Below are positions 1 through 41,506 of a DNA stretch of 41,506 nucleotides, in pieces. The DNA is from an uncultured Lachnospiraceae bacterium (GTDB lineage: Bacteria > Bacillota > Clostridia > Lachnospirales > Lachnospiraceae). The DNA lies in contig ONKG01000019.1 of assembly GCA_900318375.1 (NCBI GenBank), forward strand, positions 1 to 41,506. Reading direction: 5' to 3'. The translations under genes and the position numbers were made by a program. How positions within the stretch are numbered: position 1 is the first letter of the stretch; each line of letters opens with the position of its first letter. Below the pieces are notes generated by a model, which saw nothing but the letters and a program-made list of their open reading frames with translations, was not told the DNA's origin and ran no database searches.

Positions 1-120
1 CTCTTTGAGGTTCAGCGCATGAGCGTGGCCCTGGCTGCCGTAACCGACGATTGCGATGGTCTTGCCTTCCAGAAGAGAAAGATTACAATCCTCCTGATAG
101 AAAATCCTGGCATCTGACAT
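1..120 (-). CDS. ilvC: Ketol-acid reductoisomerase, N-terminal 40 codons (cut by window edge)
   Basis: IlvC converts acetolactate or acetohydroxybutyrate to the dihydroxy acid with NAD(P)H in valine, leucine and isoleucine synthesis. Only the first 40 residues are here; the rest lies beyond base 1. The visible part contains the Rossmann nucleotide-binding motif [13 protein letters not shown] (residues 26-38), which is typical of KARI. The start ATG at 120-118 follows a GGAGG about 7 nt upstream. It lies downstream of an acetolactate synthase small subunit gene, separated by a 235-bp structured spacer. Family assignment is secure from this fragment; nothing can be said about the rest of the protein. 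Confidence 0.93.
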
Positions 121-355
121 TTCTTGTTCCTCCATTTGCAAAAAAAATTGTGTAACAATGTTACTTACTGTAAAAGACGATCAAGCGGCCATGCGGATGG
201 ACGTGCCTGCACGGACAGACACATGGACATTTGACCGGCCCGCATGTATGAGACAAAAAGCCACTCGCCGCATAAGCAGGCGCGGCGCCTGTCGAATACA
301 TGGGGTGCGGATTGCGAGAGTGCGGCCCAGGGAGCACGGAACAATCCGCAGACTA
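121..355 (-). promoter_or_regulatory. Structured spacer between ilvN and ilvC
   Basis: This 235-bp gap holds no convincing ORF but several inverted repeats. A perfect 9-bp stem (306-314 with 342-350, TGCGGATTG/CAATCCGCA) lies just after the ilvN stop. A GC-rich perfect palindrome CAGGCGCGGCGCCTG is at 277-291. An overlapping alternative stem (267-271 with 282-286) is followed on the minus strand by T5 at 259-255. A 13-bp perfect palindrome GTAACAATGTTAC at 152-164 lies about 30 bp before the ilvC start and could be an operator. Mutually exclusive hairpins with a U-run would suit attenuation before ilvC, but that is inference; I see no clear promoter here. Confidence 0.4.
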
Positions 356-922
356 TTAATCCCTCTCGGGACCGCTCGAGATTCCCGCGCCCAGACGCAG
401 ATCATCGATATAGATGATATTCTTGGTGCCGCGGCCCAGACCTGCGACGCCTGTCCTCGCCAGCTCGAGGATCTCGTAGCCGCTGATCAGACGGATAAAA
501 GCATCGACCTTGCCGGAGTTGCCGGTAATCTCGATCATCAGGCTCTCCTGGGAGACATCGATGATATTTCCGCGGAAAATATTCGCAAGCGCAATCACAT
601 TTTCTCTCTGAGAGGCATCCGCCCTGACCTTGATCATGGCCAGCTCACGGTAGACGCTCTCCTCGGGCTTAAGCTCGTGAATATCACGGACATCGACCAG
701 CTTGTATACCTGCTTTTCAATCTGCTCCATAATGTCATCGTCTCCGGAGGTCACGATCGTGATCCTTGTGATCCTGGGATCCGCGGTGACGCCCGCAGTG
801 ATGCTCTCAATATTATATCCACGCCTTGAAAACAGTCCGGCGATCCGGCTCAGAACACCGGAATTGTTATCGACCAGAATCTGAAAGACCTTGAACTCTT
901 TTTTATTCTCAGATGTGCTCAT
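356..922 (-). CDS. ilvN: Acetolactate synthase small (regulatory) subunit, copy next to ilvC
   Basis: This is the ACT-domain regulatory subunit of acetohydroxyacid synthase. It binds the catalytic IlvB subunit and usually confers valine feedback control. At 188 aa it has an N-terminal ACT domain (residues about 10-85, with VDNNSGVLSRIAGLFSRRGY) and a C-terminal regulatory domain (about 90-175, ending ELARTGVAGLGRG), the usual IlvN/IlvH layout. The start ATG at 922 follows AGGA. It has its own strong promoter about 160 bp upstream and is followed by ilvC, so it forms a transcription unit separate from ilvB. A second, shorter paralogue lies upstream next to ilvB, so the two probably differ in effector response or partner use; that is inference. 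Confidence 0.93.
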   Translation of the reverse strand: MSTSENKKEFKVFQILVDNNSGVLSRIAGLFSRRGYNIESITAGVTADPRITRITIVTSGDDDIMEQIEKQVYKLVDVRDIHELKPEESVYRELAMIKVRADASQRENVIALANIFRGNIIDVSQESLMIEITGNSGKVDAFIRLISGYEILELARTGVAGLGRGTKNIIYIDDLRLGAGISSGPERD

Positions 923-952
923 TGTTCCTGTTGGTTCCTTCCAAAATGTATC

Positions 953-1078
953 TCATGATATGTCCGTCCCGGCCTCTTCACGCACAAGCTGCGCAGTGAA
1001 TGCCGCTTCTCTTCCGCAGGCGGATCCGGCTGCCCAGATCTCAAAAAACACCTGAACAAAAGGAATTTCACATGACAT
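953..1078 (-). CDS. Candidate 41-codon leader ORF upstream of ilvN
   Basis: An ATG at 1078 opens a 41-codon frame ending TGA at 953 (begins MSCEIPFVQVFFEIW, ends REEAGTDIS). Its ATG lies 7 nt after the -10 hexamer of the ilvN promoter, so transcription could begin at or next to the start codon. Its stop overlaps a second short frame (ATGA at 956; MRYILEGTNRNNEHI, 15 codons) that runs over the ilvN start. The peptide has scattered Ile, Val and Leu but no run of them, so classical ribosome-stalling attenuation is not obvious. It may be a chance ORF; nothing in the sequence proves translation. Confidence 0.25.
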   Translation of the reverse strand: MSCEIPFVQVFFEIWAAGSACGREAAFTAQLVREEAGTDIS

Positions 1079-1085
1079 ACACGCC

Positions 1086-1114
1086 ATTATAGCGCTGTGC
1101 CGCATTAAAGTCAA
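1086..1114 (-). promoter_or_regulatory. Sigma-A promoter of ilvN-ilvC
   Basis: On the minus strand a -35 box TTGACT (1114-1109) is followed after exactly 17 bp by a perfect -10 box TATAAT (1091-1086). Transcription would start near 1079, giving a leader of about 157 nt before ilvN. The MITE at 1153-1287 ends 38 bp upstream of the -35 box. Confidence 0.85.
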
Positions 1115-1152
1115 CGTGTACAATTATACAATTTACCCGTGATAAACCTCTT

Positions 1153-1287
1153 GTTACAGTACACGCCCTGTCGAGGGCGTGTACATGTAACGTCGCGTTC
1201 GACGATTCCAATACGCTTCGCGTGCGTCGAACGCCGTAAAACTCCGGTTTAAAACACGTCGAGTTTCAGGTGGGTCTGTACTGTAAC
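1153..1287. mobile_element. MITE-like element, long form, copy A (135 bp)
   Basis: The element has perfect 11-bp terminal inverted repeats, GTTACAGTACA at 1153-1163 and TGTACTGTAAC at 1277-1287. It is flanked by a perfect 8-bp direct repeat AACCTCTT (1145-1152 and 1288-1295), as expected for a target-site duplication. Inside are three hairpins: 1153-1191 (about 17 bp with a one-base bulge, loop GTCG), 1195-1204 with 1225-1234 (perfect 10 bp, loop containing TTCCAATACGC), and 1239-1244 with 1261-1266. It encodes no protein. It lies between the ilvN2 stop and the ilvN promoter. The copy at 7270-7434 has the same order in the opposite orientation. Confidence 0.88.
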
Positions 1288-1323
1288 AACCTCTTCTTTC
1301 CCGACTGGCTGCAGAACAGACCC

Positions 1324-1809
1324 TCAGCCGTGCTCATTGCACTTGGTCATTGCGAGGATGCCGGTGCGTGTGATCTCGACGATACTGAACGACTTGAGGG
1401 TATCCATAAAGATGGCGACGCGCTCGGGTGTGTCGCACATCTCGATCATCATCTGGCTGCGGGACATATCCACGATACGCGCGCCCAAGATCTGGCAGTT
1501 GTCCATGATATCCCTGCGGTTTCCGCGGTTGTATTTGATCTTGACCAGCAGGAGTTCACGGTTGATGCTCTCCGACTCGTCAAAGGTTTTGACTTTAATG
1601 ACGTCCAGTTTTTTATTGAGCTGTTTTTCAATCTGTTCGAGCGTCCTCTCATCGCCGGAACTGACGATGACCATACTGGACACTTCCCGGTCGTCTGTCT
1701 CTCCGACTGTGATGGAGTCGATGTTGAAACAACGGCGCCAGAAGAGGCCTGCGGTCTTGCAGAGGACACCGGCACGGTTCTCGACCAGAATGGAATATAT
1801 TCTTTTCAT
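1324..1809 (-). CDS. ilvH: Acetolactate synthase small subunit, copy next to ilvB
   Basis: This is a second ACT-domain regulatory subunit of acetohydroxyacid synthase, 161 aa. It begins MKRIYSILVENRAGVLCKTA, the canonical start of the family, and its C-terminal domain ends SIVEITRTGILAM. GGAGG lies 10 nt before the ATG at 1809. It sits 96 bp downstream of ilvB and is probably co-transcribed with it; a 7-bp hairpin (1850-1856 with 1861-1867) lies in the gap. The sequence is clearly diverged from the copy at 356-922, for example with FWRRCFNIDSITVG replacing FSRRGYNIESITAG. The symbol ilvH is used only to separate the two; which is functionally IlvN-like cannot be told from sequence. Confidence 0.92.
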   Translation of the reverse strand: MKRIYSILVENRAGVLCKTAGLFWRRCFNIDSITVGETDDREVSSMVIVSSGDERTLEQIEKQLNKKLDVIKVKTFDESESINRELLLVKIKYNRGNRRDIMDNCQILGARIVDMSRSQMMIEMCDTPERVAIFMDTLKSFSIVEITRTGILAMTKCNEHG

Positions 1810-1905
1810 TGACAGTAAACCTCCACTCGTGAAACCAACACCGCTGCGTCAGACCGCTGACGGTCTGTCCGCTGTATGCGGTGTAAGCCCTTCATGCATG
1901 ACCGC

Positions 1906-3561
1906 TCAGCAGAGCTCTTCGCGGTCGACAGTTACCTCAAGAATCATGGATTTGTCCTCGGCGAGGAACTCCTGCAGCGCCGCGTCTGTCTTCCAGCTGT
2001 TGTCCAGCTTCAGATAACCGATACCGTAGGCCTTCGCGATCAGGGACAGATCGGGCATGCCGCCCAGATCGATGACAGAGTATCTGTCTTTATAGTTGTA
2101 GTGCTGATACTGGCGGACCAGACCAAGCACGGTGTTCTTGAGGATGACGAGCTTGACGGGGATGTTGTACTGGGAAATCGTGGCCAGTTCCTGCATAGTC
2201 ATCTGGAAGCCGCCGTCACCGCACACTGCCACGACCTGTTTGCCGGGAGCCGCCACTTTGGCTCCCATGGCTGCCGGAAGGGCATAACCCATGGTCCCCA
2301 TGCCGCCGCTGGTCATAAAACGTCCTCCGCGGGCGACATAGTTGGAACAGGACCACATCTGGTTCTGTCCGACATCAGCGACATAGACCGCATCTTCCTT
2401 CATCGTATAGGAAAGCTGACGGATGAACTCGACCGGATTGATGCCGTCCAGGTCTTTCTGGTGGGCGAGGATATCCTCCTCGCGCTGGAACATACGGCGG
2501 CGCTTGGCGTCGCGCGCATCAGCCTTATAACCGTCGAGCTGATCGATCCAGTCCGTGTAATCGGCTTTGAAATCAATCTTGTTGAACTCATCAAAGACGT
2601 GCCTGATATCACCTACGAGAGGGATCGTGGGGCCGGCATTCTTGCCGATCTCAGCGGGATCAACGTCAATGTGAACCAGGATCTTGTTTTCCATGATCAG
2701 ATCGGGCTGGCTGATCGACCGGTCCGCGACACGGGCGCCGACCATAATGACCATGTCCGCGTTGTTCATGGCCCGATTTCCGTAGGGCTTGCCGTTGTTG
2801 CCCACCATGCCGTAGAACAGAGGGTGTTCTGTGGGAATAGCGGAAAGACCCATCATCGTGCTGACGACGGGGATCCCGTTTTTTTCAACAAACGCAAGGA
2901 CTTCCCTGGCGGCATGGCTCAGATGCACACCGCCTCCCACGCAGATGATGGGGCGCTTTGCCCTTTCGAGCTGGTTGATGACTTTTTTGATCTGTACCGC
3001 ATGGCCTGTCACTGTGGGCTTATAGGTCCGCAGATTTACTGCCTCCGGATAGGAGAAATGACGGATCGTCTGCATCTGTACATCGACCGGAAGGTCGATC
3101 AGGACCGGTCCTCTCCGTCCTGTATTGGCGATATAAAAAGCCTCTTTGACAATTCTGGGAATATCCGAGGCCTCCCGGACAATGTAGCTGTATTTGACAA
3201 AGGATTCGCAGGCGCCGGAAATGTCCGCCTCCTGGAATACATCGCTGCCCATCATCTTGCTGTCCACCTGACCGGTGATACAGACAAGCGGAATACTGTC
3301 CGCGAAGGCAGTCGCAATACCTGTGATCAGATTTGTCGCACCGGGGCCGCTGGTGACGACCGCGACGCCGACCTTTCCTGAAATACGGGCATAGCCGCTG
3401 GCCGCGTGAGCCGCACTCTGTTCCTGACGGATCAGAATTGTGTGGATCTGAGTCTGCAGAATACTGTCATAGAAGGGACAGATCGCCACACCGGGATAGC
3501 CGAATACATATTCGACACCCTCCGCAGCCAGACATTTTACCAAAGCATCCGCACCATTCAT
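1906..3561 (-). CDS. ilvB: Acetolactate synthase large (catalytic) subunit
   Basis: This is the ThDP- and FAD-dependent enzyme that condenses two pyruvates, or pyruvate with 2-oxobutyrate, at the first shared step of branched-chain amino acid synthesis. The 551-aa protein has the N-terminal PYR domain (RQEQSAAHAASGYAR carrying the catalytic Glu), the central domain (RPIICVGGGVHLSHA), and the C-terminal PP domain with the ThDP motif GDGGFQMTMQELAT. The usual GYPGG motif near the N-terminus reads GYPGVAICPFYD, a mild departure. I chose the ATG at 3561 because GGAGG lies 5 nt upstream; a GTG nine codons earlier would put that ribosome site inside the gene. An ACT-type small subunit follows directly. 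Confidence 0.94.
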   Translation of the reverse strand: MNGADALVKCLAAEGVEYVFGYPGVAICPFYDSILQTQIHTILIRQEQSAAHAASGYARISGKVGVAVVTSGPGATNLITGIATAFADSIPLVCITGQVDSKMMGSDVFQEADISGACESFVKYSYIVREASDIPRIVKEAFYIANTGRRGPVLIDLPVDVQMQTIRHFSYPEAVNLRTYKPTVTGHAVQIKKVINQLERAKRPIICVGGGVHLSHAAREVLAFVEKNGIPVVSTMMGLSAIPTEHPLFYGMVGNNGKPYGNRAMNNADMVIMVGARVADRSISQPDLIMENKILVHIDVDPAEIGKNAGPTIPLVGDIRHVFDEFNKIDFKADYTDWIDQLDGYKADARDAKRRRMFQREEDILAHQKDLDGINPVEFIRQLSYTMKEDAVYVADVGQNQMWSCSNYVARGGRFMTSGGMGTMGYALPAAMGAKVAAPGKQVVAVCGDGGFQMTMQELATISQYNIPVKLVILKNTVLGLVRQYQHYNYKDRYSVIDLGGMPDLSLIAKAYGIGYLKLDNSWKTDAALQEFLAEDKSMILEVTVDREELC

Positions 3562-3576
3562 ATGCCCCTCCTTTCC

Positions 3577-3597
3577 GGCAGTTTTCACCTAACTGCC
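3577..3597 (-). promoter_or_regulatory. Hairpin just upstream of the ilvB ribosome-binding site
   Basis: A perfect 7-bp inverted repeat (GGCAGTT at 3577-3583, AACTGCC at 3591-3597) lies in the ilvB leader a few bases before the AAGGAGG site. It could affect translation initiation or act as a protein or RNA switch. No T-box signature (GGGTGG.ACCGCG type) occurs in this leader. Confidence 0.35.
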
Positions 3598-3625
3598 TGA
3601 TGATAAGTATTTTTAAAAACATCGC

Positions 3626-3657
3626 ATTCCGGCGGCACTGAAAAAGCCCGCCGGAAT
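3626..3657 (-). terminator. Rho-independent terminator after tyrS
   Basis: A perfect 10-bp stem (ATTCCGGCGG at 3626-3635, CCGCCGGAAT at 3648-3657) has a 12-nt loop. On the minus strand T5 follows after a 6-nt gap. On the plus strand a run of seven T begins 6 nt after the stem, so it could work in both directions. It ends the der-plsY-tyrS unit. Confidence 0.7.
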
Positions 3658-3736
3658 ACAGCTCTTTTTTTGTAATCTCTTACCGGCCTGCTGCCTTCGC
3701 CGTTCTTCAGGTCTGCTTGCTGATTCCGCGCCTTCC

Positions 3737-4978
3737 TTATTCCACGCGAAGACGTTTGTAGCTCTTCTTGCCGCGCTGCATCAGGATTCCTTTTTCGAGG
3801 CTTTCTTTGCTGAAAACTGTATCGATATCGGTCACCTTTGCACCGTCGACGCTGACACCGCCCTGCTTGACATCGCGGCGGGCGTCGGAACGGGACTTCT
3901 CAAGTCCGCACTTTACAAGCGCTGTCAGGATGCCAAGACCGCCGTCCTCGAGGTCGTCCTGAGTCAGGAGAACTTCCGGAACGTTGGACATATCGCCGGC
4001 ACCGCCCGCCGCAAAGAGGGCTTTGGCGCCTTTCTCGGCCTTGACAGCTTCGTCCTCGCCGTGAACCAGTGTGGTCAGCTCGTGAGCCAGGATCTCCTTG
4101 GCTGTGTTGAGCTGCGCGCCCTCCCACTTGTCCATCTCATCGATCTGCTCCAGAGGCAGGAAAGTCATCATGCGCAGACATTTGAGGACATCAGCATCGC
4201 CGATGTTTCTCCAGTACTGATAGAAATCGTAGGGAGAGGTCTTGTCGGGATCAAGCCAGACCGCACCTTTTGCGGTCTTGCCCATCTTCTTGCCCTCTGA
4301 GTTGAGGAGCAGAGTGATGGTCATGGCGTGTGCATCCTCGCCGAGTTTCTTGCGGATCAGCTCTGTACCGGCCAGCATGTTGCTCCACTGGTCATCGCCG
4401 CCGAACTGCATGTTGCAGCCGTATTTCTCGTACAGGCAGAGGAAATCATAGGCCTGCATGATCATGTAGTTGAATTCGAGGAAGGAAAGCCCCTTCTCCA
4501 TTCTCTGCTCGTAGCATCTGGCGCGGAGCATGTTGTTTACGGAGAAATGAACGCCGATATCGCGGATGAACTCGATGTAATTGAGGTCGCGGAGCCAGTC
4601 GGCATTGTTGACCATCAGGGCTTTGTCGGGACCGAATTCGATAAAACGGCTCATCTGCTTCTTAAAGCACTCACAGTTGTGGTCGATCATATCTACAGTC
4701 ATCATAGAACGAAGATCCTGCCTGCCTGAAGGATCTCCGATCATGCCGGTGCCGCCGCCGACCAGCGCGATCGGCTTGTTGCCGGCTTCCTGGAGACGTT
4801 TCATGAGAAGCAGTGCCATAAAATGACCGACATGAAGGGAATCCGCTGTGGGGTCAAAGCCGATATAGAAGGTCGCCCTGCCGTTGTTGACGAGATCGCG
4901 GATCTGCGCCTCATCCGTCAGCTGGGCCAGAAGTCCTCTTGCCTGAAGTTCCTCAAAAATCTGCATGTTTTTTTCCAT
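3737..4978 (-). CDS. tyrS: Tyrosyl-tRNA synthetase
   Basis: A class I aminoacyl-tRNA synthetase that charges tRNA-Tyr in the cytoplasm. At 413 aa it is the usual bacterial TyrS length. It carries the HIGH-type signature HVGH (residues 49-52) within FDPTADSLHVGH, the tyrosine-pocket region GGDDQWSNMLAGTELIRK, a KMSKS-type motif in the form KMGKT, and a C-terminal S4 RNA-binding domain (about 345-410, SRSDARRDVKQGGVSVDGAKV). The start at 4978 has GGAG 13 nt upstream, a long spacing. I see no T-box leader, which is common for clostridial tyrS; the gene appears to be read from the der promoter through plsY. Confidence 0.96.
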   Translation of the reverse strand: MEKNMQIFEELQARGLLAQLTDEAQIRDLVNNGRATFYIGFDPTADSLHVGHFMALLLMKRLQEAGNKPIALVGGGTGMIGDPSGRQDLRSMMTVDMIDHNCECFKKQMSRFIEFGPDKALMVNNADWLRDLNYIEFIRDIGVHFSVNNMLRARCYEQRMEKGLSFLEFNYMIMQAYDFLCLYEKYGCNMQFGGDDQWSNMLAGTELIRKKLGEDAHAMTITLLLNSEGKKMGKTAKGAVWLDPDKTSPYDFYQYWRNIGDADVLKCLRMMTFLPLEQIDEMDKWEGAQLNTAKEILAHELTTLVHGEDEAVKAEKGAKALFAAGGAGDMSNVPEVLLTQDDLEDGGLGILTALVKCGLEKSRSDARRDVKQGGVSVDGAKVTDIDTVFSKESLEKGILMQRGKKSYKRLRVE

Positions 4979-5096
4979 CGGTGAAAATGTTCTCCTTTTG
5001 TTTCTTTCTATGTAATAACACGTATGTATACCTGCGCCATAGTCTCATGACCGCCAGTGAATGAATAAACTGCCTGTGCGGTCCGGGCGTCTTCAA

Positions 5097-5780
5097 TCAT
5101 TTTTTGTCCAGATCGAGCTGCTCGGAATTGCGCTTGATCAGATAGGTCTTGCGCTCCGTGCCGGACAGAAGACGGCCGATATTGGCGCGGTGCCTGAACC
5201 AGGCCATGGCGGTCAGAAAGCCCTGGATCACAATGATCTCAATAAGCATGGCGTCTGATACTCCGAACATACCTGCTTTTCCTTCGATTACCAGCTGTAT
5301 GAAAAGTCCCAGGTACAGCAGCAGAGATCCCAGGGAAACATATTTTGTGGTCAGATAGGGAATGAAAAAGAGCAGGATGCCGGTGGGGATCATGGTCCAG
5401 TGAAAACCGAAGACAAATCCCGCCATGACAGCAACGCCTTTTCCTCCCTTGAAATTCATATAGAAAGGGTAATCGTGGCCCAGGACAACACCTGCAAAAG
5501 TCCAGACCTTGAGCAGATAGACTGCTTCCGGATGGGATTCCCCGAACAGAAAACCCACGAGCAGCAGGGCAAGAAGGCTCTTGAGCAGGTCGCCCAGAAA
5601 GACGATGAGACCGGCTTTCTTGCCGAGAATGCGCATGGCATTTGTCGTTCCTGCATTTCCGCTTCCATGCTCACGAATATCAATTCCCTTGCTTCTGCCG
5701 AGAATATAAGCTGTCTGAAACATGCCGAATACATACCCGATTACAAGGCAGACGATGCGCAGTAAAACCAGTTGATCCAT
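5097..5780 (-). CDS. plsY: Glycerol-3-phosphate acyltransferase PlsY
   Basis: An integral membrane enzyme that transfers the acyl group from acyl-phosphate (made by PlsX) to glycerol 3-phosphate, giving lysophosphatidate. The 227-aa protein has about five hydrophobic membrane segments and the three conserved family motifs: GSGNAGTTNAMR (about 41-52), GGKGVAVMAG (about 113-122), and HRANIGRLLSGTE near the C-terminus. It is about 20-25 aa longer than usual owing to a polar C-terminal tail. GGAGG lies 7 nt before the ATG. It sits between der and tyrS in one unit; its substrate donor plsX is in this window at 35.3 kb in another operon. Confidence 0.95.
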   Translation of the reverse strand: MDQLVLLRIVCLVIGYVFGMFQTAYILGRSKGIDIREHGSGNAGTTNAMRILGKKAGLIVFLGDLLKSLLALLLVGFLFGESHPEAVYLLKVWTFAGVVLGHDYPFYMNFKGGKGVAVMAGFVFGFHWTMIPTGILLFFIPYLTTKYVSLGSLLLYLGLFIQLVIEGKAGMFGVSDAMLIEIIVIQGFLTAMAWFRHRANIGRLLSGTERKTYLIKRNSEQLDLDKK

Positions 5781-5827
5781 TACACACCTCCATATTTACA
5801 TTGATAGCGTTACTTAAGACAGCGTTA

Positions 5828-7165
5828 CTATTTCTTTTCCGTGCGTTCGCGGATGACAAAACGGAGCGGTGTACCGCGAAATCCGAAGGCATCGCGGATC
5901 CTGTTCTCGATATAACGCTGATAGGAAAAATGCATCAGTTTTTTGTCATTGACAAAGAGAACAAAAGTGGGCGGGCAGACGCCTGCCTGGGTGCCATAGT
6001 AGATCCGGAGCGCCTTGCCCTTGTCGGAGGGGGGCTGCTGCATGATACAGGCCTCGGCGATGATCTCATTGAGGACACCGGTCTGGATGCGCAGGTTCTG
6101 GTTGTCATGCACCATGTCGATCATATCATAGAGCTTGATCAGGCGCTGGCCGGTCTCCGCGGAGATAAACATGAGCTCAGCGTAGTTGAGGAAGGAAAGC
6201 ACCTGACGGATCTTATTCGTGAACTCACTCACGGTGTGATTGTCCTTCTTGATCAGATCCCACTTGTTGACGGCGATAATGACCGCCTTGCCGCGCTCGT
6301 GGGCGATGCCCGCGATCTTTGCATCCTGCTCTGTCACGCCCTCGGAGGCATCAATGACCAGGACTGTGATATCCGAGCGCTCAATAGCGCCGACACTGCG
6401 GGCGATCATGTAGTGCTCGAGGTTTTCCTTGATCTTGTTCCTGCGGCGGATACCCGCTGTATCAATAAAGACGTATTCTTTGCCGTGATAGACGATGCGG
6501 GTGTCGATCGCATCCCTGGTCGTGCCCGCGATATCGGAGACGATCACCCGGTTCTGGCCGATCAGGCGGTTGATGATGGAGGACTTGCCGACATTGGGTT
6601 TTCCGACGATGGCAATGCGCACCGCGTCATCCTCTTCCTCGTCCGCCGAATCATCGGGAAAGTATTTGATCACTTCGTCCAGCATATCGCCTATGCCGGT
6701 CCGGTTGGCGCCGGAAATGGGCCAGGGATCGCCGATGCCGAGATTATAGAACTCGTAGATGTCCGCCATCATTTTGGTCGGGCTGTCCACCTTGTTGACC
6801 ACAAGGACCACAGGCTTTCCGGAGCGCCTGAGCATATCTGCGACCTTGTTGTCCGAGTCCACCATGCCGGTAGAGCGGTCGACCATAAACAGGATCACAT
6901 CTGCCATATCGATCGCCAGCTGTGCCTGCTCCCGCATCTGCGACAAAATGATATCCTTGGAATCAGGCTCGATACCGCCCGTGTCGATCAGTGTAAATTC
7001 TTTATCCAGCCAGCTGCAGTCCGCGTAGATCCTGTCCCGCGTCACACCCGGCGTATCTTCAACGATCGAGATCCGTCTGCCTGCCAGCACGTTAAACAGA
7101 GTGGACTTGCCCACATTTGGCCGGCCGACAACTGCCACGATCGCTTTTCTTTTTCTTTTTGCCAT
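5828..7165 (-). CDS. der: Ribosome-assembly GTPase Der (EngA)
   Basis: Der has two tandem GTPase domains and a C-terminal KH-like domain and acts in 50S subunit assembly. The 445-aa protein shows G1 GRPNVGKS (14-21), DTPGVTRD (37-44), G3 DTGG (61-64) and G4 NKVD (124-127). The second domain has GKPNVGKSS (188-196), DTAG (235-238) and NKWD (300-303). The KH-like domain ends in the conserved GTPLRFVIRERTEKK. The start at 7165 follows AAAGGA. It is the first gene of der-plsY-tyrS and has its own promoter 37 bp upstream. Confidence 0.97.
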   Translation of the reverse strand: MAKRKRKAIVAVVGRPNVGKSTLFNVLAGRRISIVEDTPGVTRDRIYADCSWLDKEFTLIDTGGIEPDSKDIILSQMREQAQLAIDMADVILFMVDRSTGMVDSDNKVADMLRRSGKPVVLVVNKVDSPTKMMADIYEFYNLGIGDPWPISGANRTGIGDMLDEVIKYFPDDSADEEEDDAVRIAIVGKPNVGKSSIINRLIGQNRVIVSDIAGTTRDAIDTRIVYHGKEYVFIDTAGIRRRNKIKENLEHYMIARSVGAIERSDITVLVIDASEGVTEQDAKIAGIAHERGKAVIIAVNKWDLIKKDNHTVSEFTNKIRQVLSFLNYAELMFISAETGQRLIKLYDMIDMVHDNQNLRIQTGVLNEIIAEACIMQQPPSDKGKALRIYYGTQAGVCPPTFVLFVNDKKLMHFSYQRYIENRIRDAFGFRGTPLRFVIRERTEKK

Positions 7166-7201
7166 ATATTATCTGTTCCTTTCCGAAAAGACGTTCTTTT
7201 C

Positions 7202-7230
7202 ATTGTATCTGAGAAACTCCTGCATGGCAA
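7202..7230 (-). promoter_or_regulatory. Sigma-A promoter of der-plsY-tyrS
   Basis: A -35 box TTGCCA (7230-7225) and a -10 box TACAAT (7207-7202) are separated by exactly 17 bp on the minus strand. The start would be near 7195, leaving a leader of about 30 nt. MITE copy B ends 39 bp upstream of the -35 box. Confidence 0.75.
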
Positions 7231-7269
7231 GTAAAAAAACATCCCGCGCAATCCGACACCAGAACTGAA

Positions 7270-7434
7270 GTTATCTGTACAGACCCACCTGAAATTCGAG
7301 GGGTTTTGCGGGCTTTTTCGCGGCTTTTTCGCGCAACCCCCGAGTGTAAGGGCGCGCGGCGCGCGCAGAGCGTATTGGAACCGCCGCGCGCGGCCTTACA
7401 TGTACACGCCCTTCAAGGGGGCGTGTGCTGTAAG
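7270..7434. mobile_element. MITE-like element, long form, copy B (165 bp)
   Basis: This copy is inverted relative to the one at 1153-1287. It is flanked by a perfect 8-bp direct repeat GAACTGAA (7262-7269 and 7435-7442). Shared with copy A, reading the minus strand, are the terminal hairpin (7394-7434), a second hairpin (7352-7361 with 7382-7391, perfect 10 bp) whose loop includes TTCCAATACGC, a third long hairpin over about 7297-7343, and the end CAGGTGGGTCTGTAC. Its termini are less perfect than in copy A (GTTATCTGTACA against CTTACAGCACAC). The stem sequences differ from copy A while pairing is kept. No ORF is present. It lies between the prs terminator and the der promoter. Confidence 0.85.
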
Positions 7435-7443
7435 GAACTGAAA

Positions 7444-7476
7444 GCCCCCGCTCCGGCAGCTGTCCGTAACGGGGGC
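7444..7476 (-). terminator. Probable terminator after prs
   Basis: A stem GCCCCCG (7444-7450) pairs with CGGGGGC (7470-7476), 43 bp after the prs stop. On the minus strand it is followed by TTTC and then MITE B's target duplication, so the U-tract is short; the insertion may have altered it. Confidence 0.5.
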
Positions 7477-7519
7477 AATGATCATCTACGTTCAAAAGTA
7501 GTCTCTGTGCCGGGCCGCA

Positions 7520-8749
7520 TTACTCTGCGGAAACTGTTCCGGCACTCTCAAGGGATTTTCTCTCTCGCGCGTTATAGGCTGTCAGGATCTCACGGATTTT
7601 CTCGGTCTGTACCTTGATACCGGAAATCGCCGCGTCATGATTGAAATAATCGATGATCGTAGCGATATATTTGCTCATATCCGCCATGGCGAACCAGGGT
7701 TTGTCCAGCAGTTCCTGGGGCAGATAGGTGAGGTTGGTGGTGACCAGCTTGTCAAACCAGCCTTCCTCATAGGCTTTGTCAAAGGCTTCGAGTCCGTCTG
7801 TGAACAGTCCGAAGGTCGTGCATACGAAGACGCGTCCCGCGTGCATTTTCTCTTTGAGCTGGCGGGAAGTGTCCAGCATGCTGCCGCCGGAGGAAATCAT
7901 ATCGTCGATGATGATCGCATCCTTGCCGTCGAGCTTTGTTCCCAGGAACTCATGCGCAACGATGGGGTTCTTGCCGCCCACGATCTTTGAATAGTCGCGG
8001 CGTTTATAGAACATTCCGGTATCGGCACCGATGACGTTGGCAAAATAGACGGTCCTGTCCAGAGCGCCTTCATCCGGGCTGATGACCACGACGTGATCCT
8101 TGTCGACCTGAAGATCATCACAGGTGTCAAGCAGAGCGTTCAGGAACTGGTAGGGAGATACGAAATTGTCAAAGTTGTCCAGCGGTGAGACGCTGGCGAT
8201 TCTGGGGTCATGTGCATCGAAGGTGATGAAATTATTGACTCCCATGTTGAAAAGCTCTCCGAGCATCAGAGCTGCGTCGAGTGACTCCCGCGAGCTGCGG
8301 TGGTGCTGACGGCCTTCATAGAGGAAGGGCATGATCACAGTGATCCGCCGGGCCTTGCCCTGGATCGCGGCGATCACCCTCTTGAGATCCTGGAAATGAT
8401 CATCGGGAGACATGTGATTGACAAAGCCGTTCATCTCATAGGTGACGGTCCAGTTCATCACATCCACAAGAATGAACACATCCTTGCCGCGGGCAGATTC
8501 CCGTAATACGGCTCTGCCCTCTCCGGTCTGAAAACGCTCCAGATTGACTTCCATCAGATAACTGTCCTGATAATAGTCTTCACGGTGGGGGACCATTTTG
8601 CCTGTTTCGTCGGCAAGTCTGCGGAACGCAGAGATATAGCTGCTCACCTTTTCTCCCATATCTTTCGCTGACGGGAGCGCGATGATCGCGAGAGGGGCAA
8701 CCGGCATACTTCTGTCAAGCTGCTGATTAAGTGATCGATCTAAAGCCAT
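7520..8749 (-). CDS. prs: Ribose-phosphate pyrophosphokinase (PRPP synthase), long clostridial form
   Basis: This enzyme makes PRPP from ribose 5-phosphate and ATP, feeding purine, pyrimidine, NAD, histidine and tryptophan synthesis. At 409 aa it is longer and more diverged than the classical ~315-aa Prs. The family features are present: a DAHD metal/active-site motif (about 178-181), the loop KRRDYSKIVGGKNP (about 249-262), and the PRPP-binding motif IIDDMISSGGSMLD (about 280-293). I chose the ATG at 8749 because AAGGAG lies 6 nt upstream; a frame extension to 8800 has no ribosome site. It is monocistronic between a candidate promoter at 8837 and the hairpin at 7444. The activity is inferred from motifs; sequence alone does not prove substrate. 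Confidence 0.88.
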   Translation of the reverse strand: MALDRSLNQQLDRSMPVAPLAIIALPSAKDMGEKVSSYISAFRRLADETGKMVPHREDYYQDSYLMEVNLERFQTGEGRAVLRESARGKDVFILVDVMNWTVTYEMNGFVNHMSPDDHFQDLKRVIAAIQGKARRITVIMPFLYEGRQHHRSSRESLDAALMLGELFNMGVNNFITFDAHDPRIASVSPLDNFDNFVSPYQFLNALLDTCDDLQVDKDHVVVISPDEGALDRTVYFANVIGADTGMFYKRRDYSKIVGGKNPIVAHEFLGTKLDGKDAIIIDDMISSGGSMLDTSRQLKEKMHAGRVFVCTTFGLFTDGLEAFDKAYEEGWFDKLVTTNLTYLPQELLDKPWFAMADMSKYIATIIDYFNHDAAISGIKVQTEKIREILTAYNARERKSLESAGTVSAE

Positions 8750-8762
8750 GAGCTCTCCTTCT

Positions 8763-8789
8763 CCGGCAGGTACAGCTGCGCACTGCCGG
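8763..8789 (-). promoter_or_regulatory. Hairpin in the prs leader
   Basis: A perfect 7-bp stem (CCGGCAG at 8763-8769, CTGCCGG at 8783-8789) with a 13-nt loop lies a few bases upstream of the prs ribosome-binding site, an arrangement like that before ilvB. Its role is unknown. Confidence 0.3.
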
Positions 8790-8836
8790 CAGATATACAA
8801 TATATTTCAGCCAAATAAATAATCAGAGACAAGGTT

Positions 8837-8865
8837 ATCATACCGTTTAGAGTCACAAAGCGCAA
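8837..8865 (-). promoter_or_regulatory. Candidate promoter of prs
   Basis: On the minus strand a weak -35 box TTGCGC (8865-8860) and a good -10 box TATGAT (8842-8837) are 17 bp apart. The start would be near 8830, giving a leader of about 80 nt that contains the hairpin at 8763-8789. Confidence 0.5.
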
Positions 8866-8874
8866 GCAGAAAAT

Positions 8875-8892
8875 CCCCGCGTCATACCGGGG
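8875..8892 (-). terminator. Weak candidate terminator after rnhB-yraN
   Basis: A 5-bp GC stem (CCCCG 8875-8879, CGGGG 8888-8892) is followed on the minus strand by ATTTTC. The rest of the 307-bp gap between prs and rnhB-yraN (8893-9056) shows only a short direct repeat GTGTAAATA and no gene. Confidence 0.35.
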
Positions 8893-9056
8893 TCTTCCGC
8901 CGCCTTCCGCGCCGGTCACACACATCCTGCAGGGATATGGATCACAAGGGGGCAGGCAGCCTCAAATACAGGGACTGCACAGGCATTTGCGGACAATGAA
9001 CGCTCCTGCCGGCAGAAAAGTGTAAATAGTGTAAATAACAGCCGTCGGCAGACAAG

Positions 9057-10184
9057 TCAGCGGATAAATGGAAAAGCGTCCCGGATCCAGCGAAGACTGG
9101 CATTTGTAACCGAGACCACGTCAAATCGCACAGGGATCTGCGTGTTCATATTCTTCCTGTGCAGATAGTACAGGGCAGTGCGGCAGATGCTGCGCTGTTT
9201 TTCGGCCGTGACTGCCTCTTCCGGCGTCCCGTATCTTCCGCTGCTGCGGAATTTTACTTCTATAAAGAGAAGCGTGCCGTCCTCTTCACCGATGATATCG
9301 ATCTCGCCGTCCCTGTCATGAAAGTTGCGTTCGAGGATCTTCACCCCTTTTTTCTGAAGGAAGCTCACCGCCTCTTCTTCTCCCCGTCGTCCTGTCTCGC
9401 GGCGGGAGGGATGTTCAGAAAAAAGCACCTCCGGCCCCGGGTCATTTTCTGCAGGAAAATCATCTTCTCCGCGCCGGATCCGGCCGGGGGATTTGCCGGC
9501 GCCCCCGGGACTTCCCGACAGGATCTTTCCCAGAAAGCTTCGGCGGTGGATGGGGCAGGGACCATATTCCCGGATCGCCTCACAGTGGGATTTTGTGCCG
9601 TAACCCTTGTGACCGGCAAAGCCGTAGACAGGGTATTTTTCATCCATTTCTTTCATATAAGTATCACGCGTGACTTTGGCGAGTATACTGGCCGCCGCAA
9701 CGGAGATACATTTGGCGTCTCCCTTGATGACCGGAACCTGCAGGATGTCTACTCCGGGGATCGTCACTGCGTCGTTGACGAGGACATTCGGGCGGAGGGA
9801 AAGCTGCCCGATTGCCGTTCGCATGGCTTCATAGGTCGCCTGGAGGATATTGATCTCATCGATCCGTTCGGGCGGCACCAGAACCACAGCCCAGGCCAGC
9901 GCCTTTTCCTTAATCTGTCCGAAAAGCACTTCTCTGCGCTTTTCAGTGACCTTTTTGGAATCGTTCAGATAGGGCAGCAGAAGGTCCTCCGGAAGGATGA
10001 CAGCGGCTGCCGCCACGGGACCTGCCAAGGGCCCGCGCCCCGCCTCGTCAATTCCGCAGATCAGGCCGTGTCCGCCCGCGCGGCGCACCGCCTCCAGTTC
10101 AAAATCACGCATCTGCTGTACCCGCGCAAGCTCCGCTGCCATGCGCGCTTCTTTTTTCTGCAGGGCTGTCTCTTTCTGTGTCAT
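9057..10184 (-). CDS. rnhB: Fusion of ribonuclease HII and YraN (UPF0102) nuclease-like domain
   Basis: The N-terminal half is RNase HII, which removes ribonucleotides from RNA-DNA hybrids: GIDEAGRGPLAGPV (about 44-57) carries the first catalytic acids, followed by NDSKKVTEKRR and HKGYGTKSH. The C-terminal ~120 residues are a YraN/UPF0102 domain, a restriction-endonuclease-like fold, with GRRGEEEAVSFL, RNFHDRDGEIDII and LLFIEVKFRSS holding the expected acidic and Lys residues. In most firmicutes these are adjacent separate genes; here a Gly/Pro/Arg-rich linker joins them in one 375-aa protein. I chose the ATG at 10184, with AGGAG 8 nt upstream and 4 nt after the rbgA stop. The in-frame extension to 10457 overlaps rbgA's repetitive tail and is a shadow. 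Confidence 0.92.
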   Translation of the reverse strand: MTQKETALQKKEARMAAELARVQQMRDFELEAVRRAGGHGLICGIDEAGRGPLAGPVAAAAVILPEDLLLPYLNDSKKVTEKRREVLFGQIKEKALAWAVVLVPPERIDEINILQATYEAMRTAIGQLSLRPNVLVNDAVTIPGVDILQVPVIKGDAKCISVAAASILAKVTRDTYMKEMDEKYPVYGFAGHKGYGTKSHCEAIREYGPCPIHRRSFLGKILSGSPGGAGKSPGRIRRGEDDFPAENDPGPEVLFSEHPSRRETGRRGEEEAVSFLQKKGVKILERNFHDRDGEIDIIGEEDGTLLFIEVKFRSSGRYGTPEEAVTAEKQRSICRTALYYLHRKNMNTQIPVRFDVVSVTNASLRWIRDAFPFIR

Positions 10185-10188
10185 CTGC

Positions 10189-11451
10189 TCATCTCCTGCG
10201 GCTTCCCGCGTCGTTTCTTCCCTTTGTTCCGCGTCCTCTGCCGGCGGATTTCCCGCTGCTTTTTCCAAAGGCATTTCCGCTGTTCCTGCCGGTGGTCTTT
10301 CCGCCGGTCCTGCCAATCGTTTTTCCCCCGGTCCTGCCGCCGGTTTTGCCGGCAGTATTTCCGGTGTTTTTCCGGGAATGATCAGAATAAGCTTCTCCGC
10401 TTTTCTTTCTGCGGTCGGCAGCAGCCTTTTTCTTGCCGGCTTCTTTTTCTGTTTCACTTTCCCGCGCGGAAGTATATGCCTGCCTCTCTTCTTCCATCTT
10501 CAGGGCATCCTGCGGTCTGTCCAGAGAAATGCGCCCGATCCTGCCGTTTTTGCAGTCATCGATCAGCATGGAAGCCGCCCGGTCCGCGTCGGGTTCTCCG
10601 CCCTTCATCAGAAGCCTGCGGGCAGCGGCGATTTTCAATAAGAGCGCGTAGCCGGGAGGAAGCATGGCCTCCTCTTCCGGGTCAGAAAAAACCGTCCCCT
10701 CCGCATCTTCTTCCTGATCAGAAGAATCCGCCGCCTCACCTTCCTGCAGCTCCTCCTGCGCAGCCTTTTCCTGCAGGTACTTTTGCTGCAGAACACCGGG
10801 ATATTCCTGTTCCAGATAGTCGATGAGCCAGACCGCAAGCTCCTGCTTGTCCAGCACTTCATCGCGGATCGCGCCCACCAGAGCCAGGCGCATGCCGATC
10901 ACCTGATTGTCAAATTTGGGCCAGAGGATTCCGGGTGTATCAAGAAGTTCCACATCTCCTCCCAGGCGGATCCACTGCTTGCCCCGTGTCACTCCGGGCT
11001 TGTTTCCTGTCTTTGTGCTCGCCCTGCCCGCAAAGGAATTAATAAAAGTGGATTTTCCGACATTGGGAATACCCGCCACCATCGCGCGCAGAGGTCTTCC
11101 GACGATACCGCGTGCACGGTCCCTGGCAATCTTTTCGCGGCCGGCCTCCTGAATGTAGCGCCGAACGACCTCGCCTGCCTTTCGTTCGCGGGCGTCGACA
11201 GCCACCGCCAGAATTCCCCTGCCGCGGAAATATTCTGTGAACTCCTCTGTCTTTGCCGGGTCCGCCAGATCCGCCTTGCAGAGAAGGACAACCCGTCCTT
11301 TGCCTGTGCAGAGGGCATCGATGTCAGGATTGCGGCTGCTCAGCGGGATCCTGGCATCCACAAGCTCGATCACAAGGTCCACGAGCCGGATGTTTTCCTC
11401 CATCATCCTCCTCGCCTTTGTCATATGTCCCGGATACCACTGTACATCCAT
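10189..11451 (-). CDS. rbgA: Ribosome-assembly GTPase RbgA (YlqF) with repetitive basic tail
   Basis: RbgA is a circularly permuted GTPase required for late 50S assembly. The protein starts MDVQWYPGHMTKARRMM, the canonical family start, at the ATG at 11451 with AGGAG upstream. Motif order is permuted as expected: DARIPLSSRNP (32-42), G4 at 58-61, G1 GIPNVGKS (127-134), KPGVTRG (151-157), G3 DTPG (171-174). Three things are unusual. G4 reads CKAD instead of NKAD (codon TGC). An acidic insert lies at about 228-262. A basic low-complexity tail of about 100 residues (320-420) with Gly-Lys-Thr-Gly-Gly-Arg repeats makes it 420 aa against the usual ~285. It lies directly upstream of rnhB-yraN; the lepB often found here is absent. 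Confidence 0.93.
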   Translation of the reverse strand: MDVQWYPGHMTKARRMMEENIRLVDLVIELVDARIPLSSRNPDIDALCTGKGRVVLLCKADLADPAKTEEFTEYFRGRGILAVAVDARERKAGEVVRRYIQEAGREKIARDRARGIVGRPLRAMVAGIPNVGKSTFINSFAGRASTKTGNKPGVTRGKQWIRLGGDVELLDTPGILWPKFDNQVIGMRLALVGAIRDEVLDKQELAVWLIDYLEQEYPGVLQQKYLQEKAAQEELQEGEAADSSDQEEDAEGTVFSDPEEEAMLPPGYALLLKIAAARRLLMKGGEPDADRAASMLIDDCKNGRIGRISLDRPQDALKMEEERQAYTSARESETEKEAGKKKAAADRRKKSGEAYSDHSRKNTGNTAGKTGGRTGGKTIGRTGGKTTGRNSGNAFGKSSGKSAGRGRGTKGRNDAGSRRR

Positions 11452-11495
11452 TTCCTGCTCTCCTGTCAAATCTTTCTGTGTTAATGAATCCTCCG

Positions 11496-11608
11496 GATCA
11501 TTTATGCCGGATCCATGCTGTCTAATCAATGATTTCAGAATCAATGCGGCCGGATTCATATTGTCTGATTCACTCTGTCAGATCCATGCTGCCGGATCCA
11601 TGCTGTCA
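11496..11608. repeat. Degenerate 14-bp tandem repeat upstream of rbgA
   Basis: Eight head-to-tail units of 14 bp (one is 15) with consensus near GATCCATGCTGTCA fill part of the rplS-rbgA gap. The four units at 11553-11608 are in exact 14-bp register and the last two differ at two positions. The period is not a multiple of three and the array lies outside the chosen CDS. Its effect is unknown; variable copy number between strains is possible. Confidence 0.75.
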
Positions 11609-11618
11609 TATATAGAAA

Positions 11619-11648
11619 GAGTGCCGTGCCTGAAACGGCACGGCACTC
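11619..11648 (-). terminator. Rho-independent terminator after rplS
   Basis: A perfect 12-bp stem (GAGTGCCGTGCC 11619-11630, GGCACGGCACTC 11637-11648) has a 6-nt loop and is followed on the minus strand by TTTCTATATAT. It separates rplS from rbgA. Confidence 0.8.
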
Positions 11649-11751
11649 CAAATGGTGACCATTGCTCGAATAAACCGGAAATGAAGAAGATCATCTATTG
11701 CGCGAAGATCATCATTTACGGTTCCTGCCGGAGCAGAAATCAGCCCGGTAA

Positions 11752-12114
11752 TTATTTCTTCCTGTCGTCGATTCTGGCTTTGACTTTCGCCTTCTTGCCG
11801 CTCAGGCCGCGAAGATAGAAGAGTTTCGCTCTTCTGACTTTACCTCTGCGGACAACATCAACTGCCTCAACATTGGGGGAGTGAATGGGCCATGTCTTCT
11901 CGACGCCGATACCGTTGGAGATTTTCCTGACGGTGAAAGTAGTCCTTGCGCCGCCGCCCTGGATCTTGATGACTGTGCCTTCGAAGATCTGTACTCTTTC
12001 TCTGGTACCTTCCTTGATACGGTTGTGAACGCGGACTGTGTCGCCTGTCGCGAACTGAGGAACCTCAGCCTTCAGCTGCTCTTTTTCCAGCTCTTTGATG
12101 ATTTCGAAATTCAT
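11752..12114 (-). CDS. rplS: 50S ribosomal protein L19
   Basis: L19 lies at the 30S-50S interface. The 120-aa protein matches the family over its whole length: [20 protein letters not shown] near the N-terminus, the [12 protein letters not shown] core, and the C-terminal [27 protein letters not shown] lies 6 nt before the ATG at 12114. In most clostridia it directly follows trmD; here the Pel locus separates them, so it must be expressed from the 232-bp region upstream or by read-through. Confidence 0.97.
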
Positions 12115-12346
12115 AATGATCTCCTTTCCACGCCGGACGTTCTTGCTCTTTCACATGCTCCGGAAACTCCGGACTCCCCTCAGGAGCCGCTTCCATCATC
12201 GCTTTTATAAATCATGCGGATGCTCTTCCTGTCATCCGTCCAGTCGGCAGAGGACCGTCTTAAGTGAACAGAATGCGCGGCATTTGCCGCAAAATAAAAT
12301 GCAACGTTAATAAACTACCACATCCGGCAGGATTGCGCAATACCTT
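12115..12346 (-). promoter_or_regulatory. Leader and promoter region of rplS
   Basis: This gap must hold the rplS expression signals, but I cannot assign a clean promoter; the best guess, TTGCGC with TAGTTT 17 bp later on the minus strand, is weak. Structured parts are a 14-bp palindrome GCGGCATTTGCCGC (12277-12290) and a branched inverted repeat closed by GCTCC (12157-12161) and GGAGC (12183-12187) near the ribosome site. An L19 autoregulatory leader is known in low-GC Gram-positives; whether this matches it needs a covariance-model search. Confidence 0.3.
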
Positions 12347-13717
12347 TTATCGTGATTTTTTGAATCTGTACACCTTGTGAATGCCCTCCCCGTTGGGAAG
12401 CACCCCCTTCTGCGCCAGGGTGATATGCTGCGTCCCGTCAGGGCTGTCAATGGAAAGACCGACAGAGTATCCTCTCAGCAGGTCTTTTGAGTAGGGGACC
12501 GTTCCGGTAACAGTGATCTCCTGTCCCGGAAGAAGTTCGGAGAGCTTCAGATCCAGGGTCTGAACACGTATACACTCCTTTTTTTTGTAGATGTACATAT
12601 TGACCGGCCAGTCCCAGTACATGGGAGCGGCACCTATATTATTGAAGGTAAAATGAAGCTGCAGATCATCTTTGAGAAAATCCATGGTCGTCTGCAGCCG
12701 GCTCAGATACAGACAGTATCCCATCTCACGCCGGATCATCTCGCTTCCGTTGGTCTGCTGCTGTTCCAGGTCCGGGCAGCCGGGGCCGATAAAAGTGAGA
12801 TGACAGCTGCGGGTCTGGCTGAGGGTATCCGACAGATTATCCAGCAGCAGCTGATCCATGGGGACAGTCTCTGCCATTCCGCCTCCGACAGGGGCCTTTG
12901 TCCATAGGAATGTCTGCTCATCCCCGGTCTCACGTGTCAGGCCCTGTATCTGCCACTGCCCTGTCGCCTGAGCATCGCCCAGGACATCCTTCCAGCTTCC
13001 GGCACCTTCCGCTCCGCTGTTCTCATCCGCGCAGGTCAGAAGCCGCAGGTCTTCATCGTCGGAAAAAGCTTCCGCATACTGTGCCTCATACTGCGCAAAA
13101 AGCGCCTGAGAGGGGGCCAGATCAGCAGCAGCCTGCGCCGTCTGAGTCCGGACACCGTTCTGACCGACGGAACCGATTTCCACATAAGAGACAAAATCGT
13201 CTTTTCTGCACCAGGAAGCCAGCGCTTCAATGGCATCCCTGTGCGCAGCCATAAAGGTCTCGTCCGCATAGTCGGGAGCATAGCCCTTTCCGGACGCGTC
13301 ATTATAATCGACACCGCGGGATATCTCGCAGAGCCAGTCCGGTACATCCCTGTGCTCCTTCTTTGAAGGAATGTCACAGACAAATCGAAGAACGGCGTGT
13401 TTTCCGCTCTTTTTATACTCCTCGATATGATATTTTGTCTCCACGCCCTCCTTGTCATAGATACCCTTCTGCGGTTCCCATTCCGAGAATGGCAGAAGAA
13501 TAAAGACCAGATCCGTGTCCCGGCAGTTCTCCTCTTCCTCCGCGCGGGGGGCGTAGCCCATGAGCGGATTCTCCGGTACACTTTCCGATGCGTCGTAAAG
13601 CACAATGTCATACAGCCGGTAACGGCCGGGCACAATATATAACAACAACCCCGCGATCAGGACCACCTGCACGGCGATCAGGATAAACGGGAGTTTTTTT
13701 CTGATAAAAGGTTTCAT
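12347..13717 (-). CDS. Membrane-anchored DUF4832-type (TIM-barrel glycosidase-like) protein, end of Pel locus
   Basis: A 456-aa protein with an N-terminal membrane anchor (about 9-29) and a large outside domain. ENPLMGYAPRAEE, then LVFILLPFSEWEPQKGIYD, resembles the first strands of the DUF4874/glycoside-hydrolase barrel ('NPLRG ... W..IEP.EG.YD'). The C-terminal ~110 residues, with FTFNNIGAAPMYWDWPVNMYI, resemble DUF4832, a beta domain usually fused to such barrels. It starts 57 bp after pelG in the same direction, so it is probably the last gene of the Pel operon. It could trim, bind or export the polymer, but no catalytic residues can be assigned with confidence. It is not one of the canonical Pel proteins I know. 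Confidence 0.6.
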   Translation of the reverse strand: MKPFIRKKLPFILIAVQVVLIAGLLLYIVPGRYRLYDIVLYDASESVPENPLMGYAPRAEEEENCRDTDLVFILLPFSEWEPQKGIYDKEGVETKYHIEEYKKSGKHAVLRFVCDIPSKKEHRDVPDWLCEISRGVDYNDASGKGYAPDYADETFMAAHRDAIEALASWCRKDDFVSYVEIGSVGQNGVRTQTAQAAADLAPSQALFAQYEAQYAEAFSDDEDLRLLTCADENSGAEGAGSWKDVLGDAQATGQWQIQGLTRETGDEQTFLWTKAPVGGGMAETVPMDQLLLDNLSDTLSQTRSCHLTFIGPGCPDLEQQQTNGSEMIRREMGYCLYLSRLQTTMDFLKDDLQLHFTFNNIGAAPMYWDWPVNMYIYKKKECIRVQTLDLKLSELLPGQEITVTGTVPYSKDLLRGYSVGLSIDSPDGTQHITLAQKGVLPNGEGIHKVYRFKKSR

Positions 13718-13774
13718 ACAAAAAACGCCTCGTCACATATCACTGCTGCTTTCACACCACAGAACCGCACAGCT

Positions 13775-15301
13775 TCATCGTCTCCGCGGCCGCACCGCCC
13801 TCTTTCTTCCGTCCTGAGGCAGGGGAGAAAACCTTGTCCTGCTGCTGTCCAGTCTCTTGTCAGTCCTGGTGAGAACATTTTCAAGGCAAGTAAAAAGTCC
13901 CCGGCCTGTCGAAGAAGCTGCTGCCTGTCTGCCCAGAAGCAGGTAGGGAAGACGCCTTGTAGACCACTCCAGACGCACCAGTGTGATGACAAAGTAGACG
14001 ATCGCTCCCGCCATAAAACCAAGTCCGAAATAAGCGGTATCGCCTTTTACAGCCTGCCAGATCGTGACTGTATTGGCCACAAGGGCAAAAGCTCCTGTCG
14101 CCGTCAGTGAACCTGTATAATCTTCGAAATAGAGGAGGATCAGCATCATTGCGTTGGCAATGGCATAGAGTCCGTAGCCCACGCAGAGTGTCCTGAAAAT
14201 GCCCTTGCCCAGGTCCATCATGCCCAGCGGAAGAATATCCATTATAAAACCGCCGAAGACTACGAAGAGAATGGTGCTGATGATCTGGCGGTATCCGCAG
14301 TAGACAAGTTCACGGCTGAGTACCTCGACCATTCTGTCCTCGGCCGCCTCTATGTCATTGATCGAACCGCCGTCATTGTAGAGACTATAGTATTGCCTGT
14401 ATTCCGGGTAAAAGCGCACCTCCACCGAGGTCACGAAACTGATGGTCGTGATCAGGATGGAGAAAAAGGCTGTCAGCGAGGGAATATCATAGCTCGGGGC
14501 GGCGTAAAACAGTCCCATGATCTTTCTGTGAAGCGGACCGAAGTACATGATCACAAGATGACCGTAAAGACCCAGGTTTACAAAAATACCTGTCAGAGCA
14601 AGCGCCCGGCATTTGTCAAACCACTGCAGATAAGTAAAGGGGCTCCCCTCTCCGTGGGGAAAATATCCCAGCATCAGCACGTAATACCATATGCTCATGA
14701 TCCCGTATGACAGGATCACACAGAACATCAGACTGAGCACTGTCCCGTGTCCGAAAAAGGCCAGGGCCAGGGCCAGCAGGAATCCCGTTAGCATAGAAGC
14801 CGCAAAGCCCATCGCGATCGAGCGGTAATCCTTAAGGGCAGACAGATAGTTCATCTGTGTCCATACTACGATCATAGTAAGAGCAAACCACATACTGACG
14901 ATCATGTAGACGGGCGGTATGCCCGAAAACAGCAGCACGATCCCGTATCCGACAAAGCAGAGGGGCAGCATGACTGCCAGCGCTCCGTAAAAGGAGGGCA
15001 TGACCCTCTCCTTCCTTCCCTCATAGAGCATATCCGAGATATATCTGGTGAGGATCATATTCATAAAGCTCGTCACAAACAGAGAGACCAGCAGACTGTA
15101 AGTGAGCATGCAGTTCATGATCTCTCTCTCTGCCTGGGGCATGCCGGCGACCTGCGAGACAAATGAGATCCCCAGCAGAAGGCACACACCCATGACCATG
15201 GGACCGATCGCCACCGCGCCTGCATAAGCATATGCCCGGCAAAGGTTGAGCATTCCTTTTTTCTGAAAAAGCCTGTTCAGACTAAAGCCTATCCCAGCCA
15301 T
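13775..15301 (-). CDS. pelG: Pel polysaccharide flippase-like membrane protein PelG
   Basis: PelG is a polytopic membrane protein of the MOP/Wzx-like superfamily thought to pass the growing Pel polymer across the membrane with PelD, PelE and PelF. This ~508-aa protein has about 12 hydrophobic segments and PelG-like stretches such as GIGFSLNRLFQKKG at the N-terminus and SVEVRFYPEYRQYYSLYN in the middle. A basic, Arg-rich tail of about 50 residues extends the C-terminus. The start is uncertain: the ATG at 15301 has GGAGG 13 nt upstream and matches the family N-terminus, whereas one at 15361 has no ribosome site. It follows pelF by 200 bp containing a hairpin. Confidence 0.85.
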   Translation of the reverse strand: MAGIGFSLNRLFQKKGMLNLCRAYAYAGAVAIGPMVMGVCLLLGISFVSQVAGMPQAEREIMNCMLTYSLLVSLFVTSFMNMILTRYISDMLYEGRKERVMPSFYGALAVMLPLCFVGYGIVLLFSGIPPVYMIVSMWFALTMIVVWTQMNYLSALKDYRSIAMGFAASMLTGFLLALALAFFGHGTVLSLMFCVILSYGIMSIWYYVLMLGYFPHGEGSPFTYLQWFDKCRALALTGIFVNLGLYGHLVIMYFGPLHRKIMGLFYAAPSYDIPSLTAFFSILITTISFVTSVEVRFYPEYRQYYSLYNDGGSINDIEAAEDRMVEVLSRELVYCGYRQIISTILFVVFGGFIMDILPLGMMDLGKGIFRTLCVGYGLYAIANAMMLILLYFEDYTGSLTATGAFALVANTVTIWQAVKGDTAYFGLGFMAGAIVYFVITLVRLEWSTRRLPYLLLGRQAAASSTGRGLFTCLENVLTRTDKRLDSSRTRFSPLPQDGRKRAVRPRRR

Positions 15302-15393
15302 CCTTTTTTGTCTTCCTCCAGCTTTCCGGCCCCGTCCTTGTCCCGCACGGGAGCCAATCATAAAATCATATCTTTATCGAACTGCCGGGAAAA

Positions 15394-15413
15394 CCGTCCG
15401 CCTTTTCAGACGG
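15394..15413 (-). terminator. Weak hairpin with short U-run between pelF and pelG
   Basis: CCGTC (15394-15398) pairs with GACGG (15409-15413); on the minus strand TTTT follows at once. The stem is only 5 bp, so it may act as a partial terminator that lowers pelG relative to pelF, or have no effect. Confidence 0.3.
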
Positions 15414-15455
15414 CAGGTTTCCTGCAGAAGTCCTTTGCAGCTCGTGAAAGCAGCG

Positions 15456-15489
15456 CCTTACAAGTACACGTACTTTCAGGGTCTCATGG
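15456..15489. mobile_element. Possible decayed short MITE copy
   Basis: CCTTACAAGTACACG here resembles one arm of the terminal hairpin of the MITE family (CCTTACATGTACACG at 7394-7408), but the other arm is not recognisable. Flanks AAGCAGCG and AAGCGGCC match at 6 of 8 positions, too weak to prove a target duplication. Confidence 0.25.
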
Positions 15490-15502
15490 AAGCGGCCGCA
15501 GC

Positions 15503-16915
15503 TCAGCCCTTCCATCTCCTGAACACCTCATCATATGTATCCAGGTAATTTCTGATCATATCCTCATGCCGGAAATAGGCCTGGGCGCGTTTTTTGCCCG
15601 CGTGTCCCATCTGCAGACGCCTTGCGCTGTTGCGGCACAGATCCTTCATGGCCTGTGCGAGGGCATGAGGCTGCATGGGTGGGACGCAATATCCTGCCTG
15701 ACCGAAAGGATCCTGCCCTTCTCCGTAAATCAGTTCCTTGCAGCATCCGACGTCCGTGGTGACACAGGGGCGTCCCGCCGCAAAGGACTCCAGGACAGAG
15801 AGCGGCTGTCCTTCGGAAATACTGGAAAGCACCGTGAAGTCAAAATCCCCCATGTAATCCAGTACATTGATCGTGCCCATAAAAACTGCGTTTTTGATCC
15901 TGAGCTGCCTCATGAGCTCTCTGCATTCGAGTGCGTAAACAGGGTCGTCCTCCGGTCCCGCGATGAACAGCCTGACGCCGGGAACATCCCGCTCCACTTC
16001 CGCAAAGGCATAGAGCATGGTCTTGACGTCCTTGATGGGAGCAAGGCGCAGAATCGCGCCTATATTGATCGTATCGCAGGGCTTCCTGTCCGGGATGCCG
16101 GCGAAACGGTCATAGTGAATACCGTTGGCCACGACTCTGCACCTGGAAGCATCCGCGCCGATTTCCATCTGCGTCCTGCCCGCCCGCGCGAACAGGCTGG
16201 TCACCATGGCGGCGCCTCCGTAGGCAGCAGAAGAAAGCATGTAGAAAAAGCTGATCCACATGTCCTTGAAATCCGGAAGGACCCAGTTGGCACGGATGAT
16301 CTCTTCCTCCCGCTCACGGGTATAGATCCCGTGCTCGGTCAGAAGGAAGGGTACATGATATCTGTAGCTTCCCAGTCTTGCCAGAACACCGGCATAACCG
16401 GTCGCGATCGTATGGTAAACATCCGCCTGAGGTACATCGGAACACAGGACATGCAGAAGCGGCATCAACATGGACCGCACTGTATGGAAAAAATCCGAAA
16501 AAGGTGTGTAGGGATATTTTTCCCTGCAGATATCCGCGAGAATATTCACGAAATACTCACTGGCAAGAAAGTCTGCCGGCGAAATACCTCTGTCCTGAAA
16601 AATATGGAAAAGCTTCTCCCAGTCCGGATGCCCGCATTCGACCAGCTCATGAAGTGCCTCCAGCTCCTGCTGATCAAAGCGGAGGGGGTGCCCGGTCTTT
16701 CTTCCCCGAAGAGGATCTGTCAGAGAGACCTCCCTGATTTCAACGACATTGTCCGGCAGCGTGTAACGGAATTTTCCGTTCTGAGAAGGATCGGCATTGA
16801 TCGCCCACACCACAAACTCATGCTGCGGCATCGCCTGTATATATTGATGCATCCAGGAGGAAACGCCCCCTGTCACATAGGGGTAACATCCCTCCAGAAT
16901 CACGCAAATTCGCAT
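15503..16915 (-). CDS. pelF: Pel polysaccharide glycosyltransferase PelF (GT4)
   Basis: PelF is the cytosolic GT4 transferase that polymerises the Pel amino sugars from UDP-donors. The 470-aa protein begins MRICVILEGCYPYVTGGVSS, the typical PelF start, includes the acceptor-side region (LTEHGIYTREREEEI) and ends with the GT4 nucleotide-sugar site: FIAGPEDDP, then SSISEGQPLSVLESFAAG with the EX7E pair, then PCVTTDVG. AGGAG lies 8 nt before the ATG at 16915. It follows the DUF2194 deacetylase by 39 bp. PelF is the best-conserved Pel protein, so this assignment anchors the locus. Confidence 0.93.
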   Translation of the reverse strand: MRICVILEGCYPYVTGGVSSWMHQYIQAMPQHEFVVWAINADPSQNGKFRYTLPDNVVEIREVSLTDPLRGRKTGHPLRFDQQELEALHELVECGHPDWEKLFHIFQDRGISPADFLASEYFVNILADICREKYPYTPFSDFFHTVRSMLMPLLHVLCSDVPQADVYHTIATGYAGVLARLGSYRYHVPFLLTEHGIYTREREEEIIRANWVLPDFKDMWISFFYMLSSAAYGGAAMVTSLFARAGRTQMEIGADASRCRVVANGIHYDRFAGIPDRKPCDTINIGAILRLAPIKDVKTMLYAFAEVERDVPGVRLFIAGPEDDPVYALECRELMRQLRIKNAVFMGTINVLDYMGDFDFTVLSSISEGQPLSVLESFAAGRPCVTTDVGCCKELIYGEGQDPFGQAGYCVPPMQPHALAQAMKDLCRNSARRLQMGHAGKKRAQAYFRHEDMIRNYLDTYDEVFRRWKG

Positions 16916-16954
16916 AGTGTCTACTCCTGCCGGACTTCTTTTGTCCGGCTCAGG

Positions 16955-18781
16955 TCATCTGTTGATAGTGATTCTCAGTTCCGGCGAGACCGCCCTGACC
17001 AGATAAAGGCCGTCGGCCGCCTCTGACAGAGACCCGCCGCTTACATGGCCCGGTTTCCCGTTATTGATGCGAAGATAAAACCATGCTTCATCATTGAAGC
17101 CTCCGAGAGAAAGTCTGATCCCTCTCTCCGTATCCTCCCGGCGGACCTGCAGTCCGTCATAGCGCTGTACTGCGCCGGTCAGCTCGCTGCCTGTGAGGTT
17201 GCGCATCTGCGGGAGCGCCCGATGAAGCCATTCTGTATAATCCGTCAGGCGGCTGAAAAGTTCCTCCCATCCCAGGGCAGCGCCCCGATCGGTATCCAGC
17301 ACATCATCCGGGTGCTGGAAATGGGTATTGACACAGTGAAAATACAGCTCGCTCATAGCAGCTGTGCGCATATAATCATCGAGGACATAGCCGGAGATGA
17401 TTCTGGGCGTCTGGACCATGCCGTCCTCCGTGACTGTGAACTCCTGAGAATAGGAGACATCATTGTCATCGGGAAGATACAGGCTGGCAATGGCGCGGAT
17501 TTCCGGGAAATCCTCTGCCAGAAGCTTCCTGCCCTCCTCGGAAATGATATTGGAGGGCGGAACATACACATGAAACTCCTCGTTGGGAAAGATCTCATGG
17601 CAGAATCCGGCAAGCTCATTCATTGCATCCCGCATGGCATCGACACTGACCCACTGCCTGTAGGAGTCGTACTGTCCGATATAATCGAATTTCTCGGGGA
17701 CCAGCGGCATATGGTTGTAGCCGTGATAGCCCAGCTCTCCGCCCTCGCGCAGCAGCATATTTCCGAAATACTGAAAACGCTGGATATCCTTGTTGCGGGG
17801 GAAGACTCCCTCAACCTGGGCCGAATAATCCTCGATGACAAGGCCCGTGTAACGGATATTATATTTTTTCGAGAGGTTATAGACGTCTTTCCACCAGTGA
17901 TGCGTATAGAAATTCTTGATGTCCATCCCGAAATCCTTATGGATGAACTGACTGTCACCTTCCGGTACAGGAGACGGGAAATCATCTATATAGAAAGTCG
18001 AGCCGTTGATGACAGGCCAGATACATTCGTCCTCAAGAAGGGTATAGGCCGCGCAGTGAAATCCTCTGTATGCTTTTTCCAGAAAGTTCATATTGTCAAA
18101 GACAACAGTACCTTTTCCCAGAGGCTTTCTCCAGATGAGAGGAGTCTCGACGGGACCGGTCGACTCCAGAAAGACTTCGCACGAGTCGTCAAGAGTGACG
18201 TCCAGGGATGAATTGTATGGATCCGAGATAGACAGATCCCTGTTGCTGCCGGGCATGATATCGCTGGTAAAATGAAGACCTTCGACCAGAGTCATGGAAT
18301 TGCCGACCGAGGTGATCCCCAAATGGGGAGCGATCGACATAAAAGATTCCTCATTATAAGGAGGATACAGAATAAGGAGCGAATGCCCTTCCATGACCCA
18401 GTCCAGAATGGATGTCAGTCTGTCTCCCAGGACGCTGAGGTCCGTGACGGACAAAACCGCAATGTTTTTCTCTTTCAGGTCATCCTTTTTAAAGTCCTTT
18501 GCCCTTCTTTCAACAAAAGGAATCCTCATCTGAGAGAGGATTGCGTTCATCTCCTGCCGTCCGTCGCTTCCTGTACTGTCTGTATCCCAGATCAGGATCG
18601 TCCCTGCGCTCTCCGGTGTGACCGTCCCCGTCAGTTCCCCCTCCTCGAGGATACGCACGGTGCTCTTACTGGTCCCGTACAGGACATTTCTGCCCACGGA
18701 GAGAACAACAGAAAACATCAGTATATATATAACAAGAATCTCCAGCAGCTGTATAAACCGCGGTTTTCTTTTTCTCTTCAT
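16955..18781 (-). CDS. Membrane-anchored DUF2194 polysaccharide deacetylase (PelA deacetylase counterpart)
   Basis: This 608-aa protein takes the place of the PelA deacetylase in Gram-positive Pel loci, where partial de-N-acetylation gives the polymer positive charge. It has an N-terminal membrane segment (about 12-32), a Rossmann-like stretch (about 60-230), then a carbohydrate-esterase-4-like domain. STFYIDDFPSP (261-271) holds the metal/catalytic Asp pair D266-D267, and ELGYHGYNH (349-357) the metal ligands H353 and H357. HVYVPPSN follows at about 404-411. A C-terminal beta-rich part (520-608) probably binds sugar. Its ribosome site is weak and a 230-bp gap separates it from pelE. Confidence 0.85.
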   Translation of the reverse strand: MKRKRKPRFIQLLEILVIYILMFSVVLSVGRNVLYGTSKSTVRILEEGELTGTVTPESAGTILIWDTDSTGSDGRQEMNAILSQMRIPFVERRAKDFKKDDLKEKNIAVLSVTDLSVLGDRLTSILDWVMEGHSLLILYPPYNEESFMSIAPHLGITSVGNSMTLVEGLHFTSDIMPGSNRDLSISDPYNSSLDVTLDDSCEVFLESTGPVETPLIWRKPLGKGTVVFDNMNFLEKAYRGFHCAAYTLLEDECIWPVINGSTFYIDDFPSPVPEGDSQFIHKDFGMDIKNFYTHHWWKDVYNLSKKYNIRYTGLVIEDYSAQVEGVFPRNKDIQRFQYFGNMLLREGGELGYHGYNHMPLVPEKFDYIGQYDSYRQWVSVDAMRDAMNELAGFCHEIFPNEEFHVYVPPSNIISEEGRKLLAEDFPEIRAIASLYLPDDNDVSYSQEFTVTEDGMVQTPRIISGYVLDDYMRTAAMSELYFHCVNTHFQHPDDVLDTDRGAALGWEELFSRLTDYTEWLHRALPQMRNLTGSELTGAVQRYDGLQVRREDTERGIRLSLGGFNDEAWFYLRINNGKPGHVSGGSLSEAADGLYLVRAVSPELRITINR

Positions 18782-19011
18782 AGTGAACTTGTCTTACCTT
18801 TTTTACATATACTTCAGTTCCATGGCTGTGTGCCCGCAAACATATATGAATATAGTACGCGCCGGTCCGCGCCGCGGGTCCTCCCGCATCGCTCCGGACA
18901 TTCGCACATCACCCCGCTGCGGCCGACTAGGAGACCTTGTGCTGCTCCGCGATGCCGGCGCCTGCTCAACGCAGCAGTCTGCCGGATGCTCCAAACATCC
19001 GGGATCTTTCG
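18782..19011 (-). other. 230-bp gap inside the Pel locus
   Basis: No supported gene lies here. A 63-codon open frame at 18803-18994 has no ribosome site and an Arg/Ser-rich composition typical of GC-rich shadow frames. A perfect 7-bp hairpin (CCGGATG 18982-18988, CATCCGG 18996-19002) lies just after the pelE stop but lacks a U-run. AT-rich sequence at about 18800-18860 could hold a promoter, but no -35/-10 pair stands out. Confidence 0.4.
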
Positions 19012-19968
19012 TCAGGCACTCCAGAACTCAATCTGTTCCCTGGCATCGGGAGACAGATAAATACCGCTGTTCTTCACCATACCGATCATCTCTGCAAGGC
19101 CTTTTCCGTCGCGCGCGGCCGCCCTGGCTCTGAGAACCATCATATAACCGTCTTCCCTGTCAGGGAACTCTTTCATGAGTCCGCGTCCGGCAGCTTCCGC
19201 AGCATATGAGTCCCCCTGCTCCAGACAGATGCTGCCCAGCCTCCTGAGAAGCTCTGCCCTGCGGCGGCGCTCCCTGATATAAGCCGTCTTTCCCTTCGTG
19301 CCGACGGAGGAGGAAATGCCTCTGCCCCCTGTTTCCTGCCACTCATAATAATGCAGCAGCTTTTCGAGCATACTGCGGCAGTGCGCAAGGCGCTCCTGCC
19401 GCTCAGTGCTGTCCGGAATCTGACTCCGCAGATATTCTTCATCGAGATCCGCGTAGTCCATCATCACCTGCGCACTTGCGGGATACTTTTGATATTGTTT
19501 CTCCATCTGCGAAATACGCTGTGTATATTCACTCCGAAGTTCCACCAGAGCTGTGACTGCATAGTGGACCACCTCTGTGTCGTCATTGACACCTGCTATG
19601 CGAAGAGGCCGGACAAAAGGTCCCGGCCCTTCATGCAGGACAGATAAGAGCAGGCTTCTGCGCCTTACAGGCGTACCGCTCTCCAGGACATCCTCGATCG
19701 GCAGGACACCGGACATATCATCCTTGTCCATGCGGATGCTCCTGTACACCTCGTCCGTGATTCCGAAACGCCCCGAGCCGGGCTCCTGATCCGCCTTTTC
19801 ACCGCCGCGGATATGCAGCTCGGCTGCTATTGCGCAGGCAGGCCCCCAGAGAGGCAGCAGAATCACAGCCGGTATCATGGCTGAAGAAAAATGCATTAAT
19901 CCTTTTCTGCGGGCTGCAGTCACATAGATGGCAGCCGCCAGATGGATAGCCATCAGAAGAAGTGTCAT
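19012..19968 (-). CDS. pelE: PelE-like membrane and helical-repeat protein
   Basis: PelE is a membrane-anchored TPR scaffold of the Pel synthase complex that binds PelD. This 318-aa protein has two N-terminal hydrophobic segments (about 2-18 and 28-49), then a long soluble region rich in helical, TPR-like stretches such as QMEKQYQKYPASAQVMMDYA, RAELLRRLGSICLEQGDSYA and ADEAGRGLMKEF-like repeats. Its ATG overlaps the pelD stop by 4 bp (ATGA), so the two are translationally coupled as in other Pel loci. PelE proteins are poorly conserved, so position next to pelD carries much of the weight. Confidence 0.75.
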   Translation of the reverse strand: MTLLLMAIHLAAAIYVTAARRKGLMHFSSAMIPAVILLPLWGPACAIAAELHIRGGEKADQEPGSGRFGITDEVYRSIRMDKDDMSGVLPIEDVLESGTPVRRRSLLLSVLHEGPGPFVRPLRIAGVNDDTEVVHYAVTALVELRSEYTQRISQMEKQYQKYPASAQVMMDYADLDEEYLRSQIPDSTERQERLAHCRSMLEKLLHYYEWQETGGRGISSSVGTKGKTAYIRERRRRAELLRRLGSICLEQGDSYAAEAAGRGLMKEFPDREDGYMMVLRARAAARDGKGLAEMIGMVKNSGIYLSPDAREQIEFWSA

Positions 19969-21785
19969 GAAAGTGTCCTTTCCCGCAGGGCTGCAGATTC
20001 AAGAGCATCCTGAAAGAGCCCGCAGAGGATAGTAAAATGATTCATATACCAGAGGCTGAGCTGATCCCGCCCCGCCTTCTCAACAGTCACAAGATAGGTG
20101 ATCTCCTGTGTGCCGGTATAGTTCCTCCCAAGCATTCTGTTATACTTTACCCGGGCGGCATACATGGGGGCATATTCCGAAAAATGGATATTTTTCCATG
20201 TTTCCCCGCTTTGAACAGTCCTGAACATCTCCGCGCACTCTGCCATGTCTATGGCCTGCCGCCCTCCTGTATCTCTGCAGCAGGACAGCAGAAGCGCCTT
20301 TTTACTGCCGGGGTCAAGCTGATAGATCAGAACAGTTCCGTTATCGAGGAGTCTGCGCAGTACGCGGACCGCCTCCACACATACAGCTTCGGGAGTCCTC
20401 TGCTTCATCTGCCGCACAGCCCCGTAGATTTTGCCGTAACTGTCTTCTTCACTGAGGATCTGTGTCCAGAGATCCTTTCTGTTGGACACGCTTGTGCGAT
20501 AAGCCTCATTGAGGAAGAGATATTTGTTGCGGATCAGTTCATTTTCCTTCATCACGGAACGAGTCTGCTGTTCCCGCTTCTGATGACTGTATCCGCTGAT
20601 GGCGCCCGCGGTCAGATAATAGACAAAGGGAATCCAGTTTTCAACATTATAGAAAAGCAGAAGGCCCGAAATACCGATCTCATTATATCGCATGACAAGC
20701 ATCACGCACTCCAGTATGGCTGCCGCGAAGCCCGCTGCGATCCCATGCATCATACCCATCAGAATGACAAAAATAAGACGCACATCGACAATCTTAAAAT
20801 AGACGGATTCGGAAGTGATCCTGGCCAGATACTCTGCCAAAAGAAACATGATGGCCAGATCCAATACAGTACCGGCAATCTTTCCGGATTTCTGCATGAA
20901 ACCGGTAAGCCGCTCTCTGAGCGGCGATGCATCGCCGGACTCTTCGGCCAGAGCGCTGTACTGTTCCGCGATTTCCCTTGTCCAGTCCGTCGACACAGGA
21001 AGGCGGTAAATCTCCTCCAGCTTCCCGTCACAGACATTGGAATCCGTCGCAGGCAGAAGCATGTGCAGAGTCCCGTGTCTCAGACTGCCGCTGCTCCCGG
21101 GATATTCGATCCGGGCACCCGGCCGTATGGAGAGAAGAGTCTCCCTGAGTTCTTCCTGGGTGCCTCTGCTTCCGCCCGCTTCATAAATACCGGGCTGAAA
21201 CCAGTTTTCCGTACTCATGCGCATTAAGAGTGCAGAAAGCTCCTGCATGGCAAGAACGGAAATCTCCCGGTCTCTGCCTCCTTCCAGGCAGACGGTCTCA
21301 TCCCTGCGCATTGCAGTGAATATTCTGTCCAGCCTGCCGCCGGCCAGTCCCGATCCTGTAAGAAAAGGTGTCTGCACAACCGCGACCCTGACCTGTGAGG
21401 AGCCGTCCGAAGGAGATGACCACTTCCTGATCAATCCGGGGAAATCCGACTTATCTGCGCTCTCAGTGATCACGATCAGACGCGGTATACTGTAATAACT
21501 GCACAGCTTCGCGATCCGCTCGATATTTGCGCTCTCATCTGTGACGCGTCCGCCGTCCGCGCATCCCGAGACATGCCAGACAGCCCGGATTTCTCCGAGC
21601 TCGAACACTTTCCGGAAATCATTGTCCGAAGGTGTGACCGGAAACATACGGATCGTGTCCGGAAGTCCCTGCAGTCTCCCCCCGGTCTTCTGCCCGGTCA
21701 GAAATACTTGTGTTTCATATCCGATATATTCCAGGACATCTTTCGAAAAAAGTCCTGTCTTACCTGTCAAAAGGATTGTATCCAT
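19965..21785 (-). CDS. pelD: PelD-like membrane protein with N-terminal SDR domain and C-terminal GAF domain
   Basis: PelD is the membrane-bound regulator and scaffold of the Pel synthase. This 606-aa form starts with an SDR/NAD-epimerase-like domain (about 1-280) whose nucleotide loop is altered (LLTGKTGLFSKDVLEYI). It continues with about four membrane segments (303-323, 333-365, 372-400), a short coiled stretch, and a GAF domain (about 440-600, with VLIYQLDPGSKKALLLSC). The protein ends where the GAF domain ends. I see no degenerate GGDEF domain and no RxxD I-site, the c-di-GMP receptor of Pseudomonas PelD. I chose the ATG at 21785 because GGAG lies 7 nt upstream; a frame extension to 21815 has none. 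Confidence 0.83.
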   Translation of the reverse strand: MDTILLTGKTGLFSKDVLEYIGYETQVFLTGQKTGGRLQGLPDTIRMFPVTPSDNDFRKVFELGEIRAVWHVSGCADGGRVTDESANIERIAKLCSYYSIPRLIVITESADKSDFPGLIRKWSSPSDGSSQVRVAVVQTPFLTGSGLAGGRLDRIFTAMRRDETVCLEGGRDREISVLAMQELSALLMRMSTENWFQPGIYEAGGSRGTQEELRETLLSIRPGARIEYPGSSGSLRHGTLHMLLPATDSNVCDGKLEEIYRLPVSTDWTREIAEQYSALAEESGDASPLRERLTGFMQKSGKIAGTVLDLAIMFLLAEYLARITSESVYFKIVDVRLIFVILMGMMHGIAAGFAAAILECVMLVMRYNEIGISGLLLFYNVENWIPFVYYLTAGAISGYSHQKREQQTRSVMKENELIRNKYLFLNEAYRTSVSNRKDLWTQILSEEDSYGKIYGAVRQMKQRTPEAVCVEAVRVLRRLLDNGTVLIYQLDPGSKKALLLSCCRDTGGRQAIDMAECAEMFRTVQSGETWKNIHFSEYAPMYAARVKYNRMLGRNYTGTQEITYLVTVEKAGRDQLSLWYMNHFTILCGLFQDALESAALRERTLS

Positions 21786-21925
21786 TCTTATACTCCATGC
21801 CGCAAATACCGGCATCTCGTTATTTTACTCTTCGGGGAACCTGCGGCATTCCGGAATATGCGGGTCTGGCCGCGCGGAATCATCCGTCTGTGCAGCCGGC
21901 TGCGCGCCCCTTCCGCTTAAATCAT

Positions 21926-22882
21926 TTAATCATCCGGAGAAATCAGATTCACATGGCTGGAAATGTAGTATCGGAAACCGTTTTTTTCGCAGTAACGGCT
22001 GATTTTTCTCTCTACATCTTCATCAGTCGTATATTCAAGCAGATAGACCTCAATCCCTGCCTTTTTACAGTCCTTGAGATAATCTGTGTAATATTCGTTC
22101 TCTTTTTCCGGCTGCTCACCGAATCTGTCCTTCTCATAATCGAGGATCTTGCTGAACACGGTCTCCTGATTCACTCCCCGGATCAGATCTTCACGTTCTT
22201 CTTCCAGCAGTCTTGAGACAAAGGTGTCGGCTCCGTTTACCAGAACAGGCAGATCCTCTTCCTCATAGGATTCCAGAATACTGATCAGTGACGCGTAGAT
22301 ATCCTCCTTCATGGAACGATATTTTCTCTTGTTCATGACATGATAATAAATATCCAGGTTATCCAGGAATAGTCCGTCCACTTTCGGATCTTTGGACAGA
22401 ATCACCTGCGGCAGATACACGCCGGTAAACTCCTGCCACCTTTTTTGTGTCACATCGATCCAGTACTCTTCGGGCCAGTTCTCGTACTTATCCAGACACA
22501 GGTCCTTGTAATCCTCAAAGTAGTCTCTGGACATTTCGATCGATCCCACATTGAGATAGGAATAAACGGTATGCCCCTTTGCGTGAAGCTGCGCCAGCTG
22601 GTCTTCACGCAGCTCCTGTGCGTCCACGACCACTGTGTCGTATCCGTCAAAAATATTGATGTCAAAGGATTTACTGTCGATGCCCAGAAAAACACCGTAA
22701 CTTTCTTTGGACGTATCCGGCACCTCCGTATCCTCATCTTTTCCGCCTGAACATCCTGTCACACAGAACAGGATCCACCACAGAAGCAGTGTCGCAGCCA
22801 GGCCGGCGGAAAATCTTTTCCTGTCTTTGCCGAACCGGCAGATCTCTGCGCAGACTCTGAATTTGTGTTTCCTCTTCATCAT
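21926..22882 (-). CDS. Lipoprotein with GH114 (alpha-1,4-polygalactosaminidase-like) domain, first gene of Pel locus
   Basis: A 318-aa secreted lipoprotein: basic N-terminus, hydrophobic stretch (27-42) and lipobox VTGC with the lipidated Cys at 44. The rest is a TIM-barrel of the GH114/TM1410 type: SYLNVGSIE (about 108-116), WPEEYWIDVTQKRW, VDGLFLDNLDIY with the expected catalytic-site Asp, and VLVNGAD. GH114 includes the hydrolase half of PelA, which cleaves galactosamine-rich polymer. It starts 3 nt after the trmD stop with only a purine-rich stretch as ribosome site, so it is probably translationally coupled to trmD. It heads the Pel genes and is the likely polymer-trimming or dispersal enzyme. 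Substrate is inferred from context. Confidence 0.82.
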   Translation of the reverse strand: MMKRKHKFRVCAEICRFGKDRKRFSAGLAATLLLWWILFCVTGCSGGKDEDTEVPDTSKESYGVFLGIDSKSFDINIFDGYDTVVVDAQELREDQLAQLHAKGHTVYSYLNVGSIEMSRDYFEDYKDLCLDKYENWPEEYWIDVTQKRWQEFTGVYLPQVILSKDPKVDGLFLDNLDIYYHVMNKRKYRSMKEDIYASLISILESYEEEDLPVLVNGADTFVSRLLEEEREDLIRGVNQETVFSKILDYEKDRFGEQPEKENEYYTDYLKDCKKAGIEVYLLEYTTDEDVERKISRYCEKNGFRYYISSHVNLISPDD

Positions 22883-22885
22883 CGG

Positions 22886-23725
22886 CTACTTCTTCTTTTC
22901 CTGCTCTTGTCCGCTTTCTCCGGACTGTTCTCCTTGTTTCTGCTCCCGTCTTCTGCGCCGCTCCTCCAGCCTTTTCTGCCGGTCGATCCGTTTCTGACGG
23001 GCTTCCATGATTTCCGGGTTCTCCTCAACAAATTTTCTATACAGATCCGGCCGCCGCTCCCTGGTGACCGCCAGGGACTGTTCGAACCGCCACTCTTCCA
23101 CCCGCGCATGATCGCCGCTGAGCAGGACGGGAGGAACTGCCTTTCCGTGCCAGACCGCCGGTCTCGAATACTGCGGATATTCCAGAAGTCCGTTCATAAA
23201 AGAATCTGTGTCCGCGGAATCCGTATTGCCCAGGACACCGGGGATCATACGGGAGACAGCATCGACGATCATCATGGCGGGAAGTTCCCCGCCGGTCAGG
23301 ACAAAATCCCCGATCGAGACTTCTTCGGCGCCGATCTCTTCCAGCGCCCGCGCGTCGATTCCTTCATAGTGGCCGCAGAGCAGGATCAGTTCTTCTTCCC
23401 CCGCAAGCTCCTTTGCCATCTTCTGATCGAAAACACGTCCGAGCGGAGACATATAGAGCACCCTCGCAGGCCTTCCCTGCCTCTCCATGATCCCTGCCTG
23501 AACTGCAGCACAGCAGTCATATACAGGCTGGGCCTGCATCAGCATGCCGGCACCGCCCCCATAAGTATAATCGTCGACTCTGTTGTGGCGGTTATCGGTA
23601 TAGCTCCGGATATTGACCGCGCTGATCTCAACCAGACCTTTCTGCGAGGCACGGCCGAGTATGCTCTCTCCGAGGGCAGACTCCACCATCTCCGGAAAAA
23701 GTGTCAGAACATGAAATCGCATCAC
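22886..23725 (-). CDS. trmD: tRNA (guanine-N1)-methyltransferase TrmD
   Basis: TrmD methylates G37 of tRNAs reading CNN codons, preventing +1 frameshifting. The 279-aa protein begins MRFHVLTLFPEM and has the SPOUT knot motifs LLCGHYEGIDARA and SIGDFVLTGGELPAM, and GVLGNTDSADTDSF. The family is about 240-250 aa; here a charged tail of about 30 residues rich in Arg, Glu and Gln is added. Its ATG overlaps the rimM stop by 4 bp. Downstream, the first Pel-locus gene begins 3 nt after the stop, where rplS would normally be. Confidence 0.97.
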   Translation of the reverse strand: MMRFHVLTLFPEMVESALGESILGRASQKGLVEISAVNIRSYTDNRHNRVDDYTYGGGAGMLMQAQPVYDCCAAVQAGIMERQGRPARVLYMSPLGRVFDQKMAKELAGEEELILLCGHYEGIDARALEEIGAEEVSIGDFVLTGGELPAMMIVDAVSRMIPGVLGNTDSADTDSFMNGLLEYPQYSRPAVWHGKAVPPVLLSGDHARVEEWRFEQSLAVTRERRPDLYRKFVEENPEIMEARQKRIDRQKRLEERRRRREQKQGEQSGESGQEQEKKK

Positions 23726-24234
23726 AGGTCCTCCAGACCTTCCATCACATGGACAGTCACAAAGCCTTGCTCCGGCTGAACGTCAAGGATACACTGGGAG
23801 ATCGCGGGCAGGAGCAGATCTTTTCTGCCCTCTCTCCGGACAACATAGACATCGTTGGCGCCCGTCTCAAGGACTTCCTTCAGCGTTCCGATCTCATTCC
23901 CGTCCTCATCGCGGACCGACAGACCGATCAGATCCGCTATGTAATATTCATCCTCTTCGAGAGGAATTGCATCCTTACGTTCCACAAGAAGGGGGCATCC
24001 GCGCAGTTTTTCCACATCTTCAATCCGGTTCATCCCCTCAAATCCAAGGATGACAAACTGTTTGAAAAATTTCACGCTGCGGATCCTGATCCTGCGTTCG
24101 CTCCTTTTTTCCTGCAGGATCAGTTCCTTCAGGACCAGGAAACGTCCCGGATCATCTGTTGTCGGGAAGACCTTGACCTCCCCCCGAAGACCATGTGTGG
24201 AAGTAATCACACCAACCTGAAAACGTTCAGTCAA
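23722..24234 (-). CDS. rimM: 16S rRNA processing factor RimM
   Basis: RimM binds ribosomal protein S19 and helps the 30S head mature. The 170-aa protein has the N-terminal RimM beta-barrel (QVGVITSTHGLRGEVKVFPTT) and the C-terminal PRC barrel (YYIADLIGLSVRDEDGNEIG ... LLLPAI). The start is a TTG at 24234 with GGAG 7 nt upstream; an overlapping ATG is out of frame and stops at once. It is the first gene after the terminator at 24317, and its stop overlaps the trmD start. Confidence 0.95.
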   Translation of the reverse strand: MTERFQVGVITSTHGLRGEVKVFPTTDDPGRFLVLKELILQEKRSERRIRIRSVKFFKQFVILGFEGMNRIEDVEKLRGCPLLVERKDAIPLEEDEYYIADLIGLSVRDEDGNEIGTLKEVLETGANDVYVVRREGRKDLLLPAISQCILDVQPEQGFVTVHVMEGLEDL

Positions 24235-24316
24235 CTCTTTTCTCCATTACTCTGTACAGTTTGTTCTATCAGCTGTTCACGCCTGTCAGGGACCGGGATG
24301 CTTATGAATGAACAAA

Positions 24317-24337
24317 AGGCGGCGCAGAACGCCGCCT
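24317..24337 (-). terminator. Rho-independent terminator after khpA
   Basis: A perfect 8-bp GC-rich stem (AGGCGGCG 24317-24324, CGCCGCCT 24330-24337) with a 5-nt loop is followed on the minus strand by TTTTGTT. It should end much of the ylxM-ffh-rpsP-khpA transcript before rimM. I found no convincing promoter between it and rimM, so rimM-trmD and the Pel genes may depend on read-through or an unrecognised promoter. Confidence 0.88.
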
Positions 24338-24353
24338 GTATCTTATTCAGTCA

Positions 24354-24581
24354 TTAATCGATATCTACATCGATCCGGTAATCTTCCTGTGCAGAGGCGG
24401 CTTTGACAACAGACCTGATCGCCCTTGCGATTCTGCCCTGCCTTCCGATTACCTTTCCCATGTCCGAAGGCGCCACATGAAGCTGCACCCGTATATTTCT
24501 ACCCTCTTTTTTCTCGGTCACGACTACTTCATCGGGATTATCAACAAGTGCCTTCGCAATCACTTCTACCAATTCTTTCAT
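24354..24581 (-). CDS. khpA: KH-domain RNA-binding protein KhpA (YlqC)
   Basis: A small single-KH-domain RNA-binding protein of 75 aa that in other Gram-positives pairs with KhpB and affects cell division and RNA fate. It begins MKELVEVIAKALVDNPDEV and contains the KH loop in VIGRQGRIARAIRSVVKAA. The ATG at 24581 has AGAAGGA upstream; the frame extension to 24605 is not needed. It lies in its conserved place between rpsP and rimM. Confidence 0.94.
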   Translation of the reverse strand: MKELVEVIAKALVDNPDEVVVTEKKEGRNIRVQLHVAPSDMGKVIGRQGRIARAIRSVVKAASAQEDYRIDVDID

Positions 24582-24672
24582 AGACAATCCTTCTAGACCC
24601 GGCACTGAACATACCGAATCTTATTGTCAGGCGATATATGTAAAAATACTGCGCATGCCTGCAGCAGAATTC

Positions 24673-24915
24673 TTATTTAATACCAGCCTGCTTGAACAGT
24701 TTTTTGACCACAGTCGTAGGCTGCGCGCCGTTCTTGAGCCACTTCTTAGCTGCCTCGACATCTACGTCAACAGTGCCGGGATCTGTGTTGGGGTTGTAGT
24801 GTCCGATGGTGTCGATCGCCCTGCCATCCCTGGGGGTGGAAGCATCTGCGACGACGATTCTGTAAAGCGGGACCTTTTTCTCACCGATTCTTGTAAGTCT
24901 GATTTTAACTGCCAT
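24673..24915 (-). CDS. rpsP: 30S ribosomal protein S16
   Basis: S16 is an early 30S assembly protein. The 80-aa sequence [14 protein letters not shown] ... [17 protein letters not shown] ... IGHYNP is a full-length match to the family. It sits 62 bp after ffh and upstream of khpA, the standard firmicute order. A strong GGAGGA site precedes the ATG at 24915. Confidence 0.98.
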
Positions 24916-24977
24916 TGTTTTTTCCTCCTCTTTCTAATACGCTGACCTTCTTCAGCGCTGTTTTGTGCTGATTTATC

Positions 24978-26369
24978 TCAAAAGGGGAATCCTCCCCTTC
25001 TTGATCCGCCCATGCCGCCGAACATGCCCGAGAGGGGATTTCTCCCGCGGCGCCGGCCGCCCATTCCGCCCATCTGCTTCATCATCTTCTGCATCTGGGT
25101 GAACTGTTTGATAAAACGGTTTACTGTCGCTATATCGCAGCCCGATCCCTTTGCGATGCGGAATTTCCGCTGCGGAGTAAGGATCTTGGGGTTTGCGCGC
25201 TCCTGAGGTGTCATGCTCAGGATGATGGCCTCTGTCTGCTTCAGCTGTTTTTCATCGACTGCCCCCTCGATCATGTCCTTGCTCATTCCCATTCCGGGAA
25301 GCATCGAGAGGATACTTGACATACCTCCCATCTTGCGCATTTGTTTCATGCTCTCGAGGTAGTCGTTGAAATCGAACTTGCCTTTGCGGACGCGGCCGGC
25401 CATATCGCGGCTCTTTTCCTCGTCCTCTTTATCCAGCGCCTCCTGTGCTTTGTCGATCAGGGTCAGGACATCGCCCATACCCAGAATACGGCTGGCCATA
25501 CGGTCCGGATAAAACTGTTCGAGGTCGGAGAGCTTCTCACCCATACCTATGTAGAGGATCGGCTTTCCGGTGACCGCCTTGATGGAAAGCGCCGCACCGC
25601 CTCTGGTGTCACCGTCCATCTTGGTGAGGATCACGCCGTCGACGCCGACCTTTTCGTCAAAGGTCTTGGCCACATTGACTGCTTCCTGACCTGTCATGGC
25701 ATCGACGACCAGAACTGTCTGGTGCACCTTGACGGCATCTTTGATATCGGAGAGCTCCTGCATCATCGATTCGTCGATCTGCAGACGTCCTGCCGTATCC
25801 AGTATGATCACTGTCTCGCCGTTATCTTTGGCGTGCTGCAAGGCCGCCTTCGCGATCTGCGCGGGCCGTGTCCCGTCTTCCATGGCGAAGACATCGACGC
25901 CCTGCTTTTCGGCGTTGACCTGCAGCTGTTTGATCGCAGCGGGGCGATAGACGTCAAGTCCCACCAGAAGGGGCTTACGTCCCTTGGACTTGAACTTGCC
26001 GGCAAGCTTGGCAGCAGTCGTTGTCTTACCTGCACCCTGCAGACCAGCCATCATGATCACGGTGGCTTCCCTTCCGGGTTCGAGTCGGATCTCGGTCGTC
26101 TCGGAGCCCATCAGCTCCGTCATCTCCTCATCGACGATCTTGATCACCATCTGTCCGGGATTCAGACCGTTCATGACGTCGGCACCGATCGCCCTCTCCT
26201 GTACCGAGGAGACGAACTTCTTGACAACCTTGAAGTTGACATCCGCCTCCAGAAGCGCCATCTTGACTTCGCGCATAGCGGTCCTGACGTCGCTCTCTGT
26301 CAGACGTCCCTTGCCGCTCAGGTTCCGGAACACCTCATTCAGTTTATCGGTCAGACTCTCAAATGCCAT
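24978..26369 (-). CDS. ffh: Signal recognition particle GTPase Ffh
   Basis: Ffh binds 4.5S RNA and signal sequences of nascent membrane proteins and docks with FtsY. The 463-aa protein has the N domain, the GTPase domain with GLQGAGKTTTAAKLA (109-123), LDTAGRLQID and TKMDGDTRGGAALS, and the Met-rich M domain (about 300-445) ending in a Gly/Met/Arg-rich tail (KQMGGMGGRRRGRN). Its ATG shares one base with the ylxM stop (TAATG), so translation is coupled. Its receptor gene ftsY is at 29.5 kb. Confidence 0.98.
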   Translation of the reverse strand: MAFESLTDKLNEVFRNLSGKGRLTESDVRTAMREVKMALLEADVNFKVVKKFVSSVQERAIGADVMNGLNPGQMVIKIVDEEMTELMGSETTEIRLEPGREATVIMMAGLQGAGKTTTAAKLAGKFKSKGRKPLLVGLDVYRPAAIKQLQVNAEKQGVDVFAMEDGTRPAQIAKAALQHAKDNGETVIILDTAGRLQIDESMMQELSDIKDAVKVHQTVLVVDAMTGQEAVNVAKTFDEKVGVDGVILTKMDGDTRGGAALSIKAVTGKPILYIGMGEKLSDLEQFYPDRMASRILGMGDVLTLIDKAQEALDKEDEEKSRDMAGRVRKGKFDFNDYLESMKQMRKMGGMSSILSMLPGMGMSKDMIEGAVDEKQLKQTEAIILSMTPQERANPKILTPQRKFRIAKGSGCDIATVNRFIKQFTQMQKMMKQMGGMGGRRRGRNPLSGMFGGMGGSRRGGFPF

Positions 26370-26710
26370 TAACTGAGATCCTTTCTGATCCTGTCTGCAA
26401 TCATGCGGGACCGGACTGCCAGCGTCTCCAGGCTGTCCGCAGTATCCGCCGCCTCACTGAGCTCATCGGCAGCCTCCCGGAGGCTTTTGAACCTGCGGAT
26501 CATGCCCAGCTTGTTCTCATACCTCTTCATAAGCGCCGTCGTCCTGCGGATCAGATCATGCACCGCCTGGCGACTGATCCCCTCCTGCTCTGCAATCTCA
26601 TTGTAGGACAGGTTCTCATAGACCGCCTGCTCATAGATTTTCTGCTGATGTGCTGTAAGAAGCTGCCCGTAAAAGTCATACAGCAGCCCCTGCTCTACGA
26701 TTTTTTCCAT
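26369..26710 (-). CDS. ylxM: YlxM-family helix-turn-helix protein (SRP-associated)
   Basis: YlxM is a small helix-turn-helix protein that in streptococci binds SRP components and is nearly always upstream of ffh. This 113-aa protein has the sigma-like HTH region NEIAEQEGISRQAVHDLIRR (about 40-59) after the conserved LLYDFYGQLLTAHQ. I chose the ATG at 26710 because it begins the conserved domain. It lies only 10 nt after the -10 box of a consensus promoter, so the mRNA should be leaderless or nearly so. The frame extension to 26752 would run through that promoter and is rejected. Confidence 0.92.
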   Translation of the reverse strand: MEKIVEQGLLYDFYGQLLTAHQQKIYEQAVYENLSYNEIAEQEGISRQAVHDLIRRTTALMKRYENKLGMIRRFKSLREAADELSEAADTADSLETLAVRSRMIADRIRKDLS

Positions 26711-26719
26711 ACCTGTGCT

Positions 26720-26748
26720 ATTGTAACCACATGCCCCATGCTTGTCAA
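26720..26748 (-). promoter_or_regulatory. Consensus sigma-A promoter of ylxM-ffh
   Basis: On the minus strand a perfect TTGACA (26748-26743) and TACAAT (26725-26720) are separated by exactly 17 bp. The expected start (about 26714-26712) falls only 2-4 nt before the ylxM ATG at 26710. Confidence 0.9.
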
Positions 26749-26846
26749 GCAAACATTCTTGACTTTTTCAGGTTTTTATCCGTACTTTTTGCCGTCTCCG
26801 CTTTTTGCGTCTGTACTTCCTGTCTGCTGAAGCATCTTGCCGCAGC

Positions 26847-28058
26847 TTACTGCATCACTTCTACGCGGACATACAGAATTGATTTTCCGGGTACACCCTC
26901 CATATTTCCTTCCGCGCTGTACTCCCAGAAGTCAAAGCTGTAAGGAAAACTTAACGTCTCTTCGTGATCGATCACCCATCTTTCATATTCAGAAAGCCCG
27001 GAAAGATCGATCTGCGCCGCGCAGGTATGAAGATCTGTTCCGATCACCGGATGCAGTCCCCCGGCCTGCGCCTCCCCGCCCAGAAGCTTTAAGGAATCAG
27101 TCCAGGCGGTCTTGTCTGATCCGTCATCGGAGAGATTTTCCACAGCGCGCAATCTGAAAAGGATGGTCGGGTCGATGGCTGCCTCCGCAGACCCGGCCTC
27201 TCCCTGTGAAGGTTCCGAGGTCTGTCCCGCGCCGGAATCCTCCGCTCCGTCGGAAGACATGTCTCCCTGATCAGCTGTGTTTTCTTCCTTCTGTGTGCTC
27301 TCTTCCTTCTGCGGAAGATCACGAAGCCCATACAGTTCCACTGCCTTGCCGATCACGGTCATTGCCTCGTCAACAGCCGTATCCGCGGGGGGCTCACTCA
27401 CCTCCAGGCACAGACTGATCCGCTTTCCCTTTTCAACTGCCTTCCTGCAGTTTCTTTCGAATTGCTGATCCGGAATAAAACGGTCCCCTTCAAGATCGCC
27501 TGCGCTGAGCACGATCTCTTCGATACCGCTGTCCCCGAGCCTCTCCCAGTCGATCTTTCCGTTGTCGTCCGAGAGCAGAATGCCGCGGCTCAGATGCAGG
27601 TCAGGATTTTCCCCCGCGTAAGTGATCAGCCCATCGCTGTTGGTCAGCATCCCGATTTCAAGGGGATTGTGGTCCACTTCCTCAAGGAGAGGATAAAAAT
27701 AGTACCGCCCTCCGCTGACCACGACGATGCAGTCGTCGAAGATCTCCCGCAGCATCTGCGTAGTGCTCCTTCCCGATTCCAGAGAAGACTGGATCTCCAG
27801 AAGGAGTTCCTTTCTGGCATCCTCCGCGGCTTTTTCCTCAATATTTTTGATCTGCCCGTCCGTATAAAACTGACGGAAGCCGTCTGTCCCGTGTCTGCGC
27901 AGTCTGAAAAAAACAAACAGAGCAAACACCAGCGCGGCGATTGTCAGGCAGCTCAGGAATATTATATTGGCCAGATACAGCGAGCGCCTCTTATTGGGAT
28001 TACCCGCCGCATCCCCGTTTCGATTTAACTGACTCATTTTTTTACCCTGTTTTTCCAT
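26847..28058 (-). CDS. Membrane-anchored protein with degenerate GH25 (lysozyme-like) domain
   Basis: A 403-aa protein with a basic N-terminus, one membrane segment (about 28-52) and a large outside region. The second half follows the GH25 fold order. RGILLSDDNGKIDWERL (158-174) matches the first strand, normally 'GIDVS...G.IDW'. FERNCRKAVEKGKRISLCL (200-218) matches the next helix-strand, and FWEYSAEGNMEGVPG (377-391) the terminal 'WQYS..G.V.GI.G'. A Glu/Ser/Gln-rich insert (250-297) interrupts the barrel. The catalytic Asp of the first strand is Leu, and the later 'DVE' motif appears as AVE (305-307), so hydrolase activity is doubtful; peptidoglycan binding is more likely. It lies between ilvA and ylxM with no functional link visible. 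The start could also be 28037. Confidence 0.62.
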   Translation of the reverse strand: MEKQGKKMSQLNRNGDAAGNPNKRRSLYLANIIFLSCLTIAALVFALFVFFRLRRHGTDGFRQFYTDGQIKNIEEKAAEDARKELLLEIQSSLESGRSTTQMLREIFDDCIVVVSGGRYYFYPLLEEVDHNPLEIGMLTNSDGLITYAGENPDLHLSRGILLSDDNGKIDWERLGDSGIEEIVLSAGDLEGDRFIPDQQFERNCRKAVEKGKRISLCLEVSEPPADTAVDEAMTVIGKAVELYGLRDLPQKEESTQKEENTADQGDMSSDGAEDSGAGQTSEPSQGEAGSAEAAIDPTILFRLRAVENLSDDGSDKTAWTDSLKLLGGEAQAGGLHPVIGTDLHTCAAQIDLSGLSEYERWVIDHEETLSFPYSFDFWEYSAEGNMEGVPGKSILYVRVEVMQ

Positions 28059-28076
28059 CCGGCAAGTTCCCGCTTT

Positions 28077-28115
28077 GTTACTGTCCGCTCCCCCTCAGGG
28101 GCGCGGGCATGTAGC
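28077..28115. mobile_element. MITE-like element, short single-hairpin form, copy C (39 bp)
   Basis: The sequence starts GTTACTGTCCGC and ends GGGCATGTAGC, one imperfect hairpin with a CTCA loop, matching the end hairpin of the long forms (GTTACAGTACACG ... CATGTAAC). It is flanked by a perfect 8-bp direct repeat CCCGCTTT (28069-28076 and 28116-28123). It lies between the ilvA stop and the GH25-like gene. Confidence 0.8.
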
Positions 28116-28141
28116 CCCGCTTTCCGACATCCCGGAAACGA

Positions 28142-29404
28142 TCAGCTCCTGGTCTTGACAAGACGGGGCTTGAAGCCGTTTTTCTCGAGTATGGAAATGA
28201 TTTCCTTCTTATGCTGTGTGCCGAAGGCTTCCAGTGTGATGCGCAGCTCCACAGCGGCATTTCTGTTGATGCTCACGAACTGGTTGTGCTCGAGCTTGAT
28301 GACATTGCCGTTGGCCTGCGCGATCAGGCCGGAGACACGATGCAGCATGCCGGGCTTGTCGGGAAGCAGTACGGAAACCGTGAAAATACGATCCCGCAGG
28401 ATCAGACCCTGCTGCACGACGGAGGACATTGTGATCACGTCCATGTTGCCGCCGCTCAGGACACTGACAACCTTTTTGTCCCTGCAGTTGATATGGCGCA
28501 GTGCCGCAACAGTCAGAAGTCCGGAATTCTCGACGATCATCTTGTGGTTCTCGACCATATCCAGAAACGCGGTGACCAGTTCCTGATCGGGAACCGTGAT
28601 GATCTCATCCAGGTTTTTCTGCAGATAGGGAAAAATCCTGCTGCCCGGCGTCTTGACCGCTGTGCCGTCCGCAATGGTATTGACAACCGGCAGTGTGACC
28701 ACCTTTCCCGCTTCAAAAGAAGCCTTCAGGCAGGCTGCGCCTTCCGGCTCCACCGCGATCACCTTGACATTGGGCTTGAGATACTTTGCCAGACAGGAGA
28801 CACCTGTCGCCAGGCCTCCGCCTCCGACAGGCACCAGGATAATATCCACAAGAGGCAGGTCCTTGATGATCTCCATCGCGATGGTTCCCTGGCCCGTCGC
28901 CACATCCGGATCGTCAAAGGGATGAATAAAGGTATAGCCGTTTTCCTCTGCCAGCTTGTCCGCGTGAGCAGCCGCGTCATCATAGACATCGCCGTGAAGA
29001 ACCACCTCCGCGCCAAGAGCCTTTGTCCGGTTGACCTTGATCAAAGGTGTCGTCGTCGGCATCACGATGACTGCCTTGGCGCCGCATTCACGGGCCGCAT
29101 AAGCCACGCCCTGCGCATGATTGCCCGCGGATGCCGTGATCAGCCCGCGCTCCCGCTCTTCCTGAGTCAGTGTGCTGATTTTATAATAGGCGCCGCGCAC
29201 CTTGTAGGCGCCGGTGCGCTGCATGTTTTCCGGCTTCAGATAGACCTTTCCGCCGGTCTGCTCACTGAAATAATCCGAATAGATCAGCTCCGTGTCCAAT
29301 GTCACGCGTCCGACCGCCTCACAGGCCTCTTCGAATTTCTTCAGGGTCAGGACCTCATTCTTCTCCTTAACTGTTTTCCCGGTTTCCATGTCTTTCTGTT
29401 CCAT
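28142..29404 (-). CDS. ilvA: Threonine ammonia-lyase (threonine deaminase) with C-terminal ACT domain
   Basis: A PLP enzyme that converts threonine to 2-oxobutyrate, the isoleucine precursor condensed by acetolactate synthase. The 420-aa protein has the PLP lysine K68 in TGAYKVRGAYYK, the SAGNHAQG phosphate-binding loop, the GGGGLATG glycine loop, and one ACT domain from about 343 (VSVLLPDKPGMLHRVSGLIA). One ACT domain, not two, is the compact clostridial/TdcB-like form, so either a biosynthetic or a catabolic role is possible; the ilv genes elsewhere in the window favour biosynthesis. The ribosome site is weak (AGAAAGAAG). In related genomes ylxM usually follows ftsY directly, so this gene looks inserted. 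Confidence 0.92.
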   Translation of the reverse strand: MEQKDMETGKTVKEKNEVLTLKKFEEACEAVGRVTLDTELIYSDYFSEQTGGKVYLKPENMQRTGAYKVRGAYYKISTLTQEERERGLITASAGNHAQGVAYAARECGAKAVIVMPTTTPLIKVNRTKALGAEVVLHGDVYDDAAAHADKLAEENGYTFIHPFDDPDVATGQGTIAMEIIKDLPLVDIILVPVGGGGLATGVSCLAKYLKPNVKVIAVEPEGAACLKASFEAGKVVTLPVVNTIADGTAVKTPGSRIFPYLQKNLDEIITVPDQELVTAFLDMVENHKMIVENSGLLTVAALRHINCRDKKVVSVLSGGNMDVITMSSVVQQGLILRDRIFTVSVLLPDKPGMLHRVSGLIAQANGNVIKLEHNQFVSINRNAAVELRITLEAFGTQHKKEIISILEKNGFKPRLVKTRS

Positions 29405-29430
29405 CTTTACACTTCTTTCTGCTTGTAATT

Positions 29431-29514
29431 ATGTAATGATGCAAAGGTCAAAAGGCGGTCAGGCAGCCCCCGTCTTTAAGATACTTTTGACCCTTACAGG
29501 ATGTAGTTATGCAA
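29431..29514. repeat. Inverted repeat flanked by 14-bp direct repeats, between ftsY and ilvA
   Basis: A perfect 9-bp inverted repeat GGTCAAAAG (29446-29454) and CTTTTGACC (29484-29492) encloses a GC-rich core. Outside it lie direct repeats ATGTAATGATGCAA (29431-29444) and ATGTAGTTATGCAA (29501-29514), matching at 12 of 14 positions. It may terminate ftsY transcription; TTGACC on the right arm with TACAAG 18 bp later could be an ilvA promoter. The direct repeats also allow a mobile origin. Confidence 0.5.
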
Positions 29515-29543
29515 TATGCAAAATAACCTCTGCCCCGCTTTTT

Positions 29544-30458
29544 TCAATCTCTGTAAAACAGCGCATCCACATATTCATCCGGATTGAACCGCTGCAGATC
29601 CTCGATCTTCTCGCCGACGCCGATGAATTTGACAGGAACACCGACCTCGGACTGGACCGCAATCGCGATACCGCCCTTTGCCGTTCCGTCCATCTTGGTC
29701 AGGACAATACCGGTCAGATTGGTCACAGAGGCAAACTCGCGCGCCTGGGACACCGCGTTCTGACCTGTTGCCGCATCGAGGACGACCCAGTTTTCACGAT
29801 AGCATCCCGGGAACTCTCTGGTGATGATGCGGTCGATCTTGGAGAGCTCGTTCATCAGATTCTTCTTATTATGAAGACGTCCGGCTGTATCGCACAGAAG
29901 AATATCGATTTTCCTCGCTTTGGCCGCCTGTACAGCGTCATAAACGACACTGGCAGGATCGGATCCCTCTTTTCCGCCTATGATATCGACGCCCGCACGG
30001 CGGGCCCAGACTGTGAGCTGCTCATTGGCGGCGGCACGGAATGTATCCGCGGAAGCGATCAGGACACGTTTGCCCTGGCTCTTGTAATTGGAAGCAAGTT
30101 TTCCGATCGAAGTGGTCTTGCCTACACCGTTGACGCCGATCACCAGGATCACGGCCGGACCGTTTTCAAAATCATAGGCGTCCCCGGGCTGTTTCATACG
30201 GTCCCGGATGCCCATGATCAGTTCCTGTCTGCAGTCAGCGGCATAGCGGATGCGCTCCGCTCGCACTTCCTCCCGCAGATGGTCCAGAAGATCCTCGGTG
30301 GTCTTCACGCCGATATCGCCCATGATCATGGTCTCTTCCAGCTCGTCATAGAACTCTTCCGTCACCTTTTCATAGGAATTGAAGATCTGCTCCATGCCGT
30401 CTGTAAAAGAAGCCCTTGTTTTTTTCAGGCCTTCTTTGAGCTTGTCAAAAAATCCCAT
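29544..30458 (-). CDS. ftsY: Signal recognition particle receptor FtsY
   Basis: FtsY is the SRP receptor GTPase that delivers ribosome-SRP complexes to the Sec translocon. The 304-aa protein is the short NG form common in Gram-positives: N domain (1-90), then GVNGVGKTTSIGKLA (108-122), SADTFRAAANEQL, CDTAGRLHNK, TKMDGTAKGG, and the closing GVGEKIEDLQRFNPDEYVDALF. It directly follows smc. The gap to smc (30459-30553) holds short degenerate repeats such as CTGTACGCT twice. Confidence 0.98.
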   Translation of the reverse strand: MGFFDKLKEGLKKTRASFTDGMEQIFNSYEKVTEEFYDELEETMIMGDIGVKTTEDLLDHLREEVRAERIRYAADCRQELIMGIRDRMKQPGDAYDFENGPAVILVIGVNGVGKTTSIGKLASNYKSQGKRVLIASADTFRAAANEQLTVWARRAGVDIIGGKEGSDPASVVYDAVQAAKARKIDILLCDTAGRLHNKKNLMNELSKIDRIITREFPGCYRENWVVLDAATGQNAVSQAREFASVTNLTGIVLTKMDGTAKGGIAIAVQSEVGVPVKFIGVGEKIEDLQRFNPDEYVDALFYRD

Positions 30459-30553
30459 TTTCCCTCCCGTCTGTTATTTGATCTGTTAACGTTCTGTCTG
30501 CTTAACGTTTTATCTGCCCTATGTCCTGTACGCTTTACCTTCTGTACGCTCAT

Positions 30554-33500
30554 TTATGAAATATCTTCATCGTTGATCAGGTCCACGCTGACCATGGCCG
30601 ATACGCCCTTCTCCTGCATGGTAATGCCATACAGGCGGTCCGCCTGCTCCATGGTACCGCGTCGGTGTGTGATGACGATAAACTGGGTCCTCTCGGTCAG
30701 TTTGTGGAGATACTGGGCGAAACGGCCTACATTGCTCTCGTCCAGCGCCGCCTCGATCTCGTCGAGCAGGCAGAAGGGTGAGGGTTTGAGGCTCTGGATG
30801 GCAAACAAGAGGGCGATGGCCGTAAGGGCCTTCTCTCCGCCTGAGAGCTGCATCATATTCTGAAGCTTCTTGCCCGGGGGCTGGGCGATCACGCGGACAC
30901 CCGCCTCGAGGATATCCACATCCTCGATCAGTTCCAGTTTTCCACCGCCTCCTCCGAACAGCTCCCTGAAGACCGCATCATAAGCCTTCTGTATATCCGC
31001 GAACTGCTCGCGGAACTGTCTGCGCATTGCCTCGTCGAGCTCTGCCACGATTTTTTCAAGAGATGCGGCAGCCTCGGTGAGGTCGTCATGCTGTCCCTTG
31101 AGGAAGGTGTAGCGCTCCATGAGTTCCTTGTACTCTTCGATGGCACCCACATTGACGCTGCCCAGGGCTTTGATCTGTCCCCGAAGACCGGCAATCTCTT
31201 TTTTCATAGCCGCAAGATCGTTGAGTGTCTCGTCGCGCTGCGCTGCAGCGTCGGCGATCGTGACCTCGTATTCCTCCCACATAAAGGAGGCCTTCTGCTC
31301 GATGGTCTCTTCGAGCCGCTCACGCCTGGAAGTCAGACGGAAAACCTCTTTGTCGAGTCCCGCAATCACTTCCGCAGTGGTCTCCCTGTCCCGGGACGCC
31401 TCATCCTGCTGCCGCTGCAATTCTTCATTATCGTTCCGGAGAAGCTGAAGTTCCTCTTCCTCTTCACTCCGGACATGGTCGGAATCTGCCGCCTCCTGCC
31501 TGAGGCTTTCAATCCGCCTGTTCTTCTCTTCGATCTCCCTGCGGTCACTGTCCGCATTATCGAGGATCTCCTGCAGCTGGGAGCGCAGTGCCTCGAGCTC
31601 GCGGCGGATCCGGTCCGCATTCTGCTGCTGGAAACGCAGCGACTGCTCTGTGCGGCTGTTTTCAAGCTCCAGGGCGGAGAGAGCACTGCTGTCACTCTCC
31701 TCATCCTTCTGCCTCCTGGCGAGTTCTTCCTGCAGATGTGCCGCGGCGGCAGAAAATTCCTCTTCCTTCCTTTCGCTGGCGGAAAGGTCCCGGGCGGCAG
31801 CCGACTGCTGCGCCGCCGTCTGCTCTGCCCGTTCCAGGAGCGCGCGCAGCTCCTGCCGAAGGGTTTCCGCATTTCCGGCCGTCTCGCGGAGTTTTTCCTC
31901 CTCCTGCTGGATCCGGACACGCAGAGTATTCTGGCGGATAAACTGCTCCTGGAGAGAGCGCTTGTTTTCATCGAGTTTTCTGCGCAGGATATTGCGGCTC
32001 TCCTTGGTATCTTCGATAGTCTTTTCCTGCTTCTCAACTTCCTCTTTAAAGCGCTTTGTGCTCGCGGTCAGCTCCTCGATCTCGCGTCTTCTGCCCAGAA
32101 GACTGCTGGCATTGCGATAGGTGCCTCCGCTGATCGCGCCGCCGGGCGCAAAAAGCTCTCCCTCTATGGTCACCATGCGGACACCGTGTCCGGACCGCCT
32201 GGACGCGGCAACTGCGTGGTCGAAGGTGTCCACGATCACGGTTCTTCCCAGCAGGGATACCGCCACATCAGCGCAGCCCTCCGCGGTCTTCACCAGAGAA
32301 TCGGCCGTCCCGATAACGCCCTCCTCATCCAGCACCTTGTGTCCCGCCAGACTCTTATTATTCCGGATACTCGAAAGAGGCAGGAAAGTCGCCCTGCCCG
32401 CCTTTTCACGCTTGAGGATCTCGATCAGACGCCTTGCTGTCTCTTCATCCTTCGTGACTATATTCTGAATGCTGCCGCCAAGGGCAACTTCGATTGCCGT
32501 CTCATATTTTTTCTCCGTGGAGATCAGATCCGCCACGGTTCCGATGATTCCTGTTTCCCGGGATCTTTCCTGCATGACCCGTTTGACGCTCCCCCCGAAG
32601 CCCTCATAGCGCTCCGCAAGGTTCATGATGGCATCGAGCTTGGATTTTTCCTGATGCCAGGAAAACTGCGCCCGCTGCAGGAGTGCATCCGCATCTCCCA
32701 GAGATGTCTTGTGCTCCGCGATCTTATTCTCAATGTCCTTCTGTCCGTCCTGCATGGCGCGGATCTGCGCGCCCACCTGGCGGAATTCCTCCTTGAGAGA
32801 AAGGATGGCATCATCGGTCTGGGTCTGCTCCCCGCTGACCAGAGAGAGTTCCTTCTCCACCTCTGCCCTGCGCGCGTCCTCCTGGGCCTGCAGAGTCTGC
32901 AGACTTGCAAGCCTGGATTTCATCGTTGCCCTGCGGTCCATCTCTTCGAGGATCCCGGCACGTTTTTCCTCCAGTTCCTCCCGCAGACGCCCTACATCTT
33001 CTGCGGAAGCCGAAGCCGCTTCTCTTGCGGCGGACAGGCTTTCCTGCATGGTATCAAAAGCTTCCCGGGCCGCATGGATTTCTCTGGAAAGAGCCTTCTC
33101 CTGGGCGGTCCTCTCCGCGATGTCCGCGTTCAGGATCTTTTCCTGCTCTGCCTGCCGGCGGTTTCTCTGCTGTGCCCCGCGGATCTGTTCCTCGAGGACC
33201 TTGATATCCCCCTCGATCCTGCCGTGTACAATACTGGCGTCCGTGATCCTGCTGCGGACCGACTCGATCCTGCTGTCCAGTTCTCTCCTGCTCTCCTGGA
33301 GCTTCTCGATCCGCTGCCTGAGCAGCTCGCTCCGGGCTCTGGCGTCCTCGAGGTCAGACGCCGCTGTCGTCTCCTGCGAAGTCAGTTCCTCAAGCTGACT
33401 GGTATTTTTCTCATTTTCTATCAAAAAAGCATTTATATCCAACCGCTTTAAAGCGTCGCGCCGCTTGAGATATTCTCTGGCCTTTTCCTGCTGTCTCTCC

Positions 33501-34135
33501 AGGGACGGGATCTGCTTCTCCAGCTCACCCACAATATCCGTGATCCGCGTCAGATTGTCCCTTTCACTCTCAAGGCGCTTTAATGTCTGCTCTTTTCTAT
33601 GTTTGTACTTGACAATACCGGCCGCCTCGTCAAAGAGCGCGCGCCGGTCCTGGGGCTTGTCGGAAAGGATCCTGTCAATCTGGCCCTGCCCGATGATCGA
33701 GTAGCCCTCCTTGCCGATCCCTGTGTCATAGAAGAGCTCATTGACATCTCGAAGACGGCACACCGTCCCGTTGAGCAGATATTCGCTCTCACCGCTTCTG
33801 TAAATGCGGCGGGCTACTGTCACCTCCCTGTAATCGATCGGGAGAGCGCCGTCGGAATTATCCAGCGTGATCGCAACATAAGCAAAGCCAAGCGGCCTGC
33901 GTGCCTGCGTCCCCGCGAAGATAACATCCTGCATAGAAGACCCGCGCAGCTGCTTGACTCTCTGCTCACCCAGCACCCACCGGACTGCATCCGCGACATT
34001 GCTCTTGCCGCTGCCGTTCGGCCCCACAATTCCGGTGATGCCGTTATGAAATTCAAATTTGATCTTGTTTGCAAAGGACTTAAAGCCCTGAATCTCAATA
34101 CTTTTTAAATACAAATCTGCTACTCTTTCAAACAT
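30554..34135 (-). CDS. smc: Chromosome segregation ATPase SMC
   Basis: SMC with ScpA/B forms the condensin that organises and segregates the chromosome. The 1193-aa protein has Walker [10 protein letters not shown] near residue 38, two long coiled-coil arms around a hinge (about 510-660, with [11 protein letters not shown] and [12 protein letters not shown]), and the C-terminal ABC signature [16 protein letters not shown] with Walker [15 protein letters not shown]. The canonical start [15 protein letters not shown] corresponds to a TTG at 34114; the ATG at 34135 adds seven residues (MFERVAD). Neither has a strong ribosome site, so the start is unresolved. It lies between rnc and ftsY as in most firmicutes. 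Confidence 0.96.
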
Positions 34136-34298
34136 GCCGCCCGTCAGGCCGGCATCCGCGGGAAAATAATCGCAATACGACTTTTCCTCGTGTCCGAATG
34201 CTCGTCAAGGCCTCATGGGCATTCGCGCGGTCATGACGGTCCTCAGCTTTTCCCAGGCTTTTTCCCGCTGTAATTTTTGTTATTCTCATGCCGCACGC

Positions 34299-34988
34299 CT
34301 ATCTGGTCCTGGTTCCGCCCAGGGCCGCGTAGGCCGCCTGCTGCTCAGCCGCTTTCTTGGAACGTCCTTCTCCCACACCGCAGCGCCTGCCTTCCAGGAT
34401 GGCCGCCACGCGGAAGCGCTTCTGATGTCCGGGACCGCTCTCTTCGAGTATCTCGTAGCGGACCTCATGTCCTTCCCGCTGCGCGCGTTCCTGCAAAATA
34501 GACTTTGCGTCGTAAAAAAGCTGCTTGTCCTCAAGGTCTGATAGAATAAAAGTCATGATGAACTTACGGGGAATGTCGATTCCGCCGCTGTCCAGATACA
34601 ATGCTCCGATCAGCGCCTCCATGACATCTGATGTAATGGAATCCTTCTCCCGGCCTCCGCTCGCCTCTTCTCCTCTTCCGAGGCGGATGTATGTACCCAG
34701 GGAAATATCCCTGGCGCAGAAGGCCAGAGCGGGTTCACACACAAGGGATGCCCGCAGCTTGGTCAGCTCGCCCTCTTTTTTATCAGGATATGTCCTGTAG
34801 AGGAATTCACTGGAAATCATCTCCAGCACAGCATCACCCAGAAACTCGATTCTCTCATAGTCCTTCAAAGTCTGAATTTTCTGTTCATTTGCAAAAGAAG
34901 TGTGAGTCAGAGCGCACTCGAGCAGATACCGGTCCCTGAACCTGTATCCGATCCGCTCCTCCAGCACTTCCAATGGTGCCTGTATCAT
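34299..34988 (-). CDS. rnc: Ribonuclease III
   Basis: RNase III cuts double-stranded RNA in rRNA precursors and mRNAs. The 229-aa protein has the signature ERIEFLGDAVLEMI (45-58) with the catalytic acids, a downstream conserved segment SDVMEALIGALYLDSG, and a C-terminal double-stranded-RNA-binding domain (about 155-229, ending GVGEGRSKKAAEQQAAYAAL). AAAGGA lies 6 nt before the ATG at 34988. It follows acpP by 38 bp and precedes smc by 163 bp containing a 6-bp hairpin (GAATGC/GCATTC). Confidence 0.97.
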   Translation of the reverse strand: MIQAPLEVLEERIGYRFRDRYLLECALTHTSFANEQKIQTLKDYERIEFLGDAVLEMISSEFLYRTYPDKKEGELTKLRASLVCEPALAFCARDISLGTYIRLGRGEEASGGREKDSITSDVMEALIGALYLDSGGIDIPRKFIMTFILSDLEDKQLFYDAKSILQERAQREGHEVRYEILEESGPGHQKRFRVAAILEGRRCGVGEGRSKKAAEQQAAYAALGGTRTR

Positions 34989-35026
34989 GATGTCCTTTCA
35001 TAAAGGCTCTTTAAAGGCCTGTCAGC

Positions 35027-35266
35027 TCAATCGTCGATTGCATTCTTGATCAGTTCCAGCGCCTGACCGACCGTTGTAACTTTGGAAGCAACGTCGGAAT
35101 CTACTGTAACATCAAACTCTTCCTCAATGCCCATGATGATCTGCGCGACATCAAGTGAATCCGCGCCCAGATCATCGATGAACGTGGTGTCGACAGTGAT
35201 CTCATCTTCATCCACGCCCAGTACATCAACAATGATTGAACATAATTTCTTAAACTCCATATCCAT
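35027..35266 (-). CDS. acpP: Acyl carrier protein
   Basis: ACP carries growing acyl chains on a phosphopantetheine arm for fatty-acid synthesis. The 79-aa acidic protein has the attachment Ser37 in DDLGADSLDVAQI. GGAGG lies 9 nt before the ATG at 35266. It sits between plsX and rnc, the usual order, linking phospholipid precursor supply to this operon. Confidence 0.97.
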   Translation of the reverse strand: MDMEFKKLCSIIVDVLGVDEDEITVDTTFIDDLGADSLDVAQIIMGIEEEFDVTVDSDVASKVTTVGQALELIKNAIDD

Positions 35267-35340
35267 ACCTGTTATCCTCCCTTTGTGTCAGACAAGTGAT
35301 GATATATAAAAAGCAGCTTTGTCACCGGCCGGCAGCCTTA

Positions 35341-36489
35341 TCACTGATCTGCAGATCTTTCCTCTGCAGCGGGAGCCTGGCTTTTCTCCTCCTGAGCAGC
35401 CTTCACCTCCGGAGAAGCTTTCTCTTCCTGAGCAGCTTTTTCTTCCTGAGCAGCTTTCTGTCCTGCTGCTTTTCCGTTCTGTTCCAGGCCCATTTTTTCT
35501 ACAAACTGTCCGTTGATATCCTTTTTCTTAAACACAAAACACTGCTCGATGGCATTTTTAATCTCAACCGCCTCAGCGTTGCCGTGGGTCTTGACCACGA
35601 GTCCGCGCAGTCCCAGCATGGGCGCGCCGCCGTATGAGGAGATATCGAACTCTTTGAGCATTCCCTTGAGCGCAGGCTTGATCATGAGGGCGCCGATCTT
35701 GGAACGCAGTGATGTCATCAGCGCATCCTTGATCTTGTGGATCAGAGTGGAGGCAAGCCCCTCATAGAGCTTGAGGATCACATTGCCGACAAAGGCGTCA
35801 CAGACCACAACATCGGCATCGCCGGCAGGAATATCCCTGGCTTCGATATTGCCTATAAAGTTGATCCCTTCACACTCCTTCAGCAGCGGGAATACCTCCT
35901 TGACCAGCGCATTGCCCTTTTCCTCCTCTGCCCCTACATTGACAAGGGCGACGCGGGGATTCTCGATTCCGGTCATATTTCTCATATAGATGGACCCCAT
36001 CTGCGCAAACTGGACCAGCTGGGAGGCGCGGGCATCCATGTTGGCTCCGCAGTCGACCAGAAGGACCGGTCCCTTGGCAGTGGGCATCAGAGGCGCGAGC
36101 GGAGGGCGCTCGATTCCCCGGATCCTTCCCACAAGGAGCTGTCCGCCGGCAAGTGTCGCTCCGGTACTGCCTGCTGTCACGAAAGCATCGCAGGTCCCTT
36201 CCTTTACAAGCTTCAAGCCTTTGACAATCGATGAGTCCTTCTTCCTGCGGATCGCATTGACCGGCGGCTCCGCCATCTCAATGACCTCCCTGGCATCCAG
36301 GATCTCAACCCTCTCCTCGTCATACTTATATTTTTCCAGCTCCGCGCGGATGACCTCTTCTTTGCCCACAAGCGTCACATGGAGACTTTTTCTCTTCTCC
36401 AGGGCCTGAACAGCGCCCTTTACCGGCTCCGCCGGTGCCAGATCTCCGCCCATTGCGTCAACTGCTACCTTAACGTATTTTTTACTCAT
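35341..36489 (-). CDS. plsX: Phosphate acyltransferase PlsX with repetitive C-terminal tail
   Basis: PlsX makes acyl-phosphate from acyl-ACP, the donor used by PlsY. The protein starts MSKKYVKVAVDAMGGDLAP and contains VTAGSTGATLAGG, LVDCGANMDA and GNIEARDIPAGDADVVVCDAFVGN-type family motifs (residues about 100-245). The enzyme core ends near residue 335; beyond it is a 45-residue Ala/Glu/Lys/Gln-rich tail with three copies of KAAQEEK, probably disordered, making 382 aa. It is followed by acpP, its substrate carrier. Its promoter at 36669 implies a leader of about 170 nt with a perfect 8-bp hairpin (36607-36626) and a direct repeat CCCGGAC. Confidence 0.95.
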   Translation of the reverse strand: MSKKYVKVAVDAMGGDLAPAEPVKGAVQALEKRKSLHVTLVGKEEVIRAELEKYKYDEERVEILDAREVIEMAEPPVNAIRRKKDSSIVKGLKLVKEGTCDAFVTAGSTGATLAGGQLLVGRIRGIERPPLAPLMPTAKGPVLLVDCGANMDARASQLVQFAQMGSIYMRNMTGIENPRVALVNVGAEEEKGNALVKEVFPLLKECEGINFIGNIEARDIPAGDADVVVCDAFVGNVILKLYEGLASTLIHKIKDALMTSLRSKIGALMIKPALKGMLKEFDISSYGGAPMLGLRGLVVKTHGNAEAVEIKNAIEQCFVFKKKDINGQFVEKMGLEQNGKAAGQKAAQEEKAAQEEKASPEVKAAQEEKSQAPAAEERSADQ

Positions 36490-36668
36490 CTTGAACCTTT
36501 TTCCACAAACTTTTCTCTGACCCGGACAAAAAATGTATGCCCGGACCCTTGTCAGACCAAATCAAAAATATACCGGAAATACTGCCTTTCCAGACTGTTC
36601 CCGTCCCTGTAAAAGTCATTTTACAGAAGCCTCTTCTATCCGGTCACGGCATATATTTTCTTACAAAT

Positions 36669-36697
36669 ACTATACTATCACGGTCTCCATATTGCAA
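36669..36697 (-). promoter_or_regulatory. Probable promoter of plsX
   Basis: TTGCAA (36697-36692) and TATAGT (36674-36669) are 17 bp apart on the minus strand, just downstream of the rpmF terminator. I see no FapR-type operator in the leader. Confidence 0.6.
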
Positions 36698-36711
36698 GCG
36701 AGCATGAAGAA

Positions 36712-36741
36712 GCCTCCCGCTGCAAAATAGCAACGGGAGGC
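36712..36741 (-). terminator. Terminator or attenuator after rpmF
   Basis: A perfect 8-bp GC-rich stem (GCCTCCCG 36712-36719, CGGGAGGC 36734-36741), extended by inner pairs, is followed on the minus strand by TTCTTC. The U-run is imperfect, so some read-through into plsX is likely. Confidence 0.7.
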
Positions 36742-36814
36742 CTGCCATAAATCTGTTTTATTCCGGTCCGGACCAGCTGTTATAAAAATGCGGTTGACCC
36801 GCTCAATTACAGGA

Positions 36815-36997
36815 TCAGTCTACGACCTGGATGATCTCCTTCTTATTATAGGAGCCGCACTTAGCGCAAACCCTGTGGGGAACCATAAGAGCACCACACT
36901 TGCTGCACTTCACCAGAGTGGGAGCGGTCATTTTCCAATTAGCTCTCCTTTTATCTCTATGGCTTTTCGAAGATTTATTTTTAGGGCAGATCGACAT
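36815..36997 (-). CDS. rpmF: 50S ribosomal protein L32
   Basis: L32 is a small protein of the large subunit. The 60-aa sequence begins MSICPKNKSSKSHRDKRRAN and carries a four-cysteine zinc ribbon (C31, C34, C44, C47 in CSKCGALMVPHRVCAKCG). I chose the ATG at 36997 because AAGGAGG lies directly upstream; the seven extra codons to 37018 would contain that site. It heads the rpmF-plsX-acpP-rnc-smc-ftsY cluster behind a perfect consensus promoter. Confidence 0.97.
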   Translation of the reverse strand: MSICPKNKSSKSHRDKRRANWKMTAPTLVKCSKCGALMVPHRVCAKCGSYNKKEIIQVVD

Positions 36998-37035
36998 GAT
37001 AACACCTCCTTCTTTCAAAGAATCACACGAAGGAT

Positions 37036-37064
37036 ATTATATGGACGCCGCGTCGATTTGTCAA
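37036..37064 (-). promoter_or_regulatory. Perfect consensus sigma-A promoter of rpmF
   Basis: TTGACA (37064-37059) and TATAAT (37041-37036) on the minus strand are exactly 17 bp apart, both boxes perfect. The start near 37029 gives a 32-nt leader. A promoter this strong suits a ribosomal protein gene. Confidence 0.95.
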
Positions 37065-37298
37065 CAGTTTTTTCTTTACAAAAACCTGTTTTTTCCAAAC
37101 CTGTCCCGAACCTGTTTCCAGACTGGTTTTTCCGGCATTTTCCGCTTGTTTTTTTCCGGACGCTGATCCATCACTTTCCCCGGACGCTTGTCAGAAGCGG
37201 TTTTTCGGACTCTTTTCCAGGCGGATTATCTGTTTATTATCCGGTGCCGTTTTCTCAGTTCAGACGAGTCCCTGTGCAGATTCACCGATCAGAAGAAC
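37065..37298 (-). other. Gene-free spacer between pdxA2 and rpmF with short degenerate repeats
   Basis: No gene or clear terminator is visible. AACCTGT occurs three times at 13-15 bp spacing at about 37080-37121, and CCGGACGCT occurs twice at about 37156-37190. The region is T/C-rich on the plus strand. Similar short-period degenerate repeats lie upstream of rbgA and between ftsY and smc. Confidence 0.5.
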
Positions 37299-38306
37299 TC
37301 ATGCTTTTACAAAGAAGGGAGCGTATTTGGCGGCGAGGAGAATGGCTTCCGCCATGCTGATCTCGCTGACGATGCCCTTGCCGGCGATATCAAAGGCTGT
37401 GCCGTGGTCCACGGAAGTACGCAGGATGGGCATGCCGTTGGTGATGGAGATGGTACGGTCAAAGTCAAGGGTCTTGGTCGCGATGTGGCCCTGATCGTGA
37501 TACAGGGACAGGACGCTGTTGTAGCGGCCAAGAGCTGCCTGATGGAAAACGGAGTCCGCGCCGATGGGTCCGGTCACGGGATAGCCTTCCGCCTTGAGTT
37601 CTTCCACGGCAGGTGTGATCTCGTTGACTTCCTCCCAGCCGAAGAGGCCGTGCTCGCCGCAGTGAGGGTTGAGGCCGGCAATGGCCATAGTTCCCTCTGT
37701 GACTCCCAGGCGCCTGAGGGCTGCAAGACTCTCCTTGACACAAGCCTTGATGTTGTCTTTTGTGATGTCATCCAGCATAGCCCGCAGGGATTTGTGACGG
37801 GTCAGGAAGAAGACACGCAGACCGTTTGTCTCGAACATGGTCAGCGGATCGGGTGTATTGGTCAGGGCACCGAAGATCTCGGTGTGGCCGATGAAAGGAA
37901 CTTCCGCTGCGTGCAGGGCTTCCTTGTTGATCGGAGTTGTGGCGACAGCATCCGCCTCGCCGTTCATGGCAAGCTCGATGCTTTTCTTGATGTAGGCAAA
38001 AGCAGCCTTGCCGCACATAGCCTGGACAACGCCGTAGGAGAACTGAGACTGGTCGATGTTATCAAGGTCGATCAGGTTCAGGATGCCGAAACGATAATCG
38101 CCGTCCGCGGGTTTTTCCACGACATTGATCTTGAGGTCTGCGCCCACGATGCCGATCGCTTTTTCCATGACCTGACGGTCGCCGATCACGATCACATTTG
38201 CTGCATCATTGACTTTTTCCAGCGCGCATGCCTTTGCCACGATCTCGGGGCCTACACCGGCGGGATCACCAATCGGTACTGCAATCATAGGTTTTTTCTC
38301 TGCCAT
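37299..38306 (-). CDS. pdxA2: PdxA2-type 4-phospho-D-threonate/erythronate dehydrogenase
   Basis: A PdxA-family NAD-dependent oxidative decarboxylase of 335 aa. The family motifs are clear: [10 protein letters not shown] (about 13-22), [10 protein letters not shown], a metal-ligand His in [20 protein letters not shown], and [15 protein letters not shown]. In pyridoxal synthesis PdxA oxidises 4-phosphohydroxythreonine. Paired with a DUF1537 kinase, as here, PdxA2 instead acts on 4-phospho-D-threonate or D-erythronate, giving dihydroxyacetone phosphate and CO2. No other pyridoxine gene is nearby, so the catabolic role is favoured. GGGAGG precedes the ATG at 38306. Substrate stereochemistry cannot be read from sequence. 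Confidence 0.88.
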
Positions 38307-38381
38307 TTTAATTCCTCCCTTATATATCTGCAGTTATAAAAGTCATCTGGGTAAAAAATGTCCGCAGAGGCCCGGCTTTTC

Positions 38382-38421
38382 GTCACAGTACACGAACCCG
38401 TCAAGGCCATGTTCATGTAAC
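38382..38421. mobile_element. MITE-like element, short single-hairpin form, copy D (40 bp)
   Basis: It starts GTCACAGTACACG and ends GTTCATGTAAC, an imperfect hairpin closely matching the end hairpin of the long forms. Flanks GGCTTTTC (38374-38381) and GTCTTTTC (38422-38429) match at 7 of 8 positions, consistent with an older target duplication. It lies between the kinase and pdxA2 genes. Confidence 0.7.
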
Positions 38422-38517
38422 GTCTTTTCTGATTTTAACATGTTTTACTTACGAACGGCCAAACCGCGCAGACTTTTTCAGAACAAATCTGATAAACAAA
38501 GATCAGATAAACGCGAA

Positions 38518-39822
38518 TCAGATAAACAGCTTCTCCTTCAGGTAATTGACACAGACGTTGAGCGCGGTCTTGTCGCCCTGGCTTCCGCCCTTGGTGATGA
38601 AATCCAGGCCGTCGAACTCGCCGCCGCTGAACTGACCATAGGCGGCCAGGGGCAGAACCTCATCCTTGAGGTCAAGTCCCGCCGCGCCGAAGTGTCCGCA
38701 GAGAGCCTGGGTCACATCGCCGCCGCATGCATACAGACCCTGGAAACGGGGCTGCTGCCGAAGCAGGCGCACCGTGATCTCCGCCAGTGAATTGTTGATC
38801 ATATCTGTCACTTCCTCCATGGAGCAGTTGTATCTCTCCATATATGGCCGGAAATCAATCCTGTTTTCAAGATAAATTCCGTCTCCGACAACAGAGGAAG
38901 TAGTATAATTATCCGCTTCTTTCAGGATCTCACCGACAACACGGCTGATCTCCTTCTCCCTTCTCTCCTCTCCTTCGAGAAGTTCCCGGGTCCTGACCAT
39001 CACGTTGTTGGCTTCCTGGGTCAGCCAGAACTCCTCCAGCTGGGCGGTGGTGCTGGAATTGACACTGCCCACGACGACCAGGATATGGTTCTGTCTGCGG
39101 TCCATCCTGGGTTTGATGATCTTTCTGGCCAGGGATGCGGTAAAAGCACCTGGATCCACAGCGATGATCTTCTCCCCGCTCTCTATGCAGGCGTCCGCGA
39201 TCAGATCCAGATCCTCCTGGGAGACGCAGTCAAAGGTGAGGATGCGGCTGCCCGCCTGATGGCAGGCCCTGATCTTTTGGGCCAGGGCATGTACGCCGTC
39301 CATCATCTCGCCCATGCGGATGGCTGTCACCTGATATTTGCTCTGCTCCCGGAACAGTCTGTCCACCTCTGAAATCCTGACCGGGCATTTGGGATCCAGG
39401 GCGATGTTGGTCCTGTGAAGGGGGGTTCCGTTCACCAGCATGTAATTGCCGATGACGATCCTTCCGGAAGAGGGGAAGCAGGGAGCTGCCACTGCGATAT
39501 AGTCCTCTCCGAGGCTGTCCAGCATGGCGTCGGTCTCACTTCCCAGATTTCCCCTGAGCGTGGAGTCGATCCTCTTGCTGTAGACAAGAACATTGTCATT
39601 CTTCAGAGACTGCGATGCCTCAAATACTCTCCTGTATGCCGTCTGTGCATCTACGCCCCTGCTGTCGGTGGGATAGAGCAGGCAGTCGCACTCCTGCATC
39701 TCTTCCGGATCATTGTTGTCCAGAGACATGATCGTCGCTGCCCGATACTGCATTTTTGTCAGAAGGACACCGGTCGCATTGGCTCCTGTCAAATCATCTG
39801 CCACTACTATACATGCAGCCAT
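38518..39822 (-). CDS. dtnK: Four-carbon acid-sugar kinase (DUF1537 family), probable D-threonate/D-erythronate kinase
   Basis: A 434-aa ATP-dependent kinase of the DUF1537 family. The N-terminal substrate domain starts with the signature IVVADDLTGANATG (about 5-18) and has the family stretch KRIDSTLRGNLGSETDAML. The C-terminal nucleotide domain ends with YACGGDVTQALC and FITKGGSQGDKTAL. Such kinases phosphorylate the C4 hydroxyl of D-threonate or D-erythronate, and the product is oxidised by the PdxA2 enzyme encoded next. AGGAGG lies 6 nt before the ATG. The symbol follows the characterised D-threonate pair; the exact acid sugar is inferred. Confidence 0.85.
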   Translation of the reverse strand: MAACIVVADDLTGANATGVLLTKMQYRAATIMSLDNNDPEEMQECDCLLYPTDSRGVDAQTAYRRVFEASQSLKNDNVLVYSKRIDSTLRGNLGSETDAMLDSLGEDYIAVAAPCFPSSGRIVIGNYMLVNGTPLHRTNIALDPKCPVRISEVDRLFREQSKYQVTAIRMGEMMDGVHALAQKIRACHQAGSRILTFDCVSQEDLDLIADACIESGEKIIAVDPGAFTASLARKIIKPRMDRRQNHILVVVGSVNSSTTAQLEEFWLTQEANNVMVRTRELLEGEERREKEISRVVGEILKEADNYTTSSVVGDGIYLENRIDFRPYMERYNCSMEEVTDMINNSLAEITVRLLRQQPRFQGLYACGGDVTQALCGHFGAAGLDLKDEVLPLAAYGQFSGGEFDGLDFITKGGSQGDKTALNVCVNYLKEKLFI

Positions 39823-39879
39823 ATTGCCTCCTATTATACATTATTAATGATTATGACTCTGTGTCTGCAAAAAATATAC

Positions 39880-39968
39880 CAGGCGCATAAGCCCGTATTT
39901 TCAAATATCCCATGCCCGCATATAGTTCCCGGGCATGGGATAAATCGTATAAGCGGGCTGTGCGCCTG
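39880..39968. repeat. Large nested inverted repeat between permease and kinase genes
   Basis: Three nested stems: outer CAGGCGCA (39880-39887) with TGCGCCTG (39961-39968); middle AGCCCG (39890-39895) with CGGGCT (39954-39959); and a perfect 13-bp inner stem TATCCCATGCCCG (39906-39918) with CGGGCATGGGATA (39930-39942). On the minus strand T6 follows 6 nt after the outer stem. As RNA it would form a long rod that could terminate or protect the permease message, or stall transcription before the kinase gene. The rest of the 267-bp gap shows no gene. Confidence 0.8.
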
Positions 39969-40089
39969 TATTTTGTATCTTACATGTTCCTGTAATTATC
40001 AGTCTGTTTCCTCAGATGTCTCAGTTCAATAATGCATCTACATAGAGGTAATCATGGAGTCGGCAGAACACGTAAGGACAAAACCATGA

Positions 40090-41496
40090 TCAGTGCATGA
40101 AGATACTCAGGACGAGGATCTCGACAACACCGACTGCCCACGCGATGGTGGAAGTGATGGACCAGATCTGCAGCTGATCCTTTGCTTCGCTGACGCCCAT
40201 TGTACGGTTGACGACCCAGAAATAGGAATCGTTGAAGTAACCGAAGAAGAGGGAGCCGACGCAGCATGCGATCGCGCCGAGTGTGGGGTTGACACCTGCC
40301 GCGATCAGGATGGGCGCGGAGATGGAGGCAGCTGTTGTCATGGCAACAGTACCGGAACCCTGGATGAAACGCATTGCAGTGGAGATAACCAGAGGCAGGA
40401 TGATGATCGGGATGGCAGTGTGGGAAAGACCTTCTGCCATGAAGTTGCCCAGACCGGAATCCTTGATGATCTGGCCCAGGGCACCGCCGCCGCCGGTGAC
40501 CAGCATGATGATACCTGCGGACATCATACCCTTTTCCATCTCTGCCAGAGCGGTGGAACGGTCAAGGCGATTGCCCAGTGTGAAAATAGCTACGATCAGG
40601 CCGAGGCCGACTGCGATGATGGGCTGGCCGAGGAAGATCAGGACACCCATGATACCGGTCTTCATGCCGAGTGCGGATGCAACAGTGTTGATGAGGATCA
40701 GGAGGATGGGCAGGAGCAGGGGCATGAAGGACTCGAGAGTTCCGGGAACACCGGTCATATCCATGCTGAATGCGCCGTCATAATCGGGTTTCTGATAAGG
40801 AGCAGCGTGGGGCTCGTCGTTTTCGTCAAGAAGCCAGTAGTACTTCTTGGCAAGGACAAGGCGTGCATAAACGATGCAGGCGATGGCCATAGGCAGTGCC
40901 AGAACGATCGCGAGAAGGATGAAGAAACCGACATCGATTCCGAAGATACCGCAGACGCCCAGAGGGCCGGGTGTGGGCGGAACCAGGGAGTGGGTGATGA
41001 CCAGGCCTGCTGCCAGGGAAACGCCCAGAGCGATGACAGACTTCTTGGTTGCCTTGGAAAGAGCCTTTGCGATGGGTGCAAGGACGACGAAACCGGAATC
41101 ACAGAAGATCGGGATGGATACCAGGAAACCCGTGAAAGCCAGAGCCTCTTCTTCACGTCCCTTGCCGAACAGCTTGAGGAAGGTGTAGGCCATTCGCTTG
41201 GCCGCGCCGGTGACTTCGAAGATCTGTCCCATCATGACACCGAAGCCGATGATGATACCTATGCTTCCCAGTGTGCCGCCGAAGCCCGAGGTGATGGAAT
41301 TGATAATACCGAAGGTCTTTCCGTCATCCAGGGTGATGTTCAGGAGGGGCATGCCGCCGATGACACCGACCAGGACCGTTGTGGTGATCAGAGCCAGGAA
41401 GGCCTGGATCTTTGTTTTCAGAACCATGATGATCAGAAGGATAATGCCGATCGCAAGGGCGAGCAGCATTCTCTGTCCGCTTAATCCGTTAATCAT
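40090..41496 (-). CDS. gntP: GntP-family acid-sugar:proton symporter
   Basis: A 468-aa polytopic membrane protein with about 12-14 hydrophobic segments and family stretches FGVMMGQIFEVTGAAKRMA, SIPIFCDSGFVVLAPIAKAL, THSLVPPTPGPLG, and IQGSGTVAMTTAASI. GntP permeases import gluconate and related sugar acids with protons. Sitting upstream of a DUF1537 kinase and PdxA2, it most likely imports D-threonate, D-erythronate or a close relative. GGAG lies 6 nt before the ATG at 41496, so the gene is complete; its promoter and any regulator lie beyond the window edge. Confidence 0.92.
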   Translation of the reverse strand: MINGLSGQRMLLALAIGIILLIIMVLKTKIQAFLALITTTVLVGVIGGMPLLNITLDDGKTFGIINSITSGFGGTLGSIGIIIGFGVMMGQIFEVTGAAKRMAYTFLKLFGKGREEEALAFTGFLVSIPIFCDSGFVVLAPIAKALSKATKKSVIALGVSLAAGLVITHSLVPPTPGPLGVCGIFGIDVGFFILLAIVLALPMAIACIVYARLVLAKKYYWLLDENDEPHAAPYQKPDYDGAFSMDMTGVPGTLESFMPLLLPILLILINTVASALGMKTGIMGVLIFLGQPIIAVGLGLIVAIFTLGNRLDRSTALAEMEKGMMSAGIIMLVTGGGGALGQIIKDSGLGNFMAEGLSHTAIPIIILPLVISTAMRFIQGSGTVAMTTAASISAPILIAAGVNPTLGAIACCVGSLFFGYFNDSYFWVVNRTMGVSEAKDQLQIWSITSTIAWAVGVVEILVLSIFMH

Positions 41497-41506
41497 TTTG
41501 TACTCC

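Follow-up and report, generated by a model that had tools for sequence, protein, structure and literature searches.

Within the 41,506-nucleotide stretch of DNA analysed here (the window), from an uncultured Lachnospiraceae bacterium, lie four small repeats with related ends, each bounded by an 8-bp direct repeat. Copy 1, a long form of 135 bp on the forward strand (1153-1287), comprises a left hairpin (1153-1191), a second hairpin, a third hairpin that is partly deleted in comparison with the full length of 150-154 bp, and the right end TGTACTGTAAC; it is flanked by AACCTCTT at 1145-1152 and again at 1288-1295. The second long form, copy 2 (165 bp, 7270-7434), is reversed and on the minus strand, with its left-end hairpin at 7395-7434 and GAACTGAA at both 7262-7269 and 7435-7442; its ends have diverged, and it is 86% identical to the composite query for a second subfamily. 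Copy 3 (28077-28115, between CCCGCTTT at 28069-28076 and 28116-28123) is a short form, a single 39-bp hairpin with strong folding (z -5.66), and a long-form body, looked for on both its sides, was not detected. The other short form, copy 4 (40 bp, 38382-38421), is a decayed hairpin whose folding, with a z of -0.53, is no better than that of shuffled sequence, and the sequences beside it, GGCTTTTC at 38374-38381 and GTCTTTTC at 38422-38429, agree at 7/8 positions. When re-derived, coordinates and duplications came out as claimed in an earlier, sequence-only reading of this DNA, i.e. four copies with related ends, the flanking repeats being perfect in three and 7/8 in one. At 171-358 the window also matches the Rfam family RF01699, Clostridiales-1 RNA, with 51.6 bits against a cut-off of 48.

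The family to which these copies belong is short (~150 bp), multi-copy and without a transposase gene. In its full-length form of ~150-155 bp, a near-palindromic left-end hairpin is followed by two further hairpins and the right end, with terminal inverted repeats GTTACWGTNCA / TGNACWGTAAC at both ends, a pattern that doubled as a search criterion. With copy 1 as query, G000, the genome to which the window belongs (3.93 Mb in 193 contigs), gives 33 matches. A full-length composite query detects members in 8 of the 37 genomes searched out of 62 of the same genus and in 0 of 24 genomes of other genera, and an order-wide draw of 294 more genomes, which may overlap those searched before, gave no match among the 20 genomes listed, with scoring limited to two candidates in each. 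A covariance model built on the left hairpin yields at least 54, 131, 127 and 110 matches in G000, G008, G010 and G028 respectively, counting both strands of the palindrome and scoring no more than 150 candidates in any genome; the four short copies are among the seeds of this model (R1), and their high scores are therefore not independent evidence. An exact search of viral contigs with one hairpin pattern gave 0 matches. Distant GTTACAGTACA pairs (G010:C75, G028:C51 and G008:C36) were considered as an autonomous element and set aside, the finder giving two separate miniature elements, none and one, respectively. A second class of miniature elements, 136-207 bp and with both ends like IS66-type ends though without the left hairpin, occurs in G010 and G014 (e.g. 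L198:2565-2727, L207:2522-2717 and L173:1454-1525), the 72-bp copy at L173 having TTTTTACC at both flanks.

That the copies are products of transposition, and the family mobile, had been claimed from the four pairs of flanking repeats, with the proposal that the whole genome and its relatives be searched for the hairpin and the flanks of hits tested. In a sample of 40 hairpin hits from other genomes, chosen without knowledge of their flanks (already fetched places being excluded and potential short forms of 36-41 nt favoured), a duplication at the GTAAC-like right end is perfect in 14 and at least 7/8 in 20, as against 0 and 1, respectively, of 2280 shifted controls. The 20 hits without a duplication by this right-end test include some that look decayed or truncated and one, L291, that has a 7/8 duplication when read as a short form. 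When both ends were demanded together with a duplication of no more than one mismatch, the finder gave 51 rows, some of them duplicates, and 45 different element sequences, 131-207 bp in length, of which 35 have perfect duplications; having been selected for duplications, these rows and elements give no rate, and some of the 45 are of the second class. G028 carries four sequence-identical 153-bp copies (L113, L116, L122 and L124) with four different perfect duplications, CATAGCTG, CTGTATTT, AGGTTTCT and TCGGATTC, respectively, on both sides of each. Unoccupied sites in relatives, which had likewise been proposed as a check, were sought by searching five G008 insertion sites whole in ten relatives, and the junction was readable at two. 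The site of the G008 copy L080 reads as unoccupied in G000 and G076, with both sides well aligned and a single GAATATAC in G000 where G008 has AAATATAC twice; that of L131 reads as unoccupied in G011, where the alignment left of the junction covers only ~20 bases. Controls, unoccupied sites and identical copies with different duplications uphold the claim: the four window repeats are real miniature transposons (MITEs), a known kind of element.

The pairing of the hairpins is kept. Across 31 long forms, 97.8% of the cells in the three helices are paired, as compared with 38-58% when the structures are slid, and both sides change in 9 of 29 pairs. The covariation score is reached by 0 of 500 shuffles and the count of further pair types, which is not unusual, by 101 of 500, related sequences being able to exceed shuffles without structure. 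Palindrome-preserving changes can arise by template switching within hairpins, and as the reason for the kept pairing both such template switching and selection, on DNA or RNA, fit; any role assigned to the hairpins is one that we infer. Whole hairpins are also swapped or nested between copies. The long form accordingly presents transposon hairpins kept by compensatory change together with hairpin swapping, and poses the question of whether they are selected for transposition or made by template switching. A known RNA family was considered and rejected, an Rfam search giving no family match for the element and a sole hit, with E 0.5, outside it. In L112, L091, L106 and L131 there are extra hairpins (e.g. 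AACAAAGCTTCGCATTG and AACACACT...AGTGTGTT) inside hairpin 2, which look as if hairpins had been inserted into hairpins.

No partner for the repeats had been seen in the window, and the candidate does lie outside it. The full-length insertion sequence with related ends, the search for which had been suggested, is a whole 2628-bp IS66-like element in G008 (L194:1877-4504), with close copies in G000. Its duplication, CAAAAATT, stands at both sides, its two ends agree at 19 of 22 positions, and it encodes ORFs of 568 and 124 aa. The 568-aa protein passes the cut-off for Pfam PF03050 (DDE_Tnp_IS66; 41.6 bits against 23.1); with the NCBIfam IS66 equivalog NF033517 it aligns over positions 1-386 of 387 and, at 110.5 bits, scores below the cut-off of 180, so that it is a divergent IS66 relative and not a typical member. 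Solved structures gave no match at E <= 0.1. The 124-aa ORF (L194:3800-4174, start MGIVKYKNPKTGIIYCYESTPKWDPEKGQARPTRTYLGRWDEETQ) adjoins the transposase and has no Pfam or NCBIfam match, though over its first 49-65 residues it resembles part of the sequence at 9 other IS66 loci of this genus. IS66 ends begin GTAA, and the family has tnpA/tnpB accessory genes; the partner ends begin GTTAC (GTAAC in L223/L225). A test for ends and duplications on 32 loci gave a result in six (L194 and the IS66 loci L223, L225, L226, L227 and L228), all of them with GT(T/A)AC ends and 8/8 duplications. Plasmid records with relatives number 71, all below 60% identity, and among the 8 listed six are annotated as IS66 family transposase and one as transposase IS66.

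In the window's own genome the element is seen at contig ends, end A (GTTACAGTTCAGGCCC...) on six contigs and end B (GTTACTGTTCAGGCCCACC...) on five, and 8/8 duplications pair four of the five B ends with four of the six A ends: C81 with C182 (GAAAATTC), C135 with C108 (TTCTGAGA), C122 with C67 (TGCTATCA) and C145 with C69 (GGCTGCGG). The contig ends of C73, C128 and C130 are left unpaired. C130 encodes residues 38-511 of the transposase at 93% identity and carries another piece, for residues 541-568; C90 begins inside another transposase copy (residues 5-69, 89%).

The sequence-only reading had named IS66, IS256 and ISL3 as groups whose 8-bp duplications would suit; the PF03050 match, the similarity of ends and the 8-bp duplications single out IS66 as the likely source of transposase. 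The divergent IS66-type element (~2.6 kb, ends GTTACWGTTCAGRCCC..., 8-bp duplications) would supply the enzyme in trans, and the MITE right end resembles the terminus of this element over ~25 bp. Against the G000/G008 element ends the MITE right end matches at 20, 21, 20 and 22 of 25 bases, the own-genome ends giving 20-21 of 25; the left end matches only over ~11 bp, with 15-17 of 25 overall. That this transposase moves these MITEs is what we infer. A close transposase (E <= 1e-5) was not found in four of the eight MITE-carrying genomes, G010, G011, G018 and G028, although completeness is given as 97-98% for G018 and G028, and PF03050 has no match anywhere in G010 or G018; in these four the partner is missing, unassembled or a different element.

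To characterize the 38-40-bp copies, 37 of the 39 distinct places at which the hairpin occurs among the 150 scored of 1366 candidates in the window's own genome were classified, and for other genomes the 40-hit sample was used. A long-form body is nearby at 16 of the 37 places (C77:22692 being counted as long owing to its neighbour) and lacking at 21, where a hairpin counts as standalone if no body match reaches E <= 1e-3, and L401 and L412 show a short body stretch by eye. Of these standalone hairpins 4/21 are flanked, exactly at their ends, by a duplication with one mismatch or none, as against 14/7531 shifted controls, and the short-copy duplications are therefore real. The four are 28077 and C124:4867 (both 8/8) and 38382 and C144:47750 (both 7/8). 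Their mutual identity is 0.62-0.79, and that to the nearest long-form left hairpin among 33 is 0.82-0.92; long-form hairpins have near neighbours, with a mean of 0.97. The C144 copy, a near-perfect palindrome, recurs at the same site in G010 inside an 851-bp stretch of 97.4% identity, and so represents one insertion. The copy 3 hairpin is absent from the diverged orthologous spacer in G011 and G076, where divergence precludes a base-exact unoccupied site. No duplication was found at L288, L311 and L316, standalone hairpins of other genomes, and a search among the places examined in the own genome and the 40-hit sample for short copies that are nearly identical yet sit at different sites within different duplications found none. 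Duplications do flank other shortened derivatives, of 48 bp (L302, TAACCGCC), 57 bp (L119), 97 bp (L001) and 131-135 bp. The 851-bp stretch is itself of note, since G000:C144 ~47750 and G010:C43 ~13432 share it at 97.4%, yet the same comparison beside the 28077 site gives only 76%; perhaps it reflects recent horizontal transfer.

In the long form TGTAAC stands at the end of hairpin 1 and again at the right end, with the other hairpins between, and a deletion between these repeats gives exactly a short form with both duplications. After insertion, long copies would thus lose hairpins 2 and 3 by TGTAAC-TGTAAC deletion, the duplications being retained. With this route, the graded derivatives and the proximity of each short form to a long-form hairpin, the 38-40-bp copies are most likely worn-down remnants of the long form, as judged from the sequences. 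Very probably, then, the joint explanation holds: MITEs of one family, served in trans by an IS66-type transposase, with short copies that are deletion remnants.

Against this explanation several others are to be weighed. That the 8-bp repeats are due to chance or are assembly artefacts, for which the fragmentation of the host assembly into 193 contigs might speak, is scarcely credible given the shifted controls, the unoccupied sites, the identical copies with different duplications and the presence of the family in seven more genomes, which refute it. The kept pairing, with its doubly changed pairs, the drop when structures are slid and a covariation score that no shuffle reaches, would also suit hairpins conserved as a functional structured RNA, e.g. 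a regulatory one, with mobility secondary. Nevertheless, the element is without an Rfam match, the pair types are no more numerous than in shuffles, template switching preserves palindromes too, hairpins are swapped or inserted between copies and the distribution is patchy (8 of 37 genomes), all of which make a structured RNA very unlikely. Less far-fetched, though still unlikely, is mobilization by a different transposase, such as that of the IS66 subgroup with ends GTTACAGTTCACGCC in G030/G063, or of an unbinned element: GTTACAGTACACGCCC, the left end of the MITE, is similar to the ends seen at L227/L228 (GTTACAGTTCACGCC...), and the four carrier genomes in which a close G008/G000-type transposase was not found point the same way. 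On the other side, of all the ends compared, those of the G000/G008 element give the best fit to the MITE right end (20-22 of 25), and several copies of that type of element, with matching duplications, are present in the window's own genome.

The remaining alternative is a minimal transposon consisting of the 39-40-bp terminal hairpin, which would move alone with its two arms serving as the two ends. The duplications at the exact ends of four of the 21 standalone own-genome hairpins are what it would predict, both arms end in GTTAC/GTAAC-like sequence, the C144 copy is close to a perfect palindrome, and groups of short copies may lie outside the 150 of 1366 own-genome candidates scored and the 40-hit sample. 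Set against this, each of the four is nearer a long-form hairpin than another short copy, no near-identical group at different sites was found among the places examined, other shortened derivatives (e.g. 48 bp at L302 and 97 bp at L001) carry duplications as well, L288, L311 and L316 stand alone without one, and the C144 copy counts once. Two ends 39 bp apart are also hard to juxtapose as duplex DNA. A hairpin transposing by itself is accordingly improbable, and its more specific version, in which the ~39-bp hairpin is a complete transposon with the IS66-type transposase reading both arms as ends, perhaps as a cruciform or single strand, is distinctly so; if true, it would be among the smallest of mobile DNAs. 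The positive evidence for self-mobile 40-bp hairpins consists of the duplications themselves, and their movement is possible. Of what had been proposed for the short forms, it is seen that they correspond to the long form's terminal hairpin, and the idea of a ~40-bp hairpin moving alone finds no support, the duplication-flanked short copies being few, mutually unlike, nearer to long forms and explicable by deletion. Very short duplication-flanked hairpins can, as a general caution, be deletion remnants and not minimal transposons.

The preferred reading, MITEs with an IS66-type partner and short remnants, has parallels elsewhere. Like other bacterial MITEs (QMITE1 and QMITE2 of Coxiella burnetii, Chunjie, MITEPsy1, MITEPye1), as far as described in a review (PMC10969869), in an account of a MITE with in vivo transposition (PMC3189936) and in one of an IS1182-type MITE (PMC11578231), the present family is small, non-coding and multi-copy, with terminal inverted repeats, direct repeats and stem-loop folding. 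It differs in its IS66-like transposase source, its three hairpins with compensatory changes and its occurrence in one genus only among the genomes tested. Its gradient of truncated sizes recalls QMITE1, which is given in the review as 39 to 400 bp (PMC10969869), a figure against which the earlier view of ~40 bp as unusually small does not stand. The partner shares 8-bp duplications, a similar size and the PF03050 domain with the IS66 family, of which ISPpa5a and ISPpa7 are tabulated with 8-bp duplications and ~2.7-2.8 kb (PMC3281130); in the element here the ends start GTTAC, the 124-aa accessory ORF is without a Pfam or NCBIfam match and the score falls below the NCBIfam IS66 cut-off. REP palindromes, associated with tyrosine transposases, are comparable in length, 20-40 bp in the accounts drawn on (PMC2817692, PMC3733652), whereas the hairpins here can be bounded by 8-bp duplications and the family has terminal inverted repeats like those of IS66-type elements. 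What was drawn on from PMC9769881 and PMC5896051 holds nothing decisive for this family. Among the matches listed from the MITE, IS66 and Lachnospiraceae literature, judged by title or the start of the abstract, no paper on an IS66-derived MITE was found. MITEs as a kind are already known; what is gained here is the identification of this family together with its likely source in an IS66-type element. A different dispersed repeat, GGGGACGGTTCTTTGTCTCC-like, is present in L053, in the left flank of L104 and in L410, in the own genome and in those of relatives.
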